This document shows, piece by piece, positions 1-64,000 of a stretch of 64,000 nucleotides of DNA. The notes beneath the pieces were generated by a model that was not told where the DNA came from, did not search any database, and worked only from the letters and a program-made list of their open reading frames with translations. This DNA is from Vescimonas fastidiosa (GTDB taxonomy: Bacteria; Bacillota; Clostridia; Oscillospirales; Oscillospiraceae), in assembly GCF_018326305.1 (NCBI RefSeq), contig NZ_AP023415.1, positions 124,001 through 188,000 on the forward strand, read 5' to 3'. How positions within the stretch are numbered: the first letter of the stretch is position 1; each line of letters begins with the position of its first letter. The position numbers and the translations under genes are program-made.

Positions 1-1509
1 ATTCTTGTCCGGCCCATCGGGCTGGGCGTCGGAGAAGAGGTTGTCATAGAGCCGCACCTCGGCATCCAGGCAGTTTTCCGCGTCAACCCAGTGGAGCGTC
101 GCGCCCTTGACCTTGCGGCCGTCGGCGGGATCGCCGCCCCGGGAATCGGGGTCATATTCGCACAGGACCTCCGTCACCCGGCCGCTTTCATCCTTCACGC
201 AGCCGGTGCATTTCACCAGATACGCGCCCTTCAGGCGGCACTCGGGGCCGTCTGGGTACAGGCGCTTATACTTGGGGATGGGCTGCTCCATGAAGTCGTC
301 GGCCTCCATCCACAGGTGGCGGCTGAAGGTGATCTCGTGGGTGCCCTGGGTGGGGTCGGTGGGATTGTTCTCCACCTGAAAAACCTCGCTCCGTCCCTCG
401 GGATAGTTGGTAACGGTGAGCTTGATGGGGCGCAGGACGGCCATAGTGCGCTCGGCGGTGGCGTTCAGATCCTCCCGCAGGCAGTGCTCCAAAAAGCCGT
501 ACTCCACCACATTGGGGGACTTGGCCACGCCGATGCGCTCGCAGAAATTGCGGATGGAGGCGGCGGTGTAGCCCCGGCGGCGCAGGCCGCCCAGGGTGGG
601 CATACGGGGATCGTCCCAGCCGGAGACCCGGCCCTCCTCCACCAAGGCCCGGAGCTTGCGCTTGGACATGACGGTGTGGTCGATGCCCAGCCGGGCAAAC
701 TCGATCTGCCGGGGATGGGCGGGCAGCTCGCAGTGCTCAATGACCCAGTTGTACAGCGGCCTATGGGCCTCAAACTCCAGGGAGCAGAGGCTGTGGGTGA
801 TACCCTCCAGGGCATCCTGGATGGGATGGGCGAAGTCGTACATGGGATAGATGCACCACTTGTCACCCTGGCGGTGGTGATGCATATGGTTGATACGGTA
901 GATGACCGGGTCGCGCATATTGAAGTTGCCGCTGGCAAGATCGATCTTAGCCCGCAGGGTCATGGCTCCGTTGGGAAACTCCCCGGCGCGCATACGGCGA
1001 AACAGGTCCAGGCTTTCCTCCATAGGCCGGTCCCGGTAGGGGGAGACGGCGGGCACACCGATGTCGCCCCGGTTGGCCTTGAATTCCTCCGGGGTGAGCT
1101 GGCACACATAGGCCAGCCCCTTTTGGATCAGCAGCTCCGCCTGGCGGTAGTCCTCTTCAAAATAGTCGCTGCCGTAGAAGAAACGGTCGCCCCAGTCGAA
1201 GCCCAGCCAGTGGATGTCCTGCTTGATGGCCTCCACGAACTCCTCGTCCTCCTTGGTAGGGTTGGTGTCGTCCATGCGGAGGTTGCAGAGACCGCCGAAC
1301 TTCTCGGCGGTGCCGAAGTCGATGCACAGGGCCTTGCAGTGGCCGATGTGCAGGTAGCCGTTGGGCTCCGGCGGGAAGCGGGTGTGTACGGTCATGCCCT
1401 GGTACTGGCCGCCCGGGGCCAGATCCTCGGTGATGAAATTATAGATAAAGTTGCTGCTCTCGGCGCGCTCCGGCTCGCCGGAGGTGATGACTTTGGTTTC
1501 CTCGCTCAT
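1..1509 (-). CDS. glnS: Glutamine--tRNA ligase (GlnRS), C-terminus outside window
   Basis: Class I aminoacyl-tRNA synthetase that charges tRNA-Gln with glutamine in the cytoplasm. The minus-strand frame is open from the ATG at 1509 to the left edge (503 codons), so the last part of the C-terminal anticodon-binding region is missing. The signature PNGYLHIGH lies near residue 48 and the KMSKS-type loop reads VMSKRK near residue 280. The start [10 protein letters not shown] follows an AAGGAG ribosome site at 9 nt spacing; another in-frame ATG lies two codons upstream but is too close to that site. Having GlnRS suggests direct glutaminylation, although GatCAB could coexist elsewhere. Confidence 0.96.
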
Positions 1510-1588
1510 ATGCATCGGCTCCTTATGGTAGATTACAGAAATACCTAATTATTATAAAGGGTATTGGGGGAAAAAGCAAGGCTTCCTT

Positions 1589-2104
1589 TTACAGAAGCTC
1601 ATTTTCCGCCGGAATGCGCCGGGAGAGGGCGGCATTGCTGAATCGGTGGTCGCCGGTAAGCTCCCGAATTACGCGGATGCCGTGGGGAAAGCGGAAGGGG
1701 GCGTCCTCCCGGGGCAGCTCTATCTCCATGACGGCGTAGTGAGGCCAAAAGGGGTAGAGGTCGATTTCAAAGGTGTACGGCCCCTCAGGCAGGCAGTAGC
1801 GGGTCTTGTAGATGGTCTGGGTCATGGGGTCCCGGCGGGAGAGATAGGCCTCGTATGCCTCCGGGGTAATTGCCTCCTCCTGCTCCAGGCGGGTGAGGGC
1901 GGTACGGTCGATTTTCACAGTGTGGAAAAAGGCCACGCCGTCCTGCCCCTCCCGACGGCGGACCCGCTCGGTCTGGTGGGGCGGGGAGAGAAGATAGGTC
2001 TGCTCCATGGAATAGACCCGGGTGCAGCGCCTGTCCAGCTCCGCCGTGTCCGGACGGAGAATGAGAAAGCGGCGCTCGATCTCCAAGGGCTCCGAGCTGT
2101 TCAT
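1589..2104 (-). CDS. CYTH domain protein
   Basis: A 171-residue protein of the CYTH (CyaB/thiamine triphosphatase) superfamily, whose members act on triphosphate-bearing substrates inside a beta-barrel tunnel with divalent metal. The N-terminal signature is visible as EIERRFLI at residues 8-15, a variant of the ExExK motif with Arg replacing the final Lys. Alternating charged strands (VRRREGQDG, TVKID, YEIDLYPF-like FEIDLYPF, AVMEIELP) fit the barrel. The substrate cannot be deduced; tripolyphosphatase activity is a common outcome for bacterial members. It lies between glnS and the M28 peptidase on the same strand without obvious coupling. Confidence 0.8.
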   Translation of the reverse strand: MNSSEPLEIERRFLILRPDTAELDRRCTRVYSMEQTYLLSPPHQTERVRRREGQDGVAFFHTVKIDRTALTRLEQEEAITPEAYEAYLSRRDPMTQTIYKTRYCLPEGPYTFEIDLYPFWPHYAVMEIELPREDAPFRFPHGIRVIRELTGDHRFSNAALSRRIPAENELL

Positions 2105-2190
2105 AAAATCCCTCCCGAAAAAGCTTTCTATAAAATAATTATATCTGCCTTACAGGGGAATTGCAAGATGTATTCCCACGCGCTCGACAT

Positions 2191-2228
2191 AAAAAGGCTG
2201 GGCGGACAGCAACACTGTCCGCCCAGCC
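2191..2228 (-). terminator. Rho-independent terminator of the M28 peptidase gene
   Basis: Perfect stem GGCTGGGCGGACAG / CTGTCCGCCCAGCC with a five-base loop, followed on the minus strand by TTTTT. It lies 33 bp after the stop of the M28 peptidase gene. Confidence 0.9.
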
Positions 2229-2260
2229 GTAGGGTCTAAGGGTATGAGGTTCAGTGAAAA

Positions 2261-4954
2261 TCACTGGGTCACGCGTCTGCGCAGCAGCAGCACACCGGCG
2301 CCGGACACGGCCAGCAGAGCAAACATGGCTACGATGGGCATAGTGTCACCGGTAGCGGGATTGCTTGCGGGGAGCTTTTCAAATACCACCTGGATGGTAT
2401 CGCCGGAGGCCAGCTTATCCAGCTTGGCAACCTTGCCTACGCTCTTGCCGTTGAGCAGCACATCCTTAATGGCGTAGCCGCTGTCCGGCGTGATGGTGGC
2501 CTCGGTCATATCCTGGTTGAAGGTGACCTTGCCTCCCTCATTGGTTTTGGCGGTGGGGTTCACGAAGGGGATGAGCACATCGTCCTCGGTGAGCTCCTTG
2601 GTAGCCTGAGGATCGGCAAACAGCTTGCCGCAGTTCTGGCAGTACCAGAACTCAATGTTGCCGGGCTCGCTGAAGGTAGGCGCCGCAGCGTCGATCTTCA
2701 CAAGACCGGTGTGGGTCACCTCATCCTGCAGATACTCATCGGCGCAGGCCAGAGCCAGAGCCAAACGCTGCTCCAGCAGGTCCAGCAGCTCCGCCTGGGT
2801 ATCCCGGAAGATCTGGCTGGGCGCATCCAGCAGGTACTCGGCGGGGGAGGCCAGGGCCTCCTTGTACCAGTCGGCCCAGGCCTGGAGCACTTCCTTCTCA
2901 TTAGCCAGGGCAGCGGTGAAATCCTTGCCGTGGGCCAGGGTGTAGATGCGGTGGTTCTCGGTGTTGGCCTGCTCCATGTCGAAGCGGTCCAGGGCGGCCA
3001 TCATTACGGTGCCCAGGATCTCCAGGGCCAGGGCTTCGTTGCCGTCGGTGGCGTTGGCGATCATCAGGGCGGTGGCCATGGTGGTAATGCTCACATTCTC
3101 CATCTCCCGGGCGCTGGACATATTCAGCGTATCCACGGAGGAGTGGTAGGTGTAGTCGGTGAAGTGCCAGGTCAGCAGGGCGGGCACATTCTGGGCCAGG
3201 AACCGGGAGTGGTCGCTGCCGCCCTCATAGGGGCACACATCCACCCGGAAGTCGCTGTCGTGATAGTTGATCACGCCCTGGGCGGCATACATATAGAGAT
3301 CGTTGAGGAAGAAGCCCTCCTGGAACATACCCTCATAGGAGCCGGCGCCCCACAGGGTGTGGGAGTCGGGCAGACGGATAAACTGACCGTCGGGATCGGC
3401 AAAGGTCTCATCGTAATAGGAATCCGTTTCCCAGGGCAGGGTATCCAGGGTATAATTGTACTTGGCGGAGGGATCGGGGGTCTTTTCAATGCGCATGACG
3501 CCGCCGGTCTTATCGGGATCTTCGCCCACCATGTCCATGTCCAGCGCGGAGATGACCTTGGCCTTTTCATCGGGATGGCTGTTCAGCCACAAGGTAGCCA
3601 GATTCATCTCGTCGCCCCACAGGAAGGTGATGGTGCGCTCAGGCCGGGCAATGGCGCCGCTGTCCACCATCTTCTTCAGAGCGGTGGCCAGGCCCAGCAG
3701 GGAGGCAACGCCGGTGGCATTGTCGTTGGAGCCGGGCTCCTGCACATGGGCGCAGATGATGACCCGCTCATCGGGCTTGGAGGCGCCCTTGATCTCGGCC
3801 ATGGTCACAGCCTGACCCTTGCCGCCGTTAGAGGCGTCATTCATGGCATAGGTGCGGCCAATGCTGATGTTGGTGGCGTATACGGGGGTGCCGTCGGCCT
3901 TCTCCAGCAGCTCCAGCAGAGCGGCCTTCTGATCGTTGGAGAACTGCCACTCCACAATGGGCTTGCCGGTCTCGGTCTGGGCGGCGGTGGTTTTCAGAGC
4001 TGCGCCGGAGGCATACCGGGCGGAGTAAACAAAGGGCTCCAGGATGTTGCCGTTTTCATCTCTGGGGGTGCTGTAGTTATTGAGGCTGGCGGTGGACATC
4101 ACGGCAATAGCGCCGGTCTGCTGCGCCAGGGCAAAGGCATTGCGGAGAGAGGAATCCGTCAGGATGACCTTGCCGGAGAGGTTGGCATTGGCCTCGTCCA
4201 CAGTGGGATACTTGGTGCAGGTATAGGAGCCGCTCTTGCCGCTGACAGCGCCCACATACACCACCTCGCCGGTGACGCCTACGGCGTCGGCGGGCTTGGT
4301 GCCGCCGGGCTCAGTGAAGCAGCTGTTCCAGGCCAGGTGGCAGCGCTTGTTCAGCTCGGCCTCCTTGCCATTGAGCACATTGACGCGGTTGCCGCCAGCG
4401 TCCTTCTCGGTGATCCACTTCCACATGTCGTCAATGGAATCGACACCGTAATGCTCTTTATATGTATCGGTGGTGGGATTGAAGCCGTAAGACTCCACAT
4501 TGACACGGTCAATGAGCTTGTCCACGCCGTCAAAATTGGCGTTGGTGGTAATGGAGAGCTTTGCGTACTCAGGATCCCAGGTCAGAGTATCTACATCATA
4601 ATAAGTGACCCATGAATAGTCTTTGTCGTGTTGGCCACTCATGTCGTTGGAACCTTTGGTTCCCAGGGCCACGGATTTACCGCCGGTGAACGCATAGCCG
4701 GCCGCCTTCAGCTGGTCCACCACAAAGGTGTCGATCACCTGGTTTTGCCAGGAGCCGCCGGTGGTGCGCCAACCCAGGTAAACATAGGACAGATAGTCGA
4801 AGATTTTTTCACCGTCCACATATTTGCCAAGGGTCTCAACCAGAGTCTGCATTTCCGTGGTTTCCTCATCGTTTTTCGCGAATGCGGGGGTCGTCATGCC
4901 CATGATCAGGCACAAGGAAAGAATCAGCGCTAAAAATGTCTTGATTTTTTTCAT
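2261..4954 (-). CDS. Secreted, wall- or membrane-anchored M28-family metallopeptidase
   Basis: A large extracellular aminopeptidase-like protein of 897 residues. The ATG at 4954 starts MKKIKTFLALILSL, a clear signal peptide ending around AFA, behind a GAGGG ribosome site; an in-frame TTG lies 17 codons upstream. A PA-like insert (about 230-350) precedes the M28 zinc domain. Candidate ligands are His in ICAHVQ (about 403), Asp in NDNATG (about 411), Glu in LWGDEM (about 449), Asp in DMDMVG (about 474) and a late His in YTYHSSVD. The C-terminus has a CxxC patch (YCQNCGKLF), a beta-rich repeat domain, then NPATGD, a hydrophobic span and RRR, as in sortase-type or retained surface proteins. The substrate is unknown; a nutritional peptidase is a reasonable inference. 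Confidence 0.88.
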   Translation of the reverse strand: MKKIKTFLALILSLCLIMGMTTPAFAKNDEETTEMQTLVETLGKYVDGEKIFDYLSYVYLGWRTTGGSWQNQVIDTFVVDQLKAAGYAFTGGKSVALGTKGSNDMSGQHDKDYSWVTYYDVDTLTWDPEYAKLSITTNANFDGVDKLIDRVNVESYGFNPTTDTYKEHYGVDSIDDMWKWITEKDAGGNRVNVLNGKEAELNKRCHLAWNSCFTEPGGTKPADAVGVTGEVVYVGAVSGKSGSYTCTKYPTVDEANANLSGKVILTDSSLRNAFALAQQTGAIAVMSTASLNNYSTPRDENGNILEPFVYSARYASGAALKTTAAQTETGKPIVEWQFSNDQKAALLELLEKADGTPVYATNISIGRTYAMNDASNGGKGQAVTMAEIKGASKPDERVIICAHVQEPGSNDNATGVASLLGLATALKKMVDSGAIARPERTITFLWGDEMNLATLWLNSHPDEKAKVISALDMDMVGEDPDKTGGVMRIEKTPDPSAKYNYTLDTLPWETDSYYDETFADPDGQFIRLPDSHTLWGAGSYEGMFQEGFFLNDLYMYAAQGVINYHDSDFRVDVCPYEGGSDHSRFLAQNVPALLTWHFTDYTYHSSVDTLNMSSAREMENVSITTMATALMIANATDGNEALALEILGTVMMAALDRFDMEQANTENHRIYTLAHGKDFTAALANEKEVLQAWADWYKEALASPAEYLLDAPSQIFRDTQAELLDLLEQRLALALACADEYLQDEVTHTGLVKIDAAAPTFSEPGNIEFWYCQNCGKLFADPQATKELTEDDVLIPFVNPTAKTNEGGKVTFNQDMTEATITPDSGYAIKDVLLNGKSVGKVAKLDKLASGDTIQVVFEKLPASNPATGDTMPIVAMFALLAVSGAGVLLLRRRVTQ

Positions 4955-5086
4955 TTTCGTACCCTCTTTTCGTCTTTTTTCAAATTTGCCGGATTCTGCT
5001 AACAAAAGACCTCCCTTCCAATATAATTACTATATTCATAATACCATGGGAAACAAAAGACTTCCATTATAAGTAATAGAAAAAAA

Positions 5087-5695
5087 TTACACTTTCATTT
5101 GGTCGTTATCGCTAAAAAATTGAGTGTCAAATTCGTCAGGTGTGAACAAAATGTTCAGGGCCTCCAGCAGGGCGTTGGGGGTCAGATGCGCAGGCAGCGA
5201 CAGCTCCCTCAGGAGGGCCTGCCGCCTGGTCACGCTGCCGGGACCGATGAGGCCCCTCTCCAGCAGGTCCGCCTTGGTGATAGGGGCCGGGGGCGGGGAG
5301 AGGGTCTCACCGTCGAAGGTAGCGCCGCTGCGGCGCAGGGCCTCCAGGAGGATTTCCGGGGTCATACCCTCCACCCCCAGCTTGCCCTCCTTCCCGGCCT
5401 TGCGCTTGCGGCGCTCCTTGCCGGGTATGTCGGGGATGTAGGCCTGCTTCACCCGGTCCCGGGGCAGGGCGCCCTTGAGATAGTTGCGGATAACAAAGCC
5501 TGCGCCGTCCGAGTCCGTCAGCAGGATAATGCCTCGCTTTTGGGCCAGGGTGCGGAGAAAGGCCAGCTTTTCCCGGTCGTTAAATACGGAGAAGCCCCCG
5601 GTCTCCACAATAGTGGCGTCCACCACCTGGGAAAGGATGTTCTTATCGTAGCGGCCCTCCACCACGATGACCTCTTGAATGCGCTGCTTGCTCAT
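5087..5695 (-). CDS. rnmV: Ribonuclease M5
   Basis: TOPRIM-fold endonuclease that matures 5S rRNA precursors in low-GC Gram-positive lineages. The 202-residue protein starts MSKQRIQEVIVVEGRYDK; the TOPRIM Glu is in VVEGRYD and the DxD motif is LTDSDGAG. The conserved IPGKERRKRK stretch follows. The ATG at 5695 overlaps the holA stop by the ATGA arrangement, so the two are translationally coupled. A longer open frame reaches back to 5875 but only covers holA in another frame, so it was not used. Confidence 0.93.
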   Translation of the reverse strand: MSKQRIQEVIVVEGRYDKNILSQVVDATIVETGGFSVFNDREKLAFLRTLAQKRGIILLTDSDGAGFVIRNYLKGALPRDRVKQAYIPDIPGKERRKRKAGKEGKLGVEGMTPEILLEALRRSGATFDGETLSPPPAPITKADLLERGLIGPGSVTRRQALLRELSLPAHLTPNALLEALNILFTPDEFDTQFFSDNDQMKV

Positions 5696-6738
5696 TTTTG
5701 TGCCAGCTCCAGTACGAATTTTGTCAGCTCGCCCTCCCGGTCGATGTTCTTCTCGCTTTTCATGCGCCGATCCAGCACCTGGCAGGCGGTGAGGGAACGC
5801 TTGCACCACTCGTGGTCCACATTCCGGGCCGCCTGCAGCAGGAGCTTTGCCGGGTAGTCGCTGCGCATCTGCCACAGCTCCATGAGCCAGAAGCGGTCCT
5901 TACCGGCGTCTATGGCCATGCGGGCGGTGTAGAGCCGGCGCAGCTCCTTGCCGATGGCCCCCAGAATGACAATGGGCTCCGTCTGCATCCGCAGCAGGTC
6001 TCCCAGCACGGCGGCGGCCCGGTCGTATTTCCCGGCGGAGATATGGTTGGTCATGTCGAAAATCCGGGCGTCCAGCACCGGCTCGGCCACGGCGTCGATG
6101 TCGGCGGTGGTGATCTGCTGGGCCTTGGCGTAGGCGGCCACCTTGCTCACCTCGCTGATGAGGTTATCCATCATGGTGCCGCAGTAAAAGAGCATATAGT
6201 CCGCGGTGGTGAGGTCGATTTGGTGGTCCAGGGCCCGAAAGCGCTTTTGCAGCCACCGAACCAATGCGTCCCGGGACTGGCCCTGAAACTCCACCACCTC
6301 CACATTTTTGTCGATGGCGGCGGCCAGCTTTTTCATCTTCCCGTCCCGCTTATAGGCAACGGTGTCGTAGATGAATAGAAGGGTGCAGTATTCCGGGATG
6401 TCCTCCAAAAGCTCTATAAGCTGGCTGCGCTGAGCCTCCTCCAGCTTAAAAATGTCCCAGTCTGTAACGGTGACCAGGGTGTTGGCAGCCATCATGGGCA
6501 TAGCCTCCACGGCGTCAGCCACCTCCTGAGCGGTGAGCCGTGGGCCGGAGAGACGGTGGAGGTTAAAATCCTCGCTGCCCTTGGGAATGAGCAGGGTCTG
6601 AAGCTGCTGCACATAGGTCTGGCGCAGATAGCTCTCCTCCCCGTAAAAGAGGTAGGCCCGGGCCGTGGTCTGCGCCTTCAGAGCGGCGCGGAGACGGTCG
6701 TAGGCGGCGTTTTTAGAGGTTTTCTTTTCCGATGCCAT
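5692..6738 (-). CDS. holA: DNA polymerase III subunit delta
   Basis: Clamp-loader delta subunit that opens the beta sliding clamp. The 348-residue length is normal. The N-terminus reads ARAYLFYGEESYLRQ, the typical YLFyGeE motif of Gram-positive HolA, and the C-terminal collar helices end LTKFVLELAQK. The order comEC-holA, with a small RNA-processing gene behind, is common in Firmicutes. Ribosome site GAAAGGA precedes the ATG; the stop overlaps rnmV by 4 bp. Confidence 0.94.
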   Translation of the reverse strand: MASEKKTSKNAAYDRLRAALKAQTTARAYLFYGEESYLRQTYVQQLQTLLIPKGSEDFNLHRLSGPRLTAQEVADAVEAMPMMAANTLVTVTDWDIFKLEEAQRSQLIELLEDIPEYCTLLFIYDTVAYKRDGKMKKLAAAIDKNVEVVEFQGQSRDALVRWLQKRFRALDHQIDLTTADYMLFYCGTMMDNLISEVSKVAAYAKAQQITTADIDAVAEPVLDARIFDMTNHISAGKYDRAAAVLGDLLRMQTEPIVILGAIGKELRRLYTARMAIDAGKDRFWLMELWQMRSDYPAKLLLQAARNVDHEWCKRSLTACQVLDRRMKSEKNIDREGELTKFVLELAQK

Positions 6739-6754
6739 AGGGATTATCCTTTCC

Positions 6755-9040
6755 TCATTGCTTGTGCAAAGTCACGGTGACGCAGCCCTGCCGGTCGGTG
6801 CGGTACACCGTGGCCCCGGCGGCCTCCAGACGGGAGATGGCGGCGTCGGTGGGATGGCCGTAGTTGTTGTCTCCCACGCTGATAATAGCTGCGTCCGGTT
6901 CGATTTTCGACAGAAACTCCTGCTGAGAGCTGTATTTAGAGCCGTGGTGTCCCACCAGCAGCACCTCCACATCCGGGAGCTTGTACATTTGCGTCAGGGC
7001 CAGCTCCGTGGGGCCGGACATATCGCCGGTAATAAGCAGGTCAAAGTCGCCGCTGGTGCAGAGATAGGTGAGACCCTGCTCGTTCATGTCGCCCTTGCCC
7101 ACAGGGGGAAAAACCGTGACGGTGGCCGCCCCCAGGGAGATCTCCGTCTGCTCCGTAACGAAGATGACCCGGATATTTTTCTCCGCCGCCAGGGCCACCA
7201 GCTTGTCCCGAACGCCGTACTCATCCTCTATTTCGGGCAGGTACAGCGCATCCACAGCCACCCGCTCCAAAAGCTCCGGCAGACCGTTGGTGTGGTCGGC
7301 GTGGTAGTGGGTCACCGCCACGGCGGAAAGGCGCTCCACGCCCATGCTGCCCAGCTGAGAAAGCACCTGCTGGGCGGGCTTTTTATAGCGGTTGCTGCTG
7401 CCGCAGTCCACCAGGATCGTGTCCTCCCCGGACCGGAGCAGGGTGCTGGCCCCCTGGCCCACATCCACAGCCACCGCCGTCAGGGCGTCGCTGCGAAATT
7501 CCCCGGTGCGCAGGGTGATGCACAGAACCAAAGTGAGAACGGAAACCCCCGCCGCAAAGGCGTATTTTCGCCCTCGCTCCCGGCTGAGAATGCACAGGAG
7601 AAAGACGGCGTATACAAACACCAGCCACCACACAAGATAGGGATTGGTGTCCGTGTAGAGAGCGTGGTAGGGGATGGCGCAGGCCAGGTCCACCACCCAT
7701 AAAAAGAGCTTGGTCAGCACCCGGCAGACATACCCCAGCACCTGGGCCGCCGGAAGAAACACGAAGCCCAACAGGGCGGTGAGAAACCCGGCCATGAAGT
7801 TCCAGGAGGCCAGGGGAATGCACAGGAGGCTCGTTAGCGGGGCCACGGTGGAGAAAACGCCGAAATAGTAGGCTGTCAGCGGAACGGTGAACACCATGGC
7901 GCCCAGGGTGGAGCAGAGGGTGCTGAGGAGAAAGCTCACGGCGGCCCGGACCGGCTTTTTCCGCGGTTGGATGCGCCCGGCGAAAAAATCATGGACCCGA
8001 GGCGTAACCAAAATCAGTCCCAGCATAGCCCCGAAGCTCAGCTGCAGGCTGACGCTTTGGGCGGCATAGGGATTCCAAAGCAGGATCACCAGCAGCGCCG
8101 AGGCCAGAGAGGTGGGCGGGTCGGCGTCCCGGAGAAACAGCGGGGCCAGCAGCAGGAAAAACTGCATGATGCACGCCCGCACCACCGACGGCGTCAGGCC
8201 CACCATGAGCATATAAACCGTCAGCACGGCGATGCCCACCGCCGCCAAAAGCCGCCGCCGCTGGGGCCCCACCAGGAGTGAAAGCAGCGTCAGCAAAAAG
8301 GCGCAGTGCAGGCCCGACACGGCAAACAGGTGGCTCACCCCCGCCTCAGAAAACCGGGAGGAGAGGGCGGTGTCTATGCCGGATCGGTCTCCCAAAAGCT
8401 CTGCCCGGAGGATAGCGGCTGCGGTTTCGTCCGGCCATACCCGGCTGATCGTATCGCGCATCGCCCGGGCCAGGTGCTGGGGCAGATATCGTACCGATCC
8501 GGCGCTTCCCGGGGAGACATCGGGAAATGTATTGCAGTACAGCAGGGCGAAAACGCCCCGGGCGGTGAAGGTGGTTATCTCTGTGCCCTTGATAACGGAG
8601 GCGTCTTGCCAGTAAGCCTCCCCCAGGAGCATTTGGCCCGGCTCCAGGCCTGCGGCGTCGTCACTGAGATAGCACACGGCCTTGGCGCCCCGGGCATCGG
8701 TCAGGCGCACCGTGACCCGCCAGCCGGAGTCGGTCTCCTGAGGCCAGTCGCATACGGTGGCGGAAAAGAGGTGACTGCCGCCGCACTTTTCCCGGACGGG
8801 GTCAGCGATGAAGTGACGCCAGCCCCGGCCGTACAGCAGTCCCGCCGCCAAAGACAGGGCGATGAGGACCAGGGTGAGCCGCAGCCGCTTGGTTTTCCCA
8901 AGGGCCGGGAGCAGAAGCGCCGCCCCACCCAGAACCGCCAGCCCTGCCGCGGCCCAGAAGGCCCAGGCCCCCTCCGGCAGATAGCACAGCAGCGCCAGCG
9001 CCGCGGAGAAGGAAAACGCTATGGCAGCCAAGGTGCGCAC
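6755..9040 (-). CDS. comEC: ComEC/Rec2 DNA-uptake channel protein
   Basis: A 761-residue polytopic membrane protein predicted to carry single-stranded DNA across the membrane during transformation. It has the usual three parts: N-terminal membrane spans with a DUF4131-type region (1-200), the Competence domain with the GVSHLFAVSGLHCAFL motif (about 230), and a C-terminal metallo-beta-lactamase domain with VAVDVGQGAS, THYHADHTNG and LLVGHHGSKYS. It starts with GTG at 9040, 9 nt after GGAGG. No comEA or pilus genes are in the window, so competence is not shown; many relatives keep comEC without known transformation. Confidence 0.93.
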   Translation of the reverse strand: MRTLAAIAFSFSAALALLCYLPEGAWAFWAAAGLAVLGGAALLLPALGKTKRLRLTLVLIALSLAAGLLYGRGWRHFIADPVREKCGGSHLFSATVCDWPQETDSGWRVTVRLTDARGAKAVCYLSDDAAGLEPGQMLLGEAYWQDASVIKGTEITTFTARGVFALLYCNTFPDVSPGSAGSVRYLPQHLARAMRDTISRVWPDETAAAILRAELLGDRSGIDTALSSRFSEAGVSHLFAVSGLHCAFLLTLLSLLVGPQRRRLLAAVGIAVLTVYMLMVGLTPSVVRACIMQFFLLLAPLFLRDADPPTSLASALLVILLWNPYAAQSVSLQLSFGAMLGLILVTPRVHDFFAGRIQPRKKPVRAAVSFLLSTLCSTLGAMVFTVPLTAYYFGVFSTVAPLTSLLCIPLASWNFMAGFLTALLGFVFLPAAQVLGYVCRVLTKLFLWVVDLACAIPYHALYTDTNPYLVWWLVFVYAVFLLCILSRERGRKYAFAAGVSVLTLVLCITLRTGEFRSDALTAVAVDVGQGASTLLRSGEDTILVDCGSSNRYKKPAQQVLSQLGSMGVERLSAVAVTHYHADHTNGLPELLERVAVDALYLPEIEDEYGVRDKLVALAAEKNIRVIFVTEQTEISLGAATVTVFPPVGKGDMNEQGLTYLCTSGDFDLLITGDMSGPTELALTQMYKLPDVEVLLVGHHGSKYSSQQEFLSKIEPDAAIISVGDNNYGHPTDAAISRLEAAGATVYRTDRQGCVTVTLHKQ

Positions 9041-9151
9041 CGAACAGGACCTCCCTCCGTTTATATTCTGTGTCGATTATAGCAAATATAGAAAATGATA
9101 ACAAGAGAAAAAACGCCCTCGTTTTCAAAGCGAAGGAGGCGTCAGCGCGAC

Positions 9152-9336
9152 AAAAAAGCCTCGCAGAGTTACGCGTCCGCAGACGCGAAAAATTGGGATC
9201 ATTTTTCACCGCGACATGTGCGTGGGGAAAAATACCGCGCAGTCTGCCAGTGTGGACTTTTGTCGCTTTGCGGCAAAAGTATGCGCGCAGCAGACTGTAA
9301 ACCTTTTGTCGGAAAAACCGGAGGTTTTTCGACAGT
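9152..9336 (+). repeat. Structured intergenic repeat, copy 1 of 3
   Basis: Element of about 185 bp between the XRE gene and comEC, related to 43135-43323 and 58867-58984. Conserved blocks are GCCTCGCAGAGTT, GCGACATGTGCGTG, GCGCGCAGCAGACTGT and TTTTGTCGGAAAAACC. Four hairpins can be drawn: GCGTC/GACGC around CGCA, TTTTTC..CC/GGGGAAAAA, ACTTTTGTCGC/GCGGCAAAAGT, and TGTCGGAAAAACC/GGTTTTTCGACA. The arms differ between copies but pairing is kept. It is flanked by two similar GC-rich hairpins (about 9112-9143 and 9341-9375), as if a terminator had been duplicated. Strand is arbitrary; read on the minus strand it sits 3' of a gene in every copy. Confidence 0.8.
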
Positions 9337-9339
9337 CTC

Positions 9340-9375
9340 AAAAAACGCCCCCTCTGCCGAAGCGGAGGAGGCGTT
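9340..9375 (-). terminator. Terminator of the XRE regulator gene
   Basis: Stem AAACGCC..CCTC / GAGG.GGCGTTT on the minus strand followed by TTTTTT, 11 bp after the stop of the XRE gene. A similar hairpin without a clean tail lies at about 9112-9143, on the other side of the structured repeat. Confidence 0.75.
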
Positions 9376-9385
9376 TGTGGCGCGG

Positions 9386-9991
9386 TCAGGTTTTGGATAT
9401 ATCAATGTTGGTGTAGCCGGAGAGCTGGTTGAAAACGGACTGCTTGCCCTCCTCCACGGCGTGATGCAGCATCTTCATATCGGGCTGCACATTGTCAGGA
9501 CACACCAGGTCGCCGCAGACCTGATCCATCTCGTAGTTTTCCAGAATGGTCCGGGCAGCCGTGACCCGGGAGCGCAGAGAGCTGTGGCAGTGGGCCGTGA
9601 ACATCTGCAGCAGGGAGTACCAGGGGCTGCCGTGGCGGCCGGCCATGAGGTAGAGGAGCTGGCGCTTTTCCACCTGCGTCATGTTCTTCACCAAAAACAG
9701 CAGGGCCTGCTCAATTTCCTCGTCGTTGTCGTCGGGCTTAATGCCGTCAAACATCCAGGGATAGAGGAAGGCCAGGTAGTAGGGCAGGGGATTGATACCC
9801 AGCACCCGGAACCACTCAGACCCCTCAAACAGATCCGGGGCGCTGGCGCCCTTTTCCCAGTTTTGAATGGTTTTTTTACTTACGCCCAGGCCGTTGGCCA
9901 TGTATTCCTGGGTCTTGTCCGTATCGGCGCGGGACAGGCTCCAGATCTGCGCGAAGCGCTTGACGCGATCACTTTTATTGTCTTTACGCAT
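9386..9991 (-). CDS. XRE-family helix-turn-helix protein
   Basis: A 201-residue protein with an N-terminal helix-turn-helix of the XRE/Cro type: YMANGLGVSKKTIQNWEKG (about residues 31-49) has the recognition-helix pattern. The remainder (60-201) is an unassigned helical region rich in aromatic and acidic residues. An in-frame GTG lies three codons upstream; the ATG at 9991 has the better spacing to GGTG. A stand-alone regulator with its own terminator; targets are unknown. The neighbouring MgtC-type gene is divergent, so control of it is possible but unproven. Confidence 0.8.
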   Translation of the reverse strand: MRKDNKSDRVKRFAQIWSLSRADTDKTQEYMANGLGVSKKTIQNWEKGASAPDLFEGSEWFRVLGINPLPYYLAFLYPWMFDGIKPDDNDEEIEQALLFLVKNMTQVEKRQLLYLMAGRHGSPWYSLLQMFTAHCHSSLRSRVTAARTILENYEMDQVCGDLVCPDNVQPDMKMLHHAVEEGKQSVFNQLSGYTNIDISKT

Positions 9992-10268
9992 GTATATCAC
10001 CCACTTTACAAAAAATCATATTCGGCAATAATATTTTATCAGCTTAATAACAGCTTGTCAACAGCTAAGATAATTTTTTTGACCTAAATTATTGGGGTCG
10101 AGATAAATATTCTGCCATAAAACGCACAAAAAATAGGGCACTGCGCTTTTGACTGCATTTCCGGTCTCCTTTTTTGCATCTGCCGAGGACAAAACCAACG
10201 GTTGCAATGGAGCCGAATTTATGCCATAATCAGGTCACAAAAACATTTTTAAGACCGGGAGGGGCGTA
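9992..10268. other. Divergent intergenic region between XRE and MgtC genes
   Basis: AT-rich 277-bp region that must carry the two divergent promoters. I see no clear -35/-10 pair with good spacing and no M-box magnesium riboswitch consensus ahead of the MgtC-type gene. The only firm element is GGGAGGGG just before the ATG at 10269. Confidence 0.5.
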
Positions 10269-10958
10269 ATGGCGCACTTTTTGACCTTATTACAGGAAAA
10301 TAATCTCTTGTCCACCGTGTTGCGGCTGCTGCTGGCGGCGGTGCTGGGGGGCCTTATCGGCACCGAGCGGGGAGCCAAGGGCCGGGCGGCGGGGATGCGC
10401 ACCCACATCATCGTGTGCATCGGCGCGGCCATGACGGCCCTGGTGGGGCTTTACACCACGGATGTCCTGGGGCAGAGCTCCGACCCCATGCGCCTGAGCG
10501 CCCAGGTCATTTCGGGCATAGGCTTTTTGGGCGGCGGCATGATCCTCATCCGGGGCCGGCACCGCATCACGGGGCTGACCACGGCGGCGGGCCTGTGGAC
10601 CACGGCGGCCATCGGCCTGGCGGCGGGTGTGGGGTTTTACACCGGAGCCATTGCCGCCTCGGCCCTGCTGCTGCTTACCAATATTCTCCTGCCCCATATT
10701 GAGCGGGAGAAGAGTCTCACCCGGGATGTGATCTACGCGGAGGTGGACCGAGAGGGCTGCATCAATGAATTTTTGGAGCTGATGAAGGCCCGGTACGCCA
10801 TCGACAGCGTCCGGGTGGTGGCGGCCCGAAGCAATCTGCCGGGGCATATCGGCCTGGAGCTGGATGTTCCGGCGGCCAGCAAAATCAAAACCGAGGATAT
10901 TTATAAGCAGATCCGGGAGCTTCCCTATGTGGCCTTTGCCATGGAGCAAACGGACTGA
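10269..10958 (+). CDS. MgtC/SapB family membrane protein
   Basis: A 229-residue membrane protein. The N-terminal MgtC domain has about four to five hydrophobic spans and the family signature GGLIGTERGAKGRAAGMRTH (residues 27-46), then GIGFLGGGMI and GLTTAAGLWTTAAIG. Residues about 150-229 form a soluble ACT-like tail (VIYAEVDREG..). MgtC proteins are linked to magnesium limitation and, in pathogens, to survival in macrophages; here only family membership is supported. Ribosome site GGGAGGGG is 5 nt before the ATG. It is a single-gene unit closed by a strong terminator. Confidence 0.9.
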   Translation: MAHFLTLLQENNLLSTVLRLLLAAVLGGLIGTERGAKGRAAGMRTHIIVCIGAAMTALVGLYTTDVLGQSSDPMRLSAQVISGIGFLGGGMILIRGRHRITGLTTAAGLWTTAAIGLAAGVGFYTGAIAASALLLLTNILLPHIEREKSLTRDVIYAEVDREGCINEFLELMKARYAIDSVRVVAARSNLPGHIGLELDVPAASKIKTEDIYKQIRELPYVAFAMEQTD

Positions 10959-10987
10959 AAGACGATGCTTTGCAAACAAAAAAATTC

Positions 10988-11033
10988 GGTGTGCGGGGAC
11001 GCTCCTTCGGAGTACCCCCGCACACCTTTTTTT
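10988..11033 (+). terminator. Terminator after the MgtC-family gene
   Basis: Long stem GGTGTGCGGGG / CCCCGCACACC with an inner GCTCC/GGAG hairpin, then TTTTTTT on the plus strand. Confidence 0.92.
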
Positions 11034-11078
11034 ATTTTTATTGTAAGTTTTATCGAAAACTGTTTTCGGGACAGCCTG

Positions 11079-11756
11079 TTAGCTGCCCTCCCGGATAAAC
11101 CCCTCAAACCCGGCTTCCCTCAGACGCCGGAGCATCCTCTCGGCGTTTTCCCGTACGGCGAAGGCGCCCACCTGCACACGGTAGAGCTTGTCGGTGGCGG
11201 GCTTTTCCGGCTCGACAGGCTTGGGCTGCTCTTTCTCCTGGAAGGTCACACCGAAGTAGTCGCAGATGCCCCGGGCGATGGTCTCCCCGATGAGCCCGGT
11301 GTTCTCCACGATCCACTTTGACGCAGTGGGGTTATCGTGGAACTCGCACTCGATATAGGCCGTAGGGGCGGCAGGCACCCGTACCTCGTAGAGGGAGGCA
11401 TCTGCCCGGATATTCTCACTGGTGCCGGGGGTGACCGGGGCCAGCCGGTTGAAAATGGCCTGACAAGCCTTCTGACCTTCCCCGCCCTCGGCGTAGCAGA
11501 ACATCCGGGTGCCGCTCACCGTGCCGTTAAAGGCGTTGGTGTGGATGGGCACATGGAGGTCGGCGCCGAAGGCGTTGGATGCCGCGCACTTCTCCTGCAT
11601 GGATTCATCGTGCATCAGCTTCACGGTCACGCCGCTGCGCTCCAGGGCCTCCCGGCAAGCCTGGGCGATCTTGCCGCACTGTACGCCTTCGGTGGTGTCG
11701 CCGTAGGCGTAGCGGTTATCATACTGGTTGCTGGGGGAGAGAAATACCTTAGGCAT
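11079..11756 (-). CDS. Phage-type N-acetylmuramoyl-L-alanine amidase with SPOR domain
   Basis: Cell-wall hydrolase of 225 residues. The Amidase_3 domain (1-180) shows the phage variant FLSPSNQYDN in place of the usual DPGHGG, the downstream metal ligand in VPIHTNAF, and the catalytic Glu in AYIECEFHD. A proline/glutamate linker (PKPVEPEKPA) leads to a C-terminal SPOR domain (LYRVQVGAFAVRENAERML), which binds denuded glycan. There is no signal peptide, so release would depend on the holin. Its ATG overlaps the holin stop by 8 bp. It is the last gene of the phage-like cassette. Confidence 0.9.
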   Translation of the reverse strand: MPKVFLSPSNQYDNRYAYGDTTEGVQCGKIAQACREALERSGVTVKLMHDESMQEKCAASNAFGADLHVPIHTNAFNGTVSGTRMFCYAEGGEGQKACQAIFNRLAPVTPGTSENIRADASLYEVRVPAAPTAYIECEFHDNPTASKWIVENTGLIGETIARGICDYFGVTFQEKEQPKPVEPEKPATDKLYRVQVGAFAVRENAERMLRRLREAGFEGFIREGS

Positions 11757-11967
11757 TTTCTGCGCCCTCTTCCTTGATTTCCGGCAGGCCCGCCACGCTG
11801 GTGAGCAGGGACAGGATGCCCGCCAGCAGCGACGCGCTGCCCACCATCACCCAGTTTACCTCGCCCAGCACGGCGCTGGTGCCGATGGTGGCCACGGCGG
11901 TCTGTGCCACGGTCTTTACGGCGCGCACGGCGGCGGCCTTTGCCCACTGTTTCCAATTCTTTTTCAT
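11749..11967 (-). CDS. Phage holin (r1t-like)
   Basis: A 72-residue membrane protein. The start MKKNWKQWAKAAAVRAVKT has a basic amphipathic N-terminus, followed by two hydrophobic segments (TVAQTAVATIGTSAV and WVMVGSASLLAGILSLLTS) and an acidic tail EIKEEGAENA, matching small class II holins such as phage r1t. The ATG at 11967 follows GGAAGGAG at a normal distance; the longer open frame to 12051 overlaps the upstream gene. Holins make membrane lesions that let endolysin reach the wall. It overlaps the amidase gene. Confidence 0.85.
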   Translation of the reverse strand: MKKNWKQWAKAAAVRAVKTVAQTAVATIGTSAVLGEVNWVMVGSASLLAGILSLLTSVAGLPEIKEEGAENA

Positions 11968-12016
11968 TTTTTGCTCCTTCCTGTACCCGGTGGGTACGAT
12001 CCATTTTATGATTTTC

Positions 12017-14128
12017 TCAGTAACACAGCTCCCGGTCATAGCCTGCGCCATAGGCGATAAAGTGGAGCTTTCGGTTCTTGCGGTCGATGCTCACCACGCA
12101 AAAGCTGGTGCTCTCGGCGGTGTTTTGGGTTTTGGGATAGTATACGGGGGCGCCGCTCTCGTCCCGCTCCCCGAAAACCCGTTTCCAGTCTGCGTCGTTG
12201 GCGGTGGCGGCCTCATTGTTGCGGCACACATCCAGGTTGGGGATGCACACGCTCCAGAGCCAGGCCTTTTCCGCCGTCACGGCGTGCCAGGGCTCGCTGC
12301 TGATCTTGCGGCAGGTGAAGTTGTGGTTGTGGCCGTGAATGGCGCAGATGATCTCCCCCCGGGGCTTTTCGGTAAAATCATAGCTTACAGCCGAGGTAAC
12401 GCCGTTGCCGGTGACGCTCACCGTACCCTTTGTGCCGTTTTTGTAGGCGGTGAGCACGGCTGTGACCTGGGGGAAAATACTCAGGCAGTGGTGGGAAAAC
12501 AGAACGATCTGCCACTTGCCTGCATCGGCCTTTCCCGAGAGATCTAGAGCCGTGTCCGCCAGCCACCGGGTCTGCACCGCCGTCACATCCGAGGCGCTGT
12601 CCGCCTGGCCCGTCAGGTCCGGCCAGTCCAGGGAGTCAATGGTGTTGAGATAAATGCAGCGGATACGCTGATTTTCAAAATCCAGGAATCCGTAGTTTCG
12701 GCCCGGATGGTCCGCGTCCTGCCTGGGTGCGGTGTTACCGGCTCCGATGGCGGCGTATAGCTCGTCCTCTGTCAGGCGCCGGTCGGCGTTTGCGCCGTAG
12801 TTGATGTCGTGGTTGCCGGTACACCAGATGCCGGGCAGGCCCCGTACCGCCTCCGCCATGTACCGGTGATACTGCCGCAGATCCCGCTTCACCTGGGCCG
12901 CCGTCTCCGCGCTGTCGGCGTAGGTGTAGTCCCCCAGCATCACCGCCAGGTCCAGGGGGATGTGCCTGCGCAGCTGCTCCAGCCCCAGCCCCGCATCCCG
13001 GCAGGCGGTGAGGTTGGCCTGCACCGCCGTCAGGGGCGAATCCACCTCCAGGTGTGCGTCCGCCATAGCCGAAAAGGTCAGGCTGCCTGCGGTGCGCTTA
13101 GACTGCACCAGGTCCGCCACCCGTGCGGCCTCCGCCGCAATGTACGCCGGAGCGTCGCCCTCCCGGGGCAGCGCCGCCTTCTCCTCCAGGGCCAGGATGC
13201 GCCCTTCATAGTCCGCCGGCACAAAGGCGCGGCCCGTGCTTTGCCAGCCGGTAACGGTCTGGGTGGTGCTCTCCAGGGGCTCATTTACCGTCACAACGGT
13301 GGCGCTGTCAATGAGCAGCATAGACAGGCGCATATAGGCCGTCTGCCGGAGCTGGTCCTGCGTCATAGTGGTGGTGGCAGCGGTGGAGAGACTGCCCTCC
13401 AGGGTGCCGTCCTCCAGAAGGAACTGGGCCAGGGGGTTATACTTGCTGTTCATGGTGAAGGCCACCAGGAAGCCGTGGTTTGCATCGTAAAAGCAAATGT
13501 TGTTGTAGCCGTTGGCATCCTCCACCCGAAAGCTTTTGGCCCGGAAGGTGTCCTCGTAGGTCACCGGGATGAAGCCGGACACCTCGTAGTTGGCCCGGGC
13601 GTCCTCTCCGCCGGTGCCGCCGTGGAGCTTGTAGCCGGTTTTCCATCCGGCCCCGCCGTTAAAGGGCGTACCGTCCGCCTCGGTAGACAGTGGCAGCCGG
13701 TTGGTGGGGTGGAGCACCGAGGTCTTGGTCATGTTGGCATAGACGAAGCCGTCCGGCAGCACATAGACCTTGCTTGTGTCGGTGCAGTCCGCCACGGTGT
13801 CGGCGTAGAGGGGGATGAGCTGGGTGGTACCGGGCTCGCCCTTGTCCCCCTTACTGCCCCTGTCGCCCTTTTCGCCCTTTTCGCCCTTTTCCCCCCGGTC
13901 TCCCTTTTCCCCGGGCACGCCCTGGGTGCCCCGGGAGGGCAGCCCCGTGTCGGTGCTGCCCAGAAACCAGTTGCCGTTTACCCCGATGGTGGGGGTGTCG
14001 CCGTCCTTTCCGTCCCTGCCGATGTTCACGAACCCCTCCGATACCGCCGTAAAGCAGCGGCTCTCCTCCGCCATGGCGGCGGGGAAGGGGATATTCTCCG
14101 CCTGCAGGGAGACTTGCATCTTACCCAT
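12017..14128 (-). CDS. Phage tail-type protein with collagen-like repeat and calcineurin-like phosphoesterase domain
   Basis: A 703-residue protein. Residues about 1-60 contain a short tail-like start (MGKMQVSLQAENIPF). Residues about 66-101 are 12 uninterrupted Gly-X-Y triplets rich in GEK/GDR, a trimeric stalk typical of phage tail fibres. A beta-rich middle region follows. The C-terminal metallophosphoesterase domain has all motif blocks: ADAH, GDYTY, TGNHDI, SHHC and GHNH. No signal peptide. The ATG at 14128 shares its A with the stop of the preceding gene and follows GAGGGG. I infer a receptor-binding or surface-processing tail protein whose phosphoesterase could act on a phosphate-containing wall polymer. 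The substrate is unknown. Confidence 0.85.
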   Translation of the reverse strand: MGKMQVSLQAENIPFPAAMAEESRCFTAVSEGFVNIGRDGKDGDTPTIGVNGNWFLGSTDTGLPSRGTQGVPGEKGDRGEKGEKGEKGDRGSKGDKGEPGTTQLIPLYADTVADCTDTSKVYVLPDGFVYANMTKTSVLHPTNRLPLSTEADGTPFNGGAGWKTGYKLHGGTGGEDARANYEVSGFIPVTYEDTFRAKSFRVEDANGYNNICFYDANHGFLVAFTMNSKYNPLAQFLLEDGTLEGSLSTAATTTMTQDQLRQTAYMRLSMLLIDSATVVTVNEPLESTTQTVTGWQSTGRAFVPADYEGRILALEEKAALPREGDAPAYIAAEAARVADLVQSKRTAGSLTFSAMADAHLEVDSPLTAVQANLTACRDAGLGLEQLRRHIPLDLAVMLGDYTYADSAETAAQVKRDLRQYHRYMAEAVRGLPGIWCTGNHDINYGANADRRLTEDELYAAIGAGNTAPRQDADHPGRNYGFLDFENQRIRCIYLNTIDSLDWPDLTGQADSASDVTAVQTRWLADTALDLSGKADAGKWQIVLFSHHCLSIFPQVTAVLTAYKNGTKGTVSVTGNGVTSAVSYDFTEKPRGEIICAIHGHNHNFTCRKISSEPWHAVTAEKAWLWSVCIPNLDVCRNNEAATANDADWKRVFGERDESGAPVYYPKTQNTAESTSFCVVSIDRKNRKLHFIAYGAGYDRELCY

Positions 14129-14427
14129 CACAGCGTCCCCTCTTTCAGAATTCGGCCCACCGTGGCGGTGATGACCTCCGAGGCCAGGCGCTTTTCCCCA
14201 ATGCCGCATCGAAGCTGGATCTGCAGCACCGACCCGTTTTGGCGAAAGGCCAGGGTGTCCTCCTCCGTCAGACGCACGGAGACCTGCTGCCCGCTGACGG
14301 TGCAGTCCTCCAGTTTTTTCTCCAGCACCAGGACGCCGTCCTGCTCAAAGGCGATGGATAGCTTTGTCAGCGCTCCAGCGTCGAAGGGCAGCTGGAAGGT
14401 GAGCTCCGGGGTTGTTCCCCTTGTCAC
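14128..14427 (-). CDS. Small phage-structural-like protein (unknown function)
   Basis: A 99-residue, beta-strand-rich protein with no recognised domain (start MTRGTTPELTFQLPFDAG). It starts with GTG at 14427, 9 nt after AAAGGAG; an overlapping ATG two bases upstream runs straight into a stop. It is coupled to the tail-type gene by a TGATG junction, and its size and place before a collagen-like tail gene resemble small baseplate or tail accessory proteins of Firmicutes prophages. Function is inferred from position only. Confidence 0.7.
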   Translation of the reverse strand: MTRGTTPELTFQLPFDAGALTKLSIAFEQDGVLVLEKKLEDCTVSGQQVSVRLTEEDTLAFRQNGSVLQIQLRCGIGEKRLASEVITATVGRILKEGTL

Positions 14428-14429
14428 AT

Positions 14430-14812
14430 TCGATCACTCCTTTCTCAGTATTCACCTATCCCCCATCCCGGCCGGGATGTTTCCCCTCCGTTGCCTGCCT
14501 CTGTGCAACAGGAGCAGACTTTTTATCCGGTGTTAATTTTTCGTATATTTCGATAAAAGGAAAACTGCGAAAATTACGATTGATTTCACATGAATTGCCA
14601 TAATTTTTTGGCGTATTGCCGAAAAACGCAATAAAAAATCTACAAACAGACATATAGGAAATGCTGGTAAACTTATTCCGGTATGCTATAATTAGACCGT
14701 AAAATCTTTCGTTTATTCGACAAAATGAGACAGGCGCTTGCCTGGTGCGTCACCGCCCCGGGCTGTGCCGCGGCGGAGAAATTCAAAAGAAGGAAAGAGG
14801 CGAGCGCGGAGC
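14430..14812. other. Divergent intergenic region between phage-like cassette and polysaccharide operon
   Basis: The 14520-14700 part is AT-rich, unlike its surroundings. A plus-strand -10 box TATAAT lies at 14687-14692 with only a weak -35 (TGGTAA) about 17 bp upstream; this is the likely start of the polysaccharide operon. About 100 bp of GC-rich leader without a recognisable riboswitch follows. I could not identify the minus-strand promoter of the phage-like genes. Confidence 0.55.
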
Positions 14813-14974
14813 ATGAGAAAGCGCCTTGTGATCTTCGGCGGCGGTCATGGCAGAGCCATGGCCGATGCCGCGCTGAAAATGGGCTACCGCACCCTCGCAT
14901 TCCCGGATGACCGCGCCACGGGCCGGTGTATCGGCTTCCCGGCCCGGAGACGGGAGAAGGGGGCCGCCGTATGA
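14813..14974 (+). pseudogene. N-terminal remnant of a NeuD/PglD-type sugar O-acyltransferase
   Basis: A 53-residue frame starting MRKRLVIFGGGHGRAMADAA, the Rossmann-like PglD N-terminal pattern (FGGGGHG-type loop, then LAFPDDR). Family members continue for another 150 or more residues with left-handed beta-helix hexapeptides, which are absent; after DDRATGRCIG the sequence becomes basic and stops. The stop overlaps the next ATG (ATGA), so it may now serve mainly to couple translation of the GT4 gene. It probably marks a deletion at the front of the polysaccharide cluster. Confidence 0.65.
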
Positions 14975-16155
14975 ACATTCTCCTGCTGGCCCACTTCGTC
15001 ACGGACTTCGACCCCCACGGCACCAGCCGCTTCATCTGCCTGGCCCGGCGTTTGGGCCGGGAACATCGGGTGGAGCTGGTGACATCGGATTTTGACCATC
15101 GGGCTAAGGAGACCCGGCGGGAAAGGGACTTCGCCCTGCCTGCAAAGGTCACCCTTCTGCCCGAGCCGGGCTACCCGAAAAATATATGTCTGCGGCGGCT
15201 TTTCAGCCATTGGCTCTTTGCCCGCCGGGTGCGGGCCTATCTCAAGGGCCGGGAAAAGCCCGACGCGGTTTACTGCGCCGTACCGTCCCTGAGCTGCGCC
15301 TACTACGCCGCCCGGTACGCCGAGAAAAACCGGATTCCCTTTGTCATCGATGTGCAGGACCTGTGGCCGGAGGCCTTCTCCCTGGCGGTGCCCGGAGCGG
15401 CCCGTTTCCTGCTGCGCCCCCTTGTCCGGCGGGCGGAATATATCTATAAAAGCGCCGACATCATCGTGGGCGTTTCCGAGACCTATTGCCGCCGGGCGGC
15501 CCGCTGCAGACCCGACCCCGTGCCGTGCCTGCCGGTATATTTGGGCACGGATCTGGCCCGGTTTGACCGCTGGGCTTCTTCTCCGGCCCGGCGGGACCCG
15601 GAGAAATTCATTCTGGCCTACGGCGGCACCCTGGGCCATAGCTATGATATCCCCTGCGTTTTGGAGGCCCTGGCTCTTTTGAAAGGGCGAGGCATCTCCG
15701 TGACCCTTTGGGTCCTGGGCGACGGGCCTCTGCGCGGAGCTTTTCAGACCCGGGCGGAGGAGCTGGGGGTGGAGGCGGTGTTCTATGGCCGGGTGCCCTA
15801 CCCGGAGCTGTGCGCCCTGCTGCGTGCCTGCGATGTCTGCGTCAATCCCATCGTTCCCGGCGCGGCCCAGTCCATCATCAATAAGCACGCCGACTATGCC
15901 GCCGCCGGGCGACCGGTCATCAGTACCCAGTCCTCCCCGGAGTATCGGGCCTTGCTCACGCGCTACCGCTGCGGCCTGAGCTGTCCAGCCGGGGATGCCG
16001 CCGCCGTGGCGGAGGCGATTTCCTATCTTATGGACCATCCCGGGGAGCGCCGGGCCATGGGTGAGCGGGCCCGGCAAATGGCGGAGGACTTATTTGACCG
16101 GGAAAAAACCTATGAAAAGATTTTGGATTTGTTTTCCGGGGAGGGGAGCCTATGA
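14971..16155 (+). CDS. Glycosyltransferase family 4 (WbuB-like)
   Basis: A 394-residue GT-B fold glycosyltransferase. The start MNILLLAHFVTDFDPHGTSR carries the N-terminal loop of WbuB/WcaI-type enzymes. IDVQDLWPE (about residue 127) is the characteristic WbuB motif, and the C-terminal nucleotide-sugar half holds AYGGTLGHSYD, LGDGPLR and the HADYAAAGRPVI region. It should transfer a sugar from a nucleotide donor to a lipid-linked glycan on the cytoplasmic face. It overlaps the NeuD remnant and licD by ATGA junctions. Donor and acceptor cannot be deduced. Confidence 0.9.
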   Translation: MNILLLAHFVTDFDPHGTSRFICLARRLGREHRVELVTSDFDHRAKETRRERDFALPAKVTLLPEPGYPKNICLRRLFSHWLFARRVRAYLKGREKPDAVYCAVPSLSCAYYAARYAEKNRIPFVIDVQDLWPEAFSLAVPGAARFLLRPLVRRAEYIYKSADIIVGVSETYCRRAARCRPDPVPCLPVYLGTDLARFDRWASSPARRDPEKFILAYGGTLGHSYDIPCVLEALALLKGRGISVTLWVLGDGPLRGAFQTRAEELGVEAVFYGRVPYPELCALLRACDVCVNPIVPGAAQSIINKHADYAAAGRPVISTQSSPEYRALLTRYRCGLSCPAGDAAAVAEAISYLMDHPGERRAMGERARQMAEDLFDREKTYEKILDLFSGEGSL

Positions 16156-17003
16156 CCGCGCTGCAAGAGCATCAGGCGGTGCTGCTGGAGCTGCTTCGGG
16201 AGCTGGACCGGGTCTGCACGGCCCACAATATCCCCTATGTCCTCTTTGCGGGCACCGCCCTGGGGGCGGCCCGGCACAGGGGCTTCATCCCCTGGGACGA
16301 CGATTTGGATGTGGCCCTTCTGCGTCCGGACTACGAACGGCTTCTGGCCCTGGACGATGGCTGCTGGGGCGAAAAGTATTTTCTCCAGCGGGAATTCTCT
16401 CCCCACTGGCCCCTGCATTTTTCCAAGCTCCGCAAGAACGGAACCACCTGCCTGGAGAAGTATCGGCCCAAGGATGAGAGGAGCCACCGGGGCATTTACA
16501 TAGATGTGTTTCCGCTGGATAACGCCGCGCCCACGGCGGCGGGGCGGCTGTGGCAGTTCGCCGCCTCCCGGGTGGTGCTGGCCAAGAGCCTGTGGGAGCG
16601 GGGCTATGAGACGGATTCGGCCACGAAAAAGCTGTTTATGACCCTGTGCAGGCCCCTACCGATTGGGCCGTTTTTGCGCGCCGTGAATCGGCCCGGGGCC
16701 AGGGATTCTCAGTGCGTTCACAGCTTCTTAGGCGGCACCTCCAGGTGCCGAAAGGGCGTGTTTCCCCGGGCCTGGTTTACAAGGCGGAAGACCGCCGATT
16801 TCGCGGGCTTCCGGGCTCCTGTGTCGCAGGAAAACGAGGCCCTGCTCACCGCTCTCTACGGCGACTATAGGCGCCTTCCCACAGCGGAGGAGCGGAGCAA
16901 AAAGCGGCACGCCATGCTGGTGGATACCCGGCGGGATTACAGGGAATATGCCGGGCGGCAGGAGACGCTGCCCATTACGGAGTTTACCCGGAATATCCGG
17001 TAG
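16152..17003 (+). CDS. LicD-family phosphotransferase
   Basis: A 283-residue protein of the LicD nucleotidyltransferase-fold family, which attaches phosphocholine or other phospho-alditol groups to surface glycans or teichoic acids. The core motif is complete: FAGTALGAARHRGFIPWDDD (about 35-54) with the metal-binding DDD/DLD, then YIDVFPLDN. No licABC choline genes are in the window, so phosphocholine is not implied. It overlaps the GT4 gene by 4 bp. Confidence 0.88.
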   Translation: MTALQEHQAVLLELLRELDRVCTAHNIPYVLFAGTALGAARHRGFIPWDDDLDVALLRPDYERLLALDDGCWGEKYFLQREFSPHWPLHFSKLRKNGTTCLEKYRPKDERSHRGIYIDVFPLDNAAPTAAGRLWQFAASRVVLAKSLWERGYETDSATKKLFMTLCRPLPIGPFLRAVNRPGARDSQCVHSFLGGTSRCRKGVFPRAWFTRRKTADFAGFRAPVSQENEALLTALYGDYRRLPTAEERSKKRHAMLVDTRRDYREYAGRQETLPITEFTRNIR

Positions 17004-17033
17004 CTTTCGCCTGAAAAGAGAGGAGGTCGGGGT

Positions 17034-17816
17034 GTGGAAAGCGTGCAGGTTTTGGTGGCGGCGGTGGAGCAGGAGGCCGCTGTTTTGCCCCGGAAAATGC
17101 ACCTGCAGACCGGTGCAATTGTGTGCAATCAGTGCCGTTTCGGTGCCAATTCGGTGAAGCAGAGCGGTGCCGATTCGGTGACATGGGGCGACTTTTCGGC
17201 CCGGGGTGTGGGCCGAAACCGCAACGAGGCACTCCGGCGGGCGGAGGCGGACATCGTTCTCTTCGCCGACCAGGATCTGACCTATGCCGACGGGTATGAA
17301 AAAATCGTCCGGGAGGCATTTGAGAGGCTGCCCCGGGCGGATGTGATCATCTTCGACCTGACCTATCCGGAGGGCGGGCGTAAGCCCATCCGGCGGATCC
17401 GGCGGCTGGGGATTTTGGGCTGTATGCGCTTCGGGGCGGCCCGGGTGGGGGCACGGCTGGCGTCCCTGCGGGAGAAGCACATTACCTTCAGCACGGATTT
17501 CGGCGGCGGAACAAAATACGGCAGCGGGGAGGACTCGCTGTTTTTTCGGGATTGCCTGCGTGAGGGGCTGAGGATTTACGCCTATCCCGCCGTTATCGGC
17601 CATCTGCGGCCGGAGCCCTCCTCCTGGTTCACCGGGTACAACGAAAAATATTTCTTTGACAAGGGCGTGCTGTGGTCGCAGCTTTTTCCGCATGGGGGCT
17701 GGGCCTATGGCCTGGCCCACTGCCTAAAGCAGCGAAAGCGCTATGCAGACTTCGGCCTGGTCTCCGCCTGGCGGGCTGTGTGCCGGGGGCTCCGGCAGGG
17801 AAAGCGGGGGCTGTGA
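17034..17816 (+). CDS. GT-A (family 2-like) glycosyltransferase
   Basis: A 260-residue transferase starting with GTG after GAGAGGAGG. The N-terminus (MESVQVLVAAVEQ..LPRKMHLQTGAIVCNQC) and the GVGRNRNEALRRAEADIVLF ADQD block match a GT-A subfamily common in Firmicutes polysaccharide loci. The metal-binding DxD is represented by FADQDLTY. Around residues 37-52 there is a 24-bp in-frame tandem duplication (GANSVKQS then GADSVTWG) where relatives are usually shorter. The fold is intact, so it is probably functional. Confidence 0.8.
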   Translation: MESVQVLVAAVEQEAAVLPRKMHLQTGAIVCNQCRFGANSVKQSGADSVTWGDFSARGVGRNRNEALRRAEADIVLFADQDLTYADGYEKIVREAFERLPRADVIIFDLTYPEGGRKPIRRIRRLGILGCMRFGAARVGARLASLREKHITFSTDFGGGTKYGSGEDSLFFRDCLREGLRIYAYPAVIGHLRPEPSSWFTGYNEKYFFDKGVLWSQLFPHGGWAYGLAHCLKQRKRYADFGLVSAWRAVCRGLRQGKRGL

Positions 17817-17818
17817 GA

Positions 17819-18874
17819 ATGGATCTGCAGTCTCTGGCCATATACGGCGCCCTGGCCCCGGTCCTGTTTCGGCTGGGGAAGTCGGCCCGGAAGCGGGAGA
17901 GCCGGGGCATTGTATGGCTCATGGCGCTGCTGCCGTCGCTGGTGGCGGGGCTTCGGCATGTGTCCGTGGGCATCGACACCGCCACCTATGACGCGGCCTT
18001 TACCCTCATAGAAAGAGGACAAACGGAGCAGGTATTCGGGCTGGAGAGGGGCTTTGTCGGTGTCTGCGCCCGGCTGCTGCGGCTGTGGAGCAGCCACGGA
18101 TTTTTGTTCTTTGTCTTTGCCCTGGCCTCCTATGGGCTGCTATTTTTTCGGCTCTGGCAGGAGCGGGGGAGGCTGTCCTTTCCCTGGGCGGCCCTGGCCC
18201 TTTACATTGGATTTTACCCCTTTTCCCTTAACGGGATGCGGCAGTTTTTGGCGGCGGCCCTGGTGGTGTATGCCACGGGGTATTTGCGGGAGGGGAAATA
18301 TCTCCGCTTTCTTTTATGGGTGGCGGCGGCATCGCTGCTGCACCTGTCGGCCCTGGTGGGACTGGGATATTTGGGAGCGGAGCTGCTGTTTCTGAAATAC
18401 TTTGACCCCAGGCGGCGCAGGCGGGCGCTGCTGCTGTGCGGGGCGGCTCTGGCGGTGGGAGCGGTGGCTTTTGCCCGGCTTATGGACCGCTACGGAGGGT
18501 ATCTTGCCGCCCGGTCCTCCGGGGTGGGGCTGATGCTCCCGGGAAAGCTCCTGCTGCTTTTGGGTGCGGCCACGGCTTTGCGGCGCACCCGGCCGGAGGA
18601 GGAAGGGTACGAGACAAGAGCCTGGGGCCTTTACTACGGCCTGGGCCTGGGGCTTACCTCCCTGGGCTATTTTGTCCGCTATGGGGGCCGGGTGGGTCTG
18701 TACTACTCTATTTTTGAGGTGTTTTTCCTGGGGCGCGTGCTCCGGGCCGAGAATGACAGCGTGTGGATCGTATCCTTAAAGTGGCTGTATGGGGCCATGC
18801 TGGGCTACCAATTCTATGTGTCCCTGACCCACGGGGCCCAGGGAGAGATGCCGTATCGGTTTTTCTGGCAGTAA
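17819..18874 (+). CDS. EpsG-family membrane protein, probable polysaccharide polymerase
   Basis: A 351-residue protein with about nine to ten hydrophobic spans. The N-terminal pattern AGLRHVSVGIDTATYDAAF (about 43-61) is the EpsG hallmark (RxxxVGxDTxxY), and YPFSLNGMRQFLAAALVV matches the later GMRQ/ARQ motif. EpsG-type proteins act as Wzy-like polymerases of exopolysaccharide units at the membrane. The ATG at 17819 begins 2 bp after the stop of the preceding gene; a longer open frame reaching back to 17672 is only overlap. Confidence 0.85.
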   Translation: MDLQSLAIYGALAPVLFRLGKSARKRESRGIVWLMALLPSLVAGLRHVSVGIDTATYDAAFTLIERGQTEQVFGLERGFVGVCARLLRLWSSHGFLFFVFALASYGLLFFRLWQERGRLSFPWAALALYIGFYPFSLNGMRQFLAAALVVYATGYLREGKYLRFLLWVAAASLLHLSALVGLGYLGAELLFLKYFDPRRRRRALLLCGAALAVGAVAFARLMDRYGGYLAARSSGVGLMLPGKLLLLLGAATALRRTRPEEEGYETRAWGLYYGLGLGLTSLGYFVRYGGRVGLYYSIFEVFFLGRVLRAENDSVWIVSLKWLYGAMLGYQFYVSLTHGAQGEMPYRFFWQ

Positions 18875-18886
18875 GGGGGAAAGGAT

Positions 18887-19837
18887 TTGTTTTCGGTGAT
18901 TATGCCCGCCTATAATGCGGAAAAGTGCATCGGGCGGGCCATAGCCTCGGTGTTTGGGCAGAGCCGGGGGGACTGGGAGCTGCTGGTGATAGACGACGGC
19001 TCCACAGACGGCACGGCGGCGGTGGCGGGGAGCTTTGCAGACTCTCGGGTGCGCTGCCTTCATCAGAAAAACGGAGGCGTCTCCGCGGCCCGAAACCGGG
19101 GCATCCGGGAGGCGCAGGGGGACTACATCTGCTTTCTGGACGCAGACGATGTGTGGCGGGCGGGCCACCTGGCGGAGCTTGCGGAGCTGATAAACACCTT
19201 CCCGGACTGCGGACTTTACTGCACGGGTCACGATACGCGCCTGCGGGACGGACGGCTGATACACCGGACGGAAAGATGCCTGCGCGATGCGCCGGGGCAG
19301 CGCTTTGTATGCTCCGATGGCTACGGGGCCCTGGCCCGGTACGGATACTTCCTCATTACCGGGGCCCTGTGCGTGCCGCAGACGGCTTTGGACCGGGTGG
19401 GACTGTTTGCCCCGGGGGTACGGAGCGGGGAGGACGATGACCTGTGGCTGCGTATTTTTGCCTATTATCCTGTGGCCGTATCCCGGGTGGTGACTATGGA
19501 GTATGACCGCAGGCAAAGCGGACTGACCGCCCGACGGGCGGAAAGGTATGAAAATCCCTTTCCGGGCCGGGTGGCGGCGCTGCTTCGGGACCCGGCCGTG
19601 ACAGAGGAGCGAAAGGAGAGCCTGCGCACCTGGCGGGAGCGCAACCGCCTTTCCCGGAGCCGCCAGTGCCTTCTGGCCGGGGACAGGGCCGGGGCCAGGG
19701 ACTATTTGCGCCGGGTGGAGCCGGCGAGAGTGCCTCCGGGCAAATACTTGACGACCTGGCTGGCCCTGGGGCTTCCCACGGGCCTTCTGCGGCAGATCGT
19801 CCGCTGCCGGGACCGGCACTATTACCGGGAAAAGTAG
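18887..19837 (+). CDS. Glycosyltransferase family 2
   Basis: A 316-residue GT-A enzyme starting MFSVIMPAYNAEKCIGRAIA from a TTG codon after GGGGGAAAGG. The nucleotide-binding LVIDDGSTDGT, NGGVSAARNRGI and metal-binding FLDADDVW motifs are all present, followed by an acceptor-side GEDDDLWLR motif. The C-terminus (220-316) is basic and helical. It acts on a lipid-linked surface glycan; sugar specificity is unknown. Confidence 0.9.
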   Translation: MFSVIMPAYNAEKCIGRAIASVFGQSRGDWELLVIDDGSTDGTAAVAGSFADSRVRCLHQKNGGVSAARNRGIREAQGDYICFLDADDVWRAGHLAELAELINTFPDCGLYCTGHDTRLRDGRLIHRTERCLRDAPGQRFVCSDGYGALARYGYFLITGALCVPQTALDRVGLFAPGVRSGEDDDLWLRIFAYYPVAVSRVVTMEYDRRQSGLTARRAERYENPFPGRVAALLRDPAVTEERKESLRTWRERNRLSRSRQCLLAGDRAGARDYLRRVEPARVPPGKYLTTWLALGLPTGLLRQIVRCRDRHYYREK

Positions 19838-19861
19838 CAGCCTAAGGAAGGGGGCACGGCT

Positions 19862-21412
19862 GTGGTAAGAGAGGTGAATCAACTGAAAATAGGGTCTCTG
19901 CTCTCCTACCTGCAAATGATCTTGGGGGCGGTGGTGTCCCTGGCCTTTACGCCGGTGATGCTGCGGCTTTTGGGCCGGGGCGAATACGGGCTGTACAGCA
20001 CCGTGACCTCGGCCATATCCATGCTGTCGCTGCTGGACCTGGGCTTTAGCAGCGGGTACATTCGCTTTTATGCCCAGTACCGGGAAAAGGGAGACCAAAA
20101 TGGCATTGCCCGGCTGAACGGCTTCTTTCTGCTGCTGTTTTCCGGTCTGGGCCTGGTGGCCCTGGGGTGCGGACTGTTTTTGACAAGCCACGCGGAGCTG
20201 GTATTTTCCCGGGGGCTTACGGCGGAGGAATACGCCACGGCCCGGGGGCTTTTGAGAATACTGAGCGTGAATCTTTCGTGTATGTTTCCCATGCGGGTGT
20301 TTGGGAACATTATATCGGCCAAGGAGAGGTTCATATTTCTGCGGGCGGTGCATCTGGGACGGACGGTTTTAAGCCCCTTGGTAATGCTGCCGCTGCTGCT
20401 CATGGGCTATCGGTCCGCGGCTATGGTGTGGGTGACGCTGCTCTTCTCCCTGGGGACGGATCTGCTCTTTGCCTGGTATGTGCTGCGGGTGCTGGGGGAG
20501 AAATTCGTCTTTCGGGGCTTTGAAAGGGGGGCGGTAAGGAGCCTTTTGCTCTATACCTCCTTCATCGCCGTGAATCTCATCGCCGACCAGGTGAACTGGA
20601 ATGTGGACAAGGTGCTGCTGGGCCGATTTCGGGGCACCGGGGAGGTGGCGGTGTACGCGGTGGGGTACACCCTGTTTCAGTACTACATGATGCTCTCCAC
20701 CTCCGTCTCCTCGGTATTTACGCCCCGCATCCACCGCATCATCCGGCAGACGGAGACGGATACGGCGGCCCGGCGGCAGGCGCTGACAGAGCTGTTTACC
20801 CGGGTGGGCCGGGTACAGCTTTTGCTGCTGGGACTGGCGGCAACAGGGGTGGCCTTCTTCGGGCGAGCGTTCATCCTGCGCTGGTGGGCGGGGCCGGAGT
20901 ACGGCGGAGCGTACCCGGTGGCACTGATTTTGATGCTCAGCGCCACGGTGGATCTGATCCAGAACACGGGCATCGAGATGCAGCGGGCCCAGAATCTGCA
21001 CGGCTTCCGCTCCCTGGTATACGGGGCTATGGCGGTGGGAAACCTGGTGCTGTCCGTGTTCCTGTGCCGCCGATACGGCGCCCTGGGGGCGGTGGCAGGG
21101 ACGGCGGCGTCCATGCTGCTGGCCAACGGTCTGGCCATGAATCTCTACTACCACAGGCGCTGCGGTGTGGATGTGCTGCACTTTTGGCGGTCTGTGGGGC
21201 GGCTTTGCCGGGGAATGATGATACCGGTTTTCTGCGGCGGGGCCCTGGGGTGGCTGGTCCGGGACGCGGGACTCGGGGCCTATTTAGGGGCCATAGCGGT
21301 CTACACGGCCATTTACGGAGCGTCTATGTGGCACTTTGGCATGGACGCATACGAAAAGGAGCTTTTTGCCGGGCCGGTCCGGCGGCTTCGGGCCCGGAAA
21401 CCGATACAATAA
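19862..21412 (+). CDS. Wzx-type polysaccharide flippase (MATE/MOP superfamily)
   Basis: A 516-residue protein with about 12-14 membrane spans, beginning MVREVNQLKIGSLLSYLQM from GTG. The opening KIGSLLSYLQMILGAVVSLAFTP and GEYGLYSTVTS pattern is typical of oligosaccharide flippases that move undecaprenyl-linked repeat units outward. It is the last gene of the polysaccharide operon and is followed by a terminator. With the EpsG-like polymerase it completes a Wzx/Wzy-type route, but no priming sugar-phosphate transferase is in the window. Confidence 0.9.
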   Translation: MVREVNQLKIGSLLSYLQMILGAVVSLAFTPVMLRLLGRGEYGLYSTVTSAISMLSLLDLGFSSGYIRFYAQYREKGDQNGIARLNGFFLLLFSGLGLVALGCGLFLTSHAELVFSRGLTAEEYATARGLLRILSVNLSCMFPMRVFGNIISAKERFIFLRAVHLGRTVLSPLVMLPLLLMGYRSAAMVWVTLLFSLGTDLLFAWYVLRVLGEKFVFRGFERGAVRSLLLYTSFIAVNLIADQVNWNVDKVLLGRFRGTGEVAVYAVGYTLFQYYMMLSTSVSSVFTPRIHRIIRQTETDTAARRQALTELFTRVGRVQLLLLGLAATGVAFFGRAFILRWWAGPEYGGAYPVALILMLSATVDLIQNTGIEMQRAQNLHGFRSLVYGAMAVGNLVLSVFLCRRYGALGAVAGTAASMLLANGLAMNLYYHRRCGVDVLHFWRSVGRLCRGMMIPVFCGGALGWLVRDAGLGAYLGAIAVYTAIYGASMWHFGMDAYEKELFAGPVRRLRARKPIQ

Positions 21413-21418
21413 ATTTTT

Positions 21419-21454
21419 GCCGGGGCGGTGCAATAAACCGCTCCGGCTTTTTCC
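21419..21454 (+). terminator. Terminator of the polysaccharide operon
   Basis: Stem GCCGGGGCGGT / ACCGCTCCGGC (one G-T pair) with a seven-base loop and a TTTTT tail. Confidence 0.88.
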
Positions 21455-21472
21455 CTTTTCGGGCGGAAAGAA

Positions 21473-21501
21473 TTGATTTTCCCGTGGGGGTGCGGTATAA
21501 T
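21473..21501 (+). promoter_or_regulatory. Promoter of ymfF-ymfH-lgt-folD-fhs region
   Basis: TTGATT at 21473-21478 and TATAAT at 21496-21501 with 17 bp spacing, 37 bp before the ymfF start. Confidence 0.85.
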
Positions 21502-21538
21502 AAGCTCCGTATATGTAGTTATCGGGAGGTTTCATACT

Positions 21539-22807
21539 ATGATGGAATTTCGCAGGGAGATCATGCGACATGTGTATTTGACGGTCCTGCCCGCCAGTAA
21601 GTTTAAGACCAGCTGCCTGTCCGCCCAATTCGTTACGGAGCTGGACCGGGAGCGGGCGGCCTACAACGCCCTTTTGCCCGCGGTGCTGAGCCGGGGCACC
21701 ATGCGCTGCCCGGACATGGAGGCCCTGTCCGCTGCCATGGACACCCTCTACGGCACCACCGTCACCACCACCGTGCGCAAAAACGGCGAGCGCCAGTGCG
21801 TGGGCTTTGTGGCCAGCTGCATTGACGACCGCTTCGCCCTGGGAGGGGAGAAGCTGCTGGAGCCTATGGCGGCGCTGGTGGGGGAGATGCTCCTGGACCC
21901 CGTGACCCAGGGGGGACACTATCTGCGGGAGTATGTGGAGAGCGAAAAGGTGAACCTTATCGACAGCATCCGCGCTATCCGCAACGACAAGCGGGACTGG
22001 GCAAACCTACGGCTTTTGCAGGAGATGTGCGCCGCCGAGCCCTACGGCGTCAGCCGCCTGGGCGACGAGGAAACGGCTGGGAAAATCACCAACCACACCC
22101 TGTTCCGCCACGGGCAGAGGCTCCTTTCCTCGGGCAGACTGGAGCTGCTGTACTGCGGCAGCGCGGAGGTTTCCCGGGTAGAGGAGGCGGTTTTACAGGC
22201 CTTTTCCACCCTGCCCCGGGGGAGCGCGGAGGAGCTGCCCCCTATGCAGACCTTTGCCGCCCCGGAGCAGCCCCGGTTTATCACCGAGGAGATGGATGTG
22301 ACCCAGGGGAAGCTGGCGATGGGCTTTCGCTGCGGCAGCGACGATGTGCCGGCTATGATGCTGGCGAACCTGATTTTCGGCGGGTCCAGCAACTCGAAGC
22401 TGTTTCTCAATGTTCGGGAGAAGCTGTCTCTTTGCTATTACGCCTCCAGCTCCTATGCCCGGGCAAAGAAAATCCTCACCGTGTCCTCGGGTATTGAGCC
22501 CAAGGACTATGACCGCACCCTGGAGGAGATCCTGCACCAGCTGCGGCAGGTGCAGCAGGGACAGTGGGAGCCCTGGGAGCTGGAGGGGGCCAAGAGCACG
22601 GCCCTGAACTCCCTGCGCTCGGTGGCGGACTCCCAGGGGGCGCTGGAAAACTTTTACATGAGCCGGGCCGCTGTAGGGCAGCAGGAGACCCCGGAGGAGC
22701 TGATGCAGAGCCTGGAGGCGGTGACGCCGGAGCGTATCTGCCAGGCGGCGCAGAGCATCAAGCTGGACACGGTGTACTTCCTCACGGGAAAGGAGACGGC
22801 ACAATGA
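21539..22807 (+). CDS. ymfF: M16-family peptidase-like protein YmfF
   Basis: A 422-residue insulinase-like protein, paralogous to the next gene. No HxxEH zinc motif is visible where one would be expected (around SRGTMRCPDMEAL), so this is probably the non-catalytic half of an M16 pair. In Bacillus, YmfF and YmfH are linked to maturation of the elongation factor P modification; that role is inferred here. Start at ATG 21539 (a second ATG follows directly) behind GGGAGG. It overlaps ymfH by ATGA, consistent with a 1:1 complex. Confidence 0.85.
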   Translation: MMEFRREIMRHVYLTVLPASKFKTSCLSAQFVTELDRERAAYNALLPAVLSRGTMRCPDMEALSAAMDTLYGTTVTTTVRKNGERQCVGFVASCIDDRFALGGEKLLEPMAALVGEMLLDPVTQGGHYLREYVESEKVNLIDSIRAIRNDKRDWANLRLLQEMCAAEPYGVSRLGDEETAGKITNHTLFRHGQRLLSSGRLELLYCGSAEVSRVEEAVLQAFSTLPRGSAEELPPMQTFAAPEQPRFITEEMDVTQGKLAMGFRCGSDDVPAMMLANLIFGGSSNSKLFLNVREKLSLCYYASSSYARAKKILTVSSGIEPKDYDRTLEEILHQLRQVQQGQWEPWELEGAKSTALNSLRSVADSQGALENFYMSRAAVGQQETPEELMQSLEAVTPERICQAAQSIKLDTVYFLTGKETAQ

Positions 22808-24075
22808 GTGAAAAAATCTATCGCCGGGTAGGGGAAAGGGTAGTGTGCAAGACCCTGCCCAACGGGCTGCCGGTATATGTGGTGGTGAAGCCCGGGTTTG
22901 CCCGGAAATATGCGTTCTTTGCCACCCGGTACGGCGGCATGGACCTGCGCTTTCAGCTGAATGGTCAGTGGCTGGACACCCCGGCGGGTATTGCGCACTA
23001 TCTGGAGCATAAGATGTTTGACACGGAGGAGGGAAACGCCCTTCAGGAGCTGGCAAAAAACGGCGCGGAGCCCAATGCCTTCACCTCTAACGCCATCACC
23101 GGGTACTATTTTGATTCTACGGAGCATTTTAAGGAGAATCTGCGGATTCTGCTGTCCTTTGTATCCGTTCCCTACTTCACCGACGAGAGCGTGGAAAAGG
23201 AGCAGGGCATCATCGGCCAGGAGATCGGCATGATCGAGGATAACCCGGAGTGGCAGGTGTATAAGAAGCTCATGCAGGCCCTGTACCGCACCAGCCCCGC
23301 CCGGGTCAGCGTGGCCGGGTCTGTGGAGAGCATCAGTCATATTACGGCTCGGACGCTCTACGACTGCCACAAGGCCTTTTACACCCCGGCCAATATGTGC
23401 CTGGTGGCCGTGGGCGACCTGGACGCGGAGGAGGTGTTCTCCCTGGCGGAGGAGGTACTGCCGGGGGAGAGTGGCCCCGCCATCCCCCGGGACTATGGCC
23501 AGGAGACGGACCTGACGCCCCTGGAGGCGGAGGTCTCCTGCCAAATGGAGGTTTCCATGCCCACATTTCTGCTGGGCTTCAAGTGCCCGCCTATGAGCGG
23601 GGGACAGGAGCAAATGCGCCGGACCCTTATCGGGGAGCTGGCCTGCGATGTGCTGCTGGGGGACTCCAGCCCCCTCTATGCCCGGCTTTATAGCGGGGGG
23701 CTTATCAACGGCACCTTCGGCTATAGCTTCGACACCCTGCCGGGGGTGGCTTACGCCTACATCGGCGGCGACAGCAACAATCCCCATGCCGTTGCGGACG
23801 CGGTTTTGCAGGAGGCAGAGCGCCTGGTGAGAGACGGCATCGACGAGGACTATTTCCACCGCATTTGCCGGGCCAACTACGGCTCCACCCTCAAGAGCCT
23901 CAACTCCTTTGAGTCCGTGGCCATTTCCATGGCAGAGGGCTGCTTTGACGGGTATGACCCGCTGCTGTTTCCGGAGATGTTCGACTCCATTACCCGGGAG
24001 GACCTGACGGACTTTATCCGCCGGAATCTGGTCCGGGAGCACATGGCCCTATCTGTGGTTTATCCGAAGGAGTGA
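22804..24075 (+). CDS. ymfH: M16-family zinc peptidase YmfH
   Basis: A 423-residue catalytic M16 protein. The inverted zinc motif is HYLEH (about residue 65) in AGIAHYLEHKMF; the distal Glu is in the EKEQGIIGQEIGMI segment about 75 residues on. The second half is the inactive M16 repeat. It is coupled to ymfF by a 4-bp overlap, the usual ymfF-ymfH order. Probable cytoplasmic peptidase working with YmfF. Confidence 0.9.
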   Translation: MSEKIYRRVGERVVCKTLPNGLPVYVVVKPGFARKYAFFATRYGGMDLRFQLNGQWLDTPAGIAHYLEHKMFDTEEGNALQELAKNGAEPNAFTSNAITGYYFDSTEHFKENLRILLSFVSVPYFTDESVEKEQGIIGQEIGMIEDNPEWQVYKKLMQALYRTSPARVSVAGSVESISHITARTLYDCHKAFYTPANMCLVAVGDLDAEEVFSLAEEVLPGESGPAIPRDYGQETDLTPLEAEVSCQMEVSMPTFLLGFKCPPMSGGQEQMRRTLIGELACDVLLGDSSPLYARLYSGGLINGTFGYSFDTLPGVAYAYIGGDSNNPHAVADAVLQEAERLVRDGIDEDYFHRICRANYGSTLKSLNSFESVAISMAEGCFDGYDPLLFPEMFDSITREDLTDFIRRNLVREHMALSVVYPKE

Positions 24076-24079
24076 TCGT

Positions 24080-25015
24080 ATGGATATGAATTCTGTTATC
24101 ATGACCGACAGCCCCATCCGCTTCCCGGGGCTTTTCGGCGACTGGACCTTTACCGCTAGCTCCAAGGCCATTAACATCGGCCACGGGGTCTACTGGTACG
24201 GCATCCTCATTGCCACGGGTCTGCTGCTGGCCATGCTGCTGGCTATGAAGGAGCGCAAAAAGTACGGCATCAGCGAGGATAACCTCTATGACGGCCTGCT
24301 CTGGGGCATTCCCGTGGGCATCATCGGGGCGAGGGTCTACTATGTGCTGTTTTACCTGGATAATTTCAAAAGGGCTGACGGCTCCTTTGACTTCGGCAGC
24401 GCCATCGCCTTTTGGGACGGGGGCCTGGCCATTTACGGCACGGTCATCGCCGTGGCCATCCTGGCCCTGTGCCTTTCCCGGCGCAAGGGAAAGCGTGGCT
24501 TTAAGCTCTTCGCCATGACAGACCTGGTGGTTATGGGCCTGCTGGTGGGGCAGATCGTGGGCCGGTGGGGCAACTTTATGAACCGAGAGGCCTTCGGCGC
24601 GGAGACCACCTCCGTGTTCCGCATGCAGCTCACCACCAAGATGGGCACCCTCATTGAGGTGCATCCCACCTTTTTCTACGAGAGCTTTTGGAACCTCATA
24701 GGTCTGCTTCTGCTGCTGTTTGTGGTGTCGAAGCACCGGAAGTTTGACGGGGAGAACACCTGGTTTTACTTCCTGTGGTACGGCCTGGGCCGCTTCTGGG
24801 TGGAGGGCCTGCGCACGGACAGCCTGTACCTGTTCAACTGGCAGCTTTTCGGCCAGCCCATACGGGTGTCCCAGGCTCTCAGCGCCGTGATGGTGCTGGT
24901 GAGCATATTTATGCTGATTTGGAATCTCAAGGTGCGGCCCCACAGACCCGAGGAGCTGTATGTGAACCAGGTGGCTGCCCGGGAAAAGGCAGAGCAGGAG
25001 GAAAAGGAGGGCTGA
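24080..25015 (+). CDS. lgt: Prolipoprotein diacylglyceryl transferase
   Basis: Membrane enzyme that transfers diacylglycerol from phosphatidylglycerol to the lipobox Cys of prolipoproteins. The 311-residue sequence has seven hydrophobic spans, the conserved [12 protein letters not shown] near residue 35, and the Lgt signature [13 protein letters not shown] (about 157-169). The C-terminal tail is charged and cytoplasmic. It begins 4 bp after ymfH. The lipoprotein encoded at 35892 is a plausible client. Confidence 0.95.
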
Positions 25016-25016
25016 C

Positions 25017-25862
25017 ATGAGCGCTGGGATACTGGACGGTAAGGCTCTGGCCGGGCGGATAAAGGAGGAGCTGCGCTGTAAGTGCGGGCGCCTTGCCCGG
25101 GCGCCGCGGCTGGCGGTGGTGCTGGTGGGGGACGACCCGGCCTCGGCCATCTATGTGCGCAACAAGGAGCGGGACTGCCGGGAATGCGGTATTGACTGCC
25201 GGGATCATCGGCTTCCGGCGGACACCACCCAGGAGGCGCTGCTGGCCCTGATTCGGGAACTGAACCGGGACGATAGCGTGGACGGTATCCTGGTGCAGCT
25301 GCCCCTGCCGGGACATCTGGACGGGGCACAGGTGCTGCGCGCCATTGACCCGGATAAGGATGTGGACGCATTTCACCCGGAAAATGTGGGGCGGCTCCTG
25401 CTGGGCCAGCCCCGGTATCTGCCCTGTACCCCGGCGGGCATCCTGGCCCTTTTGCGGGAATATGCCATTGACCCGGCGGGCAAGCACTGCGTGGTGGTGG
25501 GCCGCAGCAACATTGTGGGCAAGCCCCTGGCTCTGCTCCTTTTGCAGGCGGACGCCACGGTAACGGTGTGCCACAGCAAAACGCCGGACTTAGCTGACCA
25601 GTGCCGGCGGGCGGATATTCTCGTCAGCGCCGCAGGGCAGGCCGGGCTCATTACCGCCGACATGGTCAGGCCCCACGCGGTGGTCATAGATGTGGCTATG
25701 AACCGGGGAGCGGACGGAAGGCTCTGCGGGGATGTGGACTTCGGCACGGTAGCACAGCGGGCGGACTATATCACCCCGGTGCCCGGGGGCGTGGGCCCCA
25801 TGACCCGGGCGATGCTTATGGAGAATACCTATCAGGCGGCCCTGGGCCGCAAAACCCGATGA
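25017..25862 (+). CDS. folD: Bifunctional methylenetetrahydrofolate dehydrogenase/cyclohydrolase
   Basis: A 281-residue cytoplasmic enzyme interconverting 5,10-methylene-, methenyl- and 10-formyl-THF. Motifs visible are [16 protein letters not shown] (catalytic Lys in the YxxxK pattern), [13 protein letters not shown], and the NADP-binding [16 protein letters not shown], ending [15 protein letters not shown]. It begins 1 bp after lgt and is followed by fhs, so the two central folate one-carbon enzymes are co-transcribed. Confidence 0.97.
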
Positions 25863-25876
25863 GAGGAGGGGGAGCT

Positions 25877-27529
25877 ATGCGCTCGGATATTGAAATCGCC
25901 CAGAGCACCACCCTTTTGCCCATCGACCGGGTGGCCCGGAAGCTGGGACTGGGGGAGGAGGAGCTGGAGCGGAACGGCCAATACATGGCCAAGCTCCGGC
26001 TGCCCCGGGAGAAGCGGAAGCAGCGGGGCAAGCTGATCCTGGTCACGGCTATCAACCCCACCCAGGCCGGTGAGGGCAAGACCACCACCAGCATCGGCCT
26101 GGCGGACGCCATGAACCGGCTGGGGGCCAAGACGGTGCTGGCCCTGCGGGAGCCGTCCCTGGGGCCTGTGTTTGGACTCAAGGGCGGGGCCACCGGCGGC
26201 GGAATGGCACAGATCGTGCCCATGGAGGAGATAAACCTCCACTTTACCGGAGACTTCCACGCCATCGGCGCGGCGAACAATCTCCTGGCCGCTATGGTGG
26301 ATAACCACATTTACCAGGGCAATGAGCTGGGAATCGACAGAGTGGTTTGGCGGCGGTGCGTGGACATGAACGACCGCCAGCTTCGCTCCATTCTCTCCGG
26401 CGTAGGCGGAGGTACAAACGGTGTGCCCCGGGCAGAGCATTTTGACATTACCGTGGCCTCGGAGGTGATGGCGGTATTCTGCCTGGCGGAGGACCTGAGC
26501 GACCTGAAGGCGCGGCTGGGGCGGATGATCGTGGGCTATACCCGGGAGGGAAAGCCCGTTACCGCCCACGACCTGAAGGCGGAGGGCGCCATGACGGCGC
26601 TACTGAAGCGGGCGATTTTGCCCAACCTGGTGCAGACCCTGGAGGGGAACCCTGCCATCGTACACGGCGGGCCCTTTGCCAACATTGCCCACGGCTGCAA
26701 CAGCATAGCGGCTACCCGGGCGGCCCTGGCCCTGGGGGACTACTGCGTCACAGAGGCAGGCTTCGGCGCAGACCTGGGAGCGGAGAAATTCCTGGACATC
26801 AAATGCCGCATGGCGGGTTTTGCGCCGGATGCGGCGGTGGTGGTGGCCACAGTCCGGGCTCTGAAGCTCCATGGCGGAGCGACGGGAGACCTTTCCCGGG
26901 AAAACCCGGAGGCGCTGAAACGGGGCCTGCCCAACCTGCGGCGGCATGTGGAAAACCTGCAGCAGGCCTATGGGCTGCCGGTGGTGGTGGCACTGAACGA
27001 ATTTGCCACCGACACCCCGGCGGAGACGGCCCTGGTCCGGGAGATGTGCCGGAGCATCGGCGCGGAAACGGTCTGCTCCCGGGTGTGGGAGCAGGGGAGC
27101 GCCGGAGGCGTAGAGCTGGCGGAAAAGGTTATTGCGCTGACCCGGCAGAGCCATAACTTCCGCTTTGCTTACAGGGCGGACAGTACCGTGGAGGAAAAGC
27201 TGCTGGCGCTGACGGAGAAGATCTACGGCGGCGCGGAGGTGCGCTTTACGCCCCAGGCCCGGCGGGAGCTGGAGGAGCTGGAGGGTCTGGGCTTCGGGGA
27301 GCTTCCGGTGTGCGTGGCCAAGACCCAGTACAGCCTGTCCGACGACCCGAAAAAGACCGGCGCGCCGGAGGGATTTGCCGTGACGGTGCGCTCGCTGCGG
27401 GTATCGGCGGGGGCCGGGTTCGTGGTGGCCCTGACCGGGGATGTGATGACCATGCCGGGCCTACCCAAGCACCCGGCGGCGGAGAACATCGACATCACCG
27501 GGGACGGACGCATTACGGGCTTATTCTGA
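25877..27529 (+). CDS. fhs: Formate--tetrahydrofolate ligase
   Basis: ATP-dependent ligase making 10-formyl-THF, 550 residues, the standard length. Landmarks are the P-loop-like [10 protein letters not shown] variant ([18 protein letters not shown]), [18 protein letters not shown], and [12 protein letters not shown]. The ATG at 25877 lies behind GGAGGGGGAG; an open frame extending upstream to 25601 overlaps folD and is rejected. Together with FolD it supplies or consumes one-carbon units; whether a full Wood-Ljungdahl pathway exists cannot be seen here. A weak hairpin CGGAG/CTCCG with a CTTTT tail follows at 27532-27552. Confidence 0.97.
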
Positions 27530-27573
27530 GACGGAGGAAAAGGCTCCGCTTTTGCGACAAGTTTTTTTGACAC

Positions 27574-27619
27574 ATAATAAAAAAGAAGGCGGGCAGGCAC
27601 CGGATGTGCCTGCCCGCCC
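27574..27619 (-). terminator. Terminator of degV
   Basis: Perfect stem GGCGGGCAGGCAC / GTGCCTGCCCGCC with a five-base loop; on the minus strand the tail is TTCTTTTTTATT. It may also block read-through from fhs. Confidence 0.92.
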
Positions 27620-27635
27620 CATTGTATAGCGGTTT

Positions 27636-28475
27636 TTATTTTTTGAAAAAGGCTACCACCACTGCACCGGGGCCTGCGTGGGTTCCGATGACGCTGCCCA
27701 CGGTGGTGTAGCGGACCTCTGGTACATTGCCTTCCCAGATATAGCGGCTGTCCGTAATGTATTTCTGCAGCAGCGCGTCAGAGATTCCGCTGTAGCCCAG
27801 GAGGATCGGCCGGCTGAAGTCGATACCGCCGGCCTTGTCGATTTCCTGAATGAGCAGATTGTTGCCCATTTTAGATCCCCGGGCTTTGCCCAGCAGGTGG
27901 ATCTCGCCGTCAATGACGGAAAGCACGGGCTTGATATTCAGGATTCCGCCGGCGAAGGCGGCTGTTTTGGAGATGCGGCCGCCCCGCTTGAGATATTCCA
28001 GAGTATCTACCAGCGCCACGACAACGATTTTCTCCTTCTCCGTCTCCAGAGTCTCCGCAATCTCCTTTGCGGACATTCCCCCGTCCAAAAGCCGGAATGC
28101 AAGCTCCACCAGAATGCCTGTGCCCATGGCTGCGCTTGCACCATCCACGACATAGACATTTTCGTAATCTGCCGCCGCAATCACGGCGCTTTGATATGTG
28201 CCGGAAAACTTGGAGGCGAGGGTAATAATGACGGCGGCCTCCCCAGCCTGCTTCGCCTTTTCAAGCTCCTGCGCAAAGGCGCTCGGGGTCGCCTGACTGG
28301 TGGTGGGCAGCACATCGCTTTCAATCAGCTTCTCATAGAAGGTCTTGTGGTCGATGGTCACGCCGTCAATGTATTCCTCCCGGCCGAAATGAACGGTGAG
28401 GGGGACCGTATATACCCGCGCCTTGATCTCGGGGATCATATCCGCGGTGGAATCAACGATGATCCTGGTTTTCAA
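27636..28475 (-). CDS. DegV family fatty-acid-binding protein
   Basis: A protein of about 279 residues with the DegV fold, which binds a fatty acid (FakB-type) for the fatty-acid kinase. The N-terminal RIIVDSTADM and TTSQATPSAF (the conserved TSQP-type Ser/Thr loop, about residue 60) are visible, and the C-terminus has IGTHAGPGAVVVAFF. A GTG at 28484 is only 1 nt from AAGGAG, so the TTG at 28475 (10 nt spacing, giving MKTRIIVDSTAD) is the better start. It is co-transcribed behind the MarR gene. Confidence 0.88.
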   Translation of the reverse strand: MKTRIIVDSTADMIPEIKARVYTVPLTVHFGREEYIDGVTIDHKTFYEKLIESDVLPTTSQATPSAFAQELEKAKQAGEAAVIITLASKFSGTYQSAVIAAADYENVYVVDGASAAMGTGILVELAFRLLDGGMSAKEIAETLETEKEKIVVVALVDTLEYLKRGGRISKTAAFAGGILNIKPVLSVIDGEIHLLGKARGSKMGNNLLIQEIDKAGGIDFSRPILLGYSGISDALLQKYITDSRYIWEGNVPEVRYTTVGSVIGTHAGPGAVVVAFFKK

Positions 28476-28489
28476 TTCTGTCACGCTCC

Positions 28490-28936
28490 TTAGGCTTCGC
28501 TGTTTTGGGCGATGGTGTCCAGACTTCTGCTGATGGCGGATAGGCTGCGGTAAAATGCCGCTCGCTCCTCCTCGGTGAGGGTGTGGCTGACGGCATCCAG
28601 AATGCTCCGGATCCTCTCTGCAATCTGCTCGCCCACCGCCCGGCCCTTCTCCGTCAGGTGCAGGGGGCTTTTGTACCGCTTGGCCCCCTCGCAGGGGCGC
28701 AGAATAAACCCGTTGCCCTCCAGGTAGTCCAGAGCCCGGGAAATGGTCGCCTTATCCTCCTCGCAATGCTCGCACAGCTCCGCCGAGGTCACGCCGTCCA
28801 ACGAATAAATGTAGTATAGACAGGAGACATGGGCGCTTCTCAAATGATAGGCGGCCATCTCCTGATTTTTGATTCTGCGGATGTCGCGGCTGATACGGTT
28901 GATCAAAACCGTAAACATCTCAAATCGCTCCTGCAT
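28490..28936 (-). CDS. MarR-family transcriptional regulator
   Basis: A 148-residue winged helix-turn-helix protein. The DNA-binding core is VTSAELCEHCEEDKATISRALDYLEGNGF (about 49-77, shown in two parts: VTSAELCEHCEEDK and ATISRALDYLEGNGF), followed by the wing RPCEGAKRYKSPLHLTEKG. The gene is first in a two-gene unit with degV, and two palindromes flank its promoter, suggesting autoregulation. The link to a fatty-acid-binding protein suggests a FabT-like lipid role, but this is inference. Confidence 0.88.
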   Translation of the reverse strand: MQERFEMFTVLINRISRDIRRIKNQEMAAYHLRSAHVSCLYYIYSLDGVTSAELCEHCEEDKATISRALDYLEGNGFILRPCEGAKRYKSPLHLTEKGRAVGEQIAERIRSILDAVSHTLTEEERAAFYRSLSAISRSLDTIAQNSEA

Positions 28937-28958
28937 GGCTGCCTCCTGTCTTTATAGA

Positions 28959-28974
28959 TGTTGAAGTTTCAACA
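28959..28974. promoter_or_regulatory. Operator palindrome 1 of the MarR gene
   Basis: TGTTGAA-GT-TTCAACA, a perfect inverted repeat just downstream of the -10 box of the marR-degV promoter. Confidence 0.75.
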
Positions 28975-28979
28975 AGCGG

Positions 28980-29008
28980 ATTGTATCACACAGATGTTGA
29001 AATGTCAA
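28980..29008 (-). promoter_or_regulatory. Promoter of marR-degV
   Basis: On the minus strand, TTGACA (29003-29008) and TACAAT (28980-28985) are spaced by 17 bp. The -35 box lies inside operator palindrome 2. Confidence 0.88.
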
Positions 29009-29012
29009 CATC
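28993..29012. promoter_or_regulatory. Operator palindrome 2 of the MarR gene
   Basis: GATGTTGA-AATG-TCAACATC, a perfect inverted repeat with the same TGTTGA half-site as palindrome 1, covering the -35 box. Confidence 0.75.
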
Positions 29013-29039
29013 TTTTTTGGCGGCCAAAGGGAAAGCAAC

Positions 29040-29069
29040 AGGGAGGCTGTGGCGAAGCACAGCCTCCCT
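29040..29069 (-). terminator. Hairpin terminator downstream of the 98-residue protein gene
   Basis: Perfect 12-bp stem AGGGAGGCTGTG / CACAGCCTCCCT with a six-base loop; on the minus strand it is followed by a weak tail GTTGCTTTCCC. It lies about 80 bp after the stop at 29152. Confidence 0.7.
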
Positions 29070-29151
29070 GAGAGGGAAACGGTATAAACTTATCCGGTGG
29101 ATTTGCGAGGTGTCCCGCCGGAATCCCCGCCCTCCGGCGCTTTTGCGGAGC

Positions 29152-29448
29152 TTATTTTCCGGCCAGGGCGCGCTCCAGCCAGATGGAGCCCACATCCATA
29201 GCGGCATAGAGACTGTCTTTCTCCGTCTTTTTCACCACCCGGTCACGGCTCTTCAGGTCCGGGGCGGTGAGCTGCAGCTGCACGGACACCCGGCTGGCCA
29301 CATCCATGTCCTTTTCCTTCTTAGTCTCCAGAATTTGCAGCATGACGATATACTCGTCGGCCATGCTGCCGTAATAAATCAGGTTATCCACCCGGCGCAG
29401 GGGATGATTTTTATAAACAAGGCCTTCGCCCTTTTTCACATCAGCCAT
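29152..29448 (-). CDS. Conserved-looking small hypothetical protein
   Basis: A 98-residue cytoplasmic protein, start MADVKKGEGLVYKNHPLRRV at ATG 29448 behind AAGGAG with 9 nt spacing. The sequence has a mixed alpha/beta pattern (NLIYYGSMADEYIVMLQIL..VSVQLQL) and ends with a short helix. I do not recognise a family. It stands alone, with a terminator hairpin downstream. The open frame continues to 29739 but without a ribosome site and with atypical composition, so that part was left out. Confidence 0.65.
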   Translation of the reverse strand: MADVKKGEGLVYKNHPLRRVDNLIYYGSMADEYIVMLQILETKKEKDMDVASRVSVQLQLTAPDLKSRDRVVKKTEKDSLYAAMDVGSIWLERALAGK

Positions 29449-29560
29449 AAAATACAACTCCTTTTCCCATAACTTGCTTTCTATCATAGCACAAGGCGCT
29501 TCGTCTGTCAAATAAAGCGGGGGAAAAAGCGGGCAGTGGGGGCATTCGTTGGCATTTTCA

Positions 29561-29589
29561 TTGACAAGGATTTTATAAAATGGTAAAAT
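29561..29589 (+). promoter_or_regulatory. Promoter of the xPATG-type surface protein gene
   Basis: TTGACA at 29561-29566 and TAAAAT at 29584-29589, 17 bp apart, 31 bp before the start codon. Confidence 0.88.
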
Positions 29590-29620
29590 ATATACACAAA
29601 AATGAAAGAGAGGGCGAAAA

Positions 29621-30616
29621 ATGAAGAAACTCATTGCCAGTATTTTGATCGTGCTCCTGATGATCCCCACCGTGGCCTTCGCCGAGAGCACCCATACGCT
29701 GAGCGAGCTGGACCTGACGGCTTCGGGACACAGCGACAAAACGCTGGAAAACGACGGCTACACCTGGGATGCGGCAAACGCCGTGCTGACGCTGAAGGAC
29801 ATTTCCGTCGGCGGCGATGTCATCCTGCCTAAGAAGGACTGCACCATCAATGTGCAGGGCGAGTGCTATGCCGGCAAGATCTGGAGAAATGATTCCGGCG
29901 CAGCCCAAAGCACCACCATCAACGGCTCGGACGGGGCCAAACTGTGGGCTGAAATCGAAGTGTCCGGCGCATTGACGCTGCATAAGCTGACCATGACCGA
30001 CGGCGAAATTCGCAACCAAACCCCCGGACCTTATCCCAACTATATATTGACCTTGCACGATAGCGCCATCAATCTGCGCAGCCTGAGCTGGATGCCGAAT
30101 GCGGGTATCGACCTGCACAGCAGCAAGCTCCATGTGGTGATGGCCATGCCGGACAGCATGCCCCAGTTCTGGGTGGAGAAGATCACCATGGATGAAAAGT
30201 CCGAGATCGTATCGGATACGAGGCTCATCAACTACGGCCTCTGTGATCTAGCGGACTTCGGCAATGTGCTGAACTATGTGGCCGAGCCTGTGGGCGGCAG
30301 GTTCTTTAAGCAGCCCGGCGAGGCAGTTACCATCGTCACCGAGGTGCAGGGAGAGCTGAGTAAGGCGGATCACTTCGTCCTGCGTGCGCCCACCGGCGGC
30401 GGTGAGGAAATCCCCGGGGACGGCGGCTCGGAGGCGGGCCCCGGCGGCACTACCGGCGGTACTACTGACACCGGCACAAGCGGCGGCGCCCAGGCCGGTT
30501 CAGGCGAGAAGGCTCCGGCCACCGGAGACGGCGGTCTGCTGCTCTACGGTGGGGCTGCGCTGCTGTCTATGAGCGCAGCGGCGGTGCTGCTCTCCCGCAA
30601 GAAGAGGGAAAGGTAA
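29621..30616 (+). CDS. Secreted surface protein with APATG-type C-terminus
   Basis: A 331-residue exported protein. Signal peptide MKKLIASILIVLLMIPTVAFA is followed by a repetitive beta-strand region (about 25-240; repeated ..TLKDISVGGD.., ..LTLHKLTMTDGEI.., ..LTLHDSAINLRS..) resembling right-handed beta-helix rungs. A Gly/Thr/Ser-rich linker (about 255-290) leads to APATGDGG, a hydrophobic span and RKKRER, the layout of a sortase-sorted or membrane-retained protein with a non-LPxTG motif. Function unknown. It has its own promoter and terminator. Confidence 0.8.
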   Translation: MKKLIASILIVLLMIPTVAFAESTHTLSELDLTASGHSDKTLENDGYTWDAANAVLTLKDISVGGDVILPKKDCTINVQGECYAGKIWRNDSGAAQSTTINGSDGAKLWAEIEVSGALTLHKLTMTDGEIRNQTPGPYPNYILTLHDSAINLRSLSWMPNAGIDLHSSKLHVVMAMPDSMPQFWVEKITMDEKSEIVSDTRLINYGLCDLADFGNVLNYVAEPVGGRFFKQPGEAVTIVTEVQGELSKADHFVLRAPTGGGEEIPGDGGSEAGPGGTTGGTTDTGTSGGAQAGSGEKAPATGDGGLLLYGGAALLSMSAAAVLLSRKKRER

Positions 30617-30633
30617 TAGTTTCGTGAACAGAA

Positions 30634-30670
30634 AAAGCCCTGCGGACTGTTTTCAGTCCGCAGGGCTTTA
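30634..30670. terminator. Shared terminator between the surface protein and IreB-type genes
   Basis: Stem AAAGCCCTGCGGACT / AGTCCGCAGGGCTTT. The minus strand has the better tail (TTTTTC), serving the IreB-type gene; the plus strand tail is TTTATCG. Confidence 0.88.
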
Positions 30671-30676
30671 TCGTTT

Positions 30677-30922
30677 TTACAGATCCAGATAGCTTTTCAC
30701 CAGGGCCTGGAGCATCTCGTCCCGGTCCAGCTTGCAGATAAGGGTCCGGGCGCCGTTGTGATTGGTGATATAGGTGGGGTCCTCGGATAGAATGTAGCCA
30801 ACGATCTGATTAATGGGGTCGTAGCCCTTTTCCTTCAGGGCGTCGTACACAGCCGACAGGATATGATGGGTCTGCTCCTCCCGATCCTCTGCCGTATTGA
30901 ATTTACGGGTAAATTCATCCAT
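30677..30922 (-). CDS. IreB-family regulatory phosphoprotein (UPF0297)
   Basis: An 81-residue cytoplasmic protein. The signature [13 protein letters not shown], then [34 protein letters not shown], matches the IreB/UPF0297 family almost throughout (quoted in parts: [32 protein letters not shown]). IreB is a substrate of the Ser/Thr kinase IreK in enterococci and affects wall-stress resistance. The ATG at 30922 is favoured over an in-frame GTG three codons upstream. Relatives often sit beside ruvX; here ruvX is 14 kb away. Confidence 0.9.
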
Positions 30923-31009
30923 AGGGGACACCGCCTTTCTTGCTTACTGGAAATAGTATATGCTTCTTTTACGAAAAAGTAAAGGGAAAAAGATTTCCCG
31001 CCGGGGGTT

Positions 31010-33451
31010 TTATTTTGCCCGGAGCTCGGCACCCAGGTTTTTCACCAGCTTCTTTACGGCGGAGGCGGCGCAGGCCTCGATCTCGGCGGAGGTGAGGGTC
31101 TTTTCCGCAGAGCCGATGGTCAGGCGGATGGTCACGGATTTCTTACCCTCCGGGATCTGCTTGCCGTGGTACTCGTCCACAAAGGAGGCACCGTGGAAAA
31201 GCTCGTTGTGGATGCCGGAGAGAATCTTCTGCATATCCGCCCACTTGGTCTGCGCGTCAAAGAGCAGGGAGATGTCGTAGTCCGTCATGGGATACTCGGC
31301 CAGGTGGGTGAAGGTGTTGGTGCGGGAGCGGAAGGGGACCAGGGCGTCTGCATCCAGCTCGAAGAGCAGGACACTCAGGTTCTTGATGCCGCAGGCCATG
31401 GAGGCCTTTTTATTCAGCAGGGCCAGGTTGCCGATGCGCTTATCGCCCAGGCAGATATTCAGCCACACCACATCGTCGGCCCACAGGGGCTTTTCCTCCT
31501 GACGGAAGGTGAAGCCCTCCATGTGGGTGTACCGGGGCATACTCTCGATAACGCCCTTGGCCCGGCGGAAGAGATCGGTGACATTTTTGCTGTCACCGGC
31601 GAAGGCACCGGCGATGTTCTTGCGCTGGGAGGGGAGCTTTTCCCGGCTGTCGTAGGGGGTGGTGTAGTCCGCGTCCCGGAACACCTGGGCACACTCGAAG
31701 ATGGAGAACTCCGTGAAGAAGCGCTCGTTTTTCACCACGGACTTGCACAGGTTGGGCAGCAGCGAGGAGCGGATAAGGCTCTCATCGGGAGAGGGGGGCG
31801 TGGAGAGGGAGAGAATGCCGGTGGTATCCTGCAAAATGGCATTTACATACTGGTCGGTCATCCAGGGATAGGTGAAGATCTCCTGCATCCCGTAGCGGAT
31901 GGCCAGATACTCCTTGATGCGGCGCTCCAAGTCCTTATCCAGCTGGTTGATGGCCCCGTCAAAGGAGGTGGTGATGGGGGCGGCCCGGAAGTTCTCGTAC
32001 CCGTACATACGGGCCACCTCCTCCATAATATCCGCCTTGATGGACACATCGCCGGTGGAGCGCCAGGTGGGGACCACAATGTGGAGGTTATCGCCGTCAA
32101 AGGTCAGGCTGTAGCCCAGCTCGCCCAGCTTTTTAGCAATATCCTCATTGGGGATGCGCTTGCCCAGGCGGCGCTCCAGCCAGTTCAGGGAAACATCGAT
32201 TTCCGCCTGCTGCAGCTTATGGGGATAGCAGTCCACAAAGCCCGTGACCTTCATCTCCGGATAAAGCTCCGCAAACAGGGCCATGGACAGGTCCAGAGCC
32301 TGGTCGCAGCGCTCGGGATCAACGGCCTTTTCATACCGGGCCGAGGCCTCGGTGCGGTTGTCATAGCGCAGGGCTGTGCGGCGGATGCCCGCAGCCTGGA
32401 AGTTGGCTATCTCCAAAATCACCTTGTTGGTGGTGGGGAGGATGGAGTCCTTGGCGCCGCCCATGACGCCAGCCAGGCCCACCACCCCGGCATCGTCGGC
32501 GATGACCAGGTCGTCCGTGGACAGGGGCAGATCCTTGCCGTTGAGCAGCTGGAGCTTTTCGCCTTCTCCGGCCCGGCGGACGATGATGTGGCCGGCGATA
32601 TGGTCGGAGTCGTAGGCGTGGGAGGGCTGACCCGTGGCCAGCATCACATAGTTGGTAATATCTACCAGGGCGTTGATGGGGCGCATACCCACCTTCCAAA
32701 TGCGGCTGCGCATCCAGTAGGGGGCGGGCTTTACGCTCAGGCCCTCGATCTGCGTGCCGGTCATCCGGGGGCAGCGGTCGCTGTCCTCCACGGTGATGGT
32801 AAGGCCTGCGGTGTTTTTAACGGTCCGGTCAAAGGGGGGCAGGGGATTCATGGGCAGATCGTACAGGGCCGCGATCTCCCGGGCAATGCCGTAGTGACCC
32901 CAGAGGTCCGGGCGGTTGGTCATGGATTTATTGTCGATCTCCAGGATGATGTCGTGGAGGTCCAGGGCGTCGGCCAGGGGCGTCCCGGCGGGGGCGTCAA
33001 AGTCCGACAGGTCCAGGATGGTGGCCTCCTCCGTGAAGGGGAAGAGGTCAAACAGGCCAATCTCGCTGCTGGCGCAGATCATGCCGTAGCTCTCCACGCC
33101 CCGGAGCTTGGAGACCTTGATCTCCACCGGCTCCCCCTCGCCGTGCCAGCGGCAGTGGGCCCCGGGCAGGGCCACGGCCACCTTCATGCCGTCCCGGAGA
33201 TTGATGCCGCCGCACACGATGTCCTTTATCTCGCCGCCGATGTCCGTTTTGCAAACCCGGAGCTTATCGGCATTGGGGTGCTGCTGCACCTGCTGCACGA
33301 CGCCTATCACCATGTTGCGGAAGCTTTCGGACAGATCCGTGGCGTCCTCCACCTCCACGGTGGACATGGTCAGATCGTAGGAAAGGCGCTTGAGGTCCAT
33401 ATCGTCAGGGAGCTTTACATAGTCCTTGACCCAGTTCAGAGAAACTTTCAT
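31010..33451 (-). CDS. pheT: Phenylalanine--tRNA ligase beta subunit
   Basis: Large subunit of the alpha2-beta2 PheRS, 813 residues, normal length. The EMAP/OB-type tRNA-binding domain (about 40-150, NADKLRVCKTDIG), the B3/B4 editing domain, the B5 domain and the C-terminal anticodon-binding fold (FDAQTKWADMQKIL.., ending SAVKKLVKNLGAELRAK) are all present. It is co-transcribed 18 bp behind pheS and should share T-box control. Confidence 0.97.
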   Translation of the reverse strand: MKVSLNWVKDYVKLPDDMDLKRLSYDLTMSTVEVEDATDLSESFRNMVIGVVQQVQQHPNADKLRVCKTDIGGEIKDIVCGGINLRDGMKVAVALPGAHCRWHGEGEPVEIKVSKLRGVESYGMICASSEIGLFDLFPFTEEATILDLSDFDAPAGTPLADALDLHDIILEIDNKSMTNRPDLWGHYGIAREIAALYDLPMNPLPPFDRTVKNTAGLTITVEDSDRCPRMTGTQIEGLSVKPAPYWMRSRIWKVGMRPINALVDITNYVMLATGQPSHAYDSDHIAGHIIVRRAGEGEKLQLLNGKDLPLSTDDLVIADDAGVVGLAGVMGGAKDSILPTTNKVILEIANFQAAGIRRTALRYDNRTEASARYEKAVDPERCDQALDLSMALFAELYPEMKVTGFVDCYPHKLQQAEIDVSLNWLERRLGKRIPNEDIAKKLGELGYSLTFDGDNLHIVVPTWRSTGDVSIKADIMEEVARMYGYENFRAAPITTSFDGAINQLDKDLERRIKEYLAIRYGMQEIFTYPWMTDQYVNAILQDTTGILSLSTPPSPDESLIRSSLLPNLCKSVVKNERFFTEFSIFECAQVFRDADYTTPYDSREKLPSQRKNIAGAFAGDSKNVTDLFRRAKGVIESMPRYTHMEGFTFRQEEKPLWADDVVWLNICLGDKRIGNLALLNKKASMACGIKNLSVLLFELDADALVPFRSRTNTFTHLAEYPMTDYDISLLFDAQTKWADMQKILSGIHNELFHGASFVDEYHGKQIPEGKKSVTIRLTIGSAEKTLTSAEIEACAASAVKKLVKNLGAELRAK

Positions 33452-33469
33452 TGTGTAAAACCCTCCTTA

Positions 33470-34507
33470 TTAATGGAACTGCTTCAAAAAGCGCAGGTCG
33501 GCGCTGTGGAACAGGCGCACATCGTCCACGCCGTAGCGCATCATCACCAGGCGGTCCAGGCCGATGTTTACATAGAAACCGGTGTACTCATCCGGGTCCA
33601 GACCCGCCGCCCGGAGAACATTGGGGTGGGGGGTGCCGCCGGGCATGATCTCGATCCAACCCACCTGCTTGCACACCGAGCAGCCCTTGCCGCCGCAGAC
33701 CAGGCAGCCCATGTCAATTTCAAACCCCGGCTCCACGAAGGGGAAGAAGCCTGCCCGCATCCGAACGGGGACCTCCCGGCCAAAGACCTTGGAGAGAATG
33801 CTCTGGATCATCACCTTGCCGGAGGCGAAGGTGAAGTCCTTGTCCACGATCAGAGCCTCATACTGGAAGAAGGCACGCTCGTGGCGGGCATCGGTGGTCT
33901 CGTTGCGGTACACCCGGCCGGGGTACACGAAGCGATAGGGGGGCTTGTGGGTCTGCATATAGCGCACGGAGCCGCCGGTGAGGTGGGGGCGCAGGCAGAG
34001 CTTGTCCCAGCACTCGCCCTTGTCATGGCCCGCCAGCCAATAGGTGTCCATGCTCTCCCGGGCGGGATGGTTGGGGGGAAAGTTCAGATTGTCAAAGCCG
34101 TAGAGCTCGCTGGTGATGTCGTCCTCCTCGTAGATTTCAAAGCCCATGGAGCGGAAGGCATCGTTGAGGTCGTAGCACATCTGGGTGATGGGGTGCAGCC
34201 CTCCGGCGGGAGGCAGATAGCCGGGGACGGAGATGTCGAAGTCCGCGTCAATCTGGGAAGCCTTCAGCTTCAGGTCGTTTCGGTGCTGCTCGATAAGCTC
34301 GGTGAGCTGGGCCTTGGCCTGGTTCACGGCCTTACCCATCTCCGGACGCAGGGAAACATCCAGCTTGGGCACCTCCTTCAGCAGCGCCGTCAGGCCGCCC
34401 TGCTTGCCCAAAATGGCGGCCTTGATGTCCTGCAGCTCCGTCTCGTTTTTCGCCGACAGAATTTTTTCCCTGCCCTCCCGGAGCAGTTCATTCAGCTTTT
34501 CTTTCAT
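33470..34507 (-). CDS. pheS: Phenylalanine--tRNA ligase alpha subunit
   Basis: Catalytic subunit of PheRS, 345 residues. Class II motif 2 is visible as FVYPGRVYRNETTDARHERA-type sequence (in parts: GRVYRNETTDARH, FFQYEAL), and motif 3 as GLDRLVMMRYGVDDVR. An extra CxxC pair (CLVCGGKGCSVC) sits near residue 275, as in some bacterial PheS. The start MKEKLNELLREG at 34507 lies 11 nt from GAGGAGG; a TTG two codons upstream is closer. The open frame to 34813 runs into the T-box leader and is not coding there. Confidence 0.97.
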   Translation of the reverse strand: MKEKLNELLREGREKILSAKNETELQDIKAAILGKQGGLTALLKEVPKLDVSLRPEMGKAVNQAKAQLTELIEQHRNDLKLKASQIDADFDISVPGYLPPAGGLHPITQMCYDLNDAFRSMGFEIYEEDDITSELYGFDNLNFPPNHPARESMDTYWLAGHDKGECWDKLCLRPHLTGGSVRYMQTHKPPYRFVYPGRVYRNETTDARHERAFFQYEALIVDKDFTFASGKVMIQSILSKVFGREVPVRMRAGFFPFVEPGFEIDMGCLVCGGKGCSVCKQVGWIEIMPGGTPHPNVLRAAGLDPDEYTGFYVNIGLDRLVMMRYGVDDVRLFHSADLRFLKQFH

Positions 34508-34540
34508 CAGCAATGATTCCTCCTCATTAAAAGTGAGATT

Positions 34541-34805
34541 CGTTTTGGGGATAAAAAAAATACCTTTCCTCCCCAAAATAAGGGACGAAAGGCATACAGC
34601 GTTCCGTGGTACCACCCAAATTCGCAGGAAAGCCCTGCGCACTCGTTTCCCCATAACGGAGGATGACCCGGCTGCGCATTTCCTCGCAGCAGCTCCCGGG
34701 CGAACACCGCAGACGGCTACGGGCCAGCTTGCAGCCGGTGACTGGCCCTCTCTTGGAAGCCGGGAAGGTGCGGATTTTCCCATTCGACGCTTTTCAGATT
34801 CTAAT
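34541..34805 (-). ncRNA. T-box riboswitch (tRNA-Phe) controlling pheST
   Basis: On the minus strand the leader has a long Stem I with AGAGAGGG, a candidate UUC (Phe) specifier in GCGGTGTTCGCC, and the T-box core TTTGGGTGGTACCACGGAA at about 34603-34621. A terminator CCTTTC..CCC / GGG..GAAAGG with an eight-T tail follows at about 34550-34590. Uncharged tRNA-Phe would pair with the T-box and prevent termination, raising pheST expression on phenylalanine starvation. Confidence 0.92.
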
Positions 34806-34939
34806 ATGTACATTTATACCATATTTTTTTCCGCATTTCAAGGAAAATTTCTCGGTACATCGACGAAAAAATATCGCCTATGGGAGAAAAAAGTGCTATA
34901 CTATGACCAAGTATTTTAGCCTGAAGGGAGGCGATGGGT

Positions 34940-35791
34940 ATGGAGACCATTACAGCATCCCGGGTGTGCAGCATTCTGCCCCGGCGGGATCCGGCGGGAC
35001 ACAAGGGCGATTTCGGAAAGCTTTTGTGCGTGTGCGGCAGCGTGGGCTATACCGGGGCGCCTGTCTTTGCCAGCCGGGCGGCGGTGCGTACCGGGGCGGG
35101 CCTGGTGTTTCTGGCGGTGCCGGAGCAGGTGTGGCCTGTGGTGGCGGTGAAGAGTGAAGAGGCCATGCCCTTTCCTCTGCCGGAGACGGCGGAGGGCAGG
35201 TTCTCCCTGCTGGCGGAGGAGCCCATCCGGCAGCGGGCGGCCTCCTGCGACGCGGTGCTCATTGGCTGCGGCCTGGGCCGGGATCGGCAGACAGATGCCC
35301 TGGTGCGAAAGCTACTGGATATAGACAGGCCCCTGGTGCTGGACGCCGACGGGCTGAACGCCCTGGATGGCTGCCCGGAGCAGCTGCAAAGGCGGACTGC
35401 GCCCACGGTGCTGACACCCCATGAGGGGGAGTTTCTCCGGCTGGGGGGCGACCTCTCCCGGGGACGGGAAGCGGCTGCGGCGGCATTTTCCCGAAAATAC
35501 GGCGTATACTTGGTGCTGAAGGGACACCGCACCCTGGTGGCGGACCCGGAGGGACGGCTGGCCGTGAACGAGACCGGCAACAGCGGCATGGCCAAGGGCG
35601 GCAGCGGCGATGTGCTGGCGGGGATGATCGTATCTCTGCTGGGCCAGGGCTGCGGGACCTTCGACGCCTGCTGCGCGGCGGTGTGGCTCCACGGCCGGGC
35701 CGGAGACCGGGCGGCGGCGGACAAGGGCGAGCGGGGCATGACCCCCACGGACCTGCTGGAGCAGATACCCTATGCCATGAAAAATTTATAA
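34940..35791 (+). CDS. nnrD: ADP-dependent NAD(P)H-hydrate dehydratase
   Basis: Repairs hydrated NAD(P)H with ADP. The roughly 283-residue protein is the ribokinase-like YjeF C-terminal domain alone: HKGDFGKLLCVCGS, LDADGLNAL, LTPHEGEFLRL and the anion-hole NSGMAKGGSGDVLAGMI are visible. The usual N-terminal epimerase (NnrE) domain is missing and not next door. The ATG at 34940 has 8 nt to GGGAGG; another ATG at 34934 is only 2 nt away. Confidence 0.93.
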   Translation: METITASRVCSILPRRDPAGHKGDFGKLLCVCGSVGYTGAPVFASRAAVRTGAGLVFLAVPEQVWPVVAVKSEEAMPFPLPETAEGRFSLLAEEPIRQRAASCDAVLIGCGLGRDRQTDALVRKLLDIDRPLVLDADGLNALDGCPEQLQRRTAPTVLTPHEGEFLRLGGDLSRGREAAAAAFSRKYGVYLVLKGHRTLVADPEGRLAVNETGNSGMAKGGSGDVLAGMIVSLLGQGCGTFDACCAAVWLHGRAGDRAAADKGERGMTPTDLLEQIPYAMKNL

Positions 35792-35807
35792 ATGAATATA
35801 GAAAGAA

Positions 35808-35845
35808 TGTCATTCGGTGTGCGCACTGGTTGCGCAATGACAACG
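35808..35845 (-). repeat. Decayed TGTCATTGCG-type repeat
   Basis: On the minus strand TGTCATTGCG, then CAACCAGTGCGCACAC, then AATGACA: the left half matches the family at 39418-39460 and 59875-59915, the right half does not. It lies in the gap between nnrD and the lipoprotein gene. Confidence 0.6.
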
Positions 35846-35891
35846 CTTTGGGATGCGGAGAGCCTTTCAAATCATTCGGGAGGGCGATACC

Positions 35892-36479
35892 GTGAAAAAA
35901 TATTTGCTATTACTTTTACCCCTGTGCCTGCTGCTGTCCGGCTGCGGCCATTCTAAGCGGGAGGCGGTGCAGGACTATTATGCCTCCATCCGCACGGCGC
36001 AGGCGGAGGCGCAGATCGTGGTACACCTGGACACGGACGACCGCACCTTTACCGTGTCGGCGGCCTATGACCGGCAGCGGGGAACGACCACCACCATTCT
36101 GGAGCCGGAGACTCTTCGGGGCCTCAGTGCCACCGTTACGGCGGAGGAGCTGCAGCTGCTCTACGACGGCAGCGTGTGGGCTGCCGGGGACGGAGGAAAT
36201 CTCTCCGCCGCCAACGCCGTGCAGCTCGCTCTGTATGCGGCGGGACAGGGGTTCGTGACCCGGGAGGGGACGGATAAGATCGGCACTCTGGAGTACCTGC
36301 TTCTCACCTGCGAGGCAACGGACGGGGCGGGAGAGACCTACGCCTGTACCCTCTGGATGCAGCCGGAGAGCTTTGCGCCCTACGCCGCGGAGCTGAGCCG
36401 GGAGGGCAAGGTGCTGCTGACGGTGACATTTACACAATTTACTTGCCAGATGGAAGAAGATACGGAAGAAAGTACATGA
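35892..36479 (+). CDS. Lipoprotein of unknown function
   Basis: A 195-residue exported lipoprotein starting with GTG at 35892, 7 nt after GGAGGG. The N-terminus MKKYLLLLLPLCLLLSGCGH has a canonical lipobox LLSGC. The mature part is beta-rich (VVHLDTDDRTFTVSAAYDR.., ATVTAEELQLLYDG..), reminiscent of LolA/LppX-like folds, but no family is certain. It precedes alr with a 13-bp gap, so the two are probably co-transcribed. The open frame upstream to 35853 has no signal. Confidence 0.8.
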   Translation: MKKYLLLLLPLCLLLSGCGHSKREAVQDYYASIRTAQAEAQIVVHLDTDDRTFTVSAAYDRQRGTTTTILEPETLRGLSATVTAEELQLLYDGSVWAAGDGGNLSAANAVQLALYAAGQGFVTREGTDKIGTLEYLLLTCEATDGAGETYACTLWMQPESFAPYAAELSREGKVLLTVTFTQFTCQMEEDTEEST

Positions 36480-36492
36480 AAGAGGCGACGGT

Positions 36493-37662
36493 ATGGAATC
36501 TACACTGCGGAGGACCTGGGCGGTCATTGATCTGGACGCCCTGGGGGAAAACTATGAAAAGCTGCGCCGGCACATCGGCCCGGATGTGAAGTTTTTGGGC
36601 GTGGTGAAGGCGGATGCCTACGGCCACGGGGCCATTCGGGTGGCGGAGGTGCTGGAGAAAAGGGGGGCGGACTACCTGGCTGTCAGCAGCATCGACGAGG
36701 CCATGGAGCTGCGGCTGGGGGGCATTGCTATGCCCATTCTGATCCTGGGCCACACCCCCAAGGAGCAGGTGGAAAAGCTCATCGAAAACCACATCACCCA
36801 GGCCGTTACCTGCAAGGCTAAGGCACTGGAGTATAGCGAAGAAGCTGTCCGCTGCGGCGGCACGCTGAGGGTGCATATTAAGGTGGACACGGGGATGTCA
36901 CGCCTGGGATACCTGGTCAGCGGGGCGCATTTTGAAAGCGGCGTGGAGGGCATTTGCGAGGCCTGCCGCCTGCCGGGGCTGGACGCCGAGGGTATCTTTA
37001 CCCACTTCGCCGTGTCCGACGAGGAGGACCGGGAGAGCCGGGCATACACCCGGGAGCAGTTCGAGCTGTTTACATCGGTCATTGAAAAAGCGGAGGAGAA
37101 GCTGGGGCGGAAGTTTGCCTTGCGTCACTGCGCCAACACCGGGGCCGTGGCCTACTGGCCGGAGATGATGCTGGACATGGTGCGCCCGGGCCTGCTGCTC
37201 TACGGCTACGGCGACGGGGCAAGGAGGCTGGGCCTGCGCCCGGTGATGCGTCTGATGACCAGCGTCAGCACCATTAAGGTTTACGAGCCGGGTACCTCCG
37301 TCAGCTATGGGCGCATATTTAAGACGGAGCGCACCACCCGCATGGGCGTGGTGCCCTATGGCTATGCCGACGGATTTTTCCGCTGCCTGTCAAATCGGTG
37401 CAGCCTCATGACCGCCTATGGCCCGGCACCCCAGCGGGGACGCATCTGCATGGATATGTGCATGATCGACCTGACGGATCTGCCGGAGGTGGATGTAGGC
37501 GACGAGATCGAAATTTTCGGGCCGGAGAACCCGGTGGAAAGGCTGGCGGACCTGGCCGGGACCATCCCCTATGAGCTGACCTGCGCCGTAAGTAAGCGGG
37601 TGCCGAGAGTGTACATCGAAAACGGAAAAGAGACAGAGCGGGAGCTGCTGCTGCGGTTTTAA
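36493..37662 (+). CDS. alr: Alanine racemase
   Basis: PLP-dependent enzyme interconverting L- and D-alanine for peptidoglycan. The 389-residue protein has the PLP lysine in VVKADAYGHG (about residue 38), the second catalytic base Tyr in TSVSYGRIF (about 269), and conserved GRICMDM near 316. The lipoprotein gene is upstream and mazF downstream, the arrangement alr-mazF being common in Firmicutes. Confidence 0.97.
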   Translation: MESTLRRTWAVIDLDALGENYEKLRRHIGPDVKFLGVVKADAYGHGAIRVAEVLEKRGADYLAVSSIDEAMELRLGGIAMPILILGHTPKEQVEKLIENHITQAVTCKAKALEYSEEAVRCGGTLRVHIKVDTGMSRLGYLVSGAHFESGVEGICEACRLPGLDAEGIFTHFAVSDEEDRESRAYTREQFELFTSVIEKAEEKLGRKFALRHCANTGAVAYWPEMMLDMVRPGLLLYGYGDGARRLGLRPVMRLMTSVSTIKVYEPGTSVSYGRIFKTERTTRMGVVPYGYADGFFRCLSNRCSLMTAYGPAPQRGRICMDMCMIDLTDLPEVDVGDEIEIFGPENPVERLADLAGTIPYELTCAVSKRVPRVYIENGKETERELLLRF

Positions 37663-37810
37663 GGGAACCGGCGGAAGGCTATCTGCATAGACTGATATGG
37701 GACGGACACGGCACGGTTTTTTCCGTGGGGCGTATAATTTCGCAGACTGCGTGGGACAATGAAAGTGACCCGGCAAAACGGGTACTTCTTTCCGGCGGAG
37801 TGTGAACCTT

Positions 37811-38176
37811 GTGGAATCAACTGTCAGACGAGGCGAAATATATTATGCCGATCTCAGCCCGGTGGTGGGCAGCGAGCAGGGAGGTGTGCGGCCTGTGCTG
37901 ATCGTGCAGAACGATACCGGCAACCGACACAGCCCTACCATCATCGCCGCAGCTATTACCTCCCGCACCGGCAAGGCCAAGCTGCCCACGCACATTGAGC
38001 TGCCCGGGCAGAGCAGCGGTCTGCCCCGGGACTCCATCATCCTGCTGGAGCAGATACGGACCCTGGATAAAAAGCGACTTCGGGAGAAGATGGGCCGGGT
38101 GGAGGATGACATCATGCAGCAGGTGGACGCGGCCATCGCCGTGTCCTTCGGGCTGGCCCAGGAGCGTTTGGTATGA
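37811..38176 (+). CDS. mazF: MazF/PemK-type endoribonuclease toxin
   Basis: A protein of about 121 residues with the MazF fold. [20 protein letters not shown] (N-terminal strand and loop with catalytic Arg region) and [11 protein letters not shown] are diagnostic; [19 protein letters not shown] contains the conserved Thr/Ser of the active site. MazF cleaves mRNA at short sequences. The GTG at 37811 has 10 nt to GGAG; another GTG at 37802 is too close. I find no MazE-like antitoxin frame in the 140 bp between alr and mazF. Confidence 0.9.
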
Positions 38177-38207
38177 GCAGCGCCTACATACCGGACGGGG
38201 ACAAGTG

Positions 38208-38249
38208 AAAAAACGGGAGGGGTAACAGACGGCGCCCTTCCCGTTTTTC
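38208..38249 (+). terminator. Terminator after mazF
   Basis: Stem AAAAACGGGA.GGG / CCC.TCCCGTTTTT with a TTTTT tail, about 30 bp after the mazF stop. Confidence 0.85.
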
Positions 38250-38381
38250 ATAGCATGGTTACAAAAAAGAACTACCATATCTTGACGGAGTGTGGTACAA
38301 TAGTCAAACACCGAATAGTATGCGCATTCCGCCCCGTTTTCCGGCCTGCCGGAGGGAGCGGATGGAAAGGGGAGAAAAACC

Positions 38382-38834
38382 ATGAAATGTCCCTATTGCG
38401 GATTTTCCGAGAGCAAGGTGGTAGACTCCCGCCCTGCCGACGAGGGTAGTATCCGCCGCCGCCGGGAGTGCCTGCAATGCGAGCGGCGCTTTACCACCTA
38501 CGAGACGGTGGAGAGCCTGCCCATGGTGGTCATCAAAAAGGATGGCAGCCGCCAGACCTTTGACCGCAGCAAGGTGCTCCGGGGTATCCAGCGCAGCTGC
38601 GAGAAGCGGCCTGTGCCCGTGGCGGACATGGAGCGCATGGCCCTGGAGATCGAGCAGGAGCTGCAGAACAAGCTGGAGCGGGAGATCAGCACGGAGCTGG
38701 TGGGCGAGATGGTCATGGACAAGCTGAAAAAGGCCGATGAGGTGGCCTATGTGCGCTTTGCCTCCGTGTACAGGCAGTTTAAGGACATCAATACCTTCAT
38801 GAGCGAGCTGAATAAGCTGCTCAGCGAGAAGTGA
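38382..38834 (+). CDS. nrdR: Transcriptional repressor NrdR
   Basis: Zinc-ribbon/ATP-cone repressor of ribonucleotide reductase genes, 150 residues. The N-terminal ribbon [19 protein letters not shown] supplies four Cys; the RRRRECLQC stretch contacts DNA; the ATP-cone runs from about 45 to 135 ([19 protein letters not shown]). Start ATG 38382 after GGGGAG. No nrd genes are in the window. Confidence 0.96.
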
Positions 38835-39481
38835 GCGAAAGTCTCCCTTGCCTAAAGAGGGGGCCGACTGGGTGATTTTTCCCCACCGCACCGGCAAGGC
38901 ACGCGGGCCCTGCCCTGCAAAGCGTTGCGTTATCGGGCCGGGCGGACAGAGTCGTCCGCCCCTACAAACCGATCCGTAGGGGCCGATGCCTACATCGGCC
39001 CGCCCACCGCACCACCAATAATGCGTCCGTAGGGGCCGTCGGTTGCTCACCGTCGTGCCCGCGAATCGACTGGCACTTCCTCGAAACCGGCTGGCTTCTT
39101 CCGCCGCTGGCGGTGCTTCGCCGATTTCCCCGCCTGCGGGAGGGGCAGAGCCCCTCCCCTACGCACTCCCTGTTACGCTTCCGTAGGGCGGAGTGCCCCA
39201 CCCCGCCGCCCGGTCACGCACCGTACTTCTTGTGCCTGTGTAGGGGCGACCCTTGCGGTCGCTCGTCGCCTGAGTAAAACGGGGCGATGTGGGCATCGCC
39301 CCCTACGAAGCTCTATCGGTGAATGGCGTGTAGGGGCGGACGCCCCTGTCCGCCCGGCTGGTTTACCTTACAATATATTTCGCAGCCGCCCGGTCACGCA
39401 CGGCACTTCTTGCAACCTGTCATTGCGAAGCCAGTGCGCACACTGGCTGTGGCAATCCGTACTCTCCGCGAACTCTGAAAC
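38835..39481. repeat. Intergenic palindromic repeat block A
   Basis: About 650 bp without a plausible gene. It is a patchwork of short units: a CCCTTGCCTAAAG.GGGG fragment (38851-38882), several GTAGGGGC-type palindromes such as GGGCGGACAGAGTCGTCCGC, GGGGCGATGTGGGCATCGCC and GGGGCGGACGCCCCTGTCCG, and a full TGTCATTGCG...GGCAATCCG unit (39418-39460). Related blocks are at 48740-49205, 53195-53507, 56040-56215 and 59640-59987. Confidence 0.75.
39418..39460 (+). repeat. TGTCATTGCG...GGCAATCCG repeat unit
   Basis: Frame TGTCATTGCGAA then hairpin GCCAGTG-CG-CACACTGGC-like, then GTGGCAATCCG. Other copies: 48752-48788 (minus), 53264-53307, 59875-59915, and a decayed one at 35808-35845. Confidence 0.8.
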
Positions 39482-39862
39482 CTACAATATATTCCGCAGC
39501 GAAAGCCCCTGGTTTTCACCCAGGATGGCCAAACGGGCGGAGAGCTCTGCCATGTCCGCGGGCAGCTCCGCGTCATCCTCCAGCGCCGCAAAGGCGCTGC
39601 ACCGGCGCAGCAGGGTCTCCACCTCGTCCAGCTCCTGGTGCTCGGCCAGCATGTGCAGCCGATTCTGTTTTTCCTGCCACTGGTCGTTGAGGTCAGCCAA
39701 AATGTCCTGTGCCTGCCCCCAGTCCGACCGCTTCACCGCGCTCTCCGCCAGGGAAAGCTGCGCCTGCCATGCCTGGGCATAGTGCCGTATGCTGCTGCCC
39801 CCGTACAGCGACAGGAGAAATGTTACCAGCAGTATAAATATCGGTATGCGGAACGACTTCAT
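39482..39862 (-). CDS. DUF4363-type protein
   Basis: A 126-residue membrane-anchored protein starting MKSFRIPIFILLVTFLLSLY (one N-terminal span), followed by a long helical, Trp/Gln-rich extracytoplasmic region (AWQAQLSLAESAVKRSDWGQA.., shown in part). The profile and partner fit the DUF4363 family, which usually follows YetF-type genes. It overlaps the YetF gene by ATGA. Function unknown; some relatives belong to sporulation-linked sets. Confidence 0.78.
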   Translation of the reverse strand: MKSFRIPIFILLVTFLLSLYGGSSIRHYAQAWQAQLSLAESAVKRSDWGQAQDILADLNDQWQEKQNRLHMLAEHQELDEVETLLRRCSAFAALEDDAELPADMAELSARLAILGENQGLSLRNIL

Positions 39863-40542
39863 TTTGCGTCCTCCTTCACAATGCATACAGTCTCTCCCCG
39901 TTCATCCACGCTTAAAAGAAACACCTGGTGGGGGGAGGAAACGCCGTTTTGGTCAAGCTGCTTTTGAAGCCACGCTTCGTCCCGGCCTGCCCGGCGCAGC
40001 TGGTCCGTCAGAAGGCGGCCATCGTTGATGATGACTGTGGGGAGAAACACATCGTCCTCGTAGGTCAGGCCCAGCTGATAGGGCGTAGCGGGCTGGGCCA
40101 CGGTGCGCAGCAGCACCGACAGCTGCCCGCCGGTCTCCAAAATGGCGTACTTGACATCGCTTATATCCGTGACGCCCTGGGTGCGCAGCTCCTCAAAAAG
40201 CTCATCCAGAGTCAGGCGGTTGTGGCGCATGGCATCCTGCTGGAGCTTTCCGTCCCGGATAATCACGGCAGGGCGGCCGCAGATGAGCCGCCGAAAGCGC
40301 ACATGACGCAGACTCAGGCAGCTTAAAAGCATACTCATGCACAGCAGCGTTATAATGGGAATGACCCCGTTCAGCAGCGGAATGCCAAAGTCCTGCATAG
40401 GCACCGAGGCCAGGTCCGACAGCAGCATGGTCAGCACCAGCTCAATGGGCTCCAGCTCCCCAATCTGCCGCTTGCCGGTGAGACGAAGGCCCACAATGAG
40501 CAGCAGATAGAGAATAACGGTCCTGAAAAAAGCGGTCATCAT
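39859..40542 (-). CDS. YetF/DUF421 family membrane protein
   Basis: A 227-residue protein starting MMTAFFRTVILYLLLIVGLR at 40542 behind AAAGGGGG. It has three N-terminal membrane spans with the family motifs GKRQIGELEPIELVL and LLNGVIPI, then a soluble beta-rich domain with GRPAVIIRDGKLQ and LDELFEELRTQGV. Members of this family are of unclear biochemical function and occur in spore or stress contexts in Bacillus. The long frame upstream to 40794 is not coding. Confidence 0.88.
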   Translation of the reverse strand: MMTAFFRTVILYLLLIVGLRLTGKRQIGELEPIELVLTMLLSDLASVPMQDFGIPLLNGVIPIITLLCMSMLLSCLSLRHVRFRRLICGRPAVIIRDGKLQQDAMRHNRLTLDELFEELRTQGVTDISDVKYAILETGGQLSVLLRTVAQPATPYQLGLTYEDDVFLPTVIINDGRLLTDQLRRAGRDEAWLQKQLDQNGVSSPHQVFLLSVDERGETVCIVKEDAK

Positions 40543-40640
40543 ACGGTATACCCCCTTTCCGGCAGTATTTGCCCCGGGAGGTAGAAATATACATTTTTTG
40601 TTAACACAGAGAAGAAAGGAGACCATGGGGCGACCCATCA

Positions 40641-40815
40641 CAAGCGCCAGTGCCCGTCTCAGGCGGGACGACGAGGAGGAGAGAGTATCGAGTTTTTCGG
40701 CGGAAGCTCTCCCGTACCGTCCGGGTACGCACACAGCCGGTAAATATGCGGGTGACCGCAAAACAGAGAGGCTGTGGCCGGACAGGAATGACAAATGTCT
40801 GTGTGTTTGTCCTTC
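40641..40815 (+). ncRNA. glmS ribozyme
   Basis: Self-cleaving riboswitch upstream of glmS. The sequence starts AAGCGCCAGTGCCC with the cleavage site expected 5' of G40644, and contains the conserved core GACGAGGAGGAGAGAG..TATCGAG..TTCGGCGGAAGCTCTCCC (in parts: ACGAGGAGGAGAGAGTATCG, TTCGGCGGAAGCTCTCCCG), with a P4-type domain GGCTGTGGCCGGACAGG. GlcN6P acts as cofactor for cleavage and lowers GlmS production. The end is approximate. Confidence 0.93.
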
Positions 40816-40862
40816 CGGTTGTTAAATTTCAGAAAACGAAACGATCAGGAGGAACCATTTAT

Positions 40863-42698
<1,836 letters not shown>

Positions 42699-42710
42699 AC
42701 GGGAGGCGCT

Positions 42711-43115
42711 ATGTTTCATCTAGCCATTGTGTTTATGCCGGTACTGCTGCTGGGACTGGGAATCGCCATTATTGCAACGCTCCTCACGGGGCTTGGGCTG
42801 CTCCTGGCGGCGCTGGCGGGCGGGGCCTCTGTGGCGCTGCTGGTGCAGGATAAGAGCCTGAAGCGGCTCCTGCTGCTGGGCTGCGGCGTCCTGGCCCTGG
42901 CGGGCATCGCCTGTGTGGGGCTGGTGCTGAATCTGCCGTATTTTATAGCGGCACTGTGCTGCCTGGGAGCGGTGGCCCTGGCCATTGCGGGCCTGTGCGG
43001 ATGCAGGGGCATCGCCAATAAATACGGCCGGGTGGGCGGCACCCTGCTCTTCGCCTTTGCCGCTGCCGCAGCGCTGCTTTTCGGCATTATCGTTGTGGCC
43101 ATGGGAATAGGTTAA
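42711..43115 (+). CDS. Small integral membrane protein of unknown function
   Basis: A 134-residue, strongly hydrophobic protein with four predicted spans (starting MFHLAIVFMPVLLLGLGIAI) and short charged loops (QDKSLKRLL, NKYGRVGG). It begins 12 bp after glmS with GGGAGG before the ATG, so it should be under the same ribozyme-controlled transcript. I do not recognise a family. Confidence 0.65.
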   Translation: MFHLAIVFMPVLLLGLGIAIIATLLTGLGLLLAALAGGASVALLVQDKSLKRLLLLGCGVLALAGIACVGLVLNLPYFIAALCCLGAVALAIAGLCGCRGIANKYGRVGGTLLFAFAAAAALLFGIIVVAMGIG

Positions 43116-43134
43116 ACTGCATAGATTAAAGCCT

Positions 43135-43323
43135 CAAAAAAGCCTCGCAGAGTTTGCCGCCCGCAGGCGGCAAAGAAATGAAATCATTTTCTCTCGCGAC
43201 ATGTGCGTGAGAGAAAATACCTCTCAGGCTGCCAGTGTGGAATTTTTGCGCACGGCGCAAAAATTATGCGCGCAGCAGACTGTGAGCCTTTTGTCGGAAA
43301 AACCCGGAGGGTTTTTCGACAGT
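43135..43323 (+). repeat. Structured intergenic repeat, copy 2 of 3
   Basis: Best-paired copy. Hairpins: TTTGCCGCC/GGCGGCAAA around CGCA; ATTTTCTCTC/GAGAGAAAAT around GCGACATGTGCGT; AATTTTTGCGC/GCGCAAAAATT around ACG; TTGTCGGAAAAACCC/GGGTTTTTCGACAG around GGA. Compared with copy 1, both arms of the second and third hairpins changed together. It lies between convergent genes and is followed at once by a terminator. Confidence 0.82.
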
Positions 43324-43325
43324 AT

Positions 43326-43368
43326 GAAAGCCCATGCTTTCGTTTTCTGAAAGCATGGGCTTTTTGAC
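43326..43368. terminator. Terminator between the glmS-linked gene and the baiN-like gene
   Basis: Stem AAAGCCCATGCTTTC / GAAAGCATGGGCTTT with a seven-base loop and TTTTT on the plus strand. It lies directly after repeat copy 2 and may work in both directions. Confidence 0.9.
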
Positions 43369-43384
43369 ACGCTACCGGAGAAAT

Positions 43385-44617
43385 TCAAAGAAGCCTTCCG
43401 GCCAGGCGGGCGCTGGACCAGGCCCACTGGAGGTTGTAGCCGCCGCAGTCGCCGTCTACATCCAGCAGCTCGCCGCAGGCATAAAGGCCCGGGATCAGGC
43501 GGCTTTGCAGGGTATGGGGGTCAAACTCCGATGTATCCAGGCCCCCGGCGGTGACCTGGGCCTGGTCAAAGCCGCAGGTGCCGGTGACGGGGAGAGGGAA
43601 GTCCTTGCATAGGCCGGCCAGCAGGGTCAGGTCTTGCTCCGTCAGGGCGCGCAGAGCTGCGGCGGGGGAGAGACCGGCGGCCTTTACCACCACCTGCCCC
43701 AGACGGCTGTGGAGGACCCCGGCGAAGATTGTCCCGGCGGTCTGCTCCGTAGGAGCGTCCGCTTTTTTAGCGTCCCGGCGGGCCCGGAGATGACAGAGAA
43801 TTTTCTCTGCACTCTTTTCTGCCCACAGATCCAGATGCAGGGTCAGGCCGTCGCCGCCGGTGGAGGCATAGCGGGAAATTTCAAATACCGCGGGGCCGCT
43901 GACGCCGTACTCGGTGAAGAGGATTTCCCCCTCATTTTCGGCCAAAACCCGGCTGCCCCGGCGGAGGGTCAGGCGGGCGGGGGTTTTGACGCCCTTGAGA
44001 GCCCGGGGATAAGTGGGGTCGGTCTTTATCTGCACCAGGGAGGGATACAGGGCCGTGCGGTGGTGGCCCAGGGACTTGGCCAGCTTATAGCCGTCCAGCA
44101 CCCCGCCCACCTTGCTGCCCGCCGCGCCGCCGCAGGCCAGAATCACCTTATCTATGTTGGTGTATTTTTCTCCGGAGAGGAAGGCGGCGGCGAAGGTGTC
44201 GCCCTTTTTGCGCAGGTCGGCCACGCCGTCTCCGGAGAGCAGGTGCAGCCGGGGATGCTCCAGGGCATAGCGTAGGACATCCAGGACAGAGTTGGCCATG
44301 TTGGAGCGGGGGTAGATTTTGCCGTCCGGCTCCGTCACCGTCTCCAATCCCAGGGCGGCAAAGTAGGCCAAAGTGGACGAGACCGGAAACTGCTCCAGGG
44401 CATAGCGGCAGAAATCCGGGTCCCGGCCATGGTAGTGGTGGGGGGCGGCGTGGAGGTTGGAGAGGTTGCAGCGGCCGTTGCCGGTAGAGAGGAGCTTGCG
44501 GCCCACCCGGGCCTGACGCTCGGAGAGGAGGACGGTGTTTTGCGGGTCCTCCAGGGCCGTTAGAGCGGCCAGCATTCCGGCGGCGCCGCCACCGACTATG
44601 AGAACGGTTTGGCTCAT
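43385..44617 (-). CDS. BaiN/HI0933-type FAD-dependent oxidoreductase
   Basis: A 410-residue flavoprotein. The FAD-binding GxGxxG motif is LIVGGGAAGMLAAL (residues 5-18), followed by GRKLLSTGNGRCNLSN and the C-terminal GLYACGELLDVDGDCGGYN block that are characteristic of the HI0933/BaiN family. Some members reduce bile-acid intermediates; others have no known substrate, so no specific reaction is assigned. The ATG overlaps the ruvX stop (ATGA). Confidence 0.9.
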   Translation of the reverse strand: MSQTVLIVGGGAAGMLAALTALEDPQNTVLLSERQARVGRKLLSTGNGRCNLSNLHAAPHHYHGRDPDFCRYALEQFPVSSTLAYFAALGLETVTEPDGKIYPRSNMANSVLDVLRYALEHPRLHLLSGDGVADLRKKGDTFAAAFLSGEKYTNIDKVILACGGAAGSKVGGVLDGYKLAKSLGHHRTALYPSLVQIKTDPTYPRALKGVKTPARLTLRRGSRVLAENEGEILFTEYGVSGPAVFEISRYASTGGDGLTLHLDLWAEKSAEKILCHLRARRDAKKADAPTEQTAGTIFAGVLHSRLGQVVVKAAGLSPAAALRALTEQDLTLLAGLCKDFPLPVTGTCGFDQAQVTAGGLDTSEFDPHTLQSRLIPGLYACGELLDVDGDCGGYNLQWAWSSARLAGRLL

Positions 44618-45039
44618 GGCTCCGCCTCCAGTCTGCGCCGGGTGAGATAGCCCTCCAGCATGAGGCTGGCGGCCACGGCGTCCACGATCTTCTTGCGCTG
44701 CTTGCCGTTTTTACCGTTTCCGAAGAGGATGGCGTGGGCCTCCACGGTGCTGCGGCGCTCATCCCAAAGCACCAGGGGAAGGCCCGTGGTCTCCTGGAGG
44801 ATTTCCCCCAGGGCGGCACATTTTTCAGCCCGGGGGCCCAGGGTGCCGTCCATATTCTTGGGATACCCCAGGACCAGGCGCTCCACGCCGTGTTCAGCGA
44901 TGAGGGACTGAATTTGCGCTACCACCTCCTCCTGGCGGCGGGTGTTTATGACCGTGGTGAAGCCTGCCAGAGTCTCCAAACGGTCGGAGATGGCGATGCC
45001 GGTGTGGGCGTCGCCGTAGTCGATGGCCATAATTTTCAT
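44614..45039 (-). CDS. ruvX: Putative pre-16S rRNA nuclease / Holliday junction resolvase RuvX
   Basis: RNase H-fold nuclease of the YqgF family, 141 residues. MKIMAIDYGDAHTGIAISD contains the first catalytic Asp; VLGYPKNMDGTLGPRA and LVLWDERRSTVEA supply the later acidic residues and conserved Arg. It is first in a two-gene unit with the oxidoreductase. Confidence 0.93.
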   Translation of the reverse strand: MKIMAIDYGDAHTGIAISDRLETLAGFTTVINTRRQEEVVAQIQSLIAEHGVERLVLGYPKNMDGTLGPRAEKCAALGEILQETTGLPLVLWDERRSTVEAHAILFGNGKNGKQRKKIVDAVAASLMLEGYLTRRRLEAEP

Positions 45040-45164
45040 GAAAAAATCCTCTCAAAAAGCCGTCGGGCGGCATTTTTTCTTTATAATACCACGCAGGGGG
45101 CAGGGATGGCAACAATTCCGATGATTTTCCCACAAAAAAATGCGAAATTTTTGCAAAAAACAGG

Positions 45165-45193
45165 TTGACCGCATGGAAAAAGAGTGCTAGAAT
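45165..45193 (+). promoter_or_regulatory. Promoter of rpmG-secE-nusG-rplK-rplA
   Basis: TTGACC at 45165-45170 and TAGAAT at 45188-45193, 17 bp apart. About 135 bp of leader precede rpmG. Confidence 0.8.
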
Positions 45194-45327
45194 AGACATT
45201 ACCTGTGAGTAGGGCTTTCTTTTTGCGCGCTTTTCGCTTCAGCGCCGGGAAAAGGAGACCCTGCAGACCAGGGAGGCAAACGGCTGCGCCGAGAGGCCGG
45301 CCCAATCTAATAAGGAGGTGCCGTTAG

Positions 45328-45477
45328 ATGCGCGTGAAGATTACTTTGAGATGCAACGAGTGCAAGCAGAGAAACTACAACACGATGAAGAACAAGAAGA
45401 ACAGTCCTGATCGTCTCGAGATGAACAAGTATTGCCCCTTCTGCAGAAAGCATACGGTTCACACCGAAACCAAGTGA
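45328..45477 (+). CDS. rpmG: 50S ribosomal protein L33
   Basis: A 49-residue protein, [20 protein letters not shown].. to ..HTVHTETK, with two CxxC pairs (CNEC and CPFC), that is the zinc-binding C+ form. AAGGAGG precedes the ATG at 45328. It sits before secE and nusG as in most Firmicutes. Confidence 0.95.
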
Positions 45478-45504
45478 TTGGATGAAAAGAAAGGTTGTGT
45501 AACG

Positions 45505-45714
45505 ATGGCAGAGGCTAACAAGAAAGACCGCGGCAAGTGGTTCCGCGAGATGAGAAGCGAGCTGAAGAAGGTCGTTTGGCCCGATGGCAAGACGACGGCG
45601 AAGAACACCGGCACGGTGATCCTGTGCTCTCTGGGCGTAGGCGTGTTCATTTGGGTGTTTGACGCAGTGGCCGTGCTGGCCGTGAAGACCCTGGTCAGCC
45701 TGTTCGCAGCTTAA
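45505..45714 (+). CDS. secE: Protein translocase subunit SecE
   Basis: A 69-residue SecYEG subunit. The amphipathic segment WFREMRSELKKVVWPDGKTT is diagnostic, followed by one membrane span (GTVILCSLGVGVFIWVFDAV). The ATG at 45505 is used; the open frame begins at a TTG nine codons upstream. Confidence 0.95.
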   Translation: MAEANKKDRGKWFREMRSELKKVVWPDGKTTAKNTGTVILCSLGVGVFIWVFDAVAVLAVKTLVSLFAA

Positions 45715-45724
45715 GGAGCGGAGC

Positions 45725-46249
45725 ATGGCTGATAACGCAAAGTGGTATGTACTCCACACCTATTCCGGCTACGAAAATGCGGTAAAGGCCGCCATTGAAA
45801 AGTCCGTGACCAATCGCGGCCTGGAGGATATGATCCATAAGATGGAGATCCCCATGGAGACCGTGACCGAGGTGACGGAGTCGGGCGTGATGAAAGAAGT
45901 GGAACGCAAGGTGTTTCCCGGTTATGTACTCATTAAAATGGTGCTGACCGACGACACCTGGCATTTGGTCCGCAACATCCGCGGCGTCACCGGCTTCGTG
46001 GGCGAGGCGAATAAGGCCATTCCCCTTACGGAAGAAGAAGTGGCCGCATTAGGCGTGGAAAAGCACGAGATCGTGGTGCTGTATCATGTGGGCGACACCG
46101 TGAAGATCACGGAGGGCCCTCTGGCCAGCTTCACCGGTACCGTGGAGGAGATCGAGCCCGAGAAGAACAAGGTCCGGGTCGTGGTCTCCATGTTTGGCAG
46201 AGAGACCCCGGTCGAGCTGGAGCTGGACCAGGTAGAGGTTCTGCCCTGA
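45725..46249 (+). CDS. nusG: Transcription termination/antitermination protein NusG
   Basis: A 174-residue RNA polymerase-binding factor. The NGN domain starts [20 protein letters not shown] and contains [12 protein letters not shown] and [12 protein letters not shown]; the KOW domain holds [20 protein letters not shown]. It begins 10 bp after secE. Confidence 0.97.
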
Positions 46250-46382
46250 GGCGCAGCAGACTCTGCGCGGGCCGGAGCATGACCACTCCGGCACAAGTGG
46301 GAGAGGCGCATGGGTGTCTCGCCAAAAGCGACCGCGGCATTAGGCCCGTCGCTACCACATTATGAAAAAGGAGGTGCCTATT
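46250..46382 (+). other. nusG-rplK spacer
   Basis: 133-bp non-coding spacer within the operon. Short GC-rich inverted repeats (CTCTGCGCGGGCCGGAG, GCCGGAG/CTCCGGC around CATGACCA) could form hairpins, perhaps for L11/L1 translational control, but no consensus is certain. Confidence 0.4.
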
Positions 46383-46808
46383 ATGGCACAGAAAGTCGTT
46401 GGTTATGTAAAGCTGCAGATCCCTGCAGGTAAAGCAACTCCCGCACCCCCCGTTGGCCCCGCTCTGGGCCAGCACGGCGTGAACATCGCCGCTTTCACCA
46501 AGGAGTTCAATGAGCGGACGAAGAACGATATGGGCCTGGTTATCCCCGTGGTCATCACGGTGTATGCCGACCGCTCCTTCTCCTTCATTACCAAGACTCC
46601 CCCCGCTGCCGTTCTTATCAAGAAGGAGTGCAACATTGAGTCCGGTTCCGGCGTTCCCAACAAGGAGAAGGTCGCTACCATTTCCAAGGCCTCCATTCAG
46701 AAGATCGCAGAGCTGAAGATGCGTGATTTGAACGCTGCTTCCCTGGAAGCCGCTATGAGCATGATCGCTGGTACCGCACGCTCCATGGGCGTTGTCGTCG
46801 GTGAATAA
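46383..46808 (+). CDS. rplK: 50S ribosomal protein L11
   Basis: A 141-residue protein starting [20 protein letters not shown], with the conserved [14 protein letters not shown] and [12 protein letters not shown] segments and C-terminal rRNA-binding [24 protein letters not shown] precedes the ATG. The open frame seven codons upstream is not used. Confidence 0.98.
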
Positions 46809-46822
46809 GGAGGGTGTAAGGT

Positions 46823-47515
46823 ATGTTTAGAGGTAAGAAATATCAGGAGATCGCCAAGCAGATCGACAAGACTGCACTGTATGATCCCAAGGAAGGTCTG
46901 GAGTTCATCTGCAAGACCGCTTCCGCTAAGTTTGATGAGACCGTCGAGCTGCATGTGAAGCTGGGCGTGGACTCCCGTCACGCCGACCAGCAGGTCCGCG
47001 GTGCCATCGTGCTGCCCAACGGCACCGGCAAGTCCGTGCGTGTGCTGGTGTTCGCCAAGGGCGACAAGGCCGAGGCTGCCAAGGCCGCCGGCGCCGACTA
47101 TGTGGGTGACATGGATCTGGTGGAAAAGATCCAGAAGGAAAACTGGTTTGACTTCGATGTGGTGGTCGCTACCCCCGACATGATGGGCGTGGTGGGCCGT
47201 CTGGGTAAGGTCCTGGGCCCCAAGGGTCTGATGCCCTCTCCCAAGTCCGGCACTGTGACCCCCGATGCCGCCAAGGCTGTCACCGAGGCTAAGGCCGGTA
47301 AGGTGGAGTATCGTCTGGATAAGACCAACATCATCCACTGCCCCATCGGCAAGGTCTCCTTCGGCGCAGACAAGCTCTTTGAGAACTACAGCGCTCTCAT
47401 CGGCGCCATCATCAAGGCCAAGCCCGCTGCTGCCAAGGGCCAGTATATCAAGTCCTGCGTGGCTGCGTCCACCATGGGCCCCGGCGTGAAGATGAACGCC
47501 AACAAGCAGCTGTAA
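46823..47515 (+). CDS. rplA: 50S ribosomal protein L1
   Basis: A 230-residue protein with the L1 signature [20 protein letters not shown] (about 126-145). It forms the L1 stalk and can repress its own operon by binding mRNA. Located 14 bp after rplK. Confidence 0.98.
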
Positions 47516-47542
47516 TTTTTGCAGCAAAAGGATATTTGAGAC

Positions 47543-47571
47543 TTGACAAATGCGCAGGTCTTGGATATAAT
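47543..47571 (+). promoter_or_regulatory. Promoter of rplJ-rplL
   Basis: Consensus-like TTGACA (47543-47548) and TATAAT (47566-47571) with exactly 17 bp between them. Confidence 0.93.
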
Positions 47572-47577
47572 ATATGA

Positions 47578-47690
47578 TGCGTTCCAAAGACAGCAGGGGG
47601 ACTTGTCCGTAATTCCTGCCGAGGATGGCGAATCAATTTTTGATTGCTTTACCCCGTCCTTGTGTCCTTGGGCACAGGGACGGGTTTTTC
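47578..47690 (+). ncRNA. Ribosomal protein L10 leader
   Basis: Contains the conserved L10(L12)4-binding elements CCAAAGACAGCAGGG and CCTGCCGAGGATGG, followed by an attenuator stem CCCGTCC..GTG / CAC..GGGACGGG with TTTTT (47653-47689). Free L10-L12 complex is known to repress rplJL through this leader. Confidence 0.92.
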
Positions 47691-47735
47691 CTGTTTTGAA
47701 CGCACCGACAATTCTCATGGAGGTGAAATCAAAGA

Positions 47736-48251
47736 ATGCCCAACGCAAAAGTTCTGTCTGAAAAGCAGGCAATCGTGGCCGCGCTGACCGAGAAGATCCA
47801 GAATTCCGGCGCCGGCGTCATCGTGGACTACAAGGGCATCACCGTGGCAGAGGATACCGCTCTGCGCGCTGAGTGCCGCAAAAACGATGTGGAGTATTCC
47901 GTCATCAAGAACACCCTGCTGCGCTTTGCATTCAACAACTGCGGTCTCAACGAACTGGACGAGCAGCTCAACGGCACCACTTCTCTGGCTATCGCCGCTG
48001 ACCCTGTGGCTCCCGCTCGCGTGATTGCTGAGTTTGCAAAGAAGCTCAATGGCCGGTTCGAGATCAAGGGCGGCTTCCTGGAGGGCAAGGCCGTGCCCAT
48101 GGAGACCGTGAATGCTCTGGCATCCATCCCCGCACTGCCCGTGCTGCAGGCTCAGGTCCTGGGTACCATGCTGGCTCCCATTTCCGCTCTGGCTTGCGTC
48201 ATTAAGCAGATCGCCGAGAAGCAGGGCGCTCCTGCTGAGGCCGCTGAATAA
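47736..48251 (+). CDS. rplJ: 50S ribosomal protein L10
   Basis: A 171-residue stalk base protein, start MPNAKVLSEKQAIVAALTEK, with GVIVDYKGITVAEDTALRAE and SVIKNTLLRFA matching L10; the C-terminal helix binds L7/L12 dimers. AGGTGAAATC precedes the ATG. Confidence 0.97.
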   Translation: MPNAKVLSEKQAIVAALTEKIQNSGAGVIVDYKGITVAEDTALRAECRKNDVEYSVIKNTLLRFAFNNCGLNELDEQLNGTTSLAIAADPVAPARVIAEFAKKLNGRFEIKGGFLEGKAVPMETVNALASIPALPVLQAQVLGTMLAPISALACVIKQIAEKQGAPAEAAE

Positions 48252-48298
48252 TTCAGCCACTGACTACAAAAATATCTTATAATTAGGAGGCTAATACA

Positions 48299-48670
48299 AT
48301 GTCTGAGAAAGTTACTGCTATGATCGAAGAGATCAAGGGTTTGACCGTTCTGGAGCTGAGCGAGCTGGTACACGCTCTGGAGGAAGAGTTCGGCGTTTCC
48401 GCCGCCGCTATGGCTGCTCCCGCTGCCGGCGCTGCTGCTCCCGCTGCTGAGGAGAAGACCGAGTTTGATGTGGTTCTGGTTGGCTTCGACGCCGCTCAGA
48501 AGATCAAGGTCATCAAGTCCGTCCGCGAGATCACCGGCCTGGGCCTGGCTGAGGCCAAGAAGGCTGTTGAGGAGACTCCCACCACTCTGAAGGAAGCCCT
48601 GTCCAAGGACGACGCAGAGAACATGAAGAAGGAGCTGGAGGAAGTCGGCGCCAAGATCGAGCTGAAGTAA
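48299..48670 (+). CDS. rplL: 50S ribosomal protein L7/L12
   Basis: A 123-residue stalk protein. N-terminal dimerisation domain ([20 protein letters not shown]), Ala/Pro-rich hinge (about 37-52), and the C-terminal factor-binding domain ([20 protein letters not shown]). AGGAGG precedes the ATG. Confidence 0.98.
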
Positions 48671-48693
48671 TTCTCCAACGATTCAATTGTGTA

Positions 48694-48727
48694 AAAAAGA
48701 GGATGCCGAGAGGCGTCCTCTTTTTTT
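48694..48727 (+). terminator. Terminator of rplJL
   Basis: Stem AAAAGAGGATGCC / GGCGTCCTCTTTT with a seven-T tail, 24 bp after rplL. Confidence 0.93.
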
Positions 48728-48739
48728 GCGTGGAGAAGG

Positions 48740-49205
48740 GGACGGGGGATGCGGATTGCCACGGGCGCGGAGCGCCCTCGCAATGACAGGGGTTTTTGTA
48801 AGGGGTGCGGGGGCGGCGGGCCGATGTGGGGAACGAACTGAGCGCTGCCGGTGGCAGAGGAAGCGAGGTGAGCGAGTGGCCGCGGTCAAAATTTCCAGCG
48901 TCCGCCGTAAGGCAGCGCAGAAATTTTGGGCACCGCAACAGGATCATCGGCCCCTACGAAATGGTTTGTAGGGGCGGATGACTCTGTCCGCCCGGGATGG
49001 CACACAATATTTTTGTAGGGCAGGGCCCGTGTGCCCTGCCGGGAGTGCGGTACAAGGCCGGGCGGCGGGGGGAGGGCACCCCGCCCTACGGGGGCACAAG
49101 AAGCACGGCAAAACGGGGCGTCGAGGACGCCGCCCCCTACGGATGGGGAACGCGTGCCACCGTGAGGATTGCCCCTACGGAGGGGGTGTAAGGGGTAAAT
49201 GGGCG
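48740..49205. repeat. Intergenic palindromic repeat block B
   Basis: No gene visible. A minus-strand TGTCATTGCG unit (48752-48788, hairpin GGGCGCGGAGCGCCC) is followed by GTAGGGGC-type units: CATCGGCCCCTACGAAATGG, GTAGGGGCGGATGACTCTG, GTAGGGCAGGGCCCGTGTGC and others. Confidence 0.72.
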
Positions 49206-49206
49206 T

Positions 49207-49234
49207 AAAAAAGCCGACCTCGGGGGAGGTCGGC
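49207..49234 (-). terminator. Terminator of the YedE/TusA/DUF3343 operon
   Basis: Stem GCCGACCTC / GAGGTCGGC; on the minus strand it is followed by TTTTTT, about 20 bp after the DUF3343 stop. Confidence 0.85.
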
Positions 49235-49255
49235 GGATGGGGTGGAATGAATGGG

Positions 49256-49486
49256 TCAAATTTCCAGTTCATATATGCCCATGACTTCGTTGGGATCGGC
49301 CAGAGGGACTACCTGCTGACGCAGAGAGGGCTCACACCGCCAGGCCATGCCGCAGTCGGCGGTGATGGACCGGGGCACGGGAACGATGCGCCCCGGCAGA
49401 CCGGCCTGGGTGCAGGTGCGCTCCAGGGCCATGACACCGGCTGTGGTGTAAAAGGTCAGCAGGAGCCATTTCCTTTTTTCCAGCAT
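49256..49486 (-). CDS. DUF3343 protein, putative Se/S carrier-like
   Basis: A 76-residue protein starting MLEKRKWLLLTFYTTAGVMA. The family layout is visible: an N-terminal strand, an AxxxE helix (VMALERTCTQAG), and the Cys-containing loop PRSITADCGMAWRCEP. DUF3343 proteins usually occur with YedE/TusA-like genes, and a sulfur or selenium carrier role has been proposed for them. It is last in the three-gene operon. Confidence 0.82.
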   Translation of the reverse strand: MLEKRKWLLLTFYTTAGVMALERTCTQAGLPGRIVPVPRSITADCGMAWRCEPSLRQQVVPLADPNEVMGIYELEI

Positions 49487-49514
49487 TGGTTTCCTCCTAT
49501 GGCGGGGCCGTATC

Positions 49515-49727
49515 TTACTTCTTGCGCAGGGTCAGCGTCCACTCGTCGCCATTTTCCAGGGCAGCAAAATCATAACCGTTGTGATGGGCGAAGCGCTGAA
49601 TATTTTCCACGGCGCAGGGAGCGTCGGTGAGCACCGCCAGCTGGGCGGGATCGGTCTTTTTGATCTCCTCCTGCACCATCAGCAGGGGAACCGGGCAGGA
49701 AAAGCCTCTTGTATCTACCGTTACCAT
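49515..49727 (-). CDS. TusA/YedF-like sulfurtransferase
   Basis: A 70-residue protein starting MVTVDTRGFSCPVPLLMVQE; CPVP is the CPxP active-site motif of TusA-type persulfide carriers. The ATG at 49727 has AGGAGG at 7 nt, 2 bp after yedE. An open frame 11 codons longer overlaps yedE. It probably hands sulfur or selenium from or to the adjacent YedE channel. Confidence 0.9.
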   Translation of the reverse strand: MVTVDTRGFSCPVPLLMVQEEIKKTDPAQLAVLTDAPCAVENIQRFAHHNGYDFAALENGDEWTLTLRKK

Positions 49728-49729
49728 AA

Positions 49730-50836
49730 TCAGGCCTCCTTCTTGCGCAGGATGTTGCACAGGGAGATCACCAGCAGCACCACAAAGGCGATGGCCACGG
49801 CCACCTTGGCGTTGGTGGTGACGGCGTACTTCACATACGCACCGGCCTCGTTGACACCGGGATCGGCGCCGCTGGCCAGCTTCAGATTATGGGCCAGAGC
49901 GGCACCGCCCATCATACCCAGAACGGTGACGGCGCTGTCGCCATTGCCGGAGCCGGCCAAAACCAGCTGACGCAGGGGGCAGCCGCCCAGGAGCACGGAG
50001 CCCCAGCCGACGATGACCATGCCCAGCAGGTTCCAGATGTGGTTGGAGTGGGCAATGGGCTGGGACAGGAAGGAGAAGGCGGTGAAGTTGCCCATGATCA
50101 GGTTACCCACCAGCACCACCACAAAGATGGCCACGGAGCCCCAAAGCAGGTGGGGATCCTTCAGCATAACGGTGTCACGCACGCCGCCGGCCATGCACAG
50201 ACGGGAGCGCTGGGCCAGGGCACCAACCACCAGAGCTACGGCGAAGGCTACCAGCACAGGGGCGTGCATGGAGCCAGGGCCCTTCTCGGAGGCATTGAAC
50301 AGGGTGGGGACCAGCAGAGCCAGGGCAAACAGCACCAGCATGATGACCGGCAGGACAAAGCCCTCGGTCTTCTTGGCCTGGTAGGCACGGCCCAGGTTGA
50401 AGCCCTTCTTCAGGAACACGGTGCCGATAATGGCGCCGATGACGAAGCCCAGAAGACCCACGAAGGCGTTGAGGTCGCCGCCGCCCATACGCAGCAGCAT
50501 ACGAAGGGGACAGCCCAGGAACACCAGAGCACCGATCATCACCAGGGCGCCCACGGCGAAACGGGTGGCGGGGGAGGAACCGGCCTGGGCGCGGAATTCC
50601 TTGCCGATAAGGGCCATGATGCAGGAGCCCAGGACAATGCCGATGACCTCGGGACGGACATACTGCACCACGGCTGCGCTGTGCAGACCCAGGGCACCGG
50701 CAATGTCACGCTCGAAGCAGGCAATGCAGAAGCCCATGTTCTTGGGGTTGCCCAGAGCCTGCAGAAGCAGGGCGGCCAGGCCCACCACAACGCCCGTGAC
50801 GATTACGAGCCAGTTCTCTTTGAAAAACCTTTTCAT
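49730..50836 (-). CDS. yedE: YedE-family sulfur/selenium-compound transport membrane protein
   Basis: A 368-residue polytopic protein with about nine to ten spans, start MKRFFKENWLVIVTGVVVGL. The YeeE/YedE hallmark Cys motifs are present: NMGFCIACFERD near residue 34, FLGCPLRMLLRMGGGD near 108, and LGGCPLRQLVLAGSGNGDS near 285, plus QRSRLCMAGGVRD. YeeE relatives import thiosulfate; the YedE branch is linked to selenium metabolism. Operon with TusA-like and DUF3343 genes, divergent from a LysR gene. Confidence 0.9.
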   Translation of the reverse strand: MKRFFKENWLVIVTGVVVGLAALLLQALGNPKNMGFCIACFERDIAGALGLHSAAVVQYVRPEVIGIVLGSCIMALIGKEFRAQAGSSPATRFAVGALVMIGALVFLGCPLRMLLRMGGGDLNAFVGLLGFVIGAIIGTVFLKKGFNLGRAYQAKKTEGFVLPVIMLVLFALALLVPTLFNASEKGPGSMHAPVLVAFAVALVVGALAQRSRLCMAGGVRDTVMLKDPHLLWGSVAIFVVVLVGNLIMGNFTAFSFLSQPIAHSNHIWNLLGMVIVGWGSVLLGGCPLRQLVLAGSGNGDSAVTVLGMMGGAALAHNLKLASGADPGVNEAGAYVKYAVTTNAKVAVAIAFVVLLVISLCNILRKKEA

Positions 50837-50881
50837 TTTATAATGGATCCTTTCTCTCTTTACAGAATGCTTACAAGGCCC

Positions 50882-50910
50882 ATTATATAAGGCGCTTTTT
50901 CTCCCGTCCA
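50882..50910 (-). promoter_or_regulatory. Promoter of the yedE operon
   Basis: Minus-strand TGGACG (50905-50910) and TATAAT (50882-50887) with 17 bp spacing. Confidence 0.75.
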
Positions 50911-50978
50911 ACGGTCTTTTTCAATGAAATTTTCTATTTATTCAAAAAATCAATAACAATCGGCTGAAATCGTCTGCC

Positions 50979-51007
50979 TTGACAGAGAATTACGGTTTTT
51001 ATATAAT
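50979..51007 (+). promoter_or_regulatory. Promoter of the LysR gene
   Basis: TTGACA (50979-50984) and TATAAT (51002-51007), 17 bp apart. About 70 bp separate it from the yedE promoter, enough for a shared LysR operator. Confidence 0.88.
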
Positions 51008-51034
51008 AAAACTGAAAAAAAGGGGGAGAGAACC

Positions 51035-51949
51035 ATGGTCGAATACACTTTGCGGCAGTTGGAGGTGTTTGCGGCGGCGGCGGAGCAGGAGAGCCTGACC
51101 CGGGCTGCGGAGCTGCTGCACCTGACCCAGTCCACTGCCAGCACACATTTGCGCACGCTGGAGCAGTGCCTGGGGGTGCCGCTGCTGCTGCGCCGGGGCC
51201 AGGGGGGTGTGACCCTTACGGAGGACGGGCATCGGCTCTATCCTATGGTGAAGAAGATCCTCTCCCAATGCCAAACACTGGAGGCGGCGGCCCGGGACCC
51301 GGAGCGTCAGACGGCGCTGCCCCTTTTGCTGGGGGCGTCTACGGTGCCGGGGCAGTATATGCTGCCGGAGCTGATGGCCGCATTTTTGCAGAGACACCCG
51401 ACCTACCGCTATGAGCTGCGCCATGGCGACTCCGCGCAGGTCCACAAGCTGCTCCAAAGCGGGCAGGTGCGGTTTGGCTTTGTGGGGTCCCGGTCCGAGG
51501 GGGATGCCATGGTCTACTATCCCCTGCAGGAGGACGAGCTGGTGATGGTGACGCCCAACACGGCCCGCTATCAGGCGCTGCTGCGTCGGGGAGCCTGGGG
51601 ACGGGAGCTTTTGGGCGAGCCCACTATTGCCCGGGAGCAGGGGTCCGGCACAGATCGGACCCTGCAGCGGTATATGGCCCGAATGGGATACGATCCCCGG
51701 GATCTGCACATTGTGGCGCGGCTGGACGATCCGGAGACCATTAAGCGCATGGTGACCCAGGGAGCCGGGGTGTCGGTGCTGTCGGCCCTGTCGGTGCGGC
51801 AGGAGCGGAAGGACGGACGGGCGCTGGTATTCCCCATGGACGGGGAGGGCTTGCGGCGAACCATTTATTTGGCCCATCGGCAAAATTTGGCCTGCACGGC
51901 AGGGGAGAAGCAGTTTTTGAGTTTTGTGCAAGGGTATTATCAAAAGTAA
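51035..51949 (+). CDS. LysR-family regulator, probably of sulfur/selenium metabolism
   Basis: A 304-residue LysR-type regulator. The N-terminal helix-turn-helix MVEYTLRQLEVFAAAAEQES..LTRAAELLHLTQSTAST (in parts) is typical, with the dimerisation helix to about residue 90 and a periplasmic-binding-like effector domain thereafter (LLGASTVPGQYMLPELMAAF). The divergent position next to yedE suggests it senses a sulfur or selenium metabolite; selenium-associated LysR proteins are a recognised subgroup. Its stop codon lies inside the terminal repeat of the element that follows. Confidence 0.88.
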   Translation: MVEYTLRQLEVFAAAAEQESLTRAAELLHLTQSTASTHLRTLEQCLGVPLLLRRGQGGVTLTEDGHRLYPMVKKILSQCQTLEAAARDPERQTALPLLLGASTVPGQYMLPELMAAFLQRHPTYRYELRHGDSAQVHKLLQSGQVRFGFVGSRSEGDAMVYYPLQEDELVMVTPNTARYQALLRRGAWGRELLGEPTIAREQGSGTDRTLQRYMARMGYDPRDLHIVARLDDPETIKRMVTQGAGVSVLSALSVRQERKDGRALVFPMDGEGLRRTIYLAHRQNLACTAGEKQFLSFVQGYYQK

Positions 51950-52227
51950 CCATCAGTTGACAAGGGCAGACATGGTTTTGACGGGCAGAAATACGCCCAT
52001 ACCGCGTCAAGCCCCTTGGAAATACGACAAGTATTCCCTGCGGATCTTTCCTTGTCCGGACAAATTTCTGCGCGGCAAAACTGCTTCGCACCTGCCAGCG
52101 ATGGATTTCCGAGCGATTTTTGGCTTTTGAGCCGCAGGCGGGCTGGCGCCCGCCAAGGTGAGAAGGGCAAAAAGCGCCGCAAAGGCGCACTGGCAGGCGT
52201 GTTTGCCTTTGTCAACCGATGGTAACG
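51948..52227. repeat. Element of about 280 bp with imperfect terminal inverted repeats
   Basis: Left end TAACCATCAGTTGACAAGGG (51947 on) and, reversed, the right end TTACCATCGGTTGACAAAGG match at most positions over about 25 bp. Inside are further pairings: TTGACG..CGTCAA enclosing GGGC/GCCC, GGAAATAC/GTATTCC, TTGTCC/GGACAA, and GGCGGGC/GCCCGCC. No transposase frame fits; a 91-residue minus-strand open frame (51940-52215) spans it but has no ribosome site and looks like repeat sequence. It resembles a MITE or a large structured RNA. Confidence 0.6.
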
Positions 52228-52236
52228 AGCAAACAG

Positions 52237-52267
52237 AAAAAAAGCCCTCCCGTAGGAGGGCTTTTTT
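52237..52267. terminator. Bidirectional terminator between LysR and punA
   Basis: Stem AAAAAAAGCCCTCC / GGAGGGCTTTTTT with a CGTA tetraloop; T-runs on both strands. Confidence 0.93.
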
Positions 52268-52307
52268 GATGCTTGCTGGTTGCCTCGGGCAATGAAACCG
52301 TATGGCC

Positions 52308-53129
52308 TTAGAGGCGGGCAATGACAGACTCGACCAGCTGCCGGAGATGGTGGCTGCTGCGGTTGGCGGCGGCCAGGACCTCCTGGTGGGAGTGCTTCTT
52401 TTCGGCGATGCCGGTGGCCATGTTGGTAATGCAGGCGATGCCCAGGACCTCCAGGCCCAGGTAGTTGGCGGCGATGGCCTCGGGGACGGTGGACATGCCG
52501 ATGGCATCGGCCCCCAGGGCGCGATAGGCGCGAATTTCAGCGGCGGTCTCATAGCAGGGGCCGGGGAAAATAGCGTACACGCCCTCCTTGCAGGGAATGC
52601 CCAGCTCCCGGGCGGCGGCCTTAGCCAGATCGCGCAGGCGGAGGGAGTAAACCTCGGTCATATCCGGGAAGCGGGGGCCGAAGCGCTCGTCATTTTCGCC
52701 GATAAGAGAATTGGCTCCCAGCATATTGATGTGGTCCGTCAGAAGCATCAGGTCACCGGGCTGGAGGGTGCGGTCGATGCCGCCGCAGGCGTTGGTGAGG
52801 AGCAGTGTCTGGACGCCCAGGAGCTTCAGCACATACATGGGGTAGGTGACCTGACGCATGGTAAAGCCCTCGTAGTAGTGGAAGCGGCCCTGAAGGGCGG
52901 CTACCGTTTGCCCTGCCAGGCGGCCAATGACCAGGTTCCCGGCATGGCCCGCCACAGTGGAGCGGGGGAAATGGGGAATGTCGGCATAGGGGAGGACGGT
53001 TTTATCCTCCATGGAATCCACCAGGCCGCCCAGGCCGCTGCCCAGGACCACACCGCAGGTGGGCCGCAGGGGGCAGTGGGAGAGGATGTAGTCGGCGGAG
53101 CTTTGAACGGTTTCGTAAAAATTGGACAT
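52308..53129 (-). CDS. punA: Purine-nucleoside phosphorylase
   Basis: Trimeric PNP that splits purine nucleosides with phosphate, 273 residues. The phosphate-binding GVVLGSGLGGLVD (about 30), GRFHYYEG (about 80) and base-binding GPCYETAAEIRAYRALGAD with GMSTVPEAI are visible. The ATG at 53129 follows GGAGG; the open frame upstream to 53252 is repeat sequence. With the deaminase and HD genes nearby it suggests nucleoside salvage. Confidence 0.95.
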   Translation of the reverse strand: MSNFYETVQSSADYILSHCPLRPTCGVVLGSGLGGLVDSMEDKTVLPYADIPHFPRSTVAGHAGNLVIGRLAGQTVAALQGRFHYYEGFTMRQVTYPMYVLKLLGVQTLLLTNACGGIDRTLQPGDLMLLTDHINMLGANSLIGENDERFGPRFPDMTEVYSLRLRDLAKAAARELGIPCKEGVYAIFPGPCYETAAEIRAYRALGADAIGMSTVPEAIAANYLGLEVLGIACITNMATGIAEKKHSHQEVLAAANRSSHHLRQLVESVIARL

Positions 53130-53194
53130 GAGTGAGCCTCCTTTGATTGAGATAGAGAAAAGATGAAAGTGGAAAGGAAAAAGATGGGCTTTGA

Positions 53195-53507
53195 AAAACG
53201 GGTTGCATTGTCGGGGCGGAGACTCTGTCCGCCCGCCGGGATTGCACCGCATTTCTTATAATGTGTCATTGCGAACCAGTGACCGATGTCACTGGTGTGG
53301 CAATCCGTGCCCCCGTCCCTAAGGCCCCCTTGCCTAAAGGGTTTTTGCAAGAAATGCGGTGTGCGGGCCGATGTGGGCATCGGCCCCTACGGCATGTAAG
53401 GGGTGCGTAGGGCGGGCTGCCCTCAGCCCGCTACCTGATAGCCACCGCACCAGCACGGCGGCGTGAGGGCACGCCGCCCTACGGGCGAGTTACAAGGGGT
53501 GCGGTGG
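53195..53507. repeat. Intergenic palindromic repeat block C
   Basis: Contains GGGGCGGAGACTCTGTCCGCC, a TGTCATTGCG unit with hairpin CCAGTGACCGATGTCACTGG (53264-53307), a CCCCCTTGCCTAAAGG fragment (53325-53343), GGGCCGATGTGGGCATCGGC and GTAGGGCGGGCTGCCCTCAG units. No gene seen. Confidence 0.72.
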
Positions 53508-53975
53508 TCAGCCTTTTTTATGGCTGGCGAAGTAGTTTTCCAGCACTTGCAGGCTCTCCTGGCGGAGGACACCGGGGGTGACCTGGGGGTGCCAGAAGGA
53601 ATTTTCAAAGACCAGGGCAGAGCAGTTACAGCCCTTATTGCCAAGGATGGTCTCCAGGTCGTCGTTGCTGGCGCCGTAGACCAGGCGGCCCAGCTTCACC
53701 CACACCAGAGCACCGCTGCACATGAAGCAGGGCTCGCAGCTGGCGTACATGGTGTACTCGTGCAGATCGGTGATGCCCGTTTGGGCGCAGAACTCCCGAA
53801 TGAGACCCGCTTCGCCGTGAAAACTGGGATCGTGGCGGGTATAAATTTGATTTTCGTTTTCAAAAACGATCTCGCCGTCCTTTACCAGCACCGCGCCGAA
53901 GGGCTCGTTGCCGTGGGCCACGGCGGATTTGGAAAGCGCAATGGCCCGGCGCATGAAAAAATCATCGTTATGCAT
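53508..53975 (-). CDS. Cytidine/deoxycytidylate/guanine deaminase family protein
   Basis: A 155-residue zinc-dependent deaminase. The zinc and proton-shuttle motif is FHGEAGLI (HGE rather than the common HAE) and the second motif is SCEPCFMCSGA (PCxxC). The C-terminal PQVTPGVLRQESLQVLENYF resembles guanine deaminases of the GuaD type and related nucleoside deaminases. The substrate is uncertain. It lies 12 bp after the HD gene on the same strand. Confidence 0.87.
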   Translation of the reverse strand: MHNDDFFMRRAIALSKSAVAHGNEPFGAVLVKDGEIVFENENQIYTRHDPSFHGEAGLIREFCAQTGITDLHEYTMYASCEPCFMCSGALVWVKLGRLVYGASNDDLETILGNKGCNCSALVFENSFWHPQVTPGVLRQESLQVLENYFASHKKG

Positions 53976-53987
53976 GCGTTTGCCTCC

Positions 53988-54560
53988 TTACTTGATTTTC
54001 TTTTCCCGGTCGATTTTCTCCTCCGTCTCCCGGCGGATGGCCTGGCGGAGGGCGGTGAGGTAGGGGGAGAAGGCCACATTGCCCTGGGCGTAGGTGAGGT
54101 TCAGGCTGTATTCGTTCTCCGTCCAGGTGGAGAGATCGGACTCGTTGTGCTGGATGACCGCCTCCAGCTTGTCCAGGGCCTTGTAGATTTTGGCTTCCTC
54201 TGTTTCCAGGGCGGCCATTTCCCGGTACAGCGTGCGCATTTCGGCGGCGTAGGGGGCGGGGAGGGCGTCTACCCACGCATGCAGCAGGCGCTCCTCCCGG
54301 GCCTCATCGGCAGGGGTTTTGCTGAAGCTGGGGATGTCGCCGGTGAAGCACTCCCCTAAATCGTGAATCAGGCACATCCGCAGGACCTTGTCCATATCCG
54401 CCCGGGGAAATTCATCCCGGAGAAAGAAGGCCATGAGAGCCAGACGCCAGCTGTGCTCGGCCACACTCTCCCGGCGGCCGCCGGAGGTGCAGCAGTGGCG
54501 GGTGATGTCCTTCAGCTTTTCTGCGGTGTGCAGTATGAGGAGCAGTTCGTCAGGTTGCAT
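53988..54560 (-). CDS. HD-domain hydrolase (YfbR-like)
   Basis: A 190-residue protein with the HD superfamily metal ligands: VAEHSWRLALMAF (His at about 36), CLIHDLGECFTGD (HD at about 69) and a later Asp region DKLEAVIQHNESD. The pattern fits the YfbR/5'-nucleotidase branch, which hydrolyses deoxynucleoside monophosphates; the assignment is by similarity only. The ATG at 54560 overlaps the quinone reductase gene by 11 bp. Confidence 0.85.
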   Translation of the reverse strand: MQPDELLLILHTAEKLKDITRHCCTSGGRRESVAEHSWRLALMAFFLRDEFPRADMDKVLRMCLIHDLGECFTGDIPSFSKTPADEAREERLLHAWVDALPAPYAAEMRTLYREMAALETEEAKIYKALDKLEAVIQHNESDLSTWTENEYSLNLTYAQGNVAFSPYLTALRQAIRRETEEKIDREKKIK

Positions 54561-55134
54561 GGCCGTCCTCCTTATCCGTCGTTTCCGTAAGACCGTAGGC
54601 TGCCATGGCTTTATGCAAAATGGCCTCGGGGTCACAGCCGTCTATATCCAGCAGCTCCGCCTTCACAAGCTCCGCCTCGGGGATACCGAAATTCTCCGTG
54701 GCCATGGCCCGAAGCTGGTCGAAGCCGAAGCGGGGGTCGTAGGGGCCGCCGGAGGTGGAGACATAGTAGAGCTTTTTCGCCCGACACAGGCCCACGGGCA
54801 GGCCCGCTTCGCTGTAACGGGTGACGATGCCGGTGACGAAGATGTTTTCCAGGTAAATTTTGAGCTGGGCAGGGAAGGACAGATCCCACAGAGGGGCGGA
54901 CAGGACGATCTGCTCTGCGGCGGCGAACTGCCGGGCGTAGCGGAACATCTCTGCGCCGTAGTCCTTTTGGGAGAGCAAGGCGTCCCGCAGGGCGATGCGA
55001 TGGGCATCCATGGGGCGCAGGGGCTCGTCATAGAGCCGCAGCTCCTCATAGGGGCCTAATTTTTGCAGCAGGGCCCGGGCCAGCCGATCCGTGCGGGAGT
55101 CGGGCCGGGCGCAGGCATTTACATACAGGATCAC
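54550..55134 (-). CDS. Flavodoxin-fold NAD(P)H:quinone oxidoreductase (azoreductase-like)
   Basis: A 194-residue FMN-dependent reductase starting with GTG at 55134 behind GGAGGTG. The N-terminal MILYVNACARPDSRTDRLAR has the phosphate-binding Ser/Thr loop position of the AzoR/MdaB family, with SAPLWDLSFPAQLKIYLENI (conserved PxxNFxxPxxLKxwxD-like) and STSGGPYDPRFGFDQL. Physiological substrate unknown. Confidence 0.85.
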   Translation of the reverse strand: MILYVNACARPDSRTDRLARALLQKLGPYEELRLYDEPLRPMDAHRIALRDALLSQKDYGAEMFRYARQFAAAEQIVLSAPLWDLSFPAQLKIYLENIFVTGIVTRYSEAGLPVGLCRAKKLYYVSTSGGPYDPRFGFDQLRAMATENFGIPEAELVKAELLDIDGCDPEAILHKAMAAYGLTETTDKEDGHAT

Positions 55135-55152
55135 GGGTCTGCACCTCCGTTT

Positions 55153-55953
55153 TTAGAGTTGGATGCGCTCCAGGTCATCGGGGATATAGAGCCCGCCGGC
55201 GAAGTATTCGCGGCCCTCCCGGGTGTAGAGCTCCTTGCGCCGGGGGAGATTTTTGTCCTCGGTATGGTAGAGCACCAGATTCTCCACCCCCAGCTCCCGG
55301 GCCAGGCGGCAGGCATCGGCCACGGTGGAGTGGTGCTTTTCATAGGGATGGAATACATCAGCCTGGCTGTGCAGGCAGAAGGCCTCGTGGAGGAGCCAGG
55401 TACTGCCGCGGACATAGGATTCCTCGCAGTCATGGTAGGGCTCATCGCCGCAGCAGGTGAGCTTTTTTCCGCCGCCTAAATCCATGGAAAAGCCGAACTG
55501 GCGGTCCTTGGTGGAGCCGATGTCGAAAAAAGTGGTGCTTCGGCCTATAAGCTCCCGGCTTTCCCCGTCCTCCACCGCCACCAGGTGCAGGCCCTTGTCC
55601 AAAAAGCGAAGATGGTTTTCCTGGAGCAGTCCCCGGGCCAGGGTGCGCAGCAGGTCAATGACCTGACTGTGGGCGTAGATGGTGGCCTCCCCTTCGTAGG
55701 TGCCCTGGGCCATATTTTGGCAGATCAGGCGCATCATCCAGGCGATGCCGAGGATGTGGTCGATGTGCTTGTGGGTGACGAAAATGGTGCGCAGGTCCCG
55801 CCAGTCGATGTGGGCCTCCTGCAGGCGGCGCAGGAGGGTATTGCCTCCGCCTCCGTCCACCAGCAGGTGCTGCTCGCCGCTGCGGAGGACGAAGCAGGTG
55901 TTATAGCACCGGGTGACCATGGCACTGCCCGTGCCCAGCATGATAAGTTCCAT
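55153..55953 (-). CDS. MBL-fold metallohydrolase (RNase Z-like)
   Basis: A 266-residue metallo-beta-lactamase-fold protein. MELIMLGTGSAMVTRCYNTC opens the domain, LLVDGGGGN follows, and the metal motif is THKHIDHILG (about 60-69). Further His residues lie in LLHEAF and the LVLYHTED segment near the C-terminus. It resembles RNase Z/arylsulfatase-type members but lacks features to fix a substrate. Confidence 0.85.
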   Translation of the reverse strand: MELIMLGTGSAMVTRCYNTCFVLRSGEQHLLVDGGGGNTLLRRLQEAHIDWRDLRTIFVTHKHIDHILGIAWMMRLICQNMAQGTYEGEATIYAHSQVIDLLRTLARGLLQENHLRFLDKGLHLVAVEDGESRELIGRSTTFFDIGSTKDRQFGFSMDLGGGKKLTCCGDEPYHDCEESYVRGSTWLLHEAFCLHSQADVFHPYEKHHSTVADACRLARELGVENLVLYHTEDKNLPRRKELYTREGREYFAGGLYIPDDLERIQL

Positions 55954-56039
55954 AGGAGTTGTCCTTTCTGCGTCATTGCAAACATTATAACGCGGATGGG
56001 CGAATGGGGCAATAAAAAAATTGTTACCGGGGGACGGAT

Positions 56040-56215
56040 TGCCATAGACGGCGGGCGGGGTAGAACCCCGCTCCGCCGCCCCGGACCACCGGCCTACCTG
56101 TTTTGCGTAGGGGAGGGGCTCTGCCCCTCCCGCGGGCGGGGTAGAACCCCGCCCCTACGGATCGTATCAAGAAAAGATTTGCGCCCTCGCAATGACGGTT
56201 TTTGCCATAATATAA
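56040..56215. repeat. Intergenic palindromic repeat block D
   Basis: Units GGCGGGGTAGAACCCCGCTC, GTAGGGGAGGGGCTCTGCCC, GCGGGGTAGAACCCCGCCCC and a trace of CCTCGCAATGACGG, downstream of feoB. No gene seen. Confidence 0.7.
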
Positions 56216-56255
56216 AAAGGTGCCACGCCGGGGGCTGCGGTCCCCGGCGTGGCGG
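56214..56255 (-). terminator. Terminator of feoB
   Basis: Stem GCCACGCCGGGG / CCCCGGCGTGGC; on the minus strand the tail is ACCTTTTTATATTA. Confidence 0.9.
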
Positions 56256-56300
56256 TTAAAGGAGATATGCGTCTGTTTGCTTATCAGATTTTTGGACTTA

Positions 56301-58793
56301 TCAGATCTTGGCGGAGAGCTTGGTGGCTTCCTTGTAGGGGCGCACCAGCATATAGACCAGGAATACCAGGGCGGCCACGGCAAAGATGAGACCGATGATA
56401 TTCATGCTGCCGGTAAACAGGCCGCCGAACTGGTTGATCATCAGACCGATGACATAGGCGAAGCCGCACTGATAGCCGATGGCAAACCAGGTCCACTTGT
56501 GGTTGTTCATCTCCCGCTTGATGGCGCCGATGGCGGCGAAGCAGGGAGCGCACAGCAGGTTAAAGACCAGGAAGCTGTAGCCGCTGATGCCGTTGAAGGC
56601 CTGGGCGATGTTCTGGTACACGGTTCCGTCGCCGCCGCCATAGAGGATACCCAGAGTACCCACGATGTTCTCCTTGGCCACAAGGCCGGTGATGGAGGCC
56701 ACGGCGGCCTGCCAGGTGCCCCAGCCCAGGGGCTTGAAGATCCAGGCGATGACACCGCCGATGGCAGCCAAAATGGAGGAGTCGATCTCACTCTCATCCA
56801 GCATACGGAAGGTGCCGTCCACCCAGCCGAAGTAGGTGGTGAACCAAACAAAGATGGTGGAGAGCAGGATGATGGTACCGGCCTTCTTAATGAAGGACCA
56901 GCCGCGCTCCCACATGCTGCGCAGGACATTGCCCAGGGTGGGCCAGTGGTAGGCGGGCAGCTCCATAACGAAAGGAGCGGGGTCGCCGGCGAACATCTTC
57001 GTCTTTTTCAGCATGATGCCGGAGACGATGATGGCGGCCATGCCGATGAAGTAGGCGGAGGTGGAGACCCATGCGCTGCCGCCGAACAGAGCGCCGGCGA
57101 TCATGGCGATGAAGGGCACCTTAGCGCCGCAGGGGATAAAGGTGGTGGTCATAATGGTCATACGGCGATCCCGTTCGTTTTCTATGGTACGGGAGGCCAT
57201 GATGCCGGGCACGCCGCAGCCCACGCCGATGAGCATGGGGATGAAGGATTTGCCGGACAGACCGAACTTGCGGAACACACGGTCCAGAACGAAGGCGATA
57301 CGGGCCATGTAGCCGCAGGCCTCCAGGAAGGCCAGCATCAGGAACAGCACCAGCATCTGAGGCACGAAGCCCAGCACGGCACCCACACCGGCTACGATAC
57401 CGTCCAGGATCAGGCCACTGAGCCAGGGAGCGGTGTCGGCCGCATCCAGGGCATCACCGATCAGCACAGGGATACCCGGGACCCACACGCCGTAGTCGGC
57501 GGGATCCGGGGCCTCAAAGCCGTTCTTCTCCAGGTAGGCCACGGCGTCCACATAGGTCATTTGGACCACATCGTCCATCTTGTCGGCGCCCTCGGGCAGA
57601 GCGTTATAGTAGGCGGTCATGGTGTTGATGGCCAAGGTCTCCTCATCCTCCACATCCACGGTGGCGGTGGTGGAATCGGGGGTGAAGGCCTTCATATCGG
57701 CCAGGGCGGCGCTTGCGTCAAAGTCCTCGGCCTCCGTGTCCAGACCCAGGAAGGCATCCACGGCCTGGATGGCGGCGGTGTACTCATCATTGACCTCGTT
57801 ATACTCCTTGGAGCCGATGCCCAGCAGGTGCCAGCCGTCACCGAACACGCCGTCATTGGCCCAGTCGGTAGCGGGGGCGCCTACGGCTACCATGGCGATC
57901 CAGTATACCAGGAACATCACCGCGGCAAAGATGGGCAGACCCAGCCAGCGGTTGGTGACGATCTTGTCGATCTTGTCGGAGGCGGAGAGGGTGCCCGCAT
58001 TCTTTTTCTTGTAGCAGCCCTTGATGAGCTCGGCGATATAGACATAGCGCTCACCGGTGATGATGCTCTCGGCGTCATCGTCCAGCTCCTTCTCGGCGGC
58101 CTTGATGTCCTCCTCGATATGGGCCATGACATCGGCGGGAATGCTCAGCTGGGAGAGAACCTTGTCATCACGCTCGAAGATCTTGATGGCGTACCAGCGC
58201 TGCTGCTCCTCGGGCATGGTATGTACGGCGGCCTCCTCAATGTGGGCAATGGCGTGCTCCACGGGGCCGGAGAAGGTGTGCATGGGGACGGTCCTTCCGC
58301 CGTTGGCGGCCCGGACGGCCTCCTCGGCGGCCAGCATGACGCCGGTGCCCTTCAGAGCGGAGATCTCCACCACCTTGCAGCCCAGCTCCCGGGCCAGCTC
58401 CTGGGTGTTGATGCTGTCACCGTTCTTCTTCACCACATCCATCATGTTGATGGCCACCACAACGGGAATGCCCAGCTCGGTGAGCTGCGTGGTGAGGTAG
58501 AGGTTGCGCTCCAGGTTGGTGCCGTCGATGATATTCAGGATGGCATCGGGACGCTCCTTGATCAGATAGTTACGGGCTACCACCTCCTCCAGCGTGTAGG
58601 GGGACAGGGAGTAGATGCCGGGCAGGTCCATGATCACCACATCGTCGTGCTTCTTCAGCTTGCCCTCTTTCTTCTCCACCGTGACGCCGGGCCAGTTACC
58701 AACGAACTGATTGGAGCCGGTGAGAGCGTTGAAAAGGGTGGTCTTGCCGCAGTTGGGGTTGCCCGCCAACGCGATCTTGATTTGTTTTTCCAT
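56301..58793 (-). CDS. feoB: Ferrous iron transport protein B
   Basis: Main Fe(II) importer, 830 residues. The N-terminal G domain has G1 GNPNCGKTTLFNALTG, G3 DLPGIYSLSPYT, G4 NMMD and SALKGTG; a helical GDI domain follows to about 270. The membrane domain (about 285-820) has two Gate motifs, including CGYMARIAFVLDR (the conserved GYMAR) and GCGVPGIMASRTIENERDRR. An acidic loop of about 100 residues (TEAEDFDASAALADMKAF..) between early spans is longer than in E. coli FeoB. It has its own upstream GGTTAG palindrome and lies 193 bp after feoA with the structured repeat in between. Confidence 0.97.
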   Translation of the reverse strand: MEKQIKIALAGNPNCGKTTLFNALTGSNQFVGNWPGVTVEKKEGKLKKHDDVVIMDLPGIYSLSPYTLEEVVARNYLIKERPDAILNIIDGTNLERNLYLTTQLTELGIPVVVAINMMDVVKKNGDSINTQELARELGCKVVEISALKGTGVMLAAEEAVRAANGGRTVPMHTFSGPVEHAIAHIEEAAVHTMPEEQQRWYAIKIFERDDKVLSQLSIPADVMAHIEEDIKAAEKELDDDAESIITGERYVYIAELIKGCYKKKNAGTLSASDKIDKIVTNRWLGLPIFAAVMFLVYWIAMVAVGAPATDWANDGVFGDGWHLLGIGSKEYNEVNDEYTAAIQAVDAFLGLDTEAEDFDASAALADMKAFTPDSTTATVDVEDEETLAINTMTAYYNALPEGADKMDDVVQMTYVDAVAYLEKNGFEAPDPADYGVWVPGIPVLIGDALDAADTAPWLSGLILDGIVAGVGAVLGFVPQMLVLFLMLAFLEACGYMARIAFVLDRVFRKFGLSGKSFIPMLIGVGCGVPGIMASRTIENERDRRMTIMTTTFIPCGAKVPFIAMIAGALFGGSAWVSTSAYFIGMAAIIVSGIMLKKTKMFAGDPAPFVMELPAYHWPTLGNVLRSMWERGWSFIKKAGTIILLSTIFVWFTTYFGWVDGTFRMLDESEIDSSILAAIGGVIAWIFKPLGWGTWQAAVASITGLVAKENIVGTLGILYGGGDGTVYQNIAQAFNGISGYSFLVFNLLCAPCFAAIGAIKREMNNHKWTWFAIGYQCGFAYVIGLMINQFGGLFTGSMNIIGLIFAVAALVFLVYMLVRPYKEATKLSAKI

Positions 58794-58807
58794 TTGACTC
58801 TCCTTTC

Positions 58808-58825
58808 GGTTAGTGAAGCCTAACC
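58808..58825. promoter_or_regulatory. Candidate iron-regulator box in the feoB leader
   Basis: GGTTAG-TGAAGC-CTAACC, a perfect 6-6-6 inverted repeat just upstream of the feoB ribosome site. The same architecture occurs twice ahead of the first feoA gene. It resembles DtxR/IdeR/MntR-type operators. Confidence 0.7.
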
Positions 58826-58866
58826 AGTACTTAAAAAATAAAAATAGGGGCCTGAAAAGGGCGGTG

Positions 58867-58984
58867 CAAAAGCCTCGCAGAGTTTGCGCCCGCAGGCGAA
58901 AAAAATGAAATCATTTTTCACCGCCACCTGCGCGCAGCAGACTGCAAGCCCTTTTCCGGAAAATTCTAAAAATTTTCCGGCAGG
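58867..58984 (+). repeat. Structured intergenic repeat, copy 3 of 3 (shortened)
   Basis: Shares GCCTCGCAGAGTTTGCGCCC, ATGAAATCATTTTTCACCG and GCGCGCAGCAGACTG with the other copies but lacks the central hairpin. The last hairpin is rebuilt as CCGGAAAATT/AATTTTCCGG, different bases but the same pairing position. It lies between feoA and feoB, inside or at the edge of the iron-uptake unit. Confidence 0.75.
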
Positions 58985-58986
58985 TT

Positions 58987-59208
58987 TTATTCTACCTCGA
59001 TCATCTCGATGTCAGCCTTGCGCAGGCTCAGCTCGTAGCCCCGGACCGTGACCTCCACGGGGTCACCCAAGGGAGCTACCTTGCGCACATAGACCTCCAC
59101 GCCTTTGGTGATGCCCATGTCCATGATGCGGCGCTTGACAGGCCCCTCACCGTGGAGCTTTACCACCCTGGCGGTCTCGCCGATCTTAACATCCTTCAGT
59201 GTTTTCAT
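58987..59208 (-). CDS. feoA: FeoA-family protein (second of two)
   Basis: A 73-residue SH3-like protein, MKTLKDVKIGETARVVKLHG.., with VKRRIMDMGITKGVEVYVRK and the conserved APLGDPVEVTVRGYELSLRK. FeoA partners FeoB on the cytoplasmic side. It starts 12 bp after the first feoA. Confidence 0.93.
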   Translation of the reverse strand: MKTLKDVKIGETARVVKLHGEGPVKRRIMDMGITKGVEVYVRKVAPLGDPVEVTVRGYELSLRKADIEMIEVE

Positions 59209-59220
59209 AGTGCTTTCTCC

Positions 59221-59433
59221 TTATATCATAATTTTTCTTGCCATTTCTTCGCTGATGGCCACCCGGGACTCCTTCACCTTCACGATGAGGTTGCCACCCA
59301 GTGAGGAGACCACCGTGGCGCTGCCCCCGGCTACAAAACCCAGATCCTCCAGGTGCTTGCGGACCTCCGGGCTGCCACCGATGCGGCGAATGATATTTTC
59401 CGTACCCATATCTGCCAATGCAAGCGGCATCAT
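59221..59433 (-). CDS. FeoA-family protein (first of two)
   Basis: A 70-residue FeoA-like protein starting MMPLALADMGTENIIRRIGG at ATG 59433 behind GGGAGGG. KHLEDLGFVAGGSATVVSSL and NLIVKVKESRVAISEEMARK follow the FeoA fold, but the sequence is divergent from the neighbouring copy. Paired small FeoA proteins before FeoB are common in Clostridia. Confidence 0.9.
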   Translation of the reverse strand: MMPLALADMGTENIIRRIGGSPEVRKHLEDLGFVAGGSATVVSSLGGNLIVKVKESRVAISEEMARKIMI

Positions 59434-59485
59434 TGTTATCCCTCCCAAGGTTTGAGCTATCTAACTATTAAACGAAAAAGAAAAA

Positions 59486-59503
59486 GGTTAATCACCTTTA
59501 ACT
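59486..59503. promoter_or_regulatory. Candidate iron-regulator box 1 upstream of feoA
   Basis: GGTTAA-TCACCT-TTAACT, 18 bp with the same 6-6-6 layout as the feoB box; one arm position deviates. Confidence 0.6.
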
Positions 59504-59509
59504 GCGGAT

Positions 59510-59527
59510 AGTTTAATATCTTTAACC
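59510..59527. promoter_or_regulatory. Candidate iron-regulator box 2 upstream of feoA
   Basis: On the minus strand GGTTAA-AGATAT-TAAACT. Only one arm is a full match. Centre-to-centre distance to box 1 is 24 bp. Confidence 0.5.
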
Positions 59528-59639
59528 GCATTTGTCAAGACCCTGCATTCAAAAAATATTAAAAATTAGCAGGGTGTCCAAATCTACCGCATGGGGGGGC
59601 GGAAATCATCGTTAACGATGTCAAAAAGCCGGGAGGGAG

Positions 59640-59987
59640 AAAAGTGTAAAGCGGAAAGATGGGGGGTAGGGGCGACCCTTGGGGTCGCCCACCTCACCAG
59701 CTACCAAGCTATCCGTAGGGGGCGGCGTCCCCGACGGCCCATTTTACCGCACCTCTTGTAACGGACGCGGGGCGATGTGGGCATCGCCCCCTACAAAATC
59801 CTATCGGTAAACACTCCGTAGGGGCGGGGTTCTACCCCGCCCGCCCGGGCATCCACCACACTCCATGGAAACCCTGTCATTGCGAGGCAGTGCGCACACT
59901 GGCCGTGGCAATCCGCAACCCCCGTCCTCTTGGCCCCCTTGCCTAAAGGGGGCTGGCACGGCAAAGCCGTGACTGGGGGATTCCCGC
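59640..59987. repeat. Intergenic palindromic repeat block E
   Basis: Holds GTAGGGGCGACCCTTGGGGT, GTAGGGGGCGGCGTCCCCGA, GGGGCGATGTGGGCATCGCC, GGGGCGGGGTTCTACCCCGC units, a TGTCATTGCG unit (59875-59915), and the most complete copy of the CCCCCTTGCCTAAAGGGGGC unit with its GGCACGGC/GCCGTGAC arm and ACTGGGGGATTCC end (59933-59986). No gene seen. Confidence 0.75.
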
Positions 59988-60018
59988 AAAAAGAGACCAC
60001 CCTCTCGGGTGGCCTCAG
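59988..60018 (-). terminator. Terminator of the PfoR-like transporter gene
   Basis: Stem GAGGCCACCC / GGGTGGTCTC (one G-T pair) with a five-base loop; TTTTT tail on the minus strand. Confidence 0.85.
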
Positions 60019-60050
60019 CGTGGATGCACCTTAACTATAACTATATTGCG

Positions 60051-61157
60051 TCACAGGTCCAGCTTCAGGTCGTTTTCACCGATCCAGCCCCAGTTGCGCA
60101 GAGGCAGGGCGATGAGCCAGCTCAGGATAGCCGGGAGGACGAAGCAGATCAGCACCAGGCCCAGCCAGTCGGTGGCGGTGATGGCGGCCTTGGTCCCGGC
60201 CTCAATATCCGCCAGCCAGCCGGTATATACGCCGATCTGACCCACCAGGCCGCAGGTGCCCATGCCGCTGGACACCGCCGCACCGTTCATCTCCATGCGG
60301 AAGATACAGGTGGCGATGGGGCCGGTGATGGCGGAGGCCAGAGTGGGAGGGATCCAAATACGGGGGTTGCGGACAATGTTGCCCATTTGCAGCATACTGG
60401 TGCCCAGGCCCTGAGCGGCCAGACCGCCCCAGCGATTTTCCCGGAAGCTCATAACGGCGAAGCCCACCATCTGGGCGCAGCAGCCCGCTACGGCGGCACC
60501 TCCGGCCAGACCCGTGAGGCCCAGGGCGGCGCAGATGGCAGCGGAGGAGATGGGGAGCGTCAGGGCGATGCCGATGACCACGGAGACGATAATGCCCATG
60601 AAGAAGGGCTGCAGCTCCGTGGCCCACATGATGGCCTTGCCCACGGCGCTGGCAGCGGTGCCGATGGGGGCGGCGATCAGGGCCGCCGCGCCGATACCGC
60701 TGAGAATGGTGACAATAGGTGTCACCAAAATGTCGATTTTCGTCTCTTTACTGACGGCCTTGCCGATCTCCGCGGCAATGATGGCTACGAACAGCACCGC
60801 CAAGGGGCCGCCGGCCCCGCCCATGGCATTGGTGGCAAAGCCCACGGGAATGAGGGAAAAGAGGACCATGGGTGGGGCATTCAGCGCCTGCCCGATGGCC
60901 ACGGCCATACCCGGGCCCACCATGGCCGAGCACAGGCCGCCGATGGTGTAGCGCACCGCGCCGTCGCCCTTACCCAGGGTGACGATGATGTCCGTTAAAA
61001 ATCCGATATGGAGCTGGGTGCCCAGCGTGTTGAGAATGGTGCCCACCAGCAGCGTGCAGAACAGGCCCTGGGCCATGGCGCTCATAGCGTCGATGAAATA
61101 GCGCTTGGGGGAGAAAACAATGTCCTTGCGGCGCAGGAAGGCCGATACCTTTTCCAT
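60051..61157 (-). CDS. PfoR/PTS IIC-like membrane transporter
   Basis: A 368-residue polytopic protein with about nine to ten spans, start MEKVSAFLRRKDIVFSPKRY. The whole sequence matches the PTS_EIIC_2/PfoR type (conserved YFIDAMSAMAQGLFCTLLVG, GAGGPLAVLFVAIIAAEIGK, NRWGGLAAQGLGTSMLQMGN). No IIA/IIB partners are nearby, so sugar phosphotransfer is doubtful; PfoR was first described as a regulator in Clostridium perfringens. Its promoter overlaps the end of niaR and a GGTGTC/GACACC palindrome follows, suggesting NiaR control and possibly a NAD-precursor substrate (inference). Confidence 0.82.
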   Translation of the reverse strand: MEKVSAFLRRKDIVFSPKRYFIDAMSAMAQGLFCTLLVGTILNTLGTQLHIGFLTDIIVTLGKGDGAVRYTIGGLCSAMVGPGMAVAIGQALNAPPMVLFSLIPVGFATNAMGGAGGPLAVLFVAIIAAEIGKAVSKETKIDILVTPIVTILSGIGAAALIAAPIGTAASAVGKAIMWATELQPFFMGIIVSVVIGIALTLPISSAAICAALGLTGLAGGAAVAGCCAQMVGFAVMSFRENRWGGLAAQGLGTSMLQMGNIVRNPRIWIPPTLASAITGPIATCIFRMEMNGAAVSSGMGTCGLVGQIGVYTGWLADIEAGTKAAITATDWLGLVLICFVLPAILSWLIALPLRNWGWIGENDLKLDL

Positions 61158-61178
61158 AAGTACACCTCGAATAAAAAC

Positions 61179-61212
61179 AGAGTAGTCAGGTGTCTTGACA
61201 CCGGACTACTCT
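61179..61212. promoter_or_regulatory. Palindrome between niaR and the PfoR-like gene (candidate NiaR operator)
   Basis: 34-bp near-perfect inverted repeat with core GGTGTC-TT-GACACC (61189-61202) inside AGAGTAGTC/GACTACTCT arms. It begins just after the -10 box on the minus strand. On that strand it is followed by GTTTTTATT, so it could also act as a terminator or attenuator. Confidence 0.65.
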
Positions 61213-61240
61213 ATTATATAGATTTTTTTGGTTTTGTCAA
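61213..61240 (-). promoter_or_regulatory. Promoter of the PfoR-like transporter gene
   Basis: Minus-strand TTGACA (61235-61240, overlapping the niaR stop codon) and TATAAT (61213-61218) with 16 bp spacing. Confidence 0.88.
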
Positions 61241-61746
61241 TCCTCCAGGAGCATTCTCTTGCTGCGCAGCACCGCCAGCACCCGGGCAAAGGCATCTTCA
61301 CCGGGGGCCGAGAGCCGATGGGCATGGATGCCATCAGTTAAAAGGCTCAGGGGTTGGGCGCCGTTTTCCTGCATTTTGCGCACGAACTCGTCTACATCGT
61401 AGCGGCAGGAGAGCTGCAGGGGAGCGGTGATCTCGCCGTAGACCGGGTGCTCCACCGTCACATCCAGCACGGTGCAGCCGCCGTCTACCATGGCATAGAG
61501 CTCCTCTTGGGTCTGATGGGGGGTGTGCTGGCAGACCACCTGGCGCACCAGGCCCTCCTCCGGAGGGATCAGGTAGCCTCGGGAGGTGGACACGATCTGC
61601 ACGCCGCCGGCCCGCAGCAGGGCCACATCCCCCACAATTACCTGCCGGCTCACGCCCAGAAGGCCCGCCAGGGCTGTGGCACTGAGAGGGGATTTTCCCC
61701 TTTGCAGATGGGATAAAATGGCGTTTCGCCGCTCTTGGGCTGTCAT
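61237..61746 (-). CDS. niaR: NAD-metabolism repressor NiaR
   Basis: A 169-residue regulator. N-terminal HTH_11 winged helix (RRNAILSHLQRGKSPLSATA, GLLGVSRQVIVGDVALLRAG), then the 3H domain with its conserved histidines in CQHTPHQTQEELY, VEHPVYGEI and TDGIHAHRLS, which bind metal and niacin in known members. The ATG at 61746 follows AAAGGAG; a longer frame to 61791 was not used. NiaR represses niacin uptake and NAD synthesis genes. Confidence 0.93.
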   Translation of the reverse strand: MTAQERRNAILSHLQRGKSPLSATALAGLLGVSRQVIVGDVALLRAGGVQIVSTSRGYLIPPEEGLVRQVVCQHTPHQTQEELYAMVDGGCTVLDVTVEHPVYGEITAPLQLSCRYDVDEFVRKMQENGAQPLSLLTDGIHAHRLSAPGEDAFARVLAVLRSKRMLLED

Positions 61747-61817
61747 AGTAAAGCTCCTTTCGGTGCAGTTTGGGCGCGGGCGGGGCATCAAGGACGCCGC
61801 CCCTACACGGTCACACT

Positions 61818-61846
61818 ATTATACTATATCCAAAACTGCGATACAA
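61818..61846 (-). promoter_or_regulatory. Promoter of niaR
   Basis: Minus-strand TTGTAT (61841-61846) and TATAAT (61818-61823), 17 bp apart; separates niaR from the ECF genes upstream. Confidence 0.78.
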
Positions 61847-61865
61847 TAGGGGCCTCAAGAAAAAG

Positions 61866-62750
61866 TCACAGCGCCGCCTGCTGCAGATGGCGGAACCGAC
61901 GCGCACCCAGGAGCTCCAGCACCGGGGGCAGCAGGCACAGGGCCGCCCAGGCCGCGTAGAACAGGCAGGACATGGGCGTAATGGGCATCATCACCACCTG
62001 GGGGGCAAAGCGGATCATGGTCTGGTCCAGCAGCAGGGCCATCAGCAGCACGCATATCAGGGAGCAAAGACCGATGACAAAGGAGCGGTCCCGGCCATCG
62101 AAGCGGTACAGCGAGTAAGCGGTGCGGCCCCGGAGGGAGCAGCCCCGGCAGCGCATGGAGTCGGAGGTGGTCACGATGCCTTCAATGAGCCAGGTGAGGA
62201 GGATGCTGCCTCGGCGGAGGGCGTTGCGCATTCTTTGGAAGATATTTCCCTGGCCTTTGCCCCGGCCAATACCCCGCTGGGCCAGCTCAATGCGCTGACG
62301 CTGTTTGTTCAGCCGGGGAACCGTGCGCAGGAGGATGGATAAATACAGGGACAAATGGGGGGACACGCGGCCCAGAAGATAGACGATCTTATCCGTGGTG
62401 AACACCGCGTGGACGCAGCCCATCCACAGCACCGCCGCCACACAGACCATGGCCCAGGTGCCGCCGCAGAGAAAGGACTCCAGAGTCACCTGGTTGCCGA
62501 TGAAGTTCACCCCCAGCACGGTGAGGCCGAAGTGGTGGTACGACCCGTACCACAGGGCATACAGCAGAGCAAGGGGCAGCAGGCCCAGCCCCGGAATCAG
62601 GGCCCGTAGGCCCCGGAGCTTCAGCAGGTACAGAAAGGCGCACACATAGCTGAGGCACAGAAAAACCGGCTGGCGGAACAGGATGGTCCCCGTAAGCACC
62701 GCCGTGAAATACAGGAGATTGATGGCCGGATGATAGCGTGCAAATTCCAT
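61866..62750 (-). CDS. ECF transporter T component (EcfT)
   Basis: Transmembrane coupling subunit of an energy-coupling factor importer, 294 residues. It starts MEFARYHPAINLLYFTAVLT (the common HP..N..Y pattern), has five to six spans, and carries the cytoplasmic coupling motif with SDSMRCRGCSLRGRTAYS (the ARG-type motif as MRCRG). It begins 4 bp after the S component. The neighbour genes make a complete EcfA-S-T set. Confidence 0.88.
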   Translation of the reverse strand: MEFARYHPAINLLYFTAVLTGTILFRQPVFLCLSYVCAFLYLLKLRGLRALIPGLGLLPLALLYALWYGSYHHFGLTVLGVNFIGNQVTLESFLCGGTWAMVCVAAVLWMGCVHAVFTTDKIVYLLGRVSPHLSLYLSILLRTVPRLNKQRQRIELAQRGIGRGKGQGNIFQRMRNALRRGSILLTWLIEGIVTTSDSMRCRGCSLRGRTAYSLYRFDGRDRSFVIGLCSLICVLLMALLLDQTMIRFAPQVVMMPITPMSCLFYAAWAALCLLPPVLELLGARRFRHLQQAAL

Positions 62751-62754
62751 GGCG

Positions 62755-63489
62755 TCAGGGCTCCATCATGCCGTATTTGATCTGGATGCGGCGCAGGCGA
62801 TCCAGCAGGGGCTTTCCGAACAGGAGCATGGTCAGGGCTACCGCCGAGCCGTGGACGCAGTTAACGGGCACACCCGCCAGATAGATGGCCAGAGGGGAGG
62901 AGGCGCTGAATCCGGCCATGAAGAAGGTGGAGGTGTCCAGCAGGGGCCCTACCACCAGGAGAATGCACAAAAAGCCGAATACCGTCAGACCCAGGATGTC
63001 CCGCCAGCCGCCGTCACGCCAGGCCCGGGGGGATTTTTTCAGAATGCCGCACAGGGCAAACAGGCCCGCCAGCATCCCGCCGATGCCGTAGGCAAACATC
63101 TGCCACGGGGTCCAGGGCCCCTGGCCGAAGATGAAGTTGCTGGCAAAGCCGCTGATGGCTCCGCAGAGAAAGCCCGCCTCCGGGCCGAAGGCAATGCCCG
63201 TGAGCATGACAATGGCCAGCATGGGCTTAAAGTGGGGCACAAAGCCGAAGGCTGCCCGACTGGCTACCGCCAGGGCGCACAGCACCGCCAGGAGCACCAG
63301 CTCCCGGGCCTGGGGCTTGCGGCTTTCAAAGTGCAGGAAGAAGGCGGCAATGGTCAGGACGATGATGGTCAGGCCCGAGAGATAAAAGCTCTGCTTCAGC
63401 CGGGTAAACAGCACCACCGCCAGGGGTACCAGAAGCACCATAATGACCAGGCTCAGCCAAAAGCGCCAGTTTGTTTTTCGCGTGTTCAT
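62755..63489 (-). CDS. ECF transporter S component (substrate-binding)
   Basis: A 244-residue membrane protein with about seven hydrophobic spans: an N-terminal pair, then the ECF S-fold with VASRAAFGFVPHFKPMLAIV, FGPEAGFLCGAISGFASNFI and FGQGPWTPWQMFAYGIGGML. This last motif occurs in vitamin-related S components, but the vitamin cannot be assigned. It is longer than the niacin-specific NiaX type. It overlaps the ATPase gene by 4 bp. Confidence 0.83.
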   Translation of the reverse strand: MNTRKTNWRFWLSLVIMVLLVPLAVVLFTRLKQSFYLSGLTIIVLTIAAFFLHFESRKPQARELVLLAVLCALAVASRAAFGFVPHFKPMLAIVMLTGIAFGPEAGFLCGAISGFASNFIFGQGPWTPWQMFAYGIGGMLAGLFALCGILKKSPRAWRDGGWRDILGLTVFGFLCILLVVGPLLDTSTFFMAGFSASSPLAIYLAGVPVNCVHGSAVALTMLLFGKPLLDRLRRIQIKYGMMEP

Positions 63490-64000
63490 GTTAAATCGTT
63501 CTCCTTCATCAGGGACACCACATCCTCCGCCGTCACCGCCTGGGGGAACAGGTGGCGGCTCATGCGGTTGGCCGCGGTGGTGTAGAAGCTGTTTTGGGCA
63601 AAGAAGCGCCGGGGGGTGTTGGTGGTGAGAAGCTGGCCGTCAAAAAACATGGAGACGCTGCTTGCGTACTCTGCGCAGAACTCCACATCGTGACTGACCA
63701 TGACGATGGTCACGCCCTGCTCCGCCATAAGGCGGTGCAAAAGCCCCGCCAGCTGGCGCTTGAAGAAGCTGTCCAGGCCCTTGGTGGGCTCGTCCAAAAG
63801 CAGCAGCTTCGGCTCCGTCAGCAGGACCTTGGCCAGGGCGGAGCGCTGCTGCTCGCCGCCGGAGAGGTCGTAGGGATGATGGTCCAGCAGGGCGGTGATG
63901 TCGCAAAGCCGGGCCATGTCCTCAATGCGCCGAGCCTTATCCGGGCAGGAGGCGGGGAGCATCTCCTCCAGGTCCTCCCGGACGGTTTTCTTTACGAACA
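63486..64000 (-). CDS. ECF transporter ATP-binding protein (partial, N-terminus outside window)
   Basis: The last 171 codons of an ABC ATPase; the frame is open at the right edge (..FVKKTVREDLEEM..). The ABC signature is DLSGGEQQRSALAKVLL, Walker B is LLLLDEPTKGLD, and the H-loop is VMVSHDVEF; Walker A lies beyond the edge. It could be a single EcfA or the second half of a fused two-ATPase protein. Coupled to the S and T genes. Confidence 0.9.
   Translation of the reverse strand, partial: FVKKTVREDLEEMLPASCPDKARRIEDMARLCDITALLDHHPYDLSGGEQQRSALAKVLLTEPKLLLLDEPTKGLDSFFKRQLAGLLHRLMAEQGVTIVMVSHDVEFCAEYASSVSMFFDGQLLTTNTPRRFFAQNSFYTTAANRMSRHLFPQAVTAEDVVSLMKENDLT

Follow-up and report, generated by a model that had tools for sequence, protein, structure and literature searches.

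The window analysed here, a stretch of 64,000 nucleotides of the Vescimonas fastidiosa genome, holds three copies of a structured intergenic repeat. A sequence-only reading of the same DNA had placed them at 9152-9336, 43135-43323 and 58867-58984, and all three are present there, each with both of the sequence blocks quoted for them. For copy 1 the location stood and the extent did not: once its ends and the duplicated flanks are counted in, this copy covers 9108-9374, more than the limits given. That every copy, read on the minus strand, lies 3' of a gene is correct for the copies in the window; over the whole genome, a minus-strand gene lay to the right of 50 of 66 full-length copies, with gene contexts taken from a simple hexamer-based gene caller made for this analysis. 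The features are listed below; columns are those of A1, an alignment of 40 copies of the V. fastidiosa genome made with MAFFT only and not fitted to structure.

9108..9142, + strand: copy 1, left copy of the duplicated terminator hairpin, 35 bp (direct repeat score 35 against the right flank; terminator-like on the minus strand)
9143..9152, + strand: copy 1, left end X, CAGCGCGACA, a diverged CAGCGTGTCA (a constant 10 nt from hairpin to core in many copies)
9153..9336, + strand: copy 1, structured core, full length (R1 match, 202.7 bits)
9337..9339, + strand: copy 1, final bases CTC of the right end Y, GACAGTCTC (gapR = 3 in 39/62 and CTC in 35/62 duplicated copies)
9340..9374, + strand: copy 1, right copy of the terminator hairpin, adjoining an HTH gene on the minus strand with its end at 9386 (terminator-like on the minus strand)
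43137..43323, + strand: copy 2, structured core, full length (R1 match, 222.4 bits)
43155..43172, + strand: copy 2, hairpin, columns 21-39
43186..43218, + strand: copy 2, hairpin, columns 53-85, arms TTTTCTCTC/GAGAGAAAA
43225..43282, + strand: copy 2, long hairpin with two fixed G-T pairs, columns 92-151
43291..43322, + strand: copy 2, right-end hairpin, columns 161-193
43327..43365, - strand: single terminator-like hairpin directly right of copy 2 (read in the sequence; absent from the pattern-scan list)
58867..58984, + strand: copy 3, internal-deletion form (R1 match, 63.7 bits)

Around copy 2 no flanking duplication was detectable, its flank score of 13 being inside the control range. In copy 3 the two middle hairpins are mostly missing, as read in the sequence.

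A covariance model, R1 in the list above, was built from the repeat and used to search this genome and its relatives, as the sequence-only reading had proposed, and many further copies were found. There were 108 matches in the V. fastidiosa genome, and matches occurred in 35 of 60 near genomes (V. fastidiosa itself counted) and in 61 of 394 genomes of the same order; at most 43 candidates per genome were scored in the former search and at most 6 in the latter, so that copy counts are lower bounds. The cores measure about 190 nt and the element about 200 bp; it is short, multicopy and without coding capacity, and it explains a large class of the intergenic repeats found in this order of bacteria. 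Internal deletions are scattered through the V. fastidiosa genome, and among the 32 shorter matches that were read (the remaining weak ones were left out) truncation occurred from both sides, some copies being truncated from the left. Four letter-identical cores lie in four terminators of one relative (G011), and conservation of the core extends across families and includes loci without ends and duplication (e.g. L071, L243, L246 and L247). Relatives of this repeat, which we call family 1, were also seen in five unverified gut scaffolds labelled 'Bacteriophage sp.', which may be bacterial, and on one plasmid of Pusillibacter faecalis; a search with the viral_contigs pattern gave nothing. The earlier remark that no named family was recognisable agrees with Rfam 15, in which no family reached its gathering score for the window, for one copy at a relaxed threshold or for 20 loci of relatives. 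Nor did we find a description of the repeat, or of a mobile element that duplicates terminators, in the literature covered, mostly papers available without subscription.

The element has constant, imperfectly inverted ends, X being CAG[CT][GT]TGTCAAAA and Y being TTTTGACAGTCTC, with TGTC...GACA inside them and further constant bases outside it. As shown by sequence comparison, it inserts into predicted intrinsic terminators, the whole hairpin, foot to foot, appearing as a direct repeat on both sides. Such a pair of copies of one terminator hairpin, which differs from locus to locus, encloses 62 of 141 copies, a duplication being called where the flank repeat reached at least the 99.9% quantile of 8395 mismatched-flank pairs. 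Both limits of the duplication lie at most 2 nt from the hairpin feet in 41 of these 62 and at most 3 nt in 48. Repeat length (median 32.5 bp, range 17-51) correlates moderately with hairpin length (r = 0.58). Only 10 of the 141 copies exceed the pooled control maximum of 66, which we think stems from two relatives with one common terminator. At the 99.9% threshold 79 of the 141 copies had no duplication, and among the non-duplicated copies of V. fastidiosa 11 of 37 lie at most 6 nt from the stop codon of a minus-strand gene; thus, not every copy arose by insertion into a terminator or retained the trace of it. Tandem gene contexts were neutral as to orientation (9 (+,+) and 10 (-,-)), and convergent genes flank 34 of 55 duplicated copies, as expected from palindromic terminators that work both ways. 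At three loci (L250, L245 and L253) the core is inverted between the ends.

Empty sites were found as well. At the site of window copy 1, a relative (L218) has one terminator and no element was found there; likewise, two other genomes (G009 and G017) carry one terminator and no insertion after leuS. The glnA locus, considered as a further empty site, was dropped because terminators or gene order differ in relatives at this place. Mobility, one of the two options offered by the sequence-only reading, is therefore supported by empty sites and target duplications, neither of which it had seen. We also found a second, unrelated structured repeat (family 2) with the same end sequences and the same terminator duplication: in 8 of its 17 copies the flank repeat scores above all of 272 mismatched-flank pairs (copies with identical inner sequence, L271 and L301 among them, were skipped in keeping these 17).

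These observations suggest, with a probability that we put at roughly 0.7, that the repeat is a non-autonomous mobile element which depends on mobilisation in trans and targets intrinsic terminators, where the hairpin determines the extent of the target duplication. An enzyme encoded elsewhere would act on X and Y and would nick the target palindrome at its feet on both strands; the palindrome might then be present as a cruciform or as hairpins at a replication or transcription bubble. With nicks at the feet the stagger would equal the hairpin length, so that gap filling would copy the hairpin, and the gene, with a terminator at each side of the insert, would still be terminated. The core would retain its hairpins because what moves or is recognised is a single strand (the + strand) in folded form.

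The mobilising gene was not found in end-pattern contexts, among neighbour proteins or in searches for RVT_1, Y1_Tnp and rve, and over the 60 genomes searched for each the presence of these three domains does not track the element. V. fastidiosa has two Y1_Tnp matches; the labels RAYT, IS200 and REP are our presumption, supported by the Y1_Tnp matches and by inspection by eye. Another genome (G042) has none despite at least 42 element matches. A recurrent neighbour gene as mobiliser was rejected after clustering of 441 called proteins, since no transposase occurred in the 25 groups inspected; the largest group, of 11 proteins, looked ABC-transporter-like by eye. With exact or near-exact end patterns, and contexts read in part, we saw no autonomous transposon with the same ends in V. 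fastidiosa or in three relatives (G008, G011 and G014), the patterns yielding element copies, family 2, worn ends and some coding matches. Reading 360 nt beyond each new X end, with the complete stretch searched for a Y end in four cases, gave none, and fifteen small contigs of G011 (C31-C45) had no X or Y end by the patterns used. One X end (L296) lies 62 nt from a contig end.

The long duplications would also suit an ordinary MITE of a DDE transposase of the IS1202/IS481 type with a preference for palindromic targets, for which agreement with the hairpin feet would simply follow from target choice. In the available parts of PMC10132070 and PMC10045372, duplications of IS1202 relatives are 3-5 bp, more than 15 bp or none, and IS481EU has several discrete lengths within one family; the ends of Tn7 and IS1202, TGT...ACA (PMC10132070, in part), moreover recall the TGTC...GACA found here. 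We nevertheless regard this explanation as unlikely, for the lengths do not fall into classes, the limits lie at the feet in 41 of 62 copies, constant bases lie outside TGTC...GACA and there were no rve matches in V. fastidiosa, G011 or G042, where rve covers part of the DDE transposases only and the enzyme may be lost or diverged.

The paired changes in the hairpin arms, from which the sequence-only reading had started, are real and hold beyond the window copies, in 40 copies of the V. fastidiosa genome. In A1 both partners vary in 22 of 57 pairs, and 99.5% of cells are paired, compared with 34-53% with the partners slid by 1-3 columns; the covariation score was reached by none of 500 shuffles and the number of further pair types by 24 of 500. 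Across relatives both-sided changes occur in 50 of the 57 pairs; covariation is thus strong in larger alignments, within the genome and across relatives, as that reading had required of its own suggestion. (Alignments A2 and A3 were fitted to the covariance model, and A2 includes three weak opposite-strand matches.) Its proposal that such changes reflect selection for structure, as RNA or as mobile folded DNA, found partial support, more for mobility than for an RNA. Template switching between copies, or conversion, might be the main source of the paired changes, with the arms perfected in the absence of structural selection: in the 40 copies 192 cells have two-sided changes and one-sided changes are far fewer, few of the kept cells hold G-T intermediates (0.7% and 1.2% in two alignments of family 1), and between the orthologous loci L029 and L048 the hairpin tips differ as whole blocks, as expected from either process. 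We regard this as unlikely, because the covariation extends across relatives, loops and spacers are conserved, and fixed G-T pairs persist in a wide sample, while perfecting alone would remove them.

Fixed G-T pairs, of which there are four on the + strand, would also fit an RNA whose structure selection maintains for a host or regulatory function, with mobility accounting for its spread alone. The conservation of cores that lack ends and duplication agrees with this, as do the copies near stop codons and an excess of G-T over A-C of 15:3 and 30:12 after a column filtering that itself favours G-T. In the unfiltered wider alignment, however, G-T and A-C number 35 and 38, and in family 2 they number 3 and 5; together with the rarity of G-T, the scattered internal deletions and the block-wise tip differences this makes selection as an RNA rather improbable, judging from sequence data. 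The case is a caution that strong covariation in bacterial intergenic repeats, besides marking regulatory RNA, can be a feature of mobile folded DNA. Very improbable is retrotransposition, with RNA reverse transcribed at nicked terminators and variable target duplications: terminators are a known target of group IIC introns (PMC4424553, in part), the duplications vary in length and some copies are left-truncated, but truncations come from both sides, inverted ends have no role in that model, and RVT_1 had no match in V. fastidiosa or in 43 of the 60 genomes searched, including G014, G018, G024, G026 and G042, where elements are abundant.

For the mobile element inserting into terminators, we could not match its insertion with duplication of a terminator hairpin to any known mobile element. 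Most DDE transposases make duplications of fixed or similar length, with exceptions named (PMC10045372, in the part available). We tentatively propose, at slightly less than even odds, a new mode of transposition in which structure measures the target duplication: a putative enzyme in trans would cut both strands at the feet of terminator hairpins, each insertion would duplicate the whole terminator, at least two unrelated folded passengers would have only the ends in common, and neighbouring units would be terminated on both sides. The target's own hairpin seems to set the duplication length; if so, DNA is chosen and cut here in a different way, and the landing strategy costs little, since the gene's terminator is retained and the other side gains one.

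Several known systems resemble the element in part, as far as the available portions of the papers describe them. Like bacterial MITEs (PMC10969869) it is short, intergenic and present in many copies, with inverted ends, target duplication and no coding gene; by the usual combination of inverted ends and target duplication, X and Y are imperfect, 62 of 141 copies are duplicated and empty sites exist. In contrast to MITEs, no parent transposon was found in the contexts read, a core with covarying hairpins is kept across genera, the duplication is a whole terminator hairpin, and two unrelated cores have common ends. REP/REPIN sequences with RAYT (PMC2817692) are likewise intergenic hairpin repeats, probably moved in trans as folded single strands, but here no GTAG-type tetranucleotide head was read at the hairpin feet (alignments A1 and A4) and the copy-rich G042 has no Y1_Tnp match that could be a cognate transposase; IS200/IS605 enzymes work without terminal inverted repeats and without larger target duplications (PMC2817692). 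The IS1202 family (PMC10132070) shares long target duplications in one subgroup, for which its authors found no targets, and TGT...ACA inside the ends, but differs in that the V. fastidiosa genome has no rve match. Group IIC introns (PMC4424553) also insert at intrinsic terminators, but here there is neither an Rfam intron match at gathering score nor an RVT_1 match, and the terminator is duplicated. Casposons and CRISPR spacer insertion (PMC4046053) share staggered cuts on both sides of a target unit that is duplicated by repair; here, however, the target is any terminator hairpin and not one repeat sequence.

The three intergenic copies that the sequence-only reading described in the window (9152-9336, 43135-43323 and 58867-58984) are all present as described, and they belong to a large family of repeats (family 1). 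A DNA search of this genome (2.50 Mb, three contigs) yielded 113 candidates, and all 40 that were scored matched. The genome search with a covariance model, which the same reading had proposed, used a model (R1) built on an alignment of 40 copies (A1) and gave at least 108 matches at E<=0.001 among the best 150 of 1635 candidates scored; 66 matches reached at least 166 bits, with lengths of 167-193 nt. Internal deletions or one-sided cuts were common among the 32 shorter or truncated matches that were read, and the copy at 58867-58984 is a shortened form of this type. There and in other shortened loci the internal deletions seem to fuse short GCAG/GCGGC stretches common to different hairpins. 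In a set of 60 genomes comprising this one and others near it, 35 had matches: this genome itself, 30 of the 31 further members of its genus, 3 of 5 further members of the family and 1 of 23 from other parts of the order. With a broader model (R2), matches appeared in 61 of 394 genomes from the order, belonging to 26 of 168 genera, and the public records with matches were one Oscillospiraceae plasmid and unverified gut scaffolds.

The suggestion that the repeat is mobile is supported, by sequence comparison, by empty sites and duplicated terminators. The HTH_3 gene right of the copy at 9152-9336 has an 85% identical relative in CAMBKF010000006.1 (a metagenome-assembled contig of an uncultured Oscillibacter), where a single terminator comes after the stop codon, ahead of a stretch matching the far side of the window element (20 bases around TATAATCGA); the covariance-model search found no element at this locus. 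Likewise, the 3' side of leuS in two relatives, G009 and G017 (leuS 94% and 93% identical, respectively, over the part searched), carries one terminator and no element in the covariance-model search, and in this genome the same terminator flanks the element on both sides.

To score such duplications, the two 75-nt flanks of each core, left and right, were aligned with each other; the threshold was 28, the 99.9% quantile for 8395 pairs of mismatched left and right flanks. The flanks were duplicated in 62 of 141 copies (29/66 in this genome, 26/49 in relatives and 7/26 in other genomes of the order). The pooled control maximum of 66, which we think stems from one terminator common to two relatives, was exceeded by 10 of the 141; when the controls were restricted to this genome, their maximum was 32, which 28 of its 66 copies exceeded. 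The repeated stretch is mostly a locus-specific hairpin with A-rich and T-rich feet, separated from the core by constant bases (CAGCGTGTCA or near variants on the left, mostly CTC on the right). In 41/62 copies neither repeat limit was more than 2 nt from the hairpin foot (48/62 for 3 nt), and repeat length correlated moderately with hairpin length (0.58); at L096, L131, L078 and L035 the repeat extends into part of the left end. In genome G011, four of seven copies compared have letter-identical cores, each in a different terminator, with a perfect duplication at three and a partial one at the fourth (L119). Convergent gene pairs surround 34 of the 55 duplicated copies with called neighbours, and tandem contexts were orientation-neutral (9 versus 10). 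In one gene gap beside a DEAD-box helicase, the elements of this genome (L038) and of G001 (L129) are opposite in orientation and lie in different terminators; these are apparently independent insertions.

The remaining 79 of 141 copies, including L071, L243, L246 and L247 of the f7 family, scored below the threshold, 37 of 66 in this genome. Here 11 of the 37 non-duplicated copies, but none of the 29 duplicated ones, lie no more than 6 nt from a stop codon that ends a minus-strand gene. The non-duplicated copies could be ancient insertions whose ends have decayed, or else the core may have another route by which it moves or is retained.

Tracing the end sequences revealed a second repeat (family 2), consisting of one hairpin at the left (X) end, a second, long one and an invariant GACACCC...GGGTTTC segment. 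It has 38 predicted pairs, 15 changed on both sides, showed no likeness to family 1 by eye except at the ends, and had no Rfam family near its threshold. Its terminators were duplicated in 8 of 17 distinct copies, with scores higher than any that 272 mismatched-flank pairs reached.

Family 2 loci, and Rfam matches in the window
L216:2786-2946, family 2 copy, this genome
L109:1854-2014, family 2 copy, this genome
L277:4868-5025, family 2 copy, this genome
L261, L264, L283-L285, L290, L293, L297, family 2 loci
Window 40632-40786, glmS ribozyme, Rfam match
Window 47566-47699, ribosomal protein L10 leader, Rfam match

Three loci (L250, L245 and L253) have ends of these kinds around a family 1 core in inverted orientation. 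Since two unrelated cores have the same ends and cores can be inverted between them, the ends behave like signals for transposition, with the cores carried along as passengers. In G011, the hairpins of family 1 cores at L288, L289 and L292 contain two nested inserts that bear palindromes of the GTGAGTGCCCAAATCTCTGATTTGGCTGCACGAAC type. The same genome has, at L296:620-685, an X end that follows a terminator hairpin and continues into a TATAAT-like promoter sequence, 62 nt short of the contig end; this may mark the boundary of a larger element.

Paired arm changes had been taken as a sign of selected structure, and covariation is indeed strong. RNAalifold predicted 57 pairs on A1, 22 of them changed on both sides; 99.5% of cells paired, versus 34-53% with partners slid as a control. 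The covariation score was reached by 0 of 500 shuffles and the count of further pair types by 24 of 500. In the relatives (52 matches giving 48 distinct rows, including three weak opposite-strand matches) 50 of the 57 pairs covaried and 96.2% of cells paired versus 36-47% slid, in an alignment fitted to the model. Two observations argue against a simple RNA reading: G-T pairs are scarce in family 1 apart from four fixed positions, and between L029 of this genome and its orthologue in G017 (L048) two hairpin tips differ as whole blocks in matching flanks. The latter looks like conversion between copies, so that independent paired changes would be fewer than the counts suggest. The four fixed G-T pairs are on the + strand, and with poorly paired columns dropped G-T exceeded A-C (15 versus 3 in A1, 30 versus 12 in the model-fitted alignment A3). 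The evidence for + as the folded strand is moderate, because A3 without column filter (35 versus 38) and family 2 (3 versus 5) show no such excess.

The comparisons show, at the level of sequence, insertion with terminators as target, duplication from foot to foot and common ends. An enzyme with one fixed cutting distance would hardly give duplications that follow the hairpin of each target, whereas cuts at both feet of an extruded palindrome would give them readily. The element would be mobilised in trans, with nicks at the feet of the target hairpin and the folded + strand as substrate. Searches of this genome for candidate enzyme families gave no RVT_1, no rve and two Y1_Tnp matches; G042 has at least 42 element matches, yet no RVT_1, Y1_Tnp or rve. 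Y1 transposase genes at L203 (this genome), L206 (G017), L207 (G009) and L209 (G024) have a common gene neighbourhood, as if inherited vertically; we take them, and a gene at L211, to be RAYT-like. In G023 (L211:2439-3123), a family 1 copy with a duplicated terminator begins 37 nt beyond the stop of the latter gene. Palindromes of the type CATTGCGAG...GCAATCC, presumably REP-like, are dispersed in this genome (window 48777 and 59878; L094, L111, L017, L109).

The element works like a MITE, although no parent transposon was found among the end-pattern matches examined. It has its target in common with group IIC introns, for which PMC4424553 describes insertion at intrinsic terminators, and its long duplications with relatives of IS1202 (PMC10132070); it lacks the defining features tested for either and is therefore filed under neither. 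Its logic is analogous to that of casposons and CRISPR adaptation, in which the whole target unit is duplicated (PMC4046053). Given MITE-like working without a parent found and the lack of fit to the other classes, we rate the element as a new variant among non-autonomous mobile elements; a bolder reading would be that of a new transposition mode.
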